Source: Owenia fusiformis
Lineage: Eukaryota > Annelida > Polychaeta > Sabellida > Oweniidae
Length of the DNA stretch: 64,000 nucleotides
Assembly (NCBI GenBank): GCA_903813345.2
Contig: CAIIXF020000005.1
Span: 2,666,001-2,730,000 of the forward strand
Direction: 5' to 3'
Part shown: positions 1-64,000 of the stretch, piece after piece
Layout of the letters: the number at the start of each line of letters is the position of its first letter
Position numbering within the stretch: position 1 is the first letter of the stretch
Made by a program: the position numbers and the translations under genes
Notes under the pieces: generated by a model
What the model was told of the DNA's origin: nothing
Databases searched by the model: none
The model's input: only the letters and a program-made list of their open reading frames with translations

Positions 1-1818
1 TTAACACAGCTAAATACTGTTAAGCTGCAGAATAAATACCTCTCAGTTATCAACTTATTTATAATAAACAGCCTCTCAAAATATACAGTCATATGATGAG
101 GAATAACCAGGATTTCAGTTATATTTAATATGCAGGTTTAAGGCTAGGGTAAATAGGTTGTGTTGAGCTTCTCCTTAAAAATTTCATGGTATAGAAACAG
201 AATAATCAATATATTTTGCTTTTCCATGTGTCATTTATTTTGTAGAAATAGTTTCTTTATTCAATATAACTAACTTAACTTTTGAGATAAGAAACCTCAT
301 TGAGCCATTTATCCTTCAAACTCTAAGCAAGAATTTAATTACCCTGGCCTGCTGGTGTAGAAACAGTTGTGTATTTCTTGTATTTGTAAGAACCTAATAC
401 AATTGTGTACATGTAATCAAATCATGGAATGCTATAAAGGCATTGCCCATTAGAATAAAATTTCATTCTTTTAATAATTACTAAGTATATTGTTGATTTT
501 GTATTTATAGATTTGATTATTTCTTACATTGAATAGAATACAAAGATAAACTATCACTTATCACTTATTTAAACAGCCAACATTTTAGTCATAGTGCCTT
601 CTAAGCAGAATTTCAACAACTAGGGACTTACTCTTTTTTGAACTGATTACCCCCTCCCCCGGTGATGTATATGTTCTTTTATGCATTTCTCGGCCGGATT
701 CTTCAATACACCTTTTGTGATCGCTGGGATTTTAATACTGCTATATCTGATCAGCTGTAAACAATTTGTCTTTTCCTTCCACATTGGTAACATTATCGTA
801 TAAACCTTCATGTCAAATGTTAATCTCCTAGCTTATGCATACTATCAAATCTATCAAATACTGTTATTACTGTACTTCTAAAAGCAAGAGATGTCAACCC
901 TCATCCAGATCCGAACAATTTGTCAATTTTGTCCCATTTTTATTACACACTCTGTATATGACTGTATACAATAAAACATGATAAATAAATTTCTGTGAAA
1001 ATTCATCTCTGGTAAATATCATGATAAATAAAAAAGCATATTATACTTTCTAATGACAATTTGGTTAGTGAGCGGCCATTTTGAAAAAGGCAGTTATTTT
1101 TACCATGTGCAATTTCATGTTTTTTTGCTACAACTGAAAGAGCAATGGAGCGAATTTGTTCAAAGATCTTTCCTTTAAATACTTAAAAGCATATTAATTG
1201 CACCTTTTAAGAAACTCTGGTTATTCAAAAAGTGGTGAAGCGATTTTGTTAATTTTTTATGTGAATATTCTTGGGAGAGCGCCCATATGGCCATTGTTTG
1301 ATTTTAAGTTTCAATTTAACTTCAAAATAGAAAGATTTTTTTTCTGTTTAGCACATATGGAACTTGTAGTTATTCGTTGGAAATGTGAACGTAAAGTAAT
1401 ACTCATAAAATGTACTATTAAAAAATACTAACTTAGTTCGATGATGGCATGATAATCTTTACGTGTTGAGATTATACAAAATTGAAAAATTAATAACTCG
1501 AGGTTTAACATTAGCAAAAGTTGTACAATTAATTTACAACTTCTTTGATATTTCTCAAAGAATGTTAAAATGGCTACAAGGCAAGCGCCTCGTCTGTCTC
1601 ATCCTACGCTAGAGCTATATAGTTATTTCTGGAATAAATAGACTTTCTGAATATAAGCATAACAAAGAATAAAACATCTGAAAACTCCAAAGACAACGGT
1701 TTTTAAAACACTGTGAGTGAGGCGGTACTTGCCCACAAAAACATTCACACTGCTGTCTTAAGTTTGATTCCTAAAAGCTGAATATATTGTAGTCTTTCTC
1801 TGTATGTAGTCTATACAG
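1..1818. other. Flank downstream of the KY-like gene
   Basis: AT-rich sequence beyond the stop codon of the minus-strand KY-like gene. Its 3' untranslated region must lie at the high-coordinate end, but I could not fix a polyadenylation site. The only open stretch (1198..1431 +) is short, has a composition like translated non-coding DNA and no recognisable motif. No repeat or RNA gene was recognised. Confidence 0.5.
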
Positions 1819-3390
1819 CTACATAGTGTATGTCAAAAGCGTGCTATAACTTGTGTTTGAGGGGTCACGCCTGGCACATACATCAACTCTATTCTCCACT
1901 CCCCAGTGCCAATTCATGGTCACCTGGCCCTCCCATACATTAGGTTGCTTCTGGTCCAGTTGAGTCCAGTGGTCCGTACCAACCACAACAGCGACAGCGC
2001 TCACATTGGGGACCTCAATCTTGAAGAATATGAACTGCTGGCTATTGGTGGATCCACGCGTTGGCTTGCTAGGATCCAGATGGCCGTGAGTAGGTTCAAA
2101 CAGGTAGCACTCCTTCCAATGGCCGTACTGCTTAGGATAAGCGACCAGTGAAGCATGTGCTTGGGAACAATCGATCAGGTAGTTATAAACCCCTGGGAGG
2201 GTCTCACTGGGTTCGGTGTTTGGCAGGGCATACATCTGAAGCTTGTAGCTCCCAGCTTTGGGTAGTTTCACAACAAAAGAGATGATATTGTCCTCATATT
2301 GTTGCAAAATAAAATCCGTGAAATCTTCATCATTGGTAGTGTGGATTAGCTCCGAAGTGACCCTTAGTGGCCGCGTAGTTTTCATCTGAATTATAACTTC
2401 CCCAACTGCGTCTTTGATGTAGGGATCGTGGTGGCTATAGGTTGTTAGAACTAACTCTTCTCCACTTGACGGTTTCCCTAAATATCCAAGTGACATCTTT
2501 GGGAAGGGGACGGCTTTAACTATTGGCTGATTGCATTCCAAAAGGTACCTCCATACGAGGTAATGAGACGTACCATCAGTAGCCGAGTCGCTGGCAAATA
2601 TTTCCAAGGCATATTCTCCCTGATGTGGTAGATTTACTGAGAAGACTGCGAAGTTGTTCACAACACGAGTCATCACATATTGCTGAAGAGACGTTTCATC
2701 CATGGCGTTAGATTTCAACTTAGCCATAAAATGCAACTCTTTGACCTTGGGCATTTTGAACTTGATTTCAGTATGTCCATTGGGTAACGAGATACAAGCC
2801 CCCTTGGATGGAGCCTTAATTTTGTATCGTTTCGCCTCAACGCTGGGTCCAAATATGGTTTCTTCACCGGGATATGGCTGTATGCTACTGGTATCGCGAT
2901 CACATACTATCTGATACTCACATACAGCACCATATGATTTTTCTACTTTAGTATGGGATTTGATTTTCTTAGCGTATATAGTAAACTTGTAAGAGCCTTT
3001 CTCTGGCGTTCTCACCCTAAAGATGCTGAGGTTATCAATTCTCTCATGCATACCATATTGAGTTAACTTTCTGCCTTTGTACTCCTCTCGATCGTCTTCA
3101 AAAGTCAGTCCAAAAACGAAACCAATTTTGTTGGCTTTTGTAGGACAGGCCAATGTGATTTCTACCTCACCTGTGCTCCATATAACAGCCTCTTTGTGAC
3201 TGTTCAGCTGTAGATCGAGTTTAAAGAAGGTGGACTTCACTACGGGTAGATTTTCAAATTCGTCTTGCAGCAAGGGACACTCTAAAAGCTGCCAGTCATT
3301 TTCTTTAGGGAAGTGGGTGAAGATGAACTGCTTAGGATCGGGTAAGAAATAGAACTCGTCCAACTCATACTTTAAATTGTCCAATGTCTC
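1819..3390 (-). CDS. KY-like gene, last exon: KY C-terminal beta domains
   Basis: A 523-codon open exon ending in TAG at 1819..1821. It starts after an ATTTTCAG acceptor with codons E-T-L-D-N, so an internal methionine start is not needed. The first about 60 residues (YFLPDPKQFIFTHFP, then WQLL) match the segment that follows the transglutaminase core in KY/hillarin proteins. The rest resembles three to four consecutive Ig-like beta domains. The repeated signs are hydrophobic F-x-V/L strands, G-x-Y-x-L/F-x-I turns, and Y-x-I/L-x-C strand ends at about residues 158, 281 and 407. The final FIFFKIEVP...VAVVVG, WEG and VDVCA elements are typical of the family C terminus. No frameshift is seen over 1.57 kb, which argues for purifying selection. 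Confidence 0.9.
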   Translation of the reverse strand, partial: ETLDNLKYELDEFYFLPDPKQFIFTHFPKENDWQLLECPLLQDEFENLPVVKSTFFKLDLQLNSHKEAVIWSTGEVEITLACPTKANKIGFVFGLTFEDDREEYKGRKLTQYGMHERIDNLSIFRVRTPEKGSYKFTIYAKKIKSHTKVEKSYGAVCEYQIVCDRDTSSIQPYPGEETIFGPSVEAKRYKIKAPSKGACISLPNGHTEIKFKMPKVKELHFMAKLKSNAMDETSLQQYVMTRVVNNFAVFSVNLPHQGEYALEIFASDSATDGTSHYLVWRYLLECNQPIVKAVPFPKMSLGYLGKPSSGEELVLTTYSHHDPYIKDAVGEVIIQMKTTRPLRVTSELIHTTNDEDFTDFILQQYEDNIISFVVKLPKAGSYKLQMYALPNTEPSETLPGVYNYLIDCSQAHASLVAYPKQYGHWKECYLFEPTHGHLDPSKPTRGSTNSQQFIFFKIEVPNVSAVAVVVGTDHWTQLDQKQPNVWEGQVTMNWHWGVENRVDVCARRDPSNTSYSTLLTYTM

Positions 3391-6300
3391 CTGAAAATAT
3401 CATAATACTTTGAAGTAAGTACCTTTCATCAGTACATGAATATCTCAGCAACATGTGGTAAAGATGAATTGTTCAGAGAATGATTTGTCTTAATTAGGTT
3501 GAATTGCCCAGGAAACGGGTTGTCCAGTGTAACGAGGTAGGTACCACTAGAACCGCTCTCGAATGAACGACCGATTTTTCTCAAGCAATGAAATAGCACA
3601 TTGATGGCAATGTAACAGTGGAAAACTTCGCCCGTGTCAAACCAAGTAATGAAAACTATCGTCACAACTGTATAAGACATATCACCATACGTTATCGGAC
3701 AGCTGATGTGATCTTTTCAGATTCATATTGATTTTCACAAATCTGATTTACATTGTACGAGTTATTTCCATTTGGTTTTTCATTTCATATGGAAACAACA
3801 AAGGTTTCAACTAGTTTGAAATAGCTTTTCCTTTGTTCGACCTTCGCAATGGTGTAAAAAAGATAATGTCTTTTGTACTGTTTATAGAAATATTTGATGA
3901 TTAAAATATTTCAACTTTTATTTGAAAAACGGCGAGTTTGAATATTTAAAAAATAAAAAGCTGAAAACTTTTTCCCTCAATTTCTTTTCAAACTTAACTC
4001 GGGGCCTTTAACAATTGAATGCGCGACTAACAAAATGGTTGAACGAAGAATTAAACATGAGCGCTATCATTGGAGTAGTTCTGGTGGCGATGTCGCGTCA
4101 TAGCTCAGGGTATGAGTTGTCTAGGGGGTTGATTTGCCAAGTGATACGTTTACTCGTGGTCGAGTAGTTCTGATAAATCAAATACTTGTTAACGGATTGG
4201 GTTCAAATTTTATTGCTGATGTCTTATGGGGATAGGAACTCTGCTTGGGAAGGAATTTTCAGCATGGCTGCTAAATGGAGTATTTTCGTAATCTTTGGTT
4301 ACTCAATTGGAACGTACAATTAGTTCCCCTGATTTACCTGTCTTCCATGAACCTTCCTCGCAGCCCAGTTACAATCAGCCAGATACCACTGGCCATCAAT
4401 AAAGACAGCATTCCATGTGTGATTCTCACTTTCGTCAGTAAAAGTCATCCCAGGCTCAAAACCAACCCCCTTGGCAAGCCCACTCAGTGTTTTACAATGG
4501 ATACCTGCGTAACTGAAATTAAGACATTAACAGTGCATGGTTTGCAAATGGACAATCCATTCCACAATCCATCAACACTTTGGGGTGAATGTAGAAGGAG
4601 ACATTTTTGAAAAATGCTCTACCCGCCCATCTTAGTTATCAGCATAGATGGCAGCATAAGTGTTAATAGGGCTAGTAACCTAGTGAAAAATCTACTATCA
4701 CATTGAACAGCATTGGTAGTAGACAAGTTAATTCGTCTCAATGTTGCGATTCAATGTTACATTTTGAGGATTTGGATTCATATAATTGTTCAATTATTTT
4801 TGTAATTATACACTTGAAGTAGCAGGGAACACTTTCCTTGCCTGTAATACTTGTATATTTAAGCTTCAACTATGAAATAGTAAATCTTACCTTGGGGAAG
4901 TTAAACGTTTGATAATTTAACAAATGAAAATACTTTCCTTGAATTTAAATTTTTTCAAATAGGGCGCTACAAGAAATGTAACTGTAACCGATTATCAATC
5001 GCCATAATGTAAAATAATTGAATTAAATATGTGATATAAAGCATCCAATACTTACCTACACAAGGTTTTAAAGATAACAGAATACGTGACGTTGCCCCTC
5101 TTTAGTCCAAGCAAAACCTCCTCAGGAGAGTCAGGTTGTACATTTTTGAACTCCATATTTTTCAAATCCTTTGTACATAGCCACAAAAATATAGCCCTGA
5201 AAAGCATTATAACATACTTGTATAACAAGCACCAAATTCTTATATTTCGAAAATGTGGGGTATGACTTGCAATTTGCTCGTTCTTAACCAATTAACAAAA
5301 AATACAACCATAAACAAGATACTGGTTTATCTAAAAATCTTATTCTCGAGGGGAGGGCTGGTGTTGTGATTAATTACAATAATAATTATTTATCGACCGT
5401 CTTATTTGATTTACTCATATACATACTCATACAGGACATATATTTCCCCATCCGACCCTTTATGATGAAATACTATCCATAACCTGCATTACCACAAAAA
5501 CAAAAACGAATCCTTATACGATCCAGTATATATACTCCTCAAAAAAAGTTAGGGACCAGTCTTTTTCTTCATAGGTTTACATGTTAAACCCCATGTCTGT
5601 TTGAATTCTCATTTTCAAATCCTGGAACGAATGAAAAACTAAATGTAAATGGATATGTACCTTGACTCTATTCTCTATATTTCAGAAAAGTTTCAATTCA
5701 ATATCTCCGTTACAATAAGTCAAAAATTGATGTCAAATTTGAGGAAAATTAAAAAAATGGCATAACCCATGTAATCCAATGGGAAATGGTTGGGTTGCCA
5801 AAAGTCATATGAGAAAATACCCATCAATTCAATTGCTCTCAAAAATGGAATGTAAATAGACAATTGAATTTGCTAACTTGTCTACAACAATAAATTGATT
5901 TGTTTCTCCAGGTTTTACAAGGTTATGAGTCTCAAAAGTCAAAATCATTTCTCATAAAACCTCTCATTGAAATAACACAGGGGGTCAAAAAGAGTTGTCA
6001 AAAATACGATGCTCTACATCGGTAATTCTCACAAAGTAAGCTTAACAAATTAAAAATCAAAAAGCATGCACAAAGTAAAAAATTCAATTGTCTACTCAGA
6101 AATTATTTTTGATTAATGTTTTACCGAATACATATCCAAAAATCTGATTTGCCCCTAACCCACCATTCCCCATTTTGGGATATGCCATTTTTGTTAAATT
6201 TCGTGAAATTCATAAATGTTGACATCTTATTTTTACCCAATGTAATGGAGATATAACATTGAATTTTGCAGACTTAATAGAGAAGAGAATCATGATACAG

Positions 6301-9300
6301 ATTTATTTACTTTATCGGGTTTTCTTTTGTTCCACTCTTAGAAAATAGTCGTCCAAACAAATATGGGGGTTAACATGTAAACCTATGAGGAAAACCACTG
6401 GTCCTTAACTTTTTTTGAGGGGTATAGATTGGGCCCACGAGAGAGTTGAGGAGAGGGGCGTTCAAGTTTTTTTTCTATTATGCTCTTGAATTACTCTTGA
6501 AATAGCATGGGCTCCACCACCTCTGATAGAGCCCATGGTAATAAAACGTTCTTACCTGACTTTGTCTAACTCGTTTGTAATGTTGCTGGCATGGATGAGA
6601 TTGAAGATGAGGTCATTGAAACTATCATATTCTTTTTGTGCCACCTAAAAATCCAACTCAATACGATTACTCGATCGCTCATATTCATCCATTTATTCTA
6701 ATTTATCAGAGTCTAGATCTCGCTTTATTTAAAGCTTGTGGAATTCGGTCGAAATTCTAAGTGATAATAGTCGGAGACTGTGAATCTGTGACCCCCACTA
6801 CTTGACTTCACAACTTTTCAAACAGGGGTAAGGCGTAGGTGTGTAGTGGGGGGCTTTAAGGTCTATCTTTCTATTTACCAATTCGTTCAGATTGACCTTA
6901 GTGCATAATATATGCATCCTCGTACTCACCTCATACGCCTGCTCATCAACTTCATCAAAGACTTTCAAGTTCTCACCACGGTTTACATTTATTTGAGATG
7001 TAGTGTTGGGCTTGGGGGGTGGTTCGTTCAGTTGTTCGTTGATAGGAATAGCCTGGAACTCCGGCGGAGCCTGCATTCCCTGTATGCGCTCTTTTTTCTT
7101 TACAGCATAATAATGGAATAATAACATCAATTAGAAAGACACAACATTCCAATAATGGAACATCAATTAGAAAGATACATCACACGACAACATAATAATG
7201 GAATAATGACATCAATTAGAAAGACACAACATCACATGACAACATAATAATGGAATAACAACATCAATTAGAAAGACACAACATCACGTGATAACATAAT
7301 AATGGATAATGCCATCAATTAGAAAGACACAATATCACATAACATCATCTGACAACATAATAATGGAATAATAACATCAATTAGAAAGACACAACGTCAC
7401 GTGACAACATAATAATGGAATAATGACATCAATTAGAAAGACAAAACATCACGTGACAACATAATAATGGAATAATAATAAATTCAATTAGAAAGACATA
7501 ACATCACCTGAAAACATAATAATGAAATAATAACATCAATTAGAAAGATCCAACATCACACGACAACATAATAATGGAATAATAACATCGATTAGAAAGA
7601 CACAACATCAAGTGACAAAATAATAAGATAATATAGAATACTTTACTTTGATAGCCATTTTTTATTATTTATTTATTTCATGATAATATAACAATGGAAT
7701 GTACAAAGTATATTTGTCAAATTTTGTAATTAACAATTAATAAAGATACTTGCTTACCTCAAGGACGGGCTCGTCATCTTCTTGGACGCATGCAACTCTA
7801 ACATATGGTTTTCGTTTTGGCGCAGGTTTGTTCAATGATGTATTCTGCTTTTCGCGCATAGAAAACTTTTGGAAATCTACTAGAGCCTGATCTATCTGTT
7901 TACGCTCACTAATGTTGACCTACAACATAATGAAGCACTCAATCAAAACTAGTAGACATTATAATGTCATATTTCAATGTGAACCGCACAAAACTTCGCC
8001 AAACATTGGAAAAATAATGTAGTAGAGTCTCAAATGATCGGAACAAAGTTCAAAGGATTGGTATCGATTTGGTGAACTGAATTCAACAATGTTTTCCCCT
8101 TAAACCAATTATTGAACACATTTTGTAAAAAAGACGGTCCTTTATGTAATGTTGACTGGTTGACAACAATTTAATGCTAAAATTATTTATACATATATTT
8201 TATAAAACCGTTTTTATTAACATTTTTCGTATTTAGTGCATTTGTTTTTTGTTCCTTTCTACCAATTCTTGAGAATGAAATAAAATATCTTTCCGAACCT
8301 TGTTGGAACAAAATAGCATATACAACATTTTCTTGGACCTCTCAATATTGTAGTTATACAAAGGAAAAATTAAAAAATAGATAAAAATCAAGATTAACGT
8401 TTTATTTCATTAACAAGAACGGGAATATTTGACCATATTTTTTGACCCCAGGGTGAGGAAATTGACACATTTATCTGGCCCCGGAGTAACAAATTAGACA
8501 GGCCAATAAAATTCCCCATCCAATCCCGCGTGGGGATCTCACGCAAACTTTTAAATGGTGCAAAGTATATAAAATGTTCTAAGGGTTGACCTTGAATCAG
8601 CTTAAAACGATTCGTTTTGGTAACAAAATGTCGGAACGTCGAAGGTACGATTTTTCTTTTTTCCTTATTTCACGCGTGTAGGCAGAATCCCAACGACGTT
8701 TTTTCTCACAAACGTGTATCAGCATCATATTTTTTAGAAAATGTACATATTTGCGAAAAAATAGCTCAGAAGACAACAGAATCGTCGATTTAATTCCTCA
8801 CTTAAGTTACATAAACGGTTTGGGTTAAAAGTGCAGATCTTAACTGTTTTTCGAAAAACCGTTTATGTAACTTAAGTGAGGAATTAAATCAACGATTCTG
8901 TTGTCTCCTGAACTATTTGTTCGCAAATATGTACATTTTCTTAAACATATGATACTGATACACGTTTGTGTTAAAAATGACGTGGGAATTCTGCCTACAA
9001 CGTGTGAAATAAGGAAAAAAGAAAAATCGAACCTTCGATGTTCCAACATTTTGTTACCAAAATGAGTCGTTTTGGTAACCAGCGTAATCGAGTGGATCAC
9101 CAGTGTCAAAGCATACCTTGGTAACTCCATGAGTTTCAGAAAGTTTTGGCAACGGAGGTCCATCTGTCCGTTGTTTCTCGTTGCCATTGGTGCTTATTAC
9201 AATTTTACCTGTAATTGTATTCATTGACCTCGTATTCTCCTCACGATCGCTCTTAGAATCACAAGAACTCTGTAAAAACAGAACTAAACCGATGTAACCC

Positions 9301-12300
9301 ATACCATCTTACAGAAAAACAGAAACATATTGCATGATACATAACTTAAAGCGATATGGCAGTAGCATCTCAAAATATGAAGAATGTGTCTTGATCTAGA
9401 ACTCCTAGACTCCAGCCTTGTAGTTATGGTACCTGGAATTAAAATGAAATTCCTAGGAATTCAACAACGGTTGAATAGATGTAGATTATAGATGTAGATT
9501 TTCATACCACAAAGGTTTCAATCATTCGATCCCTATAACCCGTTGCCCCAAAATAATGTATCCCAAGCTGGCCAGTTCACCAGGCCAGCTCTGCTAAAAC
9601 TTGATATGGCGTTCTTACCTCTAGTTAAAGTGTATTAATTTTTATAACGCTGAACAGAGCAATTATTGTCATATACAGTATCTGAAGCTTTGTTTCTGTA
9701 TACCTTTAAGTTTGACACCGTTATTGAAGGTTCTTTCGTCTGCTTTCTTTGTATGGAAAAATCCTCGATTCCCGTTGGAGCCTGTGGTCCTTTGATATGT
9801 TGATTGTGTACGACCTACAATATATGTGTAACCAGTTATGACAAATGGATGTTTAGATAATGCTTTTTCTCGATCTTTAATAAGAATGATGAAATATATT
9901 AATATGATATGTATACGTCCATACAAAGTAGAGAGCATGACTTCAAAAACAATTAGGTAATGTAATTCTGTTTGAAATCTATGCAAACTAAAAAAGATAT
10001 CACTCAATAAAAGCAGATGTATTGTCTTTATTTGATCTCTAGATAAACATATTCTTGTAAATGCTCAAAAAATTAAAATATTCAAAATCCATGATGTTCT
10101 AAGGGCTGTCCTTGAATCAGCTCATTGTGTCTTGCCACTTGGAAGGATGGGATGTCATTAAAATAGTATCCTTACCGCCATTCTTGATTTGACAAAAAAT
10201 ATAAAATATGCTGTTTGAAAGATACTTTTGTTTTAATACTTTTTGATACTTTTTGTTTTGATATTTTCGAACATATTTCAGTTATATGATTTATAGGGTC
10301 TCTCAGTTCTTGAAGGGTTTCGAAACTGTCATGATATATCTACAGATTTAACATCGAATAAATCAGATTAGCTTGAAATTTTCACAATTAATAGATTTTA
10401 TTGAAATGATTGCTTATAGTTTCATGAAGTAAATGCCAATTGGAAATAAAATCCCTACCAGCATAACTTTAAGATGTGATGCATGAACCTCAAAATGAGG
10501 CCTCTGGCGTTTTATAAGTAATTCGAAGCATGTAAACATTTGATGAAACATGTTGAGGGTTTCTTCCATTACCTGGAAATATTTTAAAGCGTACCTTGTC
10601 ATTACCTCCGTGACTTTCGGAAAGTTTCAGAGACAAATCTTCATTTGTTAGTTGTTTCTCGTTGTCATTGGTGTTTATAACGATTTTACCTGTATCAGTA
10701 TTCATTGACCTCGTATTTTCCTCACGATCACTCCTAGAATCACCAGAGCTCTGTAAAAACAGAGTTTAACCCATGTAACCAATACGATTTTACAGAAAAA
10801 CAGAAACATATTGCACAATAAATACCTAAAAGCTAAACAAACTTTTCAAAAAGGCCTTAGCTAAGCTTAAATGTCCTGTTTAAGAACCCCTGTTCTAGCT
10901 ATGTTCTGTTTAAGAACCCCTGTTCTAGCTATTGAAATTGGATTCTGCAATAATAGACTCGATCAACTTAAGTTCTTCTGAGAATATTAGAATTTTGGAT
11001 CTATTCCCATTTTAGGAAGCGTGTAAACCTTTGATTAGACTTGCAAAGAGTTTCCTCGTTTACAAGAAAATAATTTAAACCAAACCGTGTTAGTAACTCC
11101 GTGACTTTCAGAGAGTTTTTGCAATAAAGGTAAATCTGTTTGTTGTTTCTCGTTGCCATTGGTGTTAATTACAGTTTTACTTGTGACAGTATTCACTGAC
11201 TTTGTATGCTCTTCACGACCACTCTTAAAATCACCAGAACTCTGTAAAAACAGAATTTAACCCAAATCACTCACACAATCTTACAGAAAAACAGAAACAT
11301 ATTGCAAAATTAATATCTAAAAGCATTTAGGCATAAGCATTTCAAAATCCGAAAAATATGTCTTGATACGGAACCCCTACCACCCACACTTGCAGTTTCG
11401 GTACCTAGAATGAAAATGGAATTCCAAGGAATTTAACAACGACATTTTTTGCAAAACCACAGTTGTGACGAAGTTATATTCAATATGAGCTTTGATAGTC
11501 ATCCGAAATGGAATAAAGAGGTACAGTTAATCTCTAGAGATAGTCAGCGTTCAGGTCGAATAAATGTGTAAAATGTGATTCAGTGTAGAACAAATCGGAA
11601 GTCTCAAATCCGATCTAGATTTCTATACCACAAATGTTTCAATTATTCGACCCTTGTAACTGTTTGGCCGAAAATATATTATCCCAAGCTTGCCAGTTAA
11701 CCATATCCTGCTATGCCAAAAGTCAACATGGCATAACTTCAAAAACTATTAGGTAATGTAATTTTTTGTTAAATCTATGCAAACTAAAGTAGATATCATT
11801 CAATAATAGCATGAGTATTGTCTTTATTTGATCTATAGATAAACATATTCTTGTAAATGCTCAAAAATTTAAAATATTTAAATCCATGATGTTCTAAGGG
11901 CTGTCCTTGAATCAGCGCATTGTGTCTTGCCACTTGGAAGGATGGGATGTCATTAAAATAGTATCCATACCGCAATCCTTAATTTGACAAAAATATAAAA
12001 TATGCTGTTTGAAAGATATCTTTCGTTTCAATTACATAGAATTGATAACACCTAGAAACCTCTAAAAGTTTGGCAACCCTAACTGCGAGATTGGTTAAGC
12101 ATACTTTTGTTTTGATATTTTTGTTTTGTTTTGATATTTTCGAACATATTTCATGATTTATTGGGTCTCTCAGTTCTTGAAGGGTTTCAAAATTGTCATA
12201 ATATATCTATTAATTTAACATCGAACAATTCAGACTAGCTTGACATTTTCACAATTAATCAATTTTATTGAAATGATTGCTTATAGTTTCATGAAGTAAA

Positions 12301-15300
12301 TGCCAATTGGAAATAAAATCCCTACCAGCGTAACTTTAAGATGTGATGCATCAACCTCAAAATAAGGCCTCTGGCGTTTTATAAGTAATTCGAAGCATGT
12401 AAACATTTGATGAAACATGTTGAGGGTTTCTTCCATTACCTGGATATATTTAAATATTTAATATTTTAAAGCGTACCTTGTCATTAACTCCGTGACTTTC
12501 GGAAAGTTTCAGTGACAAATCTTCATTTGTTAGTTGTTTCTCGTTGTCATTTGTGTTTATCACGATTTTACCTGTAGCAGTATTCATTGACCTCGTATTT
12601 TCCTCACTCCTAGAATTACTCGAGCTCTGTAAAAACAGAGTTTAACCCATGTCACCAATACGATTTTACAGAAAAACAGAAACATATTGCACAATAAATA
12701 TCTAAAAGCTAAACAAACTTCTCAAAAAGGCCTTAGCTAAGTTTAAATGTCCTGTTTAAGAACCCCTGTTCTAGCTATTGAAAATGGATTCTGCAACAAG
12801 AGACACGATCAATTTAAGTTCTTCTGACTATATTCGAATTTTGGATCTATTCCCATTTCAGGAAGCGTAGTAACTCCATGACTTTCAGAGAGTTTTTGCA
12901 ATAAAGGTAAATCTGTTTGTTGTTTCTCGTTGCATTGGTGTTTATTACGATTTTACTTGTAACAGTATTCACTGGCTTTGTATTTTATTTATTTATTTTT
13001 TATTTATTTATTTATTTATTAATTATCCTCATTCATTACATTACATTTACAAAATCTTCAATCGCCAAATACATGCATGGCATTATAGAAGAATTGATGA
13101 AACTTTTGAATATAATATAAGGAGCAATGTTAACAGTAGTTTTGGGGTTGTGGTGGGGGGGGGGGTGCTTGGCGTGGGAAACAGTCAATAGAGATAAAAG
13201 ATGTTTCAGGAGGGAAAAATCATAGATTGGCTTTTATAAAGGAAGCTAGCCTGGTCATCATTTTCGAATTTAGTTCGATAGAGATTTCAGTTGAGCCATA
13301 TTTTCAGAACTTCAAGATATTTATGCTGAGAGATTTGCCTGTCAAAAATTTCAGGGATCAAGTTTTTCAGGTATTGATTAAATTCATCCCTAGCATGTGT
13401 CAAATGAGCACAGTGGAAAAAGAAGTGTTTAACTGTTTGTGGATGTCCACATGTACAATTTGGGTTATCAATATTGCTAAAGTTATGAGCATATAGTTGG
13501 GCCTTAAATAAAAAGTCGGCCCTGAATTTATTTACTATTATCTCATGGCTCCTTGTGAGGTTCAGTTTGCTGGTTGTAATGACATTTATTGGATTTTTGA
13601 AAAGCAGTTTTTGATGTTTCTTAAAATTCTGGATAGTAGATTTACTCTTTAATGTATTTGGCAGGGCTAACCAGTTGGAGATTGCAGAGGGTACCGCTGA
13701 ATTTCTGTACCGTTCAGAGCATTTTGGTACAATGAACTCATCAGTGTTACGCAAGTTTCGAGTTTCTGGTTTTTTGAACCTATCAAATATGTCATCAAGA
13801 AATTTAGGGTTAGGACCATGTACTATTTTGTACATAAAGTTATTTATAAACATTTTTCTTCTAGTGTCAAGAGATGGCCATTGAAGTAGCGTTAGTACTT
13901 TATCTGTGCTGCTCCCGTGAATACAACCTGAGCAGTAGATAGCGGCTTTATAATATAATCTATCGAGCCTTTGAAGTAGATATTTGGAAGAACTATTGTA
14001 AATGATGGTACCATAATCAAAATGGGGCAATATGAAGGAGTTTAAGATTGTCTCAAAATGACTAGATCCTATTTTGTTTTTTAGTTTTTTAAATGGATTC
14101 AACATTTTTGTTACGTTATCATAGATGTTACTTATATGGTGCTTGTGTGTTAAGCAGGGATCAAACGTGAAACCGAGGTGTTTATGGGAATCAGCTCTAA
14201 CTATTTCCATACTATTAAGATTAGATGGACTGATATCATTAATACAGTTATCAGTTCATGACTTTTTTCTGGTTTAAACTGTAGTTTCCAAGTAGTTGAC
14301 CATTGTTCAATGCTTTCTACGCTTGACTTAACAGAATCATCAACATTAGTAGGGTCTTTTGGATCAATTTTAAAATGCAAAGAGGTATCATCAGCATAGA
14401 TGTAGCACTGGCCACCCAGGTTGTCAGGAATATCATTAATGTACAGGATAAATAGAATAGGCCCTAGAATAGACCCTTGTGAAACACCATAGTTAATAAA
14501 GTTAGGATCAGAAAGTTTTGAAGATTCGCCACCTACATTAACAAAGAATGTTCTGTCATTCAGATAGGATTTGAGGACATTGAGAAGTTGACTGACTTTG
14601 TATGATCTTCACGATCACTCTTAGAATCACCAGAACTCTGTAAAACAGATCTTGACCCATGCCACTCAAACGATCTTACAAAAAACAGAAACATATCGCA
14701 CAATCAATATTCCAAAAGCATTAAGGCATTTGCATCTCAAAATCTGAAGAATATGTCTTGATACGGAACTCCTACTACCCAGACTTGTAGTTTCGGTACC
14801 TAGAATTAAAATGGAATTCCAAGGAATTTAACAACGGCATATTTTGCAAAACCACAGTGTGGACGAAGTTATATTCAATATGAGCTGTGATGGTCATTCG
14901 AGATGAAATAAAGAGATACAGTAAATCTCCAGATCGAGATAGTCAGCGTTCAGGTTGAATAATTGTGTAAAATGTAATTCAGTGTAGAAGTCTCAAATCC
15001 GTTCTATACCACAAAATGTCATAATATATCTATCAATTCAACATCGAACAAATCCGATTAGCTTGAAATTTTCACAATTAGTGCTAAGATTTTATTGAAT
15101 GATTGCTTATATTTTCATGAAGTAAATGCCAAAGAAAAATAAAATCCCTACGAGTGAAACTTTAAGATGTGATGCATCAACCTCAAAATGAGGCCTCTGG
15201 CGTTTTATAAGTAATTCGAAGCATGTTAACATTTGATGAAACATGTTGAGGGTTTCTTCCATTACCTGGAAATATTTCAAAGCGTACCTTGTCAATAACT

Positions 15301-18300
15301 CCGTGACTTTTGGAAAGTTTCAGAGACAAATCTTCATTTGTTAGTTGTTTCTCGTTGTCATTGGTGTTTATAACGATTGTACCTGTAGCAGTATTCATTG
15401 ACCTCGTATTTTCCTCACGATCACTCCTAGAATCACCAGAGCTCTGTAAAAACAGAGTTTAACCCATGTCACCAATACGAATTTACAGAAAAACAGAAAC
15501 ATATTGCACAATAAATATCTAAAAGCTAAACAAACTTCTCAAAAAGGCCTTAGCTAAGCTTAAATGTCCTGTTAAAGAACCCTTGATCTAGCTATTGAAA
15601 ATGGATTCTCCAACAAGAGACTCGATCAACTTAAGTTCTTCTGAGAATAGGATCTACTCCAATTCCAGGAAGCGTGTAAACTTTTGATTAGACTTGCTAA
15701 GAGTTTCTTCATTTACAAGAAAATATTTTAAACCATACCGTGTTAGTAACTCCGTGACTTTCAGAGAGTTTTTGTAATAAAGGTGAATCTGTTTGTTGTT
15801 TCTCGTTGCCATTGGTGTTTATTACAATTTTACTTGTAACAGTATTCACTGAGTTTGTATGCTCTTCACAATCACTCTTTGAATCACTAGAACTCTGTAA
15901 AAACAGAATTTCACCCATGCCACTCAAACGATCTTACAAAAAGCAGAAACATATTACACAATCAATATCAAAAAGCAATAGGCATTATTAGCATCTGAAT
16001 ATCTGAAGAATACGTCTTAATACGGAACTCCTACCACCCAGACTTGTAGTTTCGGTACCTAGAATTAAAATGTAATTCCAAGGAATTTAACAACGGCATA
16101 TTTTGCAAAACCACAGTGGCGAAGAAGTTATATTCAATATGAGCTATGATGGTCATTCGAGATGAAATAAAGAGGTACAGTAAATCTCCAGATCGAGATA
16201 GTCAGCGTTCAGGTTGAATAAATGTGTAAAATGTAATTCAGTGTAGAAGAAATCGGAAGTCTCAAATCCGATCTAGATTTCAATACCACAAAATGTCATG
16301 ATATATCTATCAATTCAACATCGAATAAATCCGATTAGCTTGAAATTTTCACAATTAATGCTAAGATTTTATTGAATGATTGCTTATATTTTCATGAAGT
16401 AAATGCCAATGCAAAGTAAAAATCCTACTAGTGAAACTTTAAGATGTGATGCATCAACCCCAAAATGAGACCCCTGGCGTTTTATAAGTAATTCGAAGCA
16501 TGTAAACATTTGATGAAACATGTTGAGGGTTGCTTCCATTACCTGGAAATATTTCAAAGCGTACCTTGTCATTAACTCCGTGACTTTCAGAAAGTTTCAG
16601 TGACAAATCTTCATTTGTTAGTTGTTTCTCGTTGTCATTGGTGTTTATAACGATTTTACCTGTAGCAGTATTCATTGACCTCGTATTTTCCTCACGATCA
16701 CTCCTAGAATCACTAGAGCTCTGTAAAAACAGAGTTTAACCCATGTAACCAATACGATTTTATAGAAAAACAGAAACATATTGCACAATAAATACCTAAA
16801 AGCTAAACAAACTTCTCAAAAAGGCCTTAGCTAAGCTTACAGTGTCCTGTTTAAGAACCCCTGTTCTAGCACTTGAAAATGGATTCTGCAATAAGAGACT
16901 CGATCACTTAAGTTCTTCTGACAATATTAGAATTTCGGATCTATTCCCATTTCAGGAAGCGTGTAAACTTTTGATCAGAGCAAAGAGTTTCTTCATTTAC
17001 AAGAAAATATTATATATATATCCAAAAATCAAATTAGCTTGAGGTTTTCACAATCAATAGATTTGAATGAAATGATTGCTTATAGTTTGACGAAGTAAAT
17101 GCCTATTGGAAATAATATCCATAGCGTAGCTTTAAGATGTGATGCATCAACCTAAAAATGAGTCCTCTGGCGTTTTTAAGTAATTCGAAGCGTATTAACA
17201 TTTGATGAAACGTGTTGGGTGTTTCTTCCATTACCTGGAAATATTTCAAAGCATACCTTGTTAGTAACTCCGTGACTTTCGGAAAGTTTCAGAGACAAAT
17301 CTTCATTTGTTAGTTGTTTCTCGTTGTCATTGGTGTTTATCACGATTTTACCTGTAGCAGTATTCATTGACCTCGTATTTTCCTCATAATCACTCCTAGA
17401 ATCACCAGAGCTCTGTAAAAACAGAGTTTAACCCATGTAACCAATACGATCTTACAGAAAAACAAAAATATATTGTACAAATCATATCTAAAAGCGATAT
17501 GGCAGTAGCATCTCAAAATCTGAAGAGTTGATAGGACCACAGATCAGAAGGATAGGATGTCAAGAAAATAGTATCAATACTGCAATCCTTGATTTGACGA
17601 AAATCTGAAATATGTTTTTTTGAAAGATATCTTTCGTTTCAATTACATTTGAATTGATAAAATCTAACCTCCAAAAGTTTGGCAACCCTAACTGCAAGAT
17701 TGTTTGAGCATACTTTTGTTTTGATACTTTTTGAACACCATACATACGAAAAACATTTTTGAACATATATTTCAGTTATATGACTTATTGGGTCTCTCAG
17801 TATTCGAGGGGAATCGAAACTGTCATGATTAAAGGGACTCAGTATATTTTCCCGATCCTTGAATATATCAATTCAACATCGATTAAATCAAACTAGCTTG
17901 AGGTTTTCACAATCAATAGATTTGAATGAAATGATTGCTTATAGTTTGATGAAGTAAATGCCTATTGGAAATGATATCTATAGCGTAACTTTAAGATGTG
18001 ATGCATCAACCTAAAATGAGTCCTCTGACGTTTTTAAATAATTCGAAGCATGTAAACATTTGATGAAATATGTTGGGTGTTTCTTCCATTACCTGGAAAT
18101 ATTTCAAAGCATACCTTGTTAGTAACTCCGTGACTTTCGGAAAGTTTCAGTGACAAATCTTCATTTGTTAGTTGTTTCTCGTTGTCATTGGTGTTTATAA
18201 CGATTTTACCTGTAGCAGTATTCATTGACCTCATATTTTCCTCACGATCACTCCTAGAATCACTAGAGCTCTGTAAAAACAGAGTTTAACCCATGTAACC

Positions 18301-21300
18301 AAAACGATCTTACAGAAAAACAAAAATATATTGTACAATTCATATCTAAAAGCGATATGGCAGTAGCATCTCAAAATCTGAAGAGTTGATAGGACCACAG
18401 ATCAGAAGGATAGGATGTCAAGAAAATAGTGTCAATACTGCAATCCTTGATTTGACGAAAATCTGAAATATGTTTTTTGAAAGATATCTTTCGTTTCAAT
18501 TACATTTGAATTGATAAAACCTAACCTCCAAAAGTTTGGCAACCCTAACTGCAAGATTGTTTGAGCATACTTTTGTTTTGATACTTTTTGAACACCAAAC
18601 ATACGAAAAACATTTTTGAACATATATTTCAGTTATATGACTTATTGGGTCTCTCAGTATTCGAGGGGAATCTAAACTGTCATGATTAAAGGGACTCAGT
18701 ATATTTTCCCGATCCTTGAATATATCAATTCAACATCGATCAAATCAAACTAGCTTGAGGTTTTCACAATCAATAGATTTGAATGAAATGATTGCTTATA
18801 GTTTGATGAAGTAAATGCCTATTGGAAATGATATCTATAGCGTAACTTTAAGATGTGATGCATCAACCTAAAATTACTCTTCTGACGTTTTTAAATAATT
18901 CGAAGCATGTAAACATTTGATGAAACATGTTGGGTGTTTCTTCCATTACCTGGAAATATTTCAAAGCATACCTTGTTAGTAACTCCGTGACTTTCGGAAA
19001 GTTTCAGTGACAAATCTCCCTTTGTTAGTTGTTTCTCGTTGTCATTTGTGTTTATATCGATTTTACCTGTAGCAGTATTCATTGACCTCATATTTTCCTC
19101 ACGATCACTCCTAGAATCACTAGAGCTCTGTAAAAACAGAGTTTAACCCATGTAACCAAAACGATCTTACAGAAAAACAAAAATATATTGTACAATTCAT
19201 ATCTAAAAGCGATATGGCAGTAGCATCTCAAAATCTGAAGAGTTGATAGGACCACAGATCAGAAGGATAGGATGTCAAGAAAATAGTGTCAATACTGCAA
19301 TCCTTGATTTGACGAAAATCTGAAATATGTTTTTTGAAAGATATCTTTCGTTTCAATTACATTTGAATTGATAAAACCTAACCTCCAAAAGTTTGGCAAC
19401 CCTAACTGCAAGATTGTTTGAGCATACTTTTGTTTTGATACTTTTTGAACAACATACATACGAAAAACATTTTTGAACATATATTTCAGTTATATGACTT
19501 ATTGGGTCTCTCAGTATTCGAGAGGAATCGAAACTGTCATGATTAAAGGGACTCAGTATATTTTCCCGATCCTTGAATATATCAATTCAACATCGATCAA
19601 ATCAAACTAGCTTGAGGTTTTCACAATCAATAGATTTGAATGAAATGATTGCTTATAGTTTGACGAAGTAAATGCCTATTGGAAATGATATCTATAGCGT
19701 AACGTTAAGATGAAAAATGAGTCCTTTGGCGTTTTTAAATAATTCGAAGCGTAAAAACATTTGATGAAACATGTTGGGTGTTTCTTCCATTACCTGGAAT
19801 TATTTCAAAGCATACCTTGTTAGTAACTCCGTGACTTTCGGAAAGTTTCAGTGACAAATCTCCCTTTGTTAGTTGTTTCTCGTTGTCATTGGTGTTTGTC
19901 ACGATTTTACCTGTAGCAGTATTCATTGACCTCGTATTTTCCTCACGATCACTCCTAGAATCACTAGAGCTCTGTAAAACAGAGTTAAACTTAGGTAACC
20001 AATACGATCTTACAGAAAAAAGAAACATATTGCACAATAAATATCTAAAATAAATATAAAGCTAAACAAACTTTTCAAACAGGCCTAAGTTAAGCTAAAA
20101 TAAGGAGGTTAAGATTAGCGTAAAAATATATGTGTACCTATCCCTATCCGTATTTTTGTTACGGATACGTATAGGACTATAGGTAATAGAGAGATTTCGC
20201 ACCTAGTGAAAGTACAACTTATAACGTATACTTATACTTATAGGTAAACGTACAAGGTGTTTCATAATGTGGGCTTTTCGTCAGGAAAGATCTTCTCGGA
20301 CTGTAATAAATACAGGTCAAAGGGATGCCATTTGTACTTTCTTGAATTGTAGCATGTTTAGTTGATCCAAATGTGTTTGTCTAGAATAAAATAGGCTCAT
20401 ATATAGTTCATATGTTATAGACCCATCTCTTTTCAAATTGACTTTTTGGAGATGATCGTTATGAAACACCCTGTATGTCATATGTTGAGCTACTGAATTT
20501 ACTGTTTCCAGGAATTGCTAGAACCTACTGGTTTGATTGGTGTTTCAAATTGATGGTTAAAGTATTTGATTGGATACTGTTCCCACTCAGCCAATTAATT
20601 TCAAAAAATGCTTGCGGTCAATTGTTCCACACACGTGTAGACAAATCTTTATACGGAGATCAAACTGTATACGTTATCATCTACGTAAATATACCGTTTT
20701 GTAAGTTCATTGAACTTATACTGATCATGAAAACATTGAAATAATCAACTTGTTTATGGAATGACTCACTTTAAAGAATCATGACTCACTTTAAAGGATC
20801 GTGTTTGTAATACACTACAACTACAAGGACACGGAAGCAAGCATTTAATCATAATGTGCATAATCTACACGTGCAGATAACAGTGCATTCACAGTCTCTA
20901 GTTGATGGAGCTTTTCTATAACGGGAATAGTTATGTTCCATTAAGTACAATTTAAAATTGATTTTAGTAAATATAATAGTTCGACATGACCCTTTAAACT
21001 ATACGTATACGTATAAGTTGTACTTTCACTTATGTGCGAAATCTCTCTAATGTGTATTGCAAAAGAGAGAGAAAATGGCTGATTTCATACATTAACAATA
21101 AGCAAAACTGATGAAGAATGTGTAAATTCTACAATTCCATGTAGTCCCTGATCTGGACCCTCTGAAAAAAAGTTTTGTTGTCCGGTACTTTCCCACATAA
21201 AATGCTTGTACCGTTTGAAAGAACAGACTTCCCTCTTAAAGAAAACACCTCTTCTATTGATGTAAACAGGGGCAAAAGGCACCAAAACGGGGTTAGACAA

Positions 21301-24300
21301 GGTGGCATTCTGAAGTCTCACTTTCTTGTCATCACGATTCCAGGTAAACCATCAGACGGATTTACTTCAAATTTTCACACATGTTACATGGTAAGAAGTT
21401 CTAGAGCTGATTAACTTTGCGGCGGCCATCTTGGATTTTTTTTCAGATAAATATTGTCATCGCGATTCCACAAAAACCACATAACAGATGTACTTCAAAT
21501 GTTCACACATGTTACATGGTAAAAAGTCCTAGACCTCATTATTTTTTCGGTGGCCATCTTGCATTCTGGCAGCCATCTTGGAAGTTTTAAGATAAATCTT
21601 GTCATCACGATTTCAGGAAATCCAAACGGATTTACTTCAAATTTCCACACATGTTACATGGTAAGAAAATATAGAGGTGAATAACTTTTCGGCAGCCATC
21701 TTGCATTCTGGCGGCCATCTTGGAAATTTTGGGATAAATCTTGTCATTGTGATTCCAGGAAAACAACCTAACAGATTAACTTCAAATTTTCACACATGTT
21801 ACATGGTATGAAGTTCTAGAGCTGATTAACTTTTCAGTGGCCATCTTGCATTCTGGTGGCCATTTTGGAAGGTTTATAGATAAATCTTGTAATCACGATT
21901 CCAGAAAAACTACTTCACAATTTTACTTCGAATTTTCACACATGTTACATGGTATGAAGTTCTAGAGCTGACTGACTTTTCGGTGGCCATGTTGCATTCC
22001 GTCGGCCATCTTGGAAGTTTTTAGATAAATCTTGTCATCACGATTCCATGAAAACCACGTAACAGTTTTACTTCAAATTTTGACACATGTTACATGGTAA
22101 GAAATTATAGAGCTGATTAACTTTCCGATAGCCATCTTGCATTCTGGCGGCCATCTTGGAAGTTTGTAGATAAATCTTGTCATCACGATTCCAGAAAAAC
22201 GACTTTACAGATTTGCTTCAAATTTTCACACATGTTACATGGTAAGAAGTACTACAGCTGATCAACTTTTCAGTGGCCATCTTGCATTCTGGCGGCCATC
22301 TTGTAAGTTTTTAGATAAATCTTGTAATCGCGATTCTAGGAAAACCACTCAACAGTTTTCCTTCAAATTTTTACACATGTTACATGGTAAGAAGTTATAG
22401 AGCTGATTAACTTTTAAGTAGCCATTTTGCATTCTAGCAGCCATCTTGAACGATTCCAGGAAAACTACTTAACTGATTTTCTTGAAATGTTTACACATGT
22501 TACATGGTAAGAAAGACTAGAACTGTTACAAAAACAGAGTAAACAAAGCACATGGTGAACAACTGCCCTGTCAACCCTCACGCATTAGGCGTGTTTGTCA
22601 CGCATTTGCTGGAAAAATAGAAATCACGCATCAAATTAGCGTGTATGATCAAATATCACGCATATCACGCATTTTGTTGAAATTTTTAAAATTGTTTTTT
22701 GTGAAATCGCGACACGGTAAAATACCGAACGGCGAAAAAAGCGAACGCATTCCGTTTTTTGCACGCCATTGCCGTTTATGTCACGCATTTTGTACAAAAT
22801 ATGTGTATATATCACGTTTTTGAGGTGATCCCCCCCCCCCCCGTTGACGGATTTGAACAGTGAGCGTAAGCGAGCTGGAAAATTTTTAGGTGTCCAAAAT
22901 CTGCCAGTGTTCACTGAAGCTGTCCAAAGTTTGAAGGAAGGTGTTCAACATTTGGAAGTCACTCATGTTAGATGGTCCCAAGTTGACAGCCCTGGAACAA
23001 AATCGGCCTAAAACATAGCAGTGTGGACCTGATGTCCCAGAAAGCAAGATGGTCGAAGAGTTAATCAGTTGATGAACATCTTACCATGTAAAGTGTAAAA
23101 ATTTGAGGACAATCTGTTAAAAAATAGCTCAGAAGACAACAGAATCGTCGATTTAATTCCTAACTTAAGTTACATAAAGGTTTGGGTTAAAAGTGCAGAT
23201 CTGAACTGTTTTTTTCGAAATACCGTTTATGTAACTTAAGTGAGGAATTAAATGTACTATTATATTGTCTTCTGAACTATTTGTTCGCAAATATGCATAT
23301 TTTCTTAAACAATGATACTGATACACGTTTGTGAGAAAAACGTTGTGGGAATTCTGCCTACAAAGTGTGAAATAAGGAAAAAGGAAAAATCATACCTTCG
23401 ATGTTCTCACATTTTGTTACCGAAACAAACCGTTTAGGTAACCAACATAATCGAGTGGATCACTTGTGATATACTTTAGTAGTCGTTAATAATGTTAGGG
23501 AGGATGAGTTGTAAGGCATACTATGTCATGTTAGATCATGATCTATACTACTTTTATTACAATTTACCAGTTACACTTTCTCCATGCTAGGTTCTGTTAT
23601 AACTTTTGTTCCGTTTCCTATACCGTGCTTTATACATTCACAATGGTCCCTTCCTGGTATATTTTTTTTAGGTTTTATGACTGTTAAATTCTATAGTCTT
23701 GTTAAGACCACTTTATAAACAGGTTTATTATTACTTTTATGACTGTTAAATTATATAGTCTAGTTAACACCACTTTATAAACAGGTTTATTATTACTGGT
23801 GTAACTAACACAACGAAAAAAATATAATTAATTCATTTGATTTTATATAACATGAAATTACTTTTTTCTTTTCGATAAAACATTGCTTATTAGAAATATA
23901 TTTAGTTGAAAACTTAGAGTAAACAATCAGTTCTTCTATCACAAAGTTTATTTTGGTTCAGTAGATTTTTCTACATCCTCCTAAGCAGGTGTCCAGAATC
24001 CGTACCTCCTTCTTCCCCCTGCTATAACCAATTTGGACGCGCCCGATTTAACTGAATCACGTGATCCAATAATGCGCAATGACTTATACATGATTTCTGT
24101 CGCAGTGTTGCGACAGCCAATCAGATTGCGAGTTCTTAATCGGGGAAATGCTAACTGCTTATCGCAGGGGGTAAAAAGAAAGAATTTGTTCTGGATTTTG
24201 AACCCCTGCGATCGGAGGATGATTTTTCTATACATTATTTTTATGTCACACCACTAGTGATTGGGTGACATACTGTAATAGCTTCGAACGTTTATCTTGA

Positions 24301-27300
24301 CACTGTTCAGTAGTTAATGTGTACTGTATACTCAACAAGGTGTGGTGACATTTTGCATGTTTCTGCATCGTCACTACTATTGAAAGCTTATGTTGATATT
24401 GTAGCAGTGTTTTTTAAGTTCTTTTTGTTGGTACAATTAGTTTCCAAACCCTATACTTATATCGATCTGACACACAGTTTTAGTGCAGGTTTAAGTGATT
24501 TTTGTTGATTATTAAACACAAAGAGCACATGTGTCTCGAACTCGCAAAATTGTGGTTACAGAGCCTATTCACATAGTTTGACATGCTGGTGCTCTCAACC
24601 AGCTCGTTAGTTAATATCTGACTAAGAGACAGCTTGCTTTCCCAATGACGAAACGTTATCTGCAGCTTTTATGAGTACTATAGTATCTACAACTATTTTT
24701 GATCTTATATGAGTATTGGATATCATTATTTTCATTTTTCTTCAACATGTATTTTAATGACTTCAGTATGAATGGAATGTCCCTCGGAGTTGTGGTCGTT
24801 GATGAGGAATTGGTCATGGAACGGTGTGGATGCTGTTTATTCCCATATTAGATTATTGTCTTGGGATATTCAGGTTTGATTTTTGTTTGCCAGTTTTACA
24901 CTTTACAGTTTGCTTTTCCCACTAGGTTGCTTTACACTTTTTTCCTTTCTCATTTGTCATTTTTGTTTATTAGTAAGGATATGATATGCAGGTCTCTCCT
25001 TCTGTGTGATCACCTGTCCAGAAGATAATTCAACTGCATGAAGAACATTTCGTTGACATGATGCACAGTGAAAGGTTTTCCACACATTTACATTTTCGTT
25101 TAAAAGAGCTTTAATTCCGTTATATACTCAGATCAAGGCCAATTTAGCATACATTTCGCTCTCAAAAATCGCTGTGCATAATGGATTTCAAAGAAATGTT
25201 TGATGTTTTCAATAATCTTTTTTCTTTTTGATGAAATGTAGTTATTTATTCTAAAAATTCAATCGATGTCATACACAAAATGCATTTAAGTGGAATAAAG
25301 TACAGAAGCAGAGTAAAAATATGTATTTTAGATATCACCATGTGTTAACCCATTGTAGCGCCTCTTGCCCATGTTTCTATCAATATAAAACATGATATCA
25401 TACACCAAATATGCATTTATGTCAAATTATGTGGTTTAAAATACAGAAAATAGATAACATTCTCCTTAGAATACCACCTTGTGTAACCCCACTTTACTGC
25501 CTTTTGCCCCTGTTTATAGCAATATAAAAGGTAGCATGTAACCTTCCTTGTAACATGTGTAAAAGTTTCAAGAAAATCAGTAAAGTGGTTTTCCTGGAAT
25601 CACAATGACAAGATTTATAAAAGATTTATTAAATTTGAAGTAAATCTGTCTAATGGTTTACCTGGAATCGAATGTGTTCGACCACTTAACTTCTATGTTG
25701 TTACTATTTTAAGGTTTAATGTATGATATTTGATCTAGAAATGACATAATTTTTTTTGGATAAAAACATACGTTTTCGAATTACCTATCTTCGTATCGTA
25801 AACCCTGTAACTTAGGTAAAATACCGCTTAGTACAATAACAAACTACCTATAGGTACAGGTAAATGGGTTATTTACGCTAATCTTAAACTCCATATTGTC
25901 CTGTTTAAGAACCCTTTCTTGCTCTTGAAAATGGATTCTACAATTACAGACTGGATCAAGTTCTTTTTAGAAAATTAGATTTTGGATCTATCCCCATTTC
26001 AGGAAGCGTGTAAACCTTAGATTTAATTTGCAAAGAGTTTCTTAGTTTTCATGAAAATAATTTAAACCATACCGTGTTAGTAACTCCGTGACTTTCAGAA
26101 AGTTTCGGCAATAAAGGTAAATGTGTTTGTTGTTTCTCGTTGATGAAACGTGAAAAGGGTGTATTCGTTTTTAGATGGAAATAGAGAGCCTCGATATAGG
26201 CCTACATTTTCAGACAAACTTATACTGCAACATTAACTTTTAAAAAGACGTCAACACCACTGGGGAAAAGAATTCGCAACGTACATTTCATTAGGAAAAA
26301 TTCCCTCGTTTTCTAATTATCAAGGGAATTAAACTGTTAATATCCCATCCATGGCCGATAAAATTTGTTGTTGTAATCATATTTTAAAACCTGAACTCAC
26401 GAACTACATACTTTGGCGAATATTTTACTGTGATTTGAAGGATGATAGCATATATGTATTCCAAATAACTTATATCGAAAGCTCTCTACAGTTAGGTTCA
26501 GTAAGTAAGTCAACCTTCGGAAATAAAAATCTCAAAAATCGTATATCTTTGATTTCCACAATAATTTGTGAGGTTGTTATTAAGATGATAATACACATTT
26601 TAACGTATTAATTTTGCGTACATCTCAAATCCATTTTCAACAAAGCGTTCGCGAAATAAGTATTCGCAATGATTGAGATTTGGGTGATGAAAGTATGAAG
26701 ATATACTGCTCCTTAACAAATTCCTTTGGGAACAAGATATAGAATCAAAAGCATTTTCTTCTTATTTATTCACTGATACGTGCCAACGAAGTACATATTT
26801 CTGTTTTAAATAATTTTGTAAACGTTGTTATCTACAGGTGCCATTTTTAAAGTTGAGCAACAAAATTGAACTTTTGCATTTCTAAATTGATAAATGTCAG
26901 CGTGTCAACCCTTGTTTTCCGAAGTGATATGTTTTTAAATTAACAGATGTAAGCTATAAACTCAAATAAAAATTCCAACTACCCGCTATTATTATGCACA
27001 AGACAAAATTTAAATTCCCGGGGAGCACTTTATAACACTTTGAAGGAGGATTCTTGAAAAATCGTTCGAATTTCCACAAGAGGTTTCATACATTTTCATT
27101 GCTTTCTTTGAGCCTCATCTGAAATCTCACTCAAATCCGATACCGTAATTATAAATCAAAATGAAACATTAGACTCACCAGGTTAGATGATTGAGTTAAA
27201 CTGTGGATATTTATATAATGTAAGTCGGAATGTTTTCGACAATTAATGTACACTTATGATGTATGCATTAACGTGTGACTAAATATCAATTCACGACCAT

Positions 27301-30300
27301 CATATTTGGCTTTCGAAAATTAAGTTTTTCATTTATTTATTTATTTTTATTATAGGCGATTACCGAAAACGTCAATCACATCCAAATATCTGAACGACTT
27401 CAAGTATTAACAATACAATTTTCATACATCTCGAACAAAGCAAGGTTCTTTGATCCAGCAATGTGCAGTGCATTCCGAAAGAAAAAATTAACAAATATTT
27501 ATACAATTTTCATTGAGTATGAGATAACATTCGAAATTACAAATTTCAAAATATTTGCTTCAACCAAGAATTGTAGGAACTTTAAACATGTTGGTTTTTC
27601 AAACCGTATATCCTCATTCACGTTCTTTGACAAGGATGAATCCATTTGAAAGCATGGATTTTCTTAATTATTCTTCAAAACTACCCTTGAAATATAAGTA
27701 TGTAGGATATTACAGTACAAATTGACACATCTTTGTTTGCTCCATATCATGAAAAAATAAATGCAACTGCAACTTACCATCTGTCATTATTCGAAAGCAG
27801 AAAGTTCATTTTATATGTAAACAAGAAAAAATACACCTTTTAAAGTAATTCAGAAGTTTAGGTGAATATTTATCCTATAAATAGGTTTTAATAGGTATAC
27901 TGATTATAAGCGTTCATGCATGGAGTGGGTTGGCTCACGGCCAGGCCAGATCAATTGAATTCATTCAGTCAAAACATGATCGATTGAGCAGGACGCTTCG
28001 GATTTTATATAGTCAATTTTATACGTTTTAATTATTTATTACAAATTATGGCTTTACAAGACACACAAGAACAAGGTAGACGCTGCACACAATGCAAGGA
28101 GCTAGTTCGTGGACATAAAGGTCCCATAGGACCAAAATGTTCAAACTTAGACGTGAAAGTCGAGGCCGAGCTGCCACGCCCAGAACCGGTTTCCACGGCC
28201 GATACAAACCAAGACATTCCAGGATGGCAACTTGCTATGATGGAAGTGTCCCAACAGATATCTGGACTAGTTGCGGTAACAAAGGACTTGCAAGTCGAAC
28301 AAAATAACATGAGGGAACAAGTTGTGCACATATCAAAAGAATTGGGGGAGATAAAAATTCAAACTCAGCGACAAGCCACACCCATTGAACAAAGATCGAC
28401 CGCCGTGGATCAAACATCAGCCGGGGAACAGAACTCCATCCCCGATACGGCAACAGGAACACATGACACGACAGACGTATTTAACGTCCCGGTTCCAGAA
28501 AAAGTCATCAAAACCATAAAGAACGGTGAGTTTGTTCAAATGATTGACATTTTACCCGCCAATTTACTGCACGACCATCATGAAAATCCCGATCCGATAT
28601 TGTCACTTGAAAATGGCCAACTGCGACAAAAACAAACCAGAAAAATCAAAATAATTGAAAATTTCTCCCAATGGCTGAGCGCCTGGAATATTTTCGAGGC
28701 TATCATTGTACAAAATGCACCACACACCTATCCTGGATTATGTACATATCGAAATATAATCCAAGAAGCCGACGCCAAGTTCAAGTGGAACGCCGTCAAC
28801 GCCTATGACGTCAAATATAGAAGCAAATTATCACAAACAAAAAGTCAACAATTTGGGAATATCGACACACAACTATACGTGACAACGTTCGACTCGACAG
28901 CTGTGAAGCAGCACATCATCAAATGTTATCGCTGTGCAGGAGATCATAAGGTCTCCAATTGCCCGTTTCAAGCGGGGACCACGGTGGCGACGTCGTCGGC
29001 GCCGTCTACGACAACAACAACATACAGCAAGGATAAGATTAAAAACGAAATCTGCAATAAATATCAACATGGAGAATGTAAATATGGATCACAGTGCTTC
29101 AGAATTCACAAATGCCAAGGTTGCGGGGCAAGTGATATCCCAAAATACAAATGTAAAAAGTGCATTGGAGGAAATTAAGCCCTACAAACCATTGTGCCCA
29201 ATAGCTTTAGCCCATGGCTTAAGAAATCACCCTGACAAAAATTTTGTAAATTATATTGTTGAAAATGCTACACATGGTGTTAAACTTGGGTACAATGGTC
29301 CAAGGGAATCCCGTATTCATGGAAACTGGAAATCAGCATTAGATAATAGTGAAGCCATACAACAAAATATCGATAAAGAAATGTCCAAAGGAAGGAAAGT
29401 AGCATTCAGTTCTATACCGTGTGAAAAGTACGTCGGATCTCCGATGGGTGCATATGCAAAAAAGCACTCGAACCCTACAAAATATCGCATTATACACGAC
29501 CTCTCATGGCCCCCAGGGAAATCCGTGAACGAATTTATTTCCAAAGAAGAATATGGATGCCATTACATAAGTATCGATACTGCAATTAATTTAGTGAAAC
29601 AATGTGGAAGATCAGCGCTAATGAGCAAGCTTGATTTAGCTGACGCGTTTAAATTTATTCCAGTACATAAATCTGATTGGGAACTCCTAGGAACAACGTG
29701 GGAAACACGAAATGACATCACGGGCGAAAACGTCACGACATATTATATTGACTTAGTTCTACCGTTTGGTGCACGCAGTTCGCCAAAACTGTTTAGCGAA
29801 TTTGCAGATGCCTTGGAATTTATAATGCGACAAAATGGTGCAACAGTATGTCCCCATTATTTAGATGATTACTTCACATGTGGACCTAGAAACAGTGACG
29901 TATGTAAGAACAATCTCGATATAATGGTACAGACATGTGCCGACGTTGGCTTCAGCATCAATCCGTCGAAACTCGTACAACCGTGCACCTCCATAGAATT
30001 TCTTGGACTTATCATAGATTCGAACAAATTTGAAATCCAAATTCCGCAAGATAAGCTCCAAGACATCACAACAGATTTGAAAAAATGGCTCGTCAGGAAA
30101 AGAGCATCAAAGCGACAAATATTGTCTCTAATAGGTAAACTGACGTTCATTTGCCGAGTCATATACGCAGGAAAAACGTTCTTGAGAAGGATTATTGATC
30201 TTTCTACAACGTTAAAACACTTACATCACAAGATGAAAATCAGCAATTCTTTCAGATCGGACATATCTTGGTGGTTAAGCCACCTACCCTCATGGGGAGG

Positions 30301-33300
30301 CTCACGGCCAGGCCAGATCAATTGAATTCATTCAGTCAAAACATGATCGACCACACCCACCCACCCATTATGATTTAATTGTATGTATATACGTATTATA
30401 ATTGTATTTTATAAGAAAACACAAATACCCCAAAAAACAAAAATTTATAATTGATTCAAGTTATTTAATTTTACTTAGGGCGGTTATTATTTTATAAAAT
30501 AAGAATTGGAATAAATGATCGTCCATTTTAGCCCAACACGACTTGTTCTGTCATTTGATTGATTATTGCGTTGGTGATTAAAGAAAAACTATTAACCATA
30601 TTTTAAAGATTGCTTCACCAGTATGTAACAGAACATCAAAATTATCATTTACACGTTTGCTGATAGGTATATTAAAAATAATAAACCAGAGGTTTACTTC
30701 AATTGTGGCACCATTGATTCTCAGAAAATATTGATGAACATAGGAATTTCGAATGTTCACTTAGTTACTGAACCTGACTGCTTAGTATTTCAAAGTATAC
30801 CTTGTAAGTAACTCCGCGACTTTCGGAAAGTTCCGGCAACGAAGGTCCATCTGTTCGTTGTTTCTCTTTGCCATTGGTGTTTATTATGATTTTACCTGTA
30901 TTTGTATTCATTGACCTTGTATTCTCCTCACGACCACTTTTAGAATCAATAGAACTCTGTAAAAACGGAATTTAACCCATGTAACCCATAAAAAACAGAA
31001 ACATATTGCACAATACATATCTAAAAGCGATATGGCAGTAGCATCTCAAAATCTGAAGAATGTGTTAGTGTGACTAGTTACCCCCCAAAGATTATCCCAA
31101 CCTGGCCAGTTCACCTCAGACGCTAGTTCAACGTCGTTAAACTCAATAACGGCGTTCTTTACTATTAGGAATTTTTTCTTGGGGCCATTATTGAGTTTAA
31201 CCTCCATGCTATTCTTTCCTTTGATGCAAGTTGTGGATCTATCGAAACCACTTTTCCTCGCTAATATGACACTGATACTTAACAATAATATAAAACCACA
31301 TTTCATCAGGCGATTTCACATAATATTATTGTGTTAAATGTTCATTTTTAATCGTAAAATGAGTCTTATTCTTACCAATTTATGAGACGAATATTTCAAC
31401 CGGCAATGTCTGTCTGTGCGTCGCCAAAGTAAACTTGGTCAGCGAAACGAAATTGTTCTTCAATATTGATATTTATAATAACCATCCAGTATGACACGAA
31501 TCTTTGCTTTATTCAAACAGCGCGTGTATTCACCCAAGTTTACTCTATTGTTATTTATAAAAAACTTTAAAAAGCAATACTCGCAACATTATTGATGCAT
31601 TTGATTACTGGTAATTTCAGCTCAAAGAAATATAGATGTCATTGATTGTGCTAGATTGTGATTGTGTTGAGGTTCCATATCCATCCGCCAAAAGGTATCA
31701 ATATCCATCCGCCCTATATAGTCCATTTAAAAACTTGTGGTTTTGTTCTAAATAACGCCATAGTTGGCTTCTAGGGTACCTAGTATCACTGGCATGTAGC
31801 GGCCCTGATATCGATAAATTCTACACGCAATATAACCCGATTTTAGATGCTTGGTTAAAACTTTACACGAAAAAGCCTCGATATCCGGGCATTTATTCTT
31901 ACACTGAACTGAAAATAGCATCGTCTAAACGTGTATGTCTTGGCTTCCGGGTAAGTTTATCAACATTTATACTCAATTGAAAGAGCAGTCGTGCTTATAT
32001 CGTGTACCAGTTTGATTGTTTTATATGTGTGTGTATTTATAATATGATAGTCTAGTAATACCGTGTCGTTAGAACAAGTGCTAGATATCGAACTGATGAC
32101 CTGAAATTAGATTATTGGACTGATCGCGCATCTGATATTAGATGATTAATTTGCATTGAATCTGATATTAACTTGCAACCCAATACTACAGTAAATACCA
32201 TGACTTTACATTAGAATGATAACACGGCCTCATATTCTAATTCATTATACGTCCATTGCAGGCCAAAAATGTTTCAATGGGGATATTGTGTAATGCACAC
32301 GAGAATACATTCGATTCGTATATATTGACACCCCAGTTGTCCGAAACCCAGTTGTCCGAAACCCCGGGGGGTTCACTATATATAAACCTTGATGGGGATC
32401 CTCGGCGCATGTGGGGTACCTTTTTCAACGTTTGGTATGGCAATGGACCCATATTTTAGGATTTGGTATGGGAATGCCCGGAAATTTCTGACTTTTGAGG
32501 TATGGCAATGGTCGAACTTTTGCTCTTCTGGTATGAGAATGGTTGTTGTAGATACGTTACCTAACATTCGTGGTATGGCATTGGTCCAGTAGTTGCAAAT
32601 TTGAAGTTGTTTTGGATCGTTTCTCGAAGTATCTTCTTTTCCAGGGCCTTCTTCAACTTTTGAATTTTAGCCCTTTTCCCGGGAAATGAGGACCAATCAT
32701 AGGCTTTGATGAAGTCTCGCAAGATTTTTTGTGATTTCAATACAAAACTTGCCGCCAAGAAAAATGGACGCTCGATTCGAAAAGTGGTTGATTTCCAACT
32801 ATTGATATTTGATATTTGGACATTTGGTATGGCATTGGTCCTACATTTTGACATTTGGTATGGTATTGGTCCCATAATTGGACATTTGGTATGGCATTGG
32901 TCCTATATTTGGACATTTGGTATGGCCTTTGGGCGTTATTTTGGTTGGTATGGGAACATATTGAAATTTGACAGATTGGTATGGGAACATATTGATATTT
33001 GAGGCTTCAGCCTAGGACCCCCGTCGAGTTTTATATACAGTGAACCCCCCGGGTCCGAAACCCAGTTGTCCGAAACCCAATTCCCCGAAACCCAGTTGTC
33101 CGAAACCCATTACTCCGAAAAATAAAGTCATAATTTACCAGAGAAAGGGGGGGGGGGCGTAGCTTACGTAAGCTTACGTCAGTTTCATGCCATGTATTTG
33201 GCCAAATTAATGGCATGGACGCATTCTGATACTCATAGATCTCTCTCTCTCACTTTGAATTGCATCCATTGTATGGCGTTACCGGCAGGAACGGGAGATT

Positions 33301-36300
33301 TATTTTACATTGTGATTCTAAAAAAGGTTATTAAAACACAATATATATTACGGAACAGTTTATCTTATCTTCTTCAATCTCTTTTATATAGACAAAATAA
33401 AATGAAACATTTTGAAACAGATAAAATAAGGTATCGCATAGAACTTTAAGAATAAAACAGTATACAAATTACGTTGTCAAAATATTTCGTCGCATTTAAT
33501 TTCTTAGTCTCAGTCTCTTATCAAATCGTAAAAGAATAAAACATTCTAAACTTAATCACTTGGGATTTATGTTTCGGCATTCGTTTCAGGCATTAGTTTT
33601 TTATGTTCTTCTCCTGAAATGTATTTGTTTGACAATAATCAGAGAAAGTGCGTATACGTATAAATATGCCACGCAAACAAACGGGTGTGACTTCAATTTC
33701 TTGTCTGTCTGAGGACGTATTGGGAACGAGGTAGAATTAAAGAATTCTTATGAACAAATGTATTGGCTAAGTTAATTTCTGATGGATCTGGATAAAATAT
33801 ATTTCAAAACTTTGTCAACACTAGATAACTTCATTTAGGCAGATATAGTATCTTGATATATTTGGCTATCATGCGTTTAAAATACGTTCCTAAAACTATG
33901 AAGACGTTGGGTGAGAAATATTGCTATTGTACGTTCGAAAAGTATTGTACGTTCGAAAAGTATTTGGTTGTATTTTGTAGTTCTCAAGTTACCCATGAAC
34001 TTTCGTGGGCTTATTAACGTCTTGACTTAGCATATTTAGCCTAATTTTGCAATGATGTCAACGTGATTCAAATGTTATGCTGTCGTGATTCGCAGAGGTT
34101 GCGACAAGATTCGTTTTAAGAAATTGTATTTTTTGATAAGATCCCCTAATTTTCGGAGAACTTGGTTTCAGACAACTGGGTTTCGGAGAATTGAGTTTCG
34201 GACAACTGGGTTTCGGACAACTGGATTGACCCCTATGAGGGTTGATCATACATCAATTGAACATGGAGATTTTCCTGTACACTTTTCCCAAACATGTGGA
34301 ATAGACTAGATGCGAGTAGAAATTATCTTGATTTATCCTATGCCAAGTAGGGTTTTAGGGAGATAAGTTGGTAAGATATATCCCGTATCCTGATTTTGAG
34401 GTTTCCATATCACGAACCTCCACATCTCCCGTCATATCTCCCGCTTCGGTGCATATCTTCCCGCTTCGGGGCGTATCTTCCCGCTTCCAAAAAGTGGAAA
34501 TGCAATAAAATGACTTTGCATATGAATGATTTGTTTATTTTTTACACCTTGTACTACTGAAAACTCTACTTGGTATAGGATAAAGCAGTTATGTACGGTC
34601 GGTTTGGATATTGGGTTCATCCCTCGTGAGATATGCACATCTACTTTCTGTCCCTACGGTCCCTCAGGTAGATATGCATATCTCCCTCTGGAAAAACCCC
34701 GTATCCAAAACCTCCCAGTACATAACCCTTATTTATTCCATGGTTACAAGGATATAGATCGAATATCACGTGAAGATATAATTGATACGTGGATGAAGAT
34801 ATATTTTAGCAAACAATTCCCAAATCATCGAATATCACTTTTGAAACCATCGAATATCACTTTTTGAAAGGTGATATTCGATGGTTTCAAATTGATATTC
34901 GATGGTTTCAAAAGTGATATTCGATGGTTTTGATTTTTTCAATTTTTTTTATTAATTCAGCAAAACGATTGTTTATGAATACCTAGCAAGAGCTCAAAAA
35001 GTTCAATCATCTATTTATCTCAAAAAGACCTCAAAAATTGAGCTTGAATTAGAAATATGTCTTCTAAAATCTTCCTCGCCTGGACCTGATGGGATTCTAC
35101 CATCACTTATTAAGTCTGTAAGACAGTTTTTAATTGATCCGCTCTTGTATATATTTAACTTATCTTTTAAATCTGGTATTTTCCCAGACGCCCTCAAATT
35201 GACCAAAGTAACACCTGTATTTAAAAAAGGAGTCACTACAAATCCTTCGAACTATAGACCAATTTCAGTTTTATCGGTATTTTCTAAATTGTTAGAAAAG
35301 CTCATGCACGCCAAACTCACTGTTTTTTTAGAACGTTTTGAAATTATTTTTACTTATCAATTTGGATTTCAGAAATTCAACTCTACCTACATGGCCATTT
35401 TATATTTCATTGAACAAATTCGAAAATCAACTGATTTGGGGAAAACGAGCATTGGCATAACATTAGATTTTTCCAAGGCCTTTGACACTATTAATCATGA
35501 CATTTTGATACAAAAACTTGAATATTATGGCATCAGAGGAATAGCTAAGTCCTGGTTTGAAAGTTATTTAAAAGACCGCAAACAATATGTCACCATTAAC
35601 AATTATGAATCTAAACAATCATCTCTAAATTGTGGTGTTCCGCAGGGCTCGGTGCTTGGACCACTATTATTTATTCTTTACATAAATGATCTGCCTTTTG
35701 TTGACCCTAATCTAAAAAAATTTATGTTTGCTGATGACACCAATCTTCTTGATAGTGATTATGATTTAAATGAACTAATGCAAACTTGAATTCAATAGAT
35801 GACTGGATAAAAGCAAACAAACTTTCACTTAACATTGGCAAAACCAATGCTATTCTATTTGGACCCCAAAAAAATCAAACAAATCTGAATCTCAAAATAC
35901 GCAATGAGTCTATGAGAACATAAATTTCCGGGATAAAATTGACTTTCTTGGAATTATTATTGATAAAAACTTGAAATTTAAAGAGCACATAAAATCTATT
36001 GAAACAAAGATTTCTCGCGTCATTGGTTCTCTTTATCACATTAAACATCTACTTCAAATAGACAGTTTCAAAACAATTTACTACTCATTAATACACTCTC
36101 AATTAAATTATTGCAACATAATCTGGGGTAACACATTTAAATCATTTTCTGATCGTCTACATAAACTGCAGAAACAATTCTTAAGGCTAGCTTTAAATAA
36201 GGATAGACTTTCTCACTCCGCTCCCTTATTTGAAGATCTTAACATATTAAATATTTTTGATGTCAACAGATATTGTACTGGTCAGTTCATGTACAAAATC

Positions 36301-39300
36301 TTTAATAAGCACCCCAGTCTTCCAAAAAATCTATTTCAAGACTTGTTTGATATCAACATTAATATTCATCATCATTACACAAGACAATTGCATTATTTTC
36401 ATATCCCTAAATGCTCTAAACTTTCCCTTCGCTATCTAGGTCCTAATCTTTGGAATGCTCTACCACATGATATTAAAAAATGCTCCACTCTAAATATTTT
36501 CAAATCTTCATATAAAAAACTACTCATCTATCGATAATGTATAATACCAATATCATACTATACTGTTGATTTTATACTGATACCTGATTTTTGTAACATT
36601 TTTACATTGTACATCCTTAGATTAATTGTTAATACCATTTTTATATACCTACATGTAACATAATATAAGTGTTTTCTTTTATATGTAGTCTAGATGTCAT
36701 TTAAATGATTTCTGTTAGACCGCAACATATACCCACTAGGGTGTTTAGCGGCTTGTTTTTATAGTGTATATTATATAAGAAATATGAAATAAATTGAATT
36801 GAATTGAATTATATATTTATTATATATTTTTATTTTTTGGGATCCTGTTTTTACGGCGTTCGCATTAAATACAAACCACTCTGTTACGTCACGTATATGA
36901 CGTTCGTTGAATTATCGCAATCAAAATGTCAGACGAAATGGAATTTCCATTGCAATTTATCTGACTATTTAATGTTCGCTGGATAATAATTCCCAATGGG
37001 ATGAAACGGACAATCCTATAGTTTTTCAAAAATATCACTTATATCCACTCATGGATATCAGTATCTTCACTCATTCGCTGCGCTCACTCGCGAAGATATC
37101 AATATCCACTCATGGATATAAGTGATATTTTTTCAGAGCCATAGGATATTCCTATATTATTCCATAGTTAGCATGATATCCATAGGATAACATGTCAAAA
37201 TAAAAACGGTATTTTTGAAATCAGTGGTAAAATATGATATTTTTGGCAAATTTTCACTTAACCATAGCATACGGTGTTTTAGCCATGACATGCGGTGCCG
37301 TATGCCATGGTTTATGGATTTTTGCTACTTTAGACTCAAAACGAGGCTAAGTGTCAATATCGCCGTATCGTTTCGAAAATTCGTTTTAGATCACTTAATT
37401 CCCGAAGATTCTGATGATGACTTTTACTATGGAATATAAAGAACATCCTATGATTTACTCGTGATAAGATTTTAATCTCTCGCTACGCTCACTCGTGCAG
37501 ATATCATATCCATTCGTGGATAAAAATCATATCACTCATAAATCATAGGATATCCTCTATTTAAGATGTGATATTCGATAGTTTAAAAGTGATATTCGAT
37601 GGTTCGTAAATTGTTTGCTAAAATATGATATCTTGATCCACATATCAAATATATCATCATGTGATATTCGATCTATATCCTCCTTGCAACCATGGGATAA
37701 AGCTTTACGTCCCGCTCCAAGCGGGCAGATGTAGTATATCTGCCCGCTACGTCATAATCGCCGCTTGCATATTTGTTCATAATTTGTAACGTTCGCGGAA
37801 TGACTGTAAACGGCAATGGAGAAAACACAGACAATCAGGGTCTGTTTGATAGTTAAAAAAGGGAGAGAGCATCCACTTTATCAATAAAAAATTCGAGAAA
37901 ATAAATATGGGATTATTTGAGAGAACATGAAAATCCGCCCACGGCCAAGAAAACAAAACTGGACATGAATATTCTAAAATATTTCCACGATTTAACAATG
38001 TGAACCAGATGACCAAGATTGGTATGGGATAAACATATTATCCTATAGTCAGGATATTGGGATTATCCCTTGGCCATTATATAGGGGTTATGCAATTGGA
38101 GGTTTTGGATACAGGGAATATCCCGAGAGATATACAATATTTCTTCCCGAGGGACCAAGGGAAGACATATTATGTATCCCTCGGGATATTCCCTGTATCC
38201 AAAACCTCCAAGTGCATAACTGTTGTATATAGTTTAGCATGATATGTACTTCTTTCTGTAACTGGAATACGATTCTAATATACAAGCAGCACATACGTAT
38301 TCCCGGGGAACCATAAATATTTTGTGTAGTGTGTGGACATTTTTCTTTTCATTTCTCTAAAATCAGATTATTCTCATAAAATTCATACAAAGTTGGGCCT
38401 AAGCCTCTATTTTCGTATTCTGCATGTTAAGATATTTATAATGTAAAACCTAAGAGATAAATTCAATGTCTTCAGTTGAGAATAAGTATAAGGTAAATGT
38501 GTGAATTCTGCTTGTTGTTGCACTATTTTTATAATAAACAAGGTTCGATACGCAACACTGAATAGACTGCAGTCATAGCTTAGTTGTAAAGAAAACAAAA
38601 GAAGTTGGGACGTGGTCATGCTTGAATACGATTTTAAATATATCGCCGTTTACATTTGTTGAAATCGGCCTGTATTAATTTCAACAGGTGATCGGTGTAC
38701 AAGGGCATATATTTGAGTTATTGGTTTAACGATAAGTATGACCTATGAGTGGGTAACGTTTTACAAATGCATGAAACAAATACTCCAATGGCCTAATCTC
38801 AATTTTCCTGCATAAACTATTACATTGAAATGATGGTCATTTGCTCTCTAACTTCCGCACCGCATACGTAACTTCGTAACAATTCAATAAGCCAAGACAG
38901 GACCGCTATAATCGCTACATGCCAGTGTAGTATGCCACTATTTGGTACCAAAATAAAGAGGAGGAGTTAAACTTTCATTTGAATTACGAAAATAGCGATG
39001 TAGGTCAAAATAGTTCCGACGTGAGCATGTTTACTACGCGTTTGCCCGTCGTCTCAGAATTGAGGAAATGGTAGCAAACGCGAGTTACAATAAATGGACG
39101 CTGATATCTCAAAAAGTAACCTGACTCCCTATAATTTGATGTAGATCAATCCGGAACCCCTATATGAACAGGTACATTTTGATATATAACACTATGGGGG
39201 GTAAGCGTTTTATAGTTGATCAGGAACGCCATATGTGCAAAGTATTGTTCTGAATTTTCGAATTTGGCGTTGGATTACGGTACTCATACCTTGAATAATT

Positions 39301-41160
39301 GTGCCTAAATATTAAATTATGGTAATTGTTTATGGTTTTCTGCTTGCAAAAACGTACCTAGGAATACACTCAATTGTTTATAACTGGGATCATGTATTTT
39401 ACTCAGCATACATGCTTTGTAACAATTGTTACATTTTAATAACTTCAATGTTTATCGCAAGCCTCCTACAGTATTACAATATTTTGTACTTATATATAGG
39501 ATAACCGGGGTTCGTTTCGTTTTATGAACTTGTTTCGTTCAGTGTTGCTAACGGCGGTTTATTCCTGAAAGGATTTGCCATTTCGATGTTACCGGAACCA
39601 GAACAGAGTTTTCTAAACTAAGAAAAAGCCTTCTCCCAACATTTTCATAATTATACATCGATGAGGTTACAGGGGGGTATGTGATGATTTGTATTTATTC
39701 ATAAGGTATGTATGTATGCGTTGATCACATTATTTCTGTAACGATACCATCTTATTACGGTTTAATTAGTTCCGCATGTCGAAACCTGCTGAACGATTAA
39801 ATGATCGCATCAAGGGCAAAATCATCATGGAAGTTAGACCTAGCCGGGCCATAACACATGTCAGATAAGAAACGAGGCCCAGGCTAGGTCTAATGTTGTT
39901 GGACTACTCAGACGCCTTACCTAAAGTCTCTACTTAAAGTGTATTATTATATCACGATTAAATGAGCATTATTAGTCATTTGTCTCTTTATACCTTTAAG
40001 TTTGATGACGAATTTTTCGTCTGCTTTCTGTGTACAGACACTTCCTCAGTTCCCATTGGAGCCTGTGGTCCCTCAATATATTTATTATATACTACCTACA
40101 ATATATGTGCAATCAGTTATGACAAATGGATTGTCAATAATGAATATACGATATACCGTATATCGTACAATATGTTTAAAAATGCATCAAATGCTGTTGA
40201 AGTTATTGAGAAAATGGCAGCCATTTTTACTTTGGTGAAGTTTTTGCTATTGAATGTTGCCATTTCTTCTTACCTTTAGAGCCTTGTCATAATTAACTTG
40301 CTTGACGTTTTCATCTCTCGAGTTCTTGCGCTTGTATACCTTTTGTACCTGGCCAGGTTTGTTTAGTGACTCTTTCTGCTCTTTGTCTTCTGTTTGGGAC
40401 ACTGCCTTTGCTTTCAGAGTTTTGTGTTTGGTGATCTAAAAATCAAAACGTTTATTTCTAAAATGATGTGAAATTATAATATCTGAAAATTGAATTGTAA
40501 GATGAACATTTTTTTCAAATGTCATATTTTCAAAAATGTCTCAAATGGGTTTTCAAGTCTCGAGGAGTAGTATCTAGATGTTTTTTTTTACTTGTATGGA
40601 AAAGGGAATGCTAATCAGCGCGGTAGGACCTTTTTAGATGAGAATGACATTTTCCAAGTTGTCAAATCGATCCTGTGTGACCTTTCCCCAAATGAGTTCA
40701 CTCATGTATTTGGATCCAGCGTGCTACAATACATAGTAGTTGTACTGACCAAAGAGAAGCCTACTTCTCAGAGTAGAGGATATATAGGGGATGTAAAGTA
40801 AATGTAATTCGCACCAGTTGTTGCATTTCAATTTGAACATATGGGACGTACAAAATGCTTAAAGTCTCTGTAACTTTCAAAATAGAAGACTACACGTACC
40901 TCTTCCGGATCTTTGCTTATTTTCTCCTGTGTTTTCTTGTTTTGTTCTAACTTGTTCTCAATGGTCCCTTTCGGTTGAGTTGTTGGTTGAATGCGGCGCG
41001 TTAGTATTCCACATCTACATCTACATCTACATATAGCCTCACATCCATTTCCAGTGGCAAATATCCAACAATTTATGCAATTGCCGACACAGCAACAATC
41101 TCCGTCATCAGGAACCTCAAAAGCCTCTGCATCCGTACAGCAGCAGCAGATATTTCCCAT
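1819..41160 (-). CDS. KY/hillarin-like transglutaminase-core protein, split gene with amplified exon array
   Basis: Proposed gene model in transcript order: 41160..40900, 40435..40274, 40095..39994, cassettes from 30956 down to 9117 with 9814..9704 placed before the last cassette, then 7919..7758, 7097..6930, 6644..6556, 5196..5056, 4512..4338 and 3390..1819. Every junction has AG/GT signals, and all exons upstream of 6644 are phase 0. The 3' part is identified by the KY family order: short helical lead, transglutaminase-like core, then beta-sandwich repeats. Family members (vertebrate KY, leech and fly hillarin) are cytoskeletal proteins linked to muscle Z-discs or the cell cortex. With all 12 open cassettes the product would be about 1,600 residues; with none, about 980. 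The four upstream exons (39994 and above, plus 30801..30956) might instead be the 5' remnant of a tandem paralogue, but I see no second start exon nearer the array. Confidence is high for the 3' half and moderate for the 5' half. Confidence 0.7.
4338..4512 (-). CDS. KY-like gene exon: transglutaminase-like core with His and Asp
   Basis: Exon of 175 nt between an AATTTCAG acceptor and a CAG/GTAAAT donor. It enters in phase 2 and ends on a complete codon. The peptide opens YAGIHCKTLSGLAKGVGF, then HTWNAVFIDGQWYLADCNW. This matches the KY/transglutaminase-like core, in which the His of H-x-W-N-A-V and the Asp of the L-x-D strand are two members of the catalytic triad, and both are present here. 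A nearby alternative acceptor would bring in an early stop, so the chosen one is preferred. Confidence 0.88.
5056..5196 (-). CDS. KY-like gene exon: transglutaminase core segment lacking the expected Cys
   Basis: Exon of 141 nt with a CTTTTCAG acceptor and a TGTAG/GTAAGT donor. It encodes AIFLWLCTKDLKN, SPEEVLLGLKRG, then NVTYSVIFKTLC. In KY and related transglutaminase-like proteins this segment reads as R-x-I-W at the start and G-V-C-x-G-Y-A before the helix, where the Cys is the nucleophile. Here the equivalent positions read G-N-V-T-Y-S, so the nucleophile is missing and the loop is one residue shorter. The cysteine two residues from the exon end (KTLC) is at the conserved helix end, not at the catalytic site. 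An inactive, scaffolding protein is the likely reading. Confidence 0.85.
5535..6422. mobile_element. Mariner/Tc1-type MITE with TA target duplication
   Basis: Both ends carry inverted repeats of about 55-75 bp, beginning CTCCTCAAAAAAAGTTAGGG on the left and CCCCTCAAAAAAAGTTAAGG on the right (reverse complement), each next to TA. The 888-bp interior is AT-rich with no transposase. It sits in an intron of the KY-like gene. Confidence 0.85.
6556..6644 (-). CDS. KY-like gene exon: helical lead to the core
   Basis: Exon of 89 nt, TTTTTAG acceptor and CAG/GTAAGA donor. The peptide VAQKEYDSFNDLIFNLI, then NITNELDKV, resembles the helix just before the transglutaminase core in KY proteins. Its last codon is split and completed by the first base of exon 5196..5056 to give R-A-I-F. 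Confidence 0.8.
6930..7097 (-). CDS. KY-like gene exon: polar linker
   Basis: Phase-0 exon ending DEQAYE at a GAG/GTGAGT donor. The peptide includes APPEFQAIPINEQLNEPPPK and NRGENLKVFDEVDEQ, a proline- and acid-rich linker of a kind expected to be disordered. The acceptor is uncertain: GTAAAG at 7098 gives 168 nt, while CATACAG at 7080 gives 150 nt; both keep phase 0. The neighbouring intron holds a minisatellite. Confidence 0.65.
7105..7625. repeat. Minisatellite of about 55 bp, about 10 copies
   Basis: The phrase CATCAATTAGAAAGACACAA recurs at about 50-60 bp steps from 7127 to 7600, joined by CATAATAATGGAATAAT segments. It fills most of the intron between exons 7758..7919 and 6930..7097. 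Confidence 0.92.
7758..7919 (-). CDS. KY-like gene exon: 162-nt polar exon, copy a
   Basis: Exactly 54 codons, phase 0 at both ends, TTGTAG acceptor and GAG/GTAAGC donor. The peptide VNISERKQIDQALVDFQKF, then EKQNTSLNKPAPKRKPYV, is basic and probably disordered. It is a paralogue of the 162-nt exon at 40274..40435, sharing length, phase and the S-L-N-K-P core. Confidence 0.75.
8040..8370. repeat. Interspersed repeat R1, copy 1
   Basis: Shares a long segment with 45755..46090 and with 62025..62076 plus 62956..63140. Landmarks are GGTATCGAT, CTTAAACCAAT, GAGAATGAAATAAAAT and TTATACAAAGGAA. This copy lacks the right-hand inverted end seen in copy 2. Confidence 0.75.
8607..9080. repeat. Long foldback (hairpin) element
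   Basis: Two arms of about 215 bp, imperfect inverted repeats, around a centre near 8823..8858. The outer ends are TTTTGGTAACAAAATGTCGG on the left and the reverse complement of TGTTCCAACATTTTGTTACC on the right. It ends less than 40 bp from the cassette 14 donor. A second, partial copy is at 23113..23480. Confidence 0.9.
9117..9269 (-). CDS. Cassette exon 14 (type C)
   Basis: Last cassette in transcript order: 51 codons, phase 0, TTTTTACAG acceptor and AAG/GTATGC donor. It starts SSCDSKSDREENTRSMN, has GKIVISTNGNEKQ, then QRTDGPPLPKLSETHG. This C-type ending is shared with cassette 1. A long hairpin element lies just downstream of the donor. Confidence 0.75.
9704..9814 (-). CDS. KY-like gene exon: 111-nt linker exon, copy a
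   Basis: 37 codons, phase 0, ATTGTAG acceptor and AAG/GTATAC donor. The peptide VVHNQHIKGPQAPTGIEDFS, then RKQTKEPS and SNLK, is a paralogue of exon 39994..40095 (shared G-P-Q-A-P and R-K-Q-T-K). It lies directly before cassette 14, as its paralogue lies directly before cassette 1 in transcript order. Confidence 0.7.
10595..10750 (-). CDS. Cassette exon 13 (type A)
   Basis: 52 codons, phase 0/0, TTTTTACAG acceptor and GACAAG/GTACGC donor. The peptide follows the array consensus (SSGDSRSDREENTRSMN, GKIVINTNDNEKQLTNEDL, then KLSESHGGNDK). Type A, paired with cassette 12. Confidence 0.75.
11086..11241 (-). CDS. Cassette exon 12 (type B)
   Basis: 52 codons, phase 0/0, TTTTTACAG acceptor. The donor is ACG/GTTTGG, weaker than the GTATGG of other type B copies. 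It carries the B signature (SVNTVTSK, QQTDLPLLQKLSESHGVTNT). Confidence 0.68.
12477..12626 (-). CDS. Cassette exon 11 (type A, two codons shorter)
   Basis: 50 codons, phase 0/0; an in-frame 6-nt deletion removes the D-R pair near the start. Acceptor TTTTTACAG and donor AAG/GTACGC are kept and the frame is open, so the indel respects the reading frame. Confidence 0.72.
12868..14637 (-). pseudogene. Cassette exon 10 (type B), split by a LINE
   Basis: The 5' part is at 14591..14637 and the 3' part at 12868..12983, separated by a 1.6-kb LINE with a 13-bp target duplication. The donor region has also been deleted (the exon end runs straight into intron sequence near 12868), and one base is missing near 12933. 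This copy cannot work as a cassette. Confidence 0.85.
12984..14590 (-). mobile_element. 5'-truncated LINE inserted in a cassette exon
   Basis: Non-LTR retrotransposon on the minus strand. The 5' part (14590 down to about 14215) encodes reverse-transcriptase motifs YGVSQGSILGPILFILYIND and YIYADDTSLHF. One frame change near 14215 leads into an open 307-codon frame (14210..13287). That frame holds the thumb region and a terminal Cys/His motif (CTCGHPQTVKHFFFHC). The 3' tail is a run of TTTA units on the plus strand, so AAAT-type tails on the element strand. It is flanked by ACTGGCTTTGTAT (12971..12983) and ACTGACTTTGTAT (14591..14603), a 13-bp target duplication with one mismatch. The clade looks CR1/L2/Rex-like. 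Confidence 0.88.
15288..15443 (-). CDS. Cassette exon 9 (type A)
   Basis: 52 codons, phase 0/0, standard acceptor and AAG/GTACGC donor. Small differences from the consensus are GTIVINTN and KLSKSHGVIDK. Confidence 0.73.
15739..15894 (-). CDS. Cassette exon 8 (type B)
   Basis: 52 codons, phase 0/0, acceptor TTTTTACAG, donor ACG/GTATGG. The peptide starts SSSDSKSDCEEHTNS and ends QTDSPLLQKLSESHGVTNT. Paired with cassette 9. Confidence 0.73.
16565..16720 (-). CDS. Cassette exon 7 (type A)
   Basis: 52 codons, phase 0/0, standard splice signals, peptide close to the type A consensus and ending KLSESHGVNDK. Its type B partner appears deleted: the upstream intron breaks off near 16990 at the boundary with the 857-bp repeat units. 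Confidence 0.75.
17257..17412 (-). CDS. Cassette exon 6 (type A)
   Basis: 52 codons, phase 0/0, acceptor TTTTTACAG, donor AAG/GTATGC. Ends KLSESHGVTNK. Part of the 857-bp tandem units. Confidence 0.75.
18115..18270 (-). CDS. Cassette exon 5 (type A)
   Basis: 52 codons, phase 0/0, with the same acceptor and donor as cassette 6 and an almost identical peptide. Part of the 857-bp tandem units. Confidence 0.75.
18972..19127 (-). CDS. Cassette exon 4 (type A)
   Basis: 52 codons, phase 0/0. Differs from its neighbours by GKIDINTN and LTKGDLSLKLS; the open frame and splice signals are kept. Confidence 0.75.
19816..19971 (-). CDS. Cassette exon 3 (type A)
   Basis: 52 codons, phase 0/0, with LTKGDLSLKLS as in cassette 4 and GKIVTNTN. 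Its type B partner (cassette 2) is now 6 kb away because a 5.8-kb element landed in the intron between them. Confidence 0.74.
20188..21050. mobile_element. TIR element inside the 5.8-kb insertion
   Basis: Inverted ends of about 60 bp: TAGAGAGATTTCGCAC, then GTGAAAGTACAACTTAT, on both sides. About 860 bp with no coding capacity seen. It contains another MITE at 20253..20473. Confidence 0.75.
20253..20473. mobile_element. Mariner-type MITE, 221 bp
   Basis: Ends CAAGGTGTTTCATAAT and CAGGGTGTTTCATAAC (right end reverse-complemented), each bordered by TA. The ends and the TA target site are typical of mariner-derived MITEs. Confidence 0.8.
21290..22520. repeat. Satellite of about 145 bp, about nine copies
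   Basis: The phrase ACACATGTTACATGGTA occurs about every 128-150 bp from 21381 to 22497. It alternates with GGCGGCCATCTTGGAAGTTT and TCACGATTCCAGGAAAAC-type segments. Copies are diverged by point changes, so it is not a very recent array. Confidence 0.92.
22560..22980. repeat. Segment with clustered CACGCAT motifs and a C run
   Basis: CACGCAT, or its complement GCGTG, recurs many times between 22575 and 22830. A run of C residues follows near 22830 and then TGAGCGTAAGCGAGC. No coding sense was found on either strand; it looks like a degenerate repeat. Confidence 0.5.
23113..23480. repeat. Second, partial copy of the hairpin element
   Basis: Matches 8750..9107 with about 10% differences and includes one full arm plus the centre. 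The match runs past the hairpin end into the sequence next to the cassette 14 donor (AATCGAGTGGATCAC), so element and flank were copied together or the element is longer than its hairpin. Confidence 0.85.
23974..24221. mobile_element. 248-bp MITE with a 9-bp target duplication, copy 1
   Basis: Ends CATCCTCCTAAGCAGG and CATCCTCCGATCGCAGG (right end reverse-complemented). Flanked by a perfect ATTTTTCTA on both sides. A second copy is at 61025..61272. A 9-bp duplication points to the Mutator-like group. Confidence 0.9.
25530..25690. repeat. Inverted fragment of the 145-bp satellite
   Basis: Carries TAACATGTGTAAAAGTTT and GTGGTTTTCCTGGAATCACA, the reverse complement of the satellite at 21290..22520, near the opposite end of the 5.8-kb insertion. 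Confidence 0.7.
26073..26142 (-). pseudogene. Cassette exon 2 remnant (type B)
   Basis: Only the last about 70 nt of a type B cassette remain, with the ACG/GTATGG donor. Sequence identity stops abruptly at 26142, so the first half and the acceptor are lost. It is preceded (25893..26072) by the normal A-B intron sequence. Confidence 0.85.
26150..27930. other. Intron with nothing recognised
   Basis: AT-rich. Open stretches at 26351..26611 and 27461..27649 show no family resemblance and no splice-bounded structure. A short ATTT-rich simple repeat lies near 27330. Confidence 0.5.
28048..29178 (+). CDS. Gag-like part of the DIRS-type fossil
   Basis: Fossil element part. The N-terminal third is coiled-coil-like and polar. 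The middle has the W-x2-A-W-x-I-F-E and F-K-W-N-A-V-N-A-Y-D patterns common in DIRS gag proteins. Near the end are a zinc knuckle of CCHC type (CYRCAGDHKVSNC) and a second Cys/His cluster (CNKYQHGECKYGSQC, then H, then CQGCG). Confidence 0.75.
   Translation: MALQDTQEQGRRCTQCKELVRGHKGPIGPKCSNLDVKVEAELPRPEPVSTADTNQDIPGWQLAMMEVSQQISGLVAVTKDLQVEQNNMREQVVHISKELGEIKIQTQRQATPIEQRSTAVDQTSAGEQNSIPDTATGTHDTTDVFNVPVPEKVIKTIKNGEFVQMIDILPANLLHDHHENPDPILSLENGQLRQKQTRKIKIIENFSQWLSAWNIFEAIIVQNAPHTYPGLCTYRNIIQEADAKFKWNAVNAYDVKYRSKLSQTKSQQFGNIDTQLYVTTFDSTAVKQHIIKCYRCAGDHKVSNCPFQAGTTVATSSAPSTTTTTYSKDKIKNEICNKYQHGECKYGSQCFRIHKCQGCGASDIPKYKCKKCIGGN
29150..30325 (+). pseudogene. Reverse-transcriptase part of the DIRS-type fossil
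   Basis: Fossil element part, overlapping the gag-like part in another frame. Motifs in order are MSKLDLADAFKFIPVH, LPFGARSSPKLFSEFADAL, HYLDDYFTCGP and FLGLIID, ending at WWLSHLPSW where the RNase H region would start. Incomplete at its 3' end. Confidence 0.8.
30360..30780. other. Intron between the DIRS fossil and cassette 1
   Basis: AT-rich, beginning with a CCCACC-rich stretch. No gene or repeat recognised. Confidence 0.5.
30801..30956 (-). CDS. Cassette exon 1 (type C)
   Basis: 52 codons, phase 0/0, acceptor GTTTTTACAG, donor AAG/GTATAC. The peptide starts SSIDSKSGREENTRSMN and has QRTDGPSLPELSES, close to cassette 14. First cassette in transcript order and the most isolated. Confidence 0.72.
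31046..31306 (-). CDS. Possible signal-peptide exon (unrecognised)
   Basis: 86-codon open frame starting MKCGFILLLSISVILARKSG, a good match to a secretory signal peptide. It continues with SMEVKLNNGPKKKFLIVKN and ELASEVNWPGWDNLWG; a possible donor (GGG/GTAACT) follows. It lies in the KY-like gene intron on the same strand. Diverged non-coding relatives of its end are found near 9550..9630 and 11690..11740, so part of it belongs to the array's duplicated intron. It could be an alternative first exon, a small nested gene or chance. Confidence 0.25.
   Translation of the reverse strand: MKCGFILLLSISVILARKSGFDRSTTCIKGKNSMEVKLNNGPKKKFLIVKNAVIEFNDVELASEVNWPGWDNLWGVTSHTNTFFRF
31310..32320. other. 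Intron with nothing recognised
   Basis: AT-rich. A short tandem phrase (ATATCCATCCGCC) occurs twice near 31680 and 31705. No open frame, RNA gene or mobile element was recognised. Confidence 0.5.
32333..34224. mobile_element. TIR transposon with iterated termini, 9-bp target duplication
   Basis: Both ends begin CCAGTTGTCCGAAACCCAGT and continue with the same ordered series of related 15-mers (CAATTCYCCGAAACC, then CAGTTGTCYGAAACC), giving TIRs of about 80 bp. The flanks are ATTGACACC (32324..32332) and ATTGACCCC (34225..34233). A second TIR element is inserted in the left TIR. Without it the element is about 1.2 kb. No transposase was recognised. Confidence 0.82.
32363..33053. mobile_element. 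691-bp TIR element nested in the left TIR above
   Basis: Ends CCCGGGGGGTTCACTATATA and CCCGGGGGGTTCACTGTATA (right end reverse-complemented), with about 40 bp of imperfect match in all. The interior has several tandem TTTGGTATGGCATTGGTCC phrases at 32460..33000. Open frames inside come from these repeats and do not look like genes. Confidence 0.82.
34590..34731. repeat. Foldback MITE, diverged copy
   Basis: The two halves are imperfect inverted repeats. The ends are GTTATGTACGGTCGGTTTGG and, reverse-complemented on the right, GTTATGTACTGGGAGGTTTT. Better preserved copy at 38085..38223. Confidence 0.7.
34735..34925. repeat. CGAATATCAC inverted-repeat arm (left)
   Basis: The phrase ATCGAATATCAC occurs several times, with an internal hairpin around 34863. 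The whole arm is repeated in inverse orientation at 37560..37700, including CATGGTT, ATATAGATCGAATATCAC and TTTTAGCAAACAATT. Confidence 0.8.
34930..36812 (+). mobile_element. 5'-truncated Rex/CR1-like LINE
   Basis: The reverse-transcriptase region reads openly from about 35030 with SSPGPDGILPSLIKS, NYRPISVLSVFSK, LDFSKAFDTINHDIL, CGVPQGSVLGPLLFILYIND and FMFADDTNLL. A frame break near 35785 and another interruption near 35920 separate it from the C-terminal region (35971..36537), which is open and ends PHDIKKCSTLNIFKSSYKK. The 3' end carries TTGAA repeats (36790..36812), a tail type known in the Rex/L2 group. Confidence 0.9.
37015..37150. repeat. Palindrome with ATATCCACTCATGGATAT core
   Basis: About 130-bp imperfect palindrome. 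It is bounded by TCCTATAG and its complement, with TCGCTGCGCTCACTCGCGA at the centre. Confidence 0.8.
37441..37557. repeat. Second palindrome of the same family
   Basis: Arms start ATCCTATGATTTACTCGTGA, the centre is TCGCTACGCTCACTCGTGCA. Same layout as 37015..37150. Confidence 0.8.
37560..37700. repeat. CGAATATCAC inverted-repeat arm (right)
   Basis: Reverse complement of 34735..34870. Together the arms enclose the LINE at 34930..36812 and the palindromes. Confidence 0.8.
38085..38223. repeat. Foldback MITE, good copy
   Basis: Arms of about 45 bp: TGGAGGTTTTGGATACAGGG, then AATATCCCGAG, with the reverse complement on the right. About 140 bp in all. Confidence 0.82.
38225..39150. other. Intron with nothing recognised
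   Basis: AT-rich, with no coding sense or clear repeats. Confidence 0.45.
39155..39297. repeat. Dispersed repeat R2, copy 1
   Basis: About 140 bp nearly identical to 45405..45540. Landmarks are CTATATGAACAGGTACATTT, ACACTATGGGGGGTAAGCGT and TTTGGCGTTGGATTACG. Confidence 0.85.
39300..39990. other. Intron with nothing recognised
   Basis: The 61-codon frame at 39319..39504 is hydrophobic but has no family resemblance. No other feature seen. Confidence 0.45.
39994..40095 (-). CDS. KY-like gene exon: 102-nt linker exon, copy b
   Basis: 34 codons, phase 0/0, ATTGTAG acceptor and AAG/GTATAA donor. The peptide VVYNKYIEGPQAPMGTEE, then HRKQTKNSSSNLK, is a paralogue of exon 9704..9814, three codons shorter. 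The conserved ends and open frame suggest it is still used. Confidence 0.65.
40274..40435 (-). CDS. KY-like gene exon: 162-nt polar exon, copy b
   Basis: 54 codons, phase 0/0, ATTTTTAG acceptor and AAG/GTAAGA donor. The peptide is lysine-rich (ITKHKTLKAKAVSQTEDKEQ, then ESLNKPGQVQKVYKRKN). It has the same length and phase as exon 7758..7919 and shares its S-L-N-K-P core. Confidence 0.68.
40900..41160 (-). CDS. KY-like gene start exon: Cys-rich MGN acylation N terminus
   Basis: 87 codons ending in phase 0 at GAG/GTACGT. It starts MGNICCCCTDAEAF. Gly2 with small or polar neighbours followed by a Cys run is the usual signal for N-myristoylation plus palmitoylation, which would tether the protein to membranes. 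Two more Cys groups follow (GDCCCVGNCINC and ICRCRCRC, the latter from a short triplet-pair repeat), then a basic linker. The MGN start was chosen over an ATG 33 nt upstream because of this motif; TTTTCTAG just before it could be an acceptor after a 5' UTR intron. Its membership in the KY gene rests on strand, phase and the paralogous exons that follow. Confidence 0.6.
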
Positions 41161-42063
41161 CCTAGAAAATGTGGTTTTAGGAGTGGTCCACAATTGTAAA
41201 GAGTGACCTAATAATATGGTAAGGTAGCATGAATCGAGTTAACTCATTTCATTACCAATTTAAAGTTGCTATGTTGAAATGACTCAACGATGCTGTTATA
41301 TTCACAGTCTGTTTTTTGGAAAGTCAAACTCAGCGTCATTTGATTTCTTTTCATAAGTTTGAAAAAAACATTTTGAAAAAGTCCAATTTTGGAGATGACT
41401 AGTTCAAAAATAAGTCAATATCCCCAGAAACTATAACACTACAATTGATTGATTTGCTGCATACATTACAACAGATGTCATTGGCTAACTTGTCAGACCG
41501 ATAGGTTTTCGTTTTGGATGTACCTTTAAATAAATAAATCGGAGAGCAGCTTTTCTAAGTTTTTACCTGTCGGAAGTTCGAAAACGTAAGTTTCTGGGAT
41601 GAATCCGAAAAAACTTGACATGCCTAAAACCTGTTTAACCAACTTTATTTTACATATCAACACATGAATATACACACCAAATTAAAAAATCATTTAACTC
41701 AAATGATTTGAAAATAGAATCAGACAAGGTTTAGACCAAACAATCAACTCTAGGAGCTCGTGAAGTATTTACGTTGATGGCCGCCATTTTTCGAAAAATA
41801 TAATTATGGACTACTATAACAATATTCAAATTCTAATTGACAGATAGGGGACACAAAACCTCTGTTCTAACAAAGAAATTTCCAACATGGTCTCTAAATT
41901 CAAATTAGCCGCAACTTATACCCATGTCCAATGATGTCAAAGTGAACTCAATGACTCAAATCAAATCAGTGCAAAACACACCTTAACTTGCAATGTTTGA
42001 GAGTTGTACAATTGAATTTAGGTCGTTGTCCAATAATGAACTCGTTCCATTAATCATCTTATT
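41161..42063. other. Upstream flank of the proposed start exon
   Basis: Expected to hold the 5' UTR and promoter of the minus-strand KY-like gene, but no TATA box or initiator could be fixed. No other gene seen. Confidence 0.4.
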
Positions 42064-42068
42064 AAGTA

Positions 42069-43300
42069 CACGGTGTATAACCCAAACGCTCCTACATGCA
42101 CGACGGAGCGTTTCATCACTGAAATTAAACAAAGAAACGCTCAGGAGTAGGAAAACTGTCTGGCGGGAATGATGAGCCGTCTGACAATTTCCCCAATAAT
42201 GGGAATAAGAGGTATGAGTTACATATTTCGAGTATACCATTCGATGGGTGTGATATTCATGTTGTACGTGGCTGGCTGTTGACGTTTGAAGCAATTAGGA
42301 AGAGCTGTACGAAGCAGTATAGTTATCAAAATTCAAAAACGCATTTGTCATTCTACCGGTCAAAACCCCCTTTGTAGATACATGTGATTAGTTGAGCCAA
42401 GATGAGAGCACCAACGTATATTTTAGTCAAATTCCAATGCTTCAACGCACCATACATTATCGTAATAGTGATTTGATGACCGAAAATCCAGTCTTAAAAA
42501 TGATGACATTCTCATATTTAAGGAAATATATAGCTTGCCTTTCCTTTTCAGGAAGAGAAAGAAAAGATCTATTATACCCCTTGGCATCAAAAGAAGAAAG
42601 ATTAATTCACATATAACTTTTCGTTTTTTTCTATAGTTTTATGATTTAGCACATATGTAGGCATGACATCATCTAATGTATAGGCTTTAATCAGCTAGTT
42701 GCACGTTTAGCACCACCATGTTCAGATGTTTCAATTTGCCTAACAAGTACAACACGTTTTTGAGAGATAGATTCGATTCGGAACTCTTCTCTAATAATCT
42801 GAAAATTATATCAAAACAAAATGGTAAGAGCGTTTCTAAAATTGTGGTCTAAATCGACGGAGCGTTTCGAGGAAAACAAGCGATTTCTCGAGAACAAGTA
42901 ATGGATTTGGACTGGGATTTTAGGAAATGAGAATATACGAGTTTGTGATCTACTACTTAAACAGAAAGATTAACGTTTTCATAGAAATACTAGTTTAATT
43001 CGTAATTTGTGGTCAAATCGTCATCTTCAGATTCGTTCGATCTACACTACGGAGCTTTGATCAAGCAAATAACAGTTTACCACCAGAAGTTGAATAAATA
43101 AGATCTTTGCTCACGGTATTGTTCATCGAATGGTACATAATATTTCACCATAACATATGATATGTAAGAGAAACGAGAGAAACAATACTTACGGTCATAG
43201 TAGTATCTTCATAAGCCGCCATTTTATTTCGCTCCGGAGCGTTTCCGCGTAAATGTAACGCTCCGTCGTGCATGTAGGAGCGTTTGGGTTATACACCGTG
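42069..43300. mobile_element. 1.23-kb element with perfect 44-bp TIRs ending CACGGTG
   Basis: The first 44 bp (starting CACGGTGTATAACCCAAACG) and the last 44 bp are exact inverted repeats. They are flanked by AAGTA on each side (42064..42068 and 43301..43305), a 5-bp target duplication. Perfect TIRs suggest a recent insertion. No transposase was recognised, so it is non-autonomous. The CAC-G-GTG terminus with a 5-bp duplication resembles Transib-type ends, but this is inference. Confidence 0.92.
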
Positions 43301-43304
43301 AAGT

Positions 43305-44645
43305 AGCTCTGAGAACGTTATCTTGTATTGTATAAACACCGTAGCAAACAATAGATAATTAATCATTTAAAATGAATATCTTATCTTGAAAATCCACATT
43401 GTTACGGAGTTTAAAGAACATAACAGGTCAAGTGTTTTATTTAAAATAATATAAAGTCAACACTTATTATTTTAAAAATATTACAAGTCCGTCTCCAAAA
43501 GGTGTTTGGGATTTCGGAGAGTGATTTACTGGACATATTTTTTTCTGAAAGACGACCTCATTCCCAATCCATGCACGCATATCTGGGTTTTTGAGTTTGA
43601 ATTTCTCCTCCAATTTCCCTGAGCTCGTGAATGAATGTATACGATTTTATCCCATACGTAGTATTGTTATAGGGAAATAACACTTGGATTTAGGCCTTAG
43701 ATTCAGAGCATTGTTTGTCATTTCATTGAAGGTGTTGTTTCCAAATCTTTGCATGACTGCGCAGAAGGAATGCAAAGTTTAGGAAACAACCAACCAGCCA
43801 CAATGTATTGAGTCAGGGCTTAAATTCTTTCACACATTGTGAAATATTTTCTACAAAATCACCTAAATTGGAGTTTTCGTGAGCAACTTAAAGCTGCGCC
43901 TCTCTTGAGAAAGCAATCGTGGGTTGTTCCGAGTTGAAATGTTGAGCTATAATGAGAGAATATACAATAATGAACAAATGAGAAAATGTTACAGGCACAT
44001 TTTCATGTGTTTTTTATGTGCACATTTTTAAACATTTTTTAAAAATATATTCAGCCATTAAGTTGACCGAAATCCCCTTTTGGGGATTATTATAACCTCT
44101 ATACCCATTATAAACCTATATAAACATGGTTTATGTTTATGTTGTGTATTTTTCTACAAAAACCCACTATGAAATTTTCTGATATTGTATATTTCTATAG
44201 TATAAAATATTGTCTTTTAAAATACCAACAGGCACAATTCTAAAAAAATCTTATTTCTAATATATTTATCCATAATTTGCATACAAAAATCCTCATTGGC
44301 TGCCATTATAAACCGCTATCAATCTGGCGTTACTAAAGTGTCCTTTCCTCAAAAAGTCCACTCTGAAATTTTCTGATATTGCAGATTTCTATGATTTAGA
44401 ATGCATGGATGCAACATTACCTTATCAAGGCTGTTCTTTTCGATGATGAACCGCCAAAAACCCAAACATGAGTTCTTATTTTGTTATTATAGGTGTAAAG
44501 TCGGCGCTCATCTGGCGTTTGTCATGTTTGTTGTTGTTATCGGACTGAAAGTTACGAAGGAAGAGTCATTTCGTCTGCTACTTCCTGGTTACAGATTCTT
44601 GGAAATTCTGAAATTGTCAGACTATCTATACATTTATCATTCTAT
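43305..44645. other. Intergenic, nothing recognised
   Basis: AT-rich. A weak duplication of AACTCCACTCTGAAATTTTC-type sequence occurs near 44160 and 44360. No gene or element recognised. Confidence 0.4.
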
Positions 44646-44649
44646 CCTA

Positions 44650-44832
44650 ATGCCAAATAGTTGCCTTGTGTATGGATGTACAGAGACATCCAAAGTTGGT
44701 GTATCTTTGCATGCAACAAGCGGCAAGGGATCTAGCTATGTACATATATGTTCAGACCATTTCCGTGCTGACGATTTTGAGATTATACACCGTATGTACA
44801 GTGATCGCCTATTATTACAAGTGCGTGAGTAA
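44650..44832 (+). pseudogene. THAP zinc-finger fragment
   Basis: Starts MPNSCLVYGCTETS and ends VHICSDHFRADDFEI. This matches the start (C-x4-C) and end (C-x2-H-F with D-D-F) of the THAP DNA-binding domain. The middle, including the invariant W, is missing, so the domain is shortened to about 45 residues and probably cannot fold normally. The frame continues upstream to 44401, but that part shows no family resemblance. It may be a relic of a P-element-like transposon or of a host THAP gene. Confidence 0.7.
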
Positions 44833-44852
44833 TGACTCGACAAAAATTAAAC

Positions 44853-45375
44853 ATATTATTACGACCTTGCCGGGCCAGTTCTAGGGGTTTTAGTGCTAGT
44901 TTAGAAGGCATTCATTTTACTATATCGACCTGAGCAATATGTGACGTCATAGTGGTGGTCCACATTGCCGGTCAAGAATAGTACAATAACGTCATTTCTA
45001 TATTGCTCGCAGAAATGACGTTATTATTAGTATTATTACCACCGTTAACGACCAGGACTGAAACTGACTAAGAAAATCTTACGCATTGAACGATATCTAA
45101 TTTCCCGGGGAAAATTGCCGGTCCAGAGTATATCCTAGACCGGTCCATATGGACCACCTCTATGACGTCACACTTTTCTCAGGTCGATATAGTAAAATGA
45201 ATGCCTTCTAAACTAGCACTAAAACCCCTAGAACTGGCCCGACAAGGTGGTAATAATGCATTTTAACGATTTTTAACGGGAAATTAGATATCGTTCAGTG
45301 CGTAAGATTTTCTTGCTGTTTCAGTCCTGGTCATTAACGGTGATAATACTACTAATAACGTCATTTCTGTGGGCA
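44853..45375. repeat. Interleaved inverted repeats (A-B-A'-B')
   Basis: Arm A (44853..44970, with GGGCCAGTTCTAGGGGTTTT) is inverted at 45140..45257. Arm B (45009..45115, with GCAGAAATGACGTTATTATT) is inverted at 45261..45375. The arms alternate, so both hairpins cannot form at once. Confidence 0.85.
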
Positions 45376-45404
45376 GCCCCGTTCCCTCCGCGAAGGCCTT
45401 CAAT

Positions 45405-45540
45405 ATTCTATATGAACAGGTACATTTTGATATATAACACTATGGGGGGTAAGCGTTCTATAGTTAATCACGAATGCCATATGTGCAAAGTATTGTTCTG
45501 AATTTTCGAATTTGGCGTTGGATTACGATACTCACACCTT
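45405..45540. repeat. Dispersed repeat R2, copy 2
   Basis: Near-identical to 39155..39297 and directly adjacent to the interleaved inverted repeats. Confidence 0.85.
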
Positions 45541-45754
45541 ATTGAGCCACAGTGATGCGAAATCAATTATAATATTGTTAATTTCATCACTGACACTAGG
45601 ATATTTGTTCGATTATTATTACGTAATTATATCACACATTGAAAATAATGCAACAATAAGATTGCGAGACGAGCATAGCAAATACTCACTTTAGATGGAC
45701 CAAGCGTAAATAAGATTATATAAGAATATATAGAAATAATTGAGATTAGTGGCA

Positions 45755-46317
45755 AAGGATTGGTATCGATATGAAGAACTGAATTCAACCATGTTTTTCT
45801 CTTAAACCAATCATTGAAAATATTCTGTAAAAAAACACGGTACTTTATGTAATGTTGACTGATTGACAACAATTTAATGCGAAAATTATTTAGAAATATT
45901 TTATATAACTGTTTTTGTTAACATTTTTTGTTTTTTTAGTGCAATTGGTTTTGCTCCTTTCTACCAATTCTTGAGAATGAAATAAAATGTCTTTCCGAAC
46001 CTTATTGGAACAAAATTATTAATAGCATATACAACATGTTTTTAGACCTCTCAATATTATAGTTATACAAAGGAATTTTAGGTTGATTAAAAAAAGTATT
46101 CAAAAATTAATCCCCCCAAAATAGATAAAAATCAAAATGTTTCATTTCACTCTGGAAACATGAAACCAAGAACAAAAGTATATATTTATTTTTCAAATTA
46201 TATTGTTACCATTCAAGGATGACCATTACGATGTGTTAAATTTTTAGATTTTTTTAAGACTGGTTTAAGAGAAACATGTGTTCAAAAAGTTCTCCATATC
46301 GATACCACTCCTTTCTG
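45755..46317. mobile_element. Repeat R1, copy 2, with inverted ends
   Basis: Left end AAAGGATTGGTATCGATATG and right end (reverse-complemented) AAAGGAGTGGTATCGATATG, followed by weaker matches over about 60 bp. This makes R1 a MITE of about 560 bp. Copies 1 and 3 are partial. Confidence 0.78.
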
Positions 46318-46319
46318 AT

Positions 46320-47780
46320 TTCTGATTGTTGAGAGATGAATGCCTTTTGAATCATTCAAATTTTTGTAACAGGAGTCCCTGACATGACTGATCCCATACT
46401 TAGTTTAATTTCCAGTGTTGAACCAAATCGTACTCACCCAACTATATTTCATATTTGATCGTGTGTCCTTTCTGGTTCAAATTTTCGAATTGTTCGACGC
46501 AGTGTATATTAATGTCCACATATGCTATCATATTGTCCATATATGTTATAATTAAATAGTCAACTGCGAGAATAAAAACGTATAATAATAAGAACTTCGA
46601 TTCTCAATTACGTAACAATACGTATTCGATACAGGCAGCAGTGACTAAAAGTGAGATGCCTTCCCATGTTACCACAAACTACCCTTTACTGAGGTGTCAA
46701 TCAAACATTAACAAAATACACAGATACAATAGTTCGACCCACAAAACTCCTTATTTGGCACAAGGAAACATATCTGACTTTAGATTTGACATTCAATGGC
46801 CATCTCAAGGTCAAAAAGGTCTTTCTTCAACATACGATTGACCTCGAGATATCTCTATCTGTTTACACACAATATTCATATCAATGCTTGGGCATTACGG
46901 ACCAATGATGTCATAATGAATGATTGGTCTGCCAATGTGTGCTCAGTTCTCTCTAGTGACTACTAAAATCCAAAAGTAAACACGTTGAACAGGGGCAAGT
47001 AGATAATGCAAGTAGATTTAGGGTTTCAGAATTGGCCGATGTTCCATTGATTCGGTGTTTTGAAGGTTGATCTCCAAATAATATTATGGTACAAAAAGAA
47101 CTTCTTTTCAAGTCCACATAACTGTTATAAAATGAATGATTGATGATTCTGGTTGAACTCTCTTTGTCATATACTCTTTAAATGATATTCTAATAGTGAC
47201 ATTACCATGAGTAAACTAGAGCCTCTAAGTGCACCCCTTAGTGATTTTTTGAATTACCTCTTGTGCACTAAGGTTCCAATACACCGTTGGAAAGCTGAGA
47301 GTGTCAGCTTTAAGAATCTAACCTCCATATGAATTTTCGATAAATGCAAAATTAGATATCAACTATTTCATTACCATGGGGTAAAATTAAAAAATCAATC
47401 ATGCTTTTTCAATCAAAATATATTTTGACAATTGGTTTCTTTTTTCAATCTAAATGTCCACAACATCAAAGTTTGTGGTCTAAGCAACACACCAGTGCAG
47501 TATATAATTATGACGTTTCAGCTACGTGATTGTGATTACATTTTGTTTCATAATGTTTCATTGATTTTTCATATAAAACAAAAGTTAGCACTTTAATTGC
47601 ACAAAGGATAGATTTGTGTCACTCACCATGATCAGTTGTGTGACTTTGCTTCTCTCCTTATAGTTTATATGAGGGTTGGAGAGTGGCTGTATGTGAAAAA
47701 TATTGGTTTCAGAATGCCCATAGGGACTGTTATCTCGAAGAAACTGTTCGTTAGAATCACCCCATATTAAAAATTATGTC
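46320..47780. other. Intergenic, nothing recognised
   Basis: AT-rich. The 66-codon frame at 46641..46841 has no family resemblance. Confidence 0.4.
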
Positions 47781-47784
47781 TTAA

Positions 47785-48283
47785 AGAGGCTCTATGCCAT
47801 AGGATAGCACAATCAAGACCCCTCTGGACTTTTTGCATATTGAGTTTCACCACATATATACCCATCAACTCACCAAAGAAGAAGTCCCAAATCCCCCTCT
47901 TTCAGTGTTAATTTTGCTATTGTGCTGGCCGATCTAATTATTTTCGAAGAAATTAATTCAATCTGAAGTTTGAATGTACCGGGAAAGTCCTCCCGTTATC
48001 TGATTGGTCGTTGGATTTGTATATCATAAACCTGATTGGCTGCCTGGTTCAAGGCGCTTGAAGGCGCTTGTCTGACTCAATGGTGATTCCCCTCGCTAGC
48101 TGAGGAATCGATTGTGTTTAATTCTGGAGTTTGGTTGTTCTGTTGATTATTTCCGATATTTCGGCAATACTATACCCAAAAGTTATTCTCAACATATATC
48201 CATGGTATGTGAGATATTATATGAGCAATAACAATAGGACATCATTGATTGTCTCGGGGAGAGACCTATGGCATAATGCATCT
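47785..48283. mobile_element. TTAA-flanked MITE, about 500 bp
   Basis: TTAA at 47781..47784 and 48284..48287. Ends AGAGGCTCTATGCCATAGG and AGATGCATTATGCCATAGG (right end reverse-complemented). TTAA target sites are used by piggyBac and Kolobok transposases. Confidence 0.72.
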
Positions 48284-48289
48284 TTAACT

Positions 48290-49490
48290 TAGGAAAAGGG
48301 AACATGTCAGAGGTGAGCGAATGCATAACCCACACACCTTCTTAAGTGACAAAAGCATTGTTTCCACTTTTCAGTTAAGGCAAAACTGACCAGTTATTTA
48401 CAAGGCTTTGTTAAAGACCAACTCTAAGCACATATAGTATATCATTTGTGTTCTGGGAGACTTTATGATATTGATATTCATATATATTGATATTATTCAT
48501 ATTAAAACAAAAGGGGAGGAGGCTTCACCAGTCAAAACTGCCCTGGTCTGGAGAAGAATATTCCATTAGTAATACACGAATACACCCAACAATAGCCATC
48601 AAAATATGCTTGATGCCCATCAATTTGGATAAAAAATCTTGAAAATGTTACCAGGTGTGATCTTCCAAAGCAAAGATATAGGGAGTTTGGTTAAGCTGAA
48701 TTTTTTTTATCAAGGTGGCTTTGACAAAAAACAAAACAAACAAACAGCAAACTGAATGAATAATTTCAAAACTGAATCCTGGGCTGGAACTTGTAATTCA
48801 GGATTAGAGGGGTCATATCAAACATTGTCTAGTTTAATGCAATAATTTTGTTGTTTGCACCTATAAACTTTACATTAGATACAAATGTGATTGAACTATA
48901 CTCAATAAAGTGTTGGTGCATTTTAGAGGAAATATAAAGATTTTGTATTAAATTAACAAATGTTCCAATTTTTTTGGACCACCCTGTACATATTGTATGT
49001 ATCGATGATTTCCAGTTGGGTAGTTTACTGAAGAAGATATTATTGTCTTGGAATGTGCAGGAGACTGTTTGTCTGCATGAAATCATTTTGGTGTAACACT
49101 GCCATATCTATGTAAAATGTCTTCATTCAATACCATGATGAGAATGTTGTCCTGGAATCAAGATCATTGAGCCAGGGAATTTGACACATAATTATATTTT
49201 ATATATAATGTTTTATGCGTCTACGAATTAAACAAAACTTTCGTATTTTCTAGCGCATGTGCAGTTTATGCTGTAACCATTTTGGTCATCCTACAATGAG
49301 ATCTCATTTTAGATACTTTTGAGTATAGATCATGGAGGCAGGGAGATTGGTATAATTACTTTATCACTTAAACAATACCTGCCACGTATAAAGTGCACAT
49401 GCGCAACATGTATATAAAGATCAAAAATACAACTTTTCTGAATTTCAAAATAAGCAAGGGTTTTCAACTCAAGAACTGAGAACAACTGGA
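48290..49490. other. Intergenic, nothing recognised
   Basis: AT-rich, with no gene recognised. A stretch near 48967 (TTTGGACCACCCTGTA) looks like a single mariner terminus without a partner. Confidence 0.4.
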
Positions 49491-49493
49491 TGA

Positions 49494-49709
49494 TGTGGTG
49501 TTGGTCTCCTTATTCATAAATCTCTTAATATAAAGGAAAGAATTGATTTAAAAGTTAACAACATCAATTTTGATATCATAACCATAGAGGTAATTGTTGA
49601 AAATGGAAAGAATATTTCAATATCATGTGTTTATAAGCCACCAAATGTTGATCTAGAGGAATTCAACAATGACTTAGATGTATACCTATCTTTAATTTCA
49701 ATTGATTAA
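49494..49709 (+). pseudogene. LINE endonuclease fragment
   Basis: Encodes GGVGLLIHKSLNIKERIDL, then ISCVYKPPNVDLEEFNNDLD, ending at a TAA. The G-G-V-G-L and C-V-Y-K-P-P-N motifs are those of the AP-endonuclease-like domain of CR1/L2-type LINEs. About 70 residues remain. It differs from the LINE at 50.5 kb. Confidence 0.82.
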
Positions 49710-50514
49710 GTATATATTTATATACAGTTGGATTTTAAAATACTTTTATGATACAATAAATACAAAACATTGTACTTTAATATATATCCCAGGGTCAGCA
49801 GGTTGTAAATAGAAACAGATCCAGATATTGACCTTTAAATATGACAACCAGCAGGTTTTAATAATATTTGGTAATACCAAAACATTGGTCATAACTGAAG
49901 TAAGAATAACATGGATTATAGCCCCCTCCATCAATCAAACCGTTTGTTAGTTTCCCTTCAAAAGTATCAGAATGTGAAAACTGTTAATAGCATAAGAATG
50001 TGTGGCCAGTAAAAGTTGAAACATATGTACAAAATTGTGCAGTGGGACCCAAGCATAGATCTGCCCAAGGATACTCACAACAAGATATAGCATTATGAGG
50101 TGTGACACTGTTTGTCCAATTGTATTGTTGAGTATATTTTTGAAAGTACCTTATTCAAGAATAAAAATTGAAATGCCTGGCTAATACTGTTGTTAATGTG
50201 GTTTATTATTGGTAACTAAGCTCCTTGATCACTCATGAAGTTATTTACATTCACATATAAATAGACAGGTACTTATTGGTATGGCCTTCATATGAAATAA
50301 TCAAAACTCAAGGTGAAGAAAAAGGTTTTATTACTAATCGAGTAATATAAATATACTCGGAAGGCTTTCAATTGGCCAAAATCTCAATGTTGTTGCTAGA
50401 TAACCAAAAAACAAACTATGTATAGTCAAAACAGTAATGTTTGTGAGTACTTTGAATTTAAAAATAAGCAATCAAATGAACACATTGAAACAATTTATGT
50501 AAAAATAGAAACAT

Positions 50515-53500
50515 TTATACGGGTGGCGGTGTAAAAGGGTAGAAGGTCCTATAAATGACTGGCATAACCAACGTCATAGCAATAATGATTATCATGAGGA
50601 CAGTTCTTATGGTTCTGATTTCAGGTCACATAATAGATTCTCTGCCCTGAACAATTATTAAAATGAAGGCCATGAGTGGGCCTTATCTCCCAAGGTGAAA
50701 TGTAATGTCTCATCCCCACTAACTTATGATATTTCAAGTACCAATGCGAACGAAAACCGTAAACCTCGTCATAGGCGATCTAAGCGTAAGGGTACAAATC
50801 AAATTTGTGCTGCAAGAATTAAAATTGCCTTTAACAATGTTCAAAATTTAGGCATTGCTAAGCAGCGCGAGTTAAAGCAATTGCTTGAACAAAATGAAAT
50901 ACCAGTTATGGGGTTAAGTGAAACCTTTTTTAATGACCAGCGCTCATTCATTCAAAAGAGTGATAATCATGAATGGTATGGTAAAAATCGTATTGGACAA
51001 CGAGGTGGAGGCATAGGCTTCCTTATTTCAAAATCCTTTGAAGTTAAAGTTTTGAATGATGATTTACTTAACACAAAACAAGACAGTCTTGAGCGGTATT
51101 GGATACGACTTAAAATGCATGGTCATACTTTCAGTATTGGGGTTGCATATTACCCCAATGATGGGTTAAATCCTGATTGTAGTAATGCACTAACTGATGA
51201 ACTAATATCAAATATTGCTACTCTGGAAGAAACGGGTGATTTTATTCTATTGATGGGTGATTTTAATGGCAAGTTAAAGGAATTCAGTAAATCTCATAAA
51301 CCCAGTCCCAATGGTAAAATGGTGGAAATGATAAGTGAAGTGGCTAATATGCAGGTTTTGAATCTTTCGGAAAAATGCAAAGGCACTTATACATGGTTTA
51401 GGTGTAGCTCTACTTCCACCATTGACTATTTCTTATGTAACACATCTATGCATGGAAATTTCACAAGTATGAATATTGATGAAGAGAGTGAGTATTCTAT
51501 AGGGAGCGATCACTGCATGATATTCACTGATTTTATGTTTAATGCACCAAGTAGGAAAAATGGACCAAATATCAGTAACCCATGTGTAAATGTGCGTCTT
51601 TGGAAAATTAACGAACATACTGATTGGACAATGTTTAAATCAGCGCTTGCTTTTGAATTTACCAATTGGAACTCATCCGAATTCTCTTCTCCAGAGGAAA
51701 TGTGGATCAGCTGGAGAGAAAGGGTGATAAAAGTTGCTGATGCAACAATTGGTCACATGAATGTCTCTTCCCAGTACCGGAGTTTTTGGGATAGTGAACT
51801 TAAAAAACTTCAAAACTTCAAAAGCCGGAAAGAGGCAAGCCAATTCTGCAGGTACTGGCGTGCCTCTGGTCTAAGTGATCTTGATGCATTTGACGAGCTT
51901 TGGAATATATATCTTGAGAGAAAGCAAAGGGTTCATTCATACATCAAAGAAAAAATGGTTAAGAACCATATAAAAATTTTGACCAGAAATGCTTCTAAGA
52001 AAACAACTAGCTCTAAATCTTATTGGCAAACGCTCAACATGTTCAACCAAAGTAATGGTGAACCAATCAAAGTTCAACACCCATTATTTCCTGATATAAT
52101 CGTTACTGAGCCAAAAGAAGTGTTTAAAATAATGAAAGATTACTGGGCGAAGGTTGGCCTTAATAATCGTAACAGTGTGTCTCCTAATTTAGACACAGAA
52201 GAGTCACAGCATTCTAAACAGCTCAGTGATATTGAATTTAGCATGCATCATCCAAATGATACAGATTTTGATGTTATGGACCAGGTAGTGTTTGACCCAA
52301 ATATATTAGCCCTTCATTTAAGAGGTCTACCTAATGGTAAGGCTGTAGGTACAGATCTCATTCCATATGAATTTTTGAAATATGGAGGGTTAACTATGAA
52401 GGAAACCTTACTTGATCTTTTCAGTATGTGTAAAACCCATGAAATATATCCGACACAATGGAAAGAAGGCATTATCAAGCCACTTCACAAAGGTGGTCAT
52501 GATGAATCATTAAACAACTTCAGAGGTATAACAATCACATCTAATGTTTACAAGTTATTTTGTTCGATAATCAATGAACAACTTATGGCTTTTTTTGAGG
52601 AAAAAAATGTTTTTGGTGAATTTCAAGGTGCCTATAGAAAACGCCAACGGTTAGAAAACCACATATTTAAACTCAAAGCTCTATGTAGCTTAAGGAGGGA
52701 TGAAAAACAAAAAACTTTTTTGGCTTTCTTGGATATTTCTAAAGCGTTTGACGTTATTGACAGGGATCTGATGTTTATCAAATTATGGGAAAAGGGGATC
52801 AGGGGTAAATCTTGGCGGCTACTTCGGGAAATGTACCGGAACATTAAATTTAAAGTTAAGTTGAATAATAGAGATGCAAATGAGGCCAATATCAAAGCAA
52901 ATTGTACGTCTCAAGATGATTATGATGCATTAAACATTGATCATGATAGCAGTAACACACCATGGTTTACCACAAAATGTGGCGTAAAACAGGGGTGTAC
53001 ATTGTCTACGACTCTTTTTTCTATTATTATGACCGATATCCAGGATGACCTTTTAAAGGAAAATGTAGGCATCACCTTCAATAACTCTAAATTCCCAAGT
53101 TTAATGTGGGCTGATGATATTGTTTTATTAGGAAAATCTGAACAAGATCTCAAAAACATGCTTAAGATTGCGAATAAATTTGCAAGTAAATGGGGATTTC
53201 GGTTTAGCGAGAAAAAATCTAAGGTAATGGTAATTGGACAAAAAATCAACAGATTGAAAACCTGGGCCTTGGGCGATCTCAGATTATCTGAGGTCCAAAC
53301 CTATAAGTACTTAGACATCTTCATTCATCGCTCATTGAAAGATACATTTCATATCATCGAGCAAATGGGTCCAAGATCCTTAAAATTAAAGAATTATGTA
53401 GCATTCACACTGAATAAGCATCTAAATGTTAAACGTCTTGAATTTGGCAACAAACTATATCTGAGCAAGTACCTTCCATCAGTTCTTAATGGTTGTGGCA

Positions 53501-54530
53501 TCTGGGTAAATAATACCCAGAATGTAAATAATAAACTAAAGTCTATGCAATATAATATAGGTAGGGCAATATTCAGCTTGAAAAGCACACCAGCATATAT
53601 TGCAGTAATAAATGATTTAGGATGGATCCCAATCCAGTTTGTGCTTATGAAGCGCCAAGTAGAATATTTCCTCTCCCTTAAAGATCAAAATGAAGGATCT
53701 CTTTTGAAACTTCTACTTACGAATATGATACAAAGGTTCAACAAAGGTAAAACAAACTTCTGGAAATTTGTTGAAAACATGAATAACATTTTAACTTCAT
53801 TGGATTTAAATGGGATAGAACATGACATTGAGGATGTGTCCCATAAGTATAGAATGCATATTGAACGAAAAATTGAATGTTACATTAAAGACGAAATTAG
53901 TGAAAAGTCATCACTATCTTTGTACAGACAGCTCCTTGATAAAAAAGGGCGCCAACGTTACCTTGAAAATGATTTTGAATTTCAAGGTGCACGAATAAAA
54001 CTCCTCGCAAGATGTGGTAGGTTCCAATTAAATGATGAAACCCATAAATGGAAAAACCACTCATCTAATAATCCACACTGTGATTTCTGTCCTTTGGATA
54101 TTGAGACTATTGAACATAGATTACTGCATTGCAAACACTATGAAGAGCAAAGAAATGAATTTCATAAGAGCTTAAAGTCAATCATACCCTACCCCATACT
54201 AGATACCTATATCAAGACCAACTCCTCGACAAAACTAAAGTGGTTATTGGGTGATGAGGCATTCAAAATTGGGGGACATGAAGCAGGGCTTAATTTTGAT
54301 AGTGTAACTAAGAAGTTCTTACTGGCACTCTACAAGTGTAGTTGAAATTATTTTAATCTTTTTTAATCAATAATACAATGATTTTAACTAAGATTTTAGT
54401 CAACTTATTAATGCAATGTCTTAGATAATACCAACTACTTTTTTATCTTCATGTAAATGTATCCTAAATGGACGCACCAATTTTTGTGTGCCGCTGTTGT
54501 AAAAGCGTAGTTTCCAAATAAATAAATTAA
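50515..54530 (+). mobile_element. LINE with intact ORF2, 5'-truncated ORF1
   Basis: A short ORF1 tail (about 50515..50661, ending SDFRSHNRFSALNNY) is followed by the long ORF2 and an about 185-bp 3' UTR ending in an A-rich tail (54505..54530). ORF2 has no internal stop, so the insertion is young or its source is active. The 5' end is placed where the ORF1 frame becomes open; no target duplication was found. Confidence 0.88.
50662..54345 (+). CDS. LINE ORF2: endonuclease, reverse transcriptase, Cys/His motif
   Basis: About 1,227 codons. After a basic N terminus (RHRRSKRKG) comes the endonuclease: NNVQNLG, SETFF, GGGIGFLIS, VAYYPNDG, MGDFNGKL, STIDYFLC and SIGSDHCMIF. These are the expected catalytic positions. 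The reverse transcriptase follows: NGKAVGTDLIPYEFLKYGG, NFRGITITSNVYKLF, LAFLDISKAFDVIDRD, CGVKQGCTLSTTLFSIIMTD and LMWADDIVLLGKS, so the active site is W-A-D-D rather than the usual Y/F-A-D-D. Near the C terminus is CDFCPLDIETIEHRLLHC, a C-C-H-C nucleic-acid-binding motif. The frame follows directly on an in-frame TAA at 50659..50661, and no ATG precedes the endonuclease domain. Clade uncertain. Confidence 0.9.
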   Translation, partial: NEGHEWALSPKVKCNVSSPLTYDISSTNANENRKPRHRRSKRKGTNQICAARIKIAFNNVQNLGIAKQRELKQLLEQNEIPVMGLSETFFNDQRSFIQKSDNHEWYGKNRIGQRGGGIGFLISKSFEVKVLNDDLLNTKQDSLERYWIRLKMHGHTFSIGVAYYPNDGLNPDCSNALTDELISNIATLEETGDFILLMGDFNGKLKEFSKSHKPSPNGKMVEMISEVANMQVLNLSEKCKGTYTWFRCSSTSTIDYFLCNTSMHGNFTSMNIDEESEYSIGSDHCMIFTDFMFNAPSRKNGPNISNPCVNVRLWKINEHTDWTMFKSALAFEFTNWNSSEFSSPEEMWISWRERVIKVADATIGHMNVSSQYRSFWDSELKKLQNFKSRKEASQFCRYWRASGLSDLDAFDELWNIYLERKQRVHSYIKEKMVKNHIKILTRNASKKTTSSKSYWQTLNMFNQSNGEPIKVQHPLFPDIIVTEPKEVFKIMKDYWAKVGLNNRNSVSPNLDTEESQHSKQLSDIEFSMHHPNDTDFDVMDQVVFDPNILALHLRGLPNGKAVGTDLIPYEFLKYGGLTMKETLLDLFSMCKTHEIYPTQWKEGIIKPLHKGGHDESLNNFRGITITSNVYKLFCSIINEQLMAFFEEKNVFGEFQGAYRKRQRLENHIFKLKALCSLRRDEKQKTFLAFLDISKAFDVIDRDLMFIKLWEKGIRGKSWRLLREMYRNIKFKVKLNNRDANEANIKANCTSQDDYDALNIDHDSSNTPWFTTKCGVKQGCTLSTTLFSIIMTDIQDDLLKENVGITFNNSKFPSLMWADDIVLLGKSEQDLKNMLKIANKFASKWGFRFSEKKSKVMVIGQKINRLKTWALGDLRLSEVQTYKYLDIFIHRSLKDTFHIIEQMGPRSLKLKNYVAFTLNKHLNVKRLEFGNKLYLSKYLPSVLNGCGIWVNNTQNVNNKLKSMQYNIGRAIFSLKSTPAYIAVINDLGWIPIQFVLMKRQVEYFLSLKDQNEGSLLKLLLTNMIQRFNKGKTNFWKFVENMNNILTSLDLNGIEHDIEDVSHKYRMHIERKIECYIKDEISEKSSLSLYRQLLDKKGRQRYLENDFEFQGARIKLLARCGRFQLNDETHKWKNHSSNNPHCDFCPLDIETIEHRLLHCKHYEEQRNEFHKSLKSIIPYPILDTYIKTNSSTKLKWLLGDEAFKIGGHEAGLNFDSVTKKFLLALYKCS

Positions 54531-54786
54531 AAAAAATAAAAAAATATGGTGACCTCTTTGTGCTCTTTCCCTTATTATCTTATACACAATCAGGGCCAGT
54601 AAGGGCCTTTAAAAGGGGGACCATAACCCATGGGGGACCATAATTTCTTTCACACCGGGCGTCACATTGGCAATATTCATGAAGATCGCCAACGTAACAA
54701 AAGTGAGGGACGAAATATGTGAATTGCGTCTTCGTTAATAAACCAAACATAGAACCGCCTGCATATTCTCAAACTAGACTATCTTC

Positions 54787-55410
54787 CTTAAGCCATGATA
54801 CTAAACAGGAAGTGACAAAAACTTTTGCATTTTTAGATATTTTTTGAACAAAGATAATAGAGTTCTGTTTTGACCTCCAGTCAATTCAACTAGTTCCACA
54901 TACCATTTACAGGTCCAGGGAAACAATGTTTATGGTCAGAATGACCCTAAACATGATGAAAAAAACCTTTCCGATCAGCCCTTACTGATACAATCTTTGA
55001 AAATTTAGAAAATTGTCTAAAACAAAAATGGCGGTCATAAAAAGGAAAATAGAGCGCTTTTTAAATCATTTTTTTCATTTTTTTCTTTTTCTATGAATGA
55101 TATCAAATTTCCAAAGATTGTATCATTTAGAGCAATATGTTGGGCACATTTTCTGAAAAATTCAAAAAATTCTGTTCAATAACCTTTCCTACCTCCTACT
55201 TTTAGCTATTTTTCAGTCACATTTTCAGAGGGCTGAGGGCATCATGTTTAGGGTCATTCTGACCATGAACATTGAATGGCATGTGGAACTAGTTGAATTG
55301 ACTGGAGATCAAAAACAGAACTCTGTTATCTTTGTTCAAAAAATGTCTAAAAATGCAACATTTTTTGTCACTTCCTGTTTTGTCATTTCCTGTTAAGCAT
55401 CATGGCACCT
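54787..55410. repeat. Large foldback element, about 620 bp
   Basis: Arms of about 250 bp in inverted orientation. The left arm includes AAACAGGAAGTGACAAAAAC, AATAGAGTTCTGTTTTGA and TCAGAATGACCCTAAACATG; the right arm carries the reverse complements in order. Confidence 0.9.
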
Positions 55411-55529
55411 TAACTTTGAGCAAAATTATTGTCCACAACTTGACTTATAAGTGGTGTAGAATCGAGAAATAAAAATATTTTACCGAAATCGAAGTCCGGA
55501 CGTTCTTCCATCTTGTTATGCCTAGGCCA

Positions 55530-55800
55530 CATGGGCTCCGATTTTCACTACGGCGCCCGGCCGAGAAGTATTTTGTTAAAAATTGGCCGGCGAGCCAGGG
55601 CATCGTACGGGCGCCGGGCGATGATCGAGCACCATCGGCCGATTTTTAGACGTCGCCCGGGCGCCGGCAGAGTTTTATCATGGAGATAAAAGTTGCCGAT
55701 GTGTTGGCTATTTTTCTCAACCAAACTCATCGGTACCTACCCGGCCGTGTCCCATGCGGTTATCTTACGACTCCCGGTGGCATCGTAGGGTCATCTAGGG
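55530..55800. repeat. GC-rich island of degenerate inverted repeats
   Basis: A locally GC-rich block in AT-rich DNA, with GGCGCCCGGCCGAGAAG, GGGCGCCGGGCGATG and CGCCCGGGCGCCGGC. These variants on both strands form partial hairpins. No coding sense. Confidence 0.55.
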
Positions 55801-55809
55801 AATTTTATT

Positions 55810-56870
55810 TAATTTTACACACTCATTTGTTCGATAATTCTTAATTATATTGTTAATATGATATAAACATTTTAAATATGATAAGGCAGAGAAAATATAA
55901 TTGCCCAGAACTTTTTTTCTAAGATATGATTATGAAAGAACGAATAGTATAACGAAATATAATTGTAAAACAATAACACATTTGGGTGGTTGTGTGGGTG
56001 GGTGGATCTTTTCGTCTTAATTAGCTGCTTGTCAGTCTTGGCATTTAATCCTGTTGAACATGATGATACCTTTTTATCCGTATATTCGATTCAATCATGC
56101 ATATGTCATTACAAATCATTTGAAAATGTTTCTGTGAGTATAGTTTTTTCAAGGGCCACACTTTGCGTGAGTCTACAATTTCATAATGCAAGTTTACTGT
56201 CTCAACGAAACATGGCAAATTCTAAGGAAAGTGGAGACAAGGCCGACGTGGTACAATTTACTTGCCACAGGGTTCCATGCTGAGTGACGGCGGTGGAAAA
56301 TCCCAGTGGCGAAAAAGGTGCATTATCAGAGGAAATGTGACTCAGAGTGACAAGTTTTTCATTGGCCTAATGCACTGTAATAATATCACTGAATATGACA
56401 AAAATGAATAACAATAATCAGCCATAATTAATTTATGGCATCAAATACATCTGGAAAGACTTTAGGCGGTCAAAAATTCAATACACGTTGAAAGTTCAAT
56501 TGTTCAAGCAAAAACCTGTATTTTATTGACAGTGGCGTCTATTTGAAAAAGAGCCTATTAAAATCATAAAATTAGGAATTTCGTTAAAATATTTTTTTGC
56601 CATGTTGGAAATTGTCTCCATAATAAAATATGAAAATTTCATTAAGAATGGTTGTTCTTTTGGAATTATAGAGTAAAAACACGACTGCATCATCCAACCT
56701 GTCCGGGGTACTAATTAGAGGAAACGTTTTCATTGACCTAATGCACTGTAATAATATTTAATATGACTAAAATGAATAATCAGCCATAATTAATATGGCA
56801 ACAAGTACATTTGTAAAACGTCAGGCGGCCAAGAATTCAATAGCTAGACAGTATTTTAAATGACGTTAAA
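55810..56870. repeat. Region with internal duplications
   Basis: The segment 56372..56480 (CCTAATGCACTGTAATAATA) is repeated at 56730..56835. The segment 56504..56670 (AAAAACCTGTATTTTATTGA, GGAAATTGTCTC) is repeated in direct orientation at 61861..62025. The frame 55990..56283 has no family resemblance. Confidence 0.65.
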
Positions 56871-56872
56871 AT

Positions 56873-57424
56873 AGGTAGCGATCTGAGGCACTTCGATCAG
56901 GGTGTTGTCGGGACAATTTCTCTTGTGACTTAGGTTATGTATTTAGGTCTATCTCAACAGATTTTACTGGTCTTATGCGCCGCAAATGGTGCGAAAGATG
57001 TTAAAATTGCATTTTCGACCCTAAAATTCAGATTTCTGGGGGGTACATTATTATTTAGCTATAAAACAAAAACTAAACAACCAATGCTTCTTTCTTTTGG
57101 TGTTTCTGTTAAGAGTAATCATACTTGAAATGCATATGTAAAAAAATTGAAGAATTTTAACTTTATTTAAAAACAGCAACATTTTTTCACCCTAAAATCA
57201 TAGAATTTAGGGGGGTTGAGAGACATTGATTGGAATTGATTTTTTAATTTCTCAATCAATCTCAGGTTAATATTAATGGAACTTTCCTTAAAGTAGCACC
57301 AACATGTCCCCAACACATTACCATAAGAAAAAACTCAAACTCTAACATGTTTTTTGCCTATATGGGTCAATTTACCTCTCCCCTCTTTCCCTTATAAAAG
57401 GGGTGTGGCCATTAATACATGTGG
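56873..57424 (+). repeat. Left arm of the 550-bp inverted pair
   Basis: Starts TAGGTAGCGATC and ends near the phrase CAATTTACCTCTCCCCTC, then GGGGTGTGGCC. Confidence 0.9.
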
Positions 57425-57694
57425 ATTTAAACAGTAGCATGATGTCACATTAAATGAATACATGTACATATCATGTATTTTATCAAATATATTACCATAA
57501 AATATTTTCACTTAGGTGTATACATATAGTACATACCTGTGAATTATTTATAATACAATATTTTTTCTATGTAGGCTTGAGATATAAGAATATTAAAAAT
57601 CTGAAGTTGAATATTATCTAATACACAGTTCACGACTCAGTCATAATATTAATTTTACTCATTGTATGAATTTCTGTCATCACAAATGTAGTTT

Positions 57695-60128
57695 TTATTC
57701 ACCAGAATATATTTGATCCATAAAGCTTTGTATTTCATAAACTTCCTCTTCATTTTGATCTTCTAAAGTATCATCTAATACGATAACATCTACCAGGTCC
57801 TGGGGTAGAATTTTATCTGGATTTGACACCCATTGAAATCCAAATGGCCATCTTTCATCCTCCATCAATGTGACACAGGGGAGGGAATTGATGGGGAGGG
57901 GATGTTGGCAAGTTTCCATATGTGTGCTTGATAACTGGCCCTTGCCAGATGCTGCTGTAATGAATCTTTACATGGGGGTAGGAGGCTTATTGTTAGTGCC
58001 TTCATAGCTTGTTATCACACTTGGAGCAGATTTTGGTTGAAATTTGTTCTTGAATAAGGTATATCTCAGCTCATTTATATTTGAACACTTTTTGTTTCCA
58101 TACATCTGGCAAGTAAACTTCTCAGCACATTTAGCAGTTTGATCACTAATGACCCCTCCAATGGTGCCGAAACCTTTTTGAAATTCTCATAAGTAATTTT
58201 AGGGGGGGGGGACACTTTCTCCCTTCTCACAAAGGCACTGAAGGAATCACATCCAGTAAATGAATGGAAGGTTGGTAAAGCATTACAAATTTACAAATGT
58301 CTGAACTGAGCGCATTTCCTACTTCCTTTACATTAAAGGGGCAACAAGGGACTGTAGAGAAAAGATTCAATTTTTTTTCTTTTTTCTGAGCTATCAGGTC
58401 AATATTTGGCTTAACATCTTCTTTGACATATCTATTTTCTTAAAATGTATGGATAAACTCTCAATTTAGAAGTGTAAATTCAGTTCAAAGCTTCTATAAA
58501 GGGAGTCCCACTTATAGATTTTTAAGATTCACCACGTTTCAAGAGGAATATCAGCTGAAATAATGTTCATCAAGGGGGTTTCTTTGTAGATAATAAAAAT
58601 ATATGTTACTCTTGATGTACCCTGTGTGCAGAGTCTAGTTAAACTACACTCTGCCTAGTAGAGACCATATTACAGTTTAGTAGCCCCGCCCCACGACGGG
58701 TACCGGTGACAGTTTGGGTAATAAATCACTTTTGACCTACACGCTGCCCTTTCTTCCACCCATCAGCGAGCTTGAAGAAGCATACGTCAAATGCGTTCTA
58801 ATTAAATATGCGCATGTCATTGGTCAATTCCGGGCTCAACGATGACGTCAGAAGGAATGACCATATATAGAACGTCGGTCAAATTTGGCCGACGAACACT
58901 GATTGGCGCGTTGAGTTCACAGGTTTATTTTAGTTTGAAAGAGTGAAGACAAAGCTCTCTTTTAAGAAGCAAAGTCAAACGAATGCAAAGGGTACTCTTG
59001 ATGAAATATCCAAACTTAAATATATTTTGACACTGGTCGATGATCGTTGAATTACCCCCCTGCACTAATTGTTGCACCTTTAATAAGTCATATGTGGTCT
59101 GCACTACCAGTGTCAAAAATTAATGGAGTTTGAATAAGATTGGAAAGTGCACAAGAAGTACAAAAACATCGCTATCTGGGGATCTCACAACTATAGTTTT
59201 TTTCTGTATTTTCAGGTTCATTTCATGTTAATTGCATGGGGTATAATCTTTGTATCTGCCTCTTTGTGGGACGATTCCAGGCTTGATTCAACTCTATGTG
59301 TAACAGTAGTTCTATCACTGGTGCACTGTACAGATCTCACCACATGAATCTGCCTTTCTTTGAGTTTAGGGGCATTTTTATCTTTTTCCATTCTTCAAGG
59401 ATCAACTGACTCAGCTGCATTTCATTCTCATCATTTTAAGAGGAATTCCTTCCAATTGTTAGGAATTCTGGTATTAGGTCCTTTTATTATTAGCTTTTTG
59501 GAGACACGCCTGCGTATTCTTTCTGGTTCTTTAATTGAATCTTTCTTATAGGAAGCATCTGAAGGATCCTCTCTGCCAGTAATCCAAATGTTTTGGGTCG
59601 CTCAGGAAGTATATGGAACAATGCATTGCCATCATAAACTATAATTGTTTTTTCTGGTTTGGGTCCATGTAATATTATATGTTTCCAGCTCATGTAATAA
59701 TTTTGACTTTTCTGTTTTAACCAAGAGTCCATCAGGTGTTCCAAGAGCCCAGGGTATTAGACTCAGGGGATATTCCAATATTCGCTTTAGACTGATACTA
59801 TGCTGCTCTGATAACATGACTAACTGGCCAAATGTATTGCGCTCAGCTCTAATCTCAATCAGTCTGTTTCCAGAGCTTTTCACCTTTTTGACTCCAGCAT
59901 TGAATTCAGATGTTTTCAGTTTCATTCTTTTATGGAGTCATGAAAACTTTTTCCCTTCACAAATTGGTCTTGAATAAATTGCTTAAAGGCTTGTGTGCCC
60001 TTGGATGCTGCATTTAAGAGATCATCTGCTAAATTAGAGGGTGTTGGCATTCCAGATGATATGCAGTATAAATGATCGTTGTCCTCAATTTGGAATGGAT
60101 TGAGAAAGCCATCAATTGAATCAATCAA
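57695..60128 (-). pseudogene. Decayed copy of the HEEADTR/HxFTGCD protein family
   Basis: Pieces in family order on the minus strand: NPFQ...ISSGMPTPSNLADDLL (60128..59922), TFGQLVMLSEQ and YPLSLIPWALGTPDG (59925..59745), VYDGNALFHI and KTFGLLAERI (about 59640..59560), SSHKEADTKIIPHA (about 59272..59230), LPTFHSFTGCDSFSAFVR (about 58275..58222), AEKFTCQMYG and NELRYTLFK (about 58190..58050), and an acidic tail (57919..57695). I recognise this order from an uncharacterised, high-copy family in marine invertebrates and fish; its function is unknown. Frames change between pieces and about 1 kb of unrelated DNA sits between the FTGCD and HKEADTK parts, so it is not functional. Confidence 0.72.
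58640..58920 (+). promoter_or_regulatory. Promoter-like segment
   Basis: Within 250 bp: CCCCGCCCC near 58685, CATTGGTC (CCAAT-box complement) near 58818, a perfect CRE TGACGTCA near 58843, CATATATAGAAC (TATA-like) near 58861 and GATTGGCGCG near 58900. GC content is locally raised. No transcript unit is visible downstream, so it may be the relic of an inserted element's promoter. It lies within the decayed gene above. Confidence 0.35.
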
Positions 60129-60129
60129 A

Positions 60130-60530
60130 TTAGTTAATAATAGAACATCAGACAGTAATAAGCCTTGAATAGCTTACTATTCTCCCTTATTGTTTTGCTA
60201 CATGTTCCCTGCAAATAATAGATAGCAATTTATAATTGCAATTAGATAATCAGTTTATTAATTAAAGTTAAATATAAAGGTGTTTTGTATAAAGTAAAAC
60301 CTGTGTACAGTGAACATCTATAGAGCCACAAAAAAGATTTCAATACAGAAAGACAATTTGTATTGGAATCAAGGTATGTGCTGAAAATAGGGTGTTCATT
60401 TTACACAGGTGTTCACTAGAGAAAGGTGTTCACTAACCCAGGTCCCACTGTATTAGGCTTATGTCATTTCAAAGACATTCACTAGCTACAAGTAAAACAA
60501 GGCATTAACATGACAAAATGTCACCACCTA
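60130..60530. other. Interior of the 5-kb element, nothing recognised
   Basis: AT-rich. Short phrases GTGTTCAC recur at 60390..60435, suggesting a degraded MITE end. Confidence 0.4.
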
Positions 60531-60539
60531 GTTGAAACA

Positions 60540-60800
60540 AGATAAAAAATACCTTTTTGACCTTGAGGAGGTCACTAAAGGTCAGATCCATTTTGACCTT
60601 TAGAATGTCATTTAATGATCAAATCTATATTCTTAAATCTTAAGAAGGTCATTGAAGGTCAAATCTCAAATCTTAAGTCAGATTTGAACTTCTGATAACT
60701 TATAGATGATTTTGAAAAATTGGTTAATTTGAAGCAAATTGAAAAAAGACTTTTCTGACCTTGAAAAGGTCATTGAAGGTCAAATCTTAAATATAAAGTC
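60540..60800. repeat. Clustered AGGTCA half-site repeats
   Basis: TGACCTTGAGGAGGTCA, AAGGTCATTGAAGGTCAAAT and TGACCTTGAAAAGGTCATTG recur within a roughly 115-170-bp imperfect repeat. They match nuclear-receptor half sites, including the extended TCAAGGTCA form. Confidence 0.6.
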
Positions 60801-61024
60801 AGATTTGAACATCTGAAAACATGTAGATGATTTTGAAAACAATTGAAGTCAGTCTATACAGTATTTGTTAATTATTTGAAATTGTAAGAATTTGTTACAG
60901 ACACCAATTGCCAAGCTCCAACCACAAACCGCCGACCACTGACCACTGTCAAAAAAGAACAGAGACCATAACAATATGTCACCACTTTTTGTTGGTGACA
61001 TAAAAATGATAACATGATGTGAAC

Positions 61025-61272
61025 CATCCTCCTAAGCAGGTGTCCAGAATCCGTACCTCCTTCTTCCCCCTGCGATAACCAATTTGGACGCGCCTGATTT
61101 AACTGAATCATGTGATCTAATTATGCACAATGACTTATACATGATTTCTGTTGCAGTGTTGCGACAGCCAATCAGATTGCGAGTTCTTAATCTGGGAAAT
61201 GGTAACTGCTTATTGCTGGGGGTAAAAAGAAAGAATATGTTCTGGATTTTGAAGCCCTGTGATCGGAGGATG
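61025..61272. mobile_element. 248-bp MITE with a 9-bp target duplication, copy 2
   Basis: Same family as 23974..24221, about 94% identical by eye. Flanks GATGTGAAC and GATATGAAC, a 9-bp duplication with one mismatch. It lies just inside the right arm of the 5-kb element, so it inserted after or together with that element. Confidence 0.9.
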
Positions 61273-61305
61273 GATATGAACATGAAGTATTTATTTTTAG
61301 ATGAA

Positions 61306-61855
61306 CATGCCAATATGGCCACGCCCTTCTAAAAAGGGATAGAGGGGAGAGGTAAATTGGCCCATATAGGCAAAAAACATGTTAGAGTTTGAGTTTTTTC
61401 TTTATGGTAATGTGTTGGGGACATGTTGGTGCTACTTTTAGGAAAGTTCCATTAATATTAAACTGAGATTGATTGAGAAATTAAAAAATCAATTCCAATC
61501 AATGTCTCTCAACCCCCCTAAATTCTATGATTTTAGGGTGAAAAAATGTTGCTGTTTTTAAATAAAGTTAAAATTCTTCAATTTTTTTACATATGCATTT
61601 CAAGTATGATTACTCTTAACAGAAACACCAAAAGAAAGAAGCATTGGTTGTTTAGTTTTTGTTTTATAGCTAAATAATAATGTACCCCCAAGAAATCTGA
61701 ATTTTAGGGTCGAAAATGCAATTTTAACATCTTTCGCACCATTTGCGGCGCATAAGACCAGTAAAATCTGTTGAGATAGACCTAAATACATAACCTAAGT
61801 CACAAGAGAAATTGTCCCGACAACACCCTGATCGAAGTGCCTCAGATCGCTACCT
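61306..61855 (-). repeat. Right arm of the 550-bp inverted pair
   Basis: Reverse complement of 56873..57424, nearly identical. Confidence 0.9.
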
Positions 61856-62024
61856 AAAAGTTCAATAATATTGTTCAATCAAAAACCTGTATTTTATTGA
61901 CAGTGAAGTGGTTTTGAAAAAGCCTATAAAAATCATATAGATATTTAAGATATTTAATTTCCATGTTGGAAATTGTCTCTAGAATAAATCTTGAAAATAT
62001 TAATAAGAATGGTTGTTCTATTAC

Positions 62025-63140
62025 AAAGGACGGGTATCGATATGGTGAACTGAACTCAAAAATGTTTATATTATAATGACGTGTCGCAAAAAGGTGGCGC
62101 ATCTGTTTTTTAAGAATGTAATTTTGATTCCCGGATTATAAGATAATATTCTAATTAAAGTTATACATCATTTTAAAGCTGTTTCGATGAAGTTTTTAGA
62201 TCAACTGCACTCCGTTCACGATTCTTGCGCGTTCTTTTTTAAAAAGAGTTTTTTACCAAAGCATCTGGCAAATATCCCCTGTTGATACGTTACATTTTGA
62301 ATTATTTTTCGTCTTTAAACGCTCATAACTCAAACAATATATGATTATTATACTTATTTTTCGTCTTGATAAAGGTAGACGGAAGTTTTATTTCAAAGGA
62401 CGAATTTTAGTAAGCGTCCCATATTGTGACGTCATAGAGTTTGAAAAATAGAATCTGTTGACAGCGACCTTTTTTTGCTCATTCTTTGTTACTTTCAACT
62501 TTTCAGGTGTACATTAAACAAAAAATACGAGATCACTTTTTAATAAATCATACATGATTATTTTGCTCTTAAACTCTAGTCTATTAATAAAAGTTGATTT
62601 TGTTCGCAAAAGTATGTGTTTTCTGCTGTATGTGGAAAAGTGGAAGACGAAAGGTTTTCAAAATTCATTAAAATAGGGCTTATTTACGCCATTCGCCTAT
62701 TTTCAAGCACAGCAACACGTATATTTATTTCACCTAAAATATCAATTGATTCGTGTTTTATGATGCTCCTATCCCATTGTTAATACATATACGATATCAG
62801 AGTTATCCGCCTTAAATATTTTGAGATATAGAGGCAAATGTGGAGGACGAAAGGATTTCCATATGTGTACATTTTTCTCAAAAAACGTTACATTCTGTGG
62901 TGTTAAAAAGCGAAAATGTGTAACAATGCGTGCGCGACCTTTTTGCGACACGTCAATATTATTCATGTATATTTTATATAACTGTTTTTATTAACATTTT
63001 TTGTTTAAGTGCAATTGTTTTTTGTTCCTTTCTATCTATTTTTGAGAATGAAATAAAATGTCCTTTCCGAACCTCGTTGGAACAAAATAGCTATACAACA
63101 TTTTCTTAGACCTCTCAATATTACAGTTATACAAAGGAAA
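62025..63140. repeat. Repeat R1, copy 3, interrupted
   Basis: R1 sequence at 62025..62076 and 62956..63140, matching copies 1 and 2, with a TIR element between. Confidence 0.78.
62077..62955. mobile_element. 879-bp TIR element inserted in R1
   Basis: Ends TGACGTGTCGCAAAAAGGTG and TGACGTGTCGCAAAAAGGTC (right end reverse-complemented), 25 bp with one mismatch. An ATATTAT phrase on both sides may be the target duplication (about 8 bp). No transposase recognised; non-autonomous. Confidence 0.82.
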
Positions 63141-63144
63141 TTGT

Positions 63145-64000
63145 GTACATGTATGTACATATACTATTTGTATTGTTCACATATTATATTTTAATGACAA
63201 AGTATGAGTAAACATAGATTCCATTGCTTCAAATAATAAATCAATCAAAATAACTAGGTCTATTTTTGTGAAACGTTATGTCATATTGCTAGTCGGGTTT
63301 CTAGTTAAGCCTTTAATGATTGGTGACACTTATTTTGGTGAACTCCAGATATGGTGAGTCCAGATATTTTCCATTTTAACAACGCTGTATGACCATTTTA
63401 TATTCCTTAGAATCCACAATTGATTCTCTCTCTTGCAGGATAGAGACAGACATGTCAATTCTCTTTACATTTGTCCAACCGGGCGTCTTTATAAAAGGTA
63501 TGTTATAGGCACTTATACTGTAAGGTTATCGCATAGACTTTTAATGTACTTGCAATAACACAGGTAATACGTTTCTTTTTGGAACTTATGTCAATGTGAT
63601 TCTGTGAATACATCAAATTTATAAAGAAAGGCTCTTAATAGTTCTGTTGATCGGTTTTAAGCACTCGAATATCACACTTATTCTTGGAGGATCACAGGCT
63701 CAAATAAAAGCATTATATCAAAGAAGTACAAACGTTAAGGAAGTTCAATGAACTATCAAGTTGTCTATGTCAAAGCAAGAGGTAAGTCTGTCCTATATAT
63801 TATAATTTTCGGAGCTTCTGATGGTTGTGTACTTTGTCAACCATTCCACCATACACGATGTGGGCAATAAGCCATATGATGTTGTACATGATAGAGAGCG
63901 ACGTGTGTCTACCCAAATAATTGATTAAAACGCTCACATGTCATAAATACGTGCACGAGTAGCGTGCAACATGTCGACAAGTGATTTTAAAAAGACAAAG
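63145..64000. other. Window end, nothing confidently recognised
   Basis: AT-rich. A 59-nt segment (63439..63497) has a good acceptor and donor but no supporting neighbours. Confidence 0.4.

Follow-up and report, generated by a model that had tools for sequence, protein, structure and literature searches.

An array of twelve intact, in-frame repeat exons in the putative linker of a KY-like gene of the annelid Owenia fusiformis

In the SmPoMuc mucins of Schistosoma mansoni, variation in repeat number has been shown in cDNA, and the exons encoding the peptide repeats are arranged in tandem together with their flanking introns, in units of ~1 kb, between an N-terminus and a constant part (PMC2576457, in the excerpt consulted). 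Titin carries many short, highly repetitive exons in its PEVK region, for which abundant alternative isoforms and length variation are documented (excerpt of PMC6469411), and in Dscam-type genes big arrays of tandem exons, flanked by constitutive ones and with neighbouring introns that resemble each other, supply one variant via docking-selector pairing (excerpt of PMC6071210). Among the fly mutually exclusive clusters listed in that excerpt, Dscam alone has at least 12 exons, and arrays with as many as a dozen usable exons appear to be infrequent. Genes of the KY (muscle kyphoscoliosis protein)/hillarin family encode a transglutaminase-like core followed by Ig-like_KY domains (PF01841, PF23265); a specific muscle role for KY had not been established, according to the excerpted part of PMC6078408. 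We found no report of an exon array in these genes in the open-access literature searched, in agreement with a preliminary description of the present locus, which likewise knew of no such array.

In the window, a stretch of 64,000 nt of the O. fusiformis genome, 14 copies of an exon of 150–156 nt lie on the minus strand between positions 9117 and 30956 (Table 1). Twelve of them are intact, with the acceptor end TTTTACAG, a GT donor, and frame 0 as the only open frame, both other frames containing stops. Ten intact exons measure 156 nt, one 153 nt (at 9117) and one 150 nt (at 12477), and their alignment contains two length changes in all, of −3 and −6 nt. The copy number, splice signals, whole-codon length steps and phase 0 at both ends given in the preliminary description were all confirmed, and the phase agrees with the exons on either side, as the MGNICCCC exon ends in phase 0 and the exon at 7919–7758 is phase 0-0. 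The two remaining copies are decayed: one is truncated at its 5′ end, while the other is split by a LINE (reverse transcriptase, 50 bits at 14204–14608; by eye, a 13-nt target duplication with one mismatch) and has a frameshift and no donor as well. Codon fits, simulations, structure alignment and divergence tables all used the 12 intact exons, to which counts out of twelve refer. Searches of the 498-Mb genome returned 12 places for a 52-aa query and 15 for a 300-nt DNA query, all of them within the array, both searches scoring the best candidates only, such that distant relatives of the exon may escape. A search of the assembly for mitochondrial COX1 gave no match.

Table 1. Features of the KY-like locus on the minus strand (window positions).
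Feature	Position	Strand	Evidence
Putative first coding exon MGNICCCC..., 87 aa; end phase 0 (GAG/gtacgt)	40900..41160	-	sequence
Repeat exon type C, 52 aa; 5′-most copy	30801..30956	-	
Relic copy type B, without 5′ part	26073..26141	-	
Repeat exon type A, 52 aa	19816..19971	-	
Repeat exon type A, 52 aa	18972..19127	-	
Repeat exon type A, 52 aa	18115..18270	-	
Repeat exon type A, 52 aa	17257..17412	-	
Example of conserved intronic element 5′ of repeat exons, including polypyrimidine tract	17413..17520	-	
Repeat exon type A, 52 aa	16565..16720	-	
Repeat exon type B, 52 aa	15739..15894	-	
Repeat exon type A, 52 aa	15288..15443	-	
Relic copy type B, LINE-split: 5′ part 14587-14637, 3′ part 12869-12984	12869..14637	-	
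Repeat exon type A, 50 aa	12477..12626	-	
Repeat exon type B, 52 aa; weakest donor (ACG/GTTTGG)	11086..11241	-	
Repeat exon type A, 52 aa	10595..10750	-	
Repeat exon type C, 51 aa; 3′-most copy	9117..9269	-	
First exon past array, VNISERK..., 54 aa, phase 0-0	7758..7919	-	
Subsequent exon ERIQGMQ..., 54 aa or slightly more, end phase 0	6930..7091	-	
Transglutaminase-like core exons 6652-6555, ~5202-5055, ~4531-4355 (ends approximate)	4355..6652	-	PF01841 45 bits
Open frame, three Ig-like_KY domains	1822..3399	-	PF23265 256.5 bits

Akin to SmPoMuc, exon and flanking introns are repeated together (~0.86 kb for the youngest units), and the predicted peptide repeats lie between an N-terminus and a constant part; SmPoMuc, however, has 9-aa repeats in a mucin with a signal peptide, whereas the unit here has 52 aa and belongs to a KY-like gene (excerpt of PMC2576457). 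Titin is likewise a different protein with a different sequence, and splicing is documented there but deduced here (excerpt of PMC6469411). Within the KY/hillarin family the present gene stands apart by its N-terminal array, whose exon our genome searches, within their sensitivity, recovered nowhere else.

Splice signals and phase suggest that the repeat exons belong to this KY-like gene. Its identity is well supported: PF23265 is matched in three stretches with 256.5 bits, the top-scoring of 28 genomic matches, and PF01841 reaches 45 bits against a cut-off of 23 when the core exons are joined; in an exon-by-exon genome search for the core, the locus was not listed. Candidates for the His and Asp of the active Cys-His-Asp triad are visible by eye in HTWNAVFIDGQWYLADCNW, and the presumed Cys position reads, by eye, GNVTYS. 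The MGNICCCC exon, of which the sole match in the genome is its own locus, starts with what is presumably a myristoylation/palmitoylation-type motif and is putatively joined to the gene on the basis of its strand, its phase and the MGN start of the paralogue L050. Of the stalk between a lipid-anchor exon and the core proposed earlier, an in-frame array between a Cys-rich MGN exon and a transglutaminase-like core is supported, with the anchor exon as a candidate. With L050 as precedent, a polar linker following an MGN start is unremarkable here: that paralogue has the same arrangement but no array (MGNGASN followed by 250 residues, 66% of them S/T/N/E/K/D/Q, in a single open frame ahead of the core). 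The 5′ sides of four of the ten other KY places were read; in all four the linker slot holds differing low-complexity or repeat sequence and in none was the repeat exon found, nor was it found within the 18 kb read at the nearest paralogue. The ERIQGMQ exon has a 54% identical stretch in the paralogue L049.

The 52-aa unit corresponds to no known domain or fold in our searches, as none of the 12 intact exons matched Pfam and none of the 461 PDB matches listed had an E value of 0.001 or better. Composition places all 12 units on the disordered side of the charge-hydropathy line, which fits the earlier view that they are probably disordered; the best AlphaFold model, in contrast, shows three strands and a helix (strand-strand-strand-helix) at a mean pLDDT of 72.5, the other four models reaching 54.7–60.6.

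Exon and flanking intron were duplicated together as units. Common phase and length are therefore largely inherited, and the 12 phases and lengths divisible by three are not 12 independent facts; the proposal that frame is selected stands on weaker ground than claimed. A codon-model fit pointed to modest constraint, with omega at 0.62 for the repeat exons (2ΔlnL against omega 1 of 4.3 under MG, 4.1 under MG with genomic base frequencies and 5.8 under GY) versus 0.27 for the core of the same gene. Our custom fit agreed with the likelihoods of IQ-TREE (GY free −665.14, GY with omega 1 −668.02, MG free −650.40). On recent type-A branches omega was 0.82, and two omegas barely improved on one (lnL −650.08 vs −650.40). 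A ratio near 1 across copies had been named beforehand as a refutation of the earlier proposal, and the outcome is mixed: the overall value lies below 1 (2ΔlnL 4.1–5.8), while that of the recent type-A branches comes near it.

Conservation extends into the introns. Between subfamilies, the ~95 nt upstream of the acceptor diverge to a degree similar to, or below, that of the exon (element vs exon divergence 12.5 vs 18.6% for A–C, 17.0 vs 21.7% for A–B, 19.5 vs 19.0% for B–C), but not so within them, the element being less conserved than the exon in A–A (7.4 vs 4.7%) and B–B (14.0 vs 7.1%) comparisons; for C–C the values are 9.5 vs 12.4%. A stretch of this length seems to exceed a plain acceptor requirement. 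The element was matched 13 times in the genome, always inside the array (12 times ahead of an intact exon and once ahead of the LINE-split copy), and since exon and element were matched nowhere outside the array, a mobile-element origin of the repeat exon is not supported. At the other end of the exon, pairing of the donor with U1 amounts to −4.1 to −5.7 kcal/mol in all 12 repeat exons, compared to −8.0 to −12.4 in nine other KY exons (six in the present gene and three in L049, the donor of the L049 His/Asp exon being excluded). By analogy, such weak donors would be the pattern of skippable exons, their weakness being partly inherited from one ancestor, so that the 12 are not independent.

These features suggest additive, skippable repeat exons in a linker, of the SmPoMuc or titin PEVK kind, multiplied by unit duplication, a reading in which alternative splicing is deduced from sequence and to which we give about even credence. 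It has to be weighed against the array being mostly genomic noise, in which a single exon formerly served the gene and the additional copies are recent duplicates that seldom if ever enter the transcript and are beginning to decay. The near-neutral omega of the recent copies fits such decay, as do the similar divergences of exon (2.6–3.2%) and intron (1.9–3.3%) in the youngest three copies, the two broken copies among 14 and the weak donors. It is unlikely, however, that all 12 exons were kept by chance: neutral simulation at full scale left a mean of 2.3–2.7 usable exons of 12, against 12 observed, and the probability that all 12 keep frame and splice sites was 0–0.0017 (0.0033–0.0060 at 0.75 scale); for frame alone it was 0.012–0.036 at full scale, and 12–19% with half-scale branch lengths. 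Older type-A groups also speak against noise, their exons differing by 2.6–7.1% and their downstream introns by 10–18%, although exchange between copies could produce the same difference. On balance we regard noise as unlikely. Much the same holds for constitutive inclusion of all twelve, which would yield a fixed repeat region of ~621 residues and nothing alternative: long pyrimidine tracts before the acceptors, the open frame, introns of ordinary length and the failure to find regulatory RNA pairing in the eight elements scanned are what one would expect of it, but not donors weaker than those of all nine other KY exons, nor between-subfamily conservation reaching ~95 nt into the intron.

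The element would have a counterpart in mutual exclusion of the Dscam kind, where one of the twelve variants would be picked through docking-selector RNA pairing, given that the selectors of Dscam exon 6 are situated upstream of each exon copy. Scans of 8 of the 12 upstream elements, which considered duplexes without pseudoknots or local structure, identified no complementary site common to them (best z −3.6 among 745 windows); the best left-intron duplex was reached by 3 of 19 shuffles and the best right-intron duplex by 96 of 99, and with no candidate exceeding shuffles we rejected such pairing. Neither short introns nor frameshifts could impose exclusion, since the 11 introns between repeat exons measure 295–10829 nt and exon lengths are all multiples of three. 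The array resembles Dscam-type ones in being large and tandem, between constitutive exons and with similar introns alongside, and differs in that no docking site emerged from the elements scanned and that its exon lengths impose no exclusion (excerpt of PMC6071210). Choosing among the eight type-A copies would, moreover, alter little, because they are nearly identical. Mutual exclusion therefore appears very improbable.

Under additive use, a KY-like gene would have gained one orphan 52-aa exon, of phase 0-0, within the linker that joins its N-terminal exon to the transglutaminase-like/Ig-like core, and exon-plus-intron duplication would have raised it to 14 copies, 12 of them still usable. 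Symmetric exons join in frame in any subset, so that between 0 and 12 units (0 to 621 residues) of polar repeat could be included, with the weak donors and the conserved pre-acceptor element perhaps tuning inclusion. The linker would then determine how far apart a membrane-anchored N-terminus and the core lie, or how many binding sites stand between them. The fuller version, a recently expanded spacer of adjustable length with combinatorial inclusion of up to 12 similar exons, one co-duplicated intronic element as control and a copy number possibly variable between individuals, is put forward tentatively and is rather doubtful as a whole. With copies of varying age, visible decayed copies and a conserved piece of intron travelling with the exon, the locus lends itself well to asking how exon arrays originate and at what point selection begins to act on them. 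We know of no earlier adjustable linker in the KY family, and the one proposed here, if true, would to our knowledge be the first.

A 66-nt core is present 14 times on the minus strand between positions 9117 and 30956 of the window, and 12 of these copies are complete exons when cut at AG/ and /GT (156 nt, n = 10; 153 nt, n = 1; 150 nt, n = 1), with frame 0 as the sole open frame in each, bearing out the preliminary description, which had counted 14 copies and 12 with an open frame and AG/GT signals. The same description had noted the equal phase and had taken whole-codon length changes to be what frame selection would give. Both features are real, but because the flanking introns were duplicated along with the exons (17616–17915 is found twice more at 99%), the copies owe their common phase and 3n length mostly to descent, and the two length changes within the 12 exons, each of whole codons, are too few for an argument on frame. 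The 5' flanks of three type A copies, those starting at 17257, 18115 and 18972, are type-C-like (17413–17532, 18271–18390 and 19128–19247, minus strand), which suggests exchange between copies. The type C pair shares a 5' flank of only ~118 nt, and its likeness ends just past the donor. In the long gap of the array, a repeat of roughly 145 nt with GGCGGCCATCTTG occurs nine times in tandem (21324–22525), and an inverted partial copy of it lies at 25546–25618.

Features of the array gene and of KY-like paralogues (L049–L053; upstream stretches of the latter are putative exons read from DNA)
Feature	Position	Strand	Remarks
Type A repeat exons		minus	8 intact copies
Type B repeat exons		minus	2 intact copies; both relics also type B
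Type C repeat exons	30801–30956, 9117–9269	minus	2 intact copies, outermost in array
Split type B relic	5' part 14587–14637, 3' part 12869–12984	minus	LINE fragment between parts
Second type B relic	26073–26141	minus	5' part missing
MGNICCCC... exon	41160–40900	minus	upstream of array; phase-0 end
Exons 3' of array	7919–7758, 7091–6930	minus	phase-0 ends
Transglutaminase-like core exons	after 7091–6930	minus	
526-aa open frame	after core exons	minus	three Ig-like_KY domains
L049/L051	upstream of core		proline-rich and GQYAPGQQ stretches
L050			MGNGASN and 250-residue polar stretch, single open frame
L052			charged stretch
L053			tandem peptide repeats within one open frame

Codon models fitted to the 12 intact copies, with the two broken ones left out and no exchange between copies assumed, gave omega values of 0.62 (MG) and 0.56 (GY), better than 1 by 2dlnL of 4.3 and 5.8, respectively (4.1 with assumed genomic base frequencies). 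A dN/dS near 1 across copies, named beforehand as a refuting outcome, is therefore not seen overall, but recent type-A branches come near it (0.82, against 0.55 on deeper branches; the split gains only 0.3 in lnL). By the same method, the Ig-domain exon compared with its L049 paralogue gave 0.27 (427 codons). In neutral simulations on the fitted tree, with the same copies and assumption, all 12 frames stayed open in 1.2–3.6% of runs at full scale, 4.9–7.8% at 0.75 scale and 12–19% at half scale, and frames and splice dinucleotides were both kept in 0–0.17% at full scale and 0.33–0.60% at 0.75. Divergence is alike in exon and intron among the three youngest copies, and between older type-A groups it is 2.6–7.1% in the exon versus 10–18% in the downstream intron. 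We read these results as graded constraint, weak to moderate on the older copies and not yet detectable on the young ones.

One relic was split by a LINE fragment (12985–14608, minus) that sits inside the repeat exon in the KY-like gene's own orientation, carries part of a reverse transcriptase (50 bits) and has TAAA repeats at its end. It is flanked on either side by ATACAAAG(T/C)CAGT, which by eye looks like a target duplication of 13 nt differing at one position (8 exact letters by script); the split copy is also frameshifted and no longer has a donor. Retroelement ORFs also lie on the plus strand, antisense to the gene, at 27988–30322 and 34956–36534 (within its introns) and at 50662–54342 (upstream of its putative first exon), with reverse transcriptase domains at 28907–30322, 34956–35786 and 50662–54342.

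The joined core exons match PF01841 at 45 bits. At about 5202–5055 (minus), where we take the catalytic Cys usually to lie, the core reads GNVTYS by eye and the Cys is seemingly absent, as it seems to be in the L049 and L050 cores. The exons at 7919–7758 and 7091–6930 encode 54 aa each and are weakly similar (37–42%; best E of 0.001, obtained with the L049 exon when searching a small database); they may represent an older exon duplication. Strand, phase and the MGN start in L050 suggest that the 41160–40900 exon is part of the gene; if so, it could be joined to 7919–7758 with no frameshift, either directly or by way of any combination of repeat exons.

Between subfamilies, conservation of the ~95 nt before the acceptor roughly equals or exceeds that of the exon (upstream versus exon divergence: A–C, 12.5 versus 18.6%; A–B, 17.0 versus 21.7%; B–C, 19.5 versus 19.0%), as in the type C pair (9.5 versus 12.4%), whereas within type A (7.4 versus 4.7%) and type B (14.0 versus 7.1%) the exon is more conserved. 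Across the genome (498 Mb, 525 contigs), a 108-nt probe of this element found 13 places, all within the array: one ahead of each of the 12 intact exons and one ahead of the LINE-split copy. By U1 pairing, a rough measure, nine other KY donors (six of the same gene, three of L049) reach −8.0 to −12.4 kcal/mol, and all 12 repeat-exon donors, which are related to each other, are weaker, at −4.1 to −5.7 kcal/mol. Weak donors and conserved adjoining introns tend to accompany skippable exons. No docking site complementary to the 8 of 12 upstream elements scanned exceeded shuffles. Mutual exclusion is otherwise usually enforced by short introns or by length and frame; both are ruled out here, because the introns are at least 295 nt and the lengths 3n.

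The encoded units, previously called probably disordered, are rich in S/T/N/E/K/D/Q (61–71%), and relative to the charge-hydropathy line all 12 fall on its disordered side, but the best AlphaFold model has three strands and a helix (mean pLDDT 72.5; remaining models 54.7–60.6). The modelled unit had no significant PDB match, and none of the 12 exons matched a Pfam family.

Tandem exon-intron arrays coding peptide repeats are described for SmPoMuc (PMC2576457) and titin PEVK (PMC6469411), and tandem arrays for Dscam and further exon clusters (PMC6071210, PMC9013439); the present gene resembles these in its array. The earlier statement that no such array is described in KY/hillarin genes holds in that, among the matches listed, no title or abstract start in the open-access literature searched reported an exon array in hillarin or kyphoscoliosis peptidase genes; one kyphoscoliosis peptidase match concerned abalone haemocytes. 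The array type itself is already known, and it appears unreported for the KY family within that literature.

PF23265 has 28 matches in the genome, at about eleven places including the array gene; among the ten other places the 5' side was read for four, and no one of these stretches is certain to be complete. Open frames upstream of the KY core repeat QIMAHQSAHVP and PQSNQQQAQSQ in L053 (3210–4013, plus) and GQYAPGQQ in L051 (1408–1827, minus). The repeat exon was not found in the L049–L051 sequence or elsewhere by whole-genome search. Given these differing 5' stretches, KY-like genes of Owenia fusiformis seem to tolerate variation in the region preceding the core, and in the array gene this region has varied by exon duplication.
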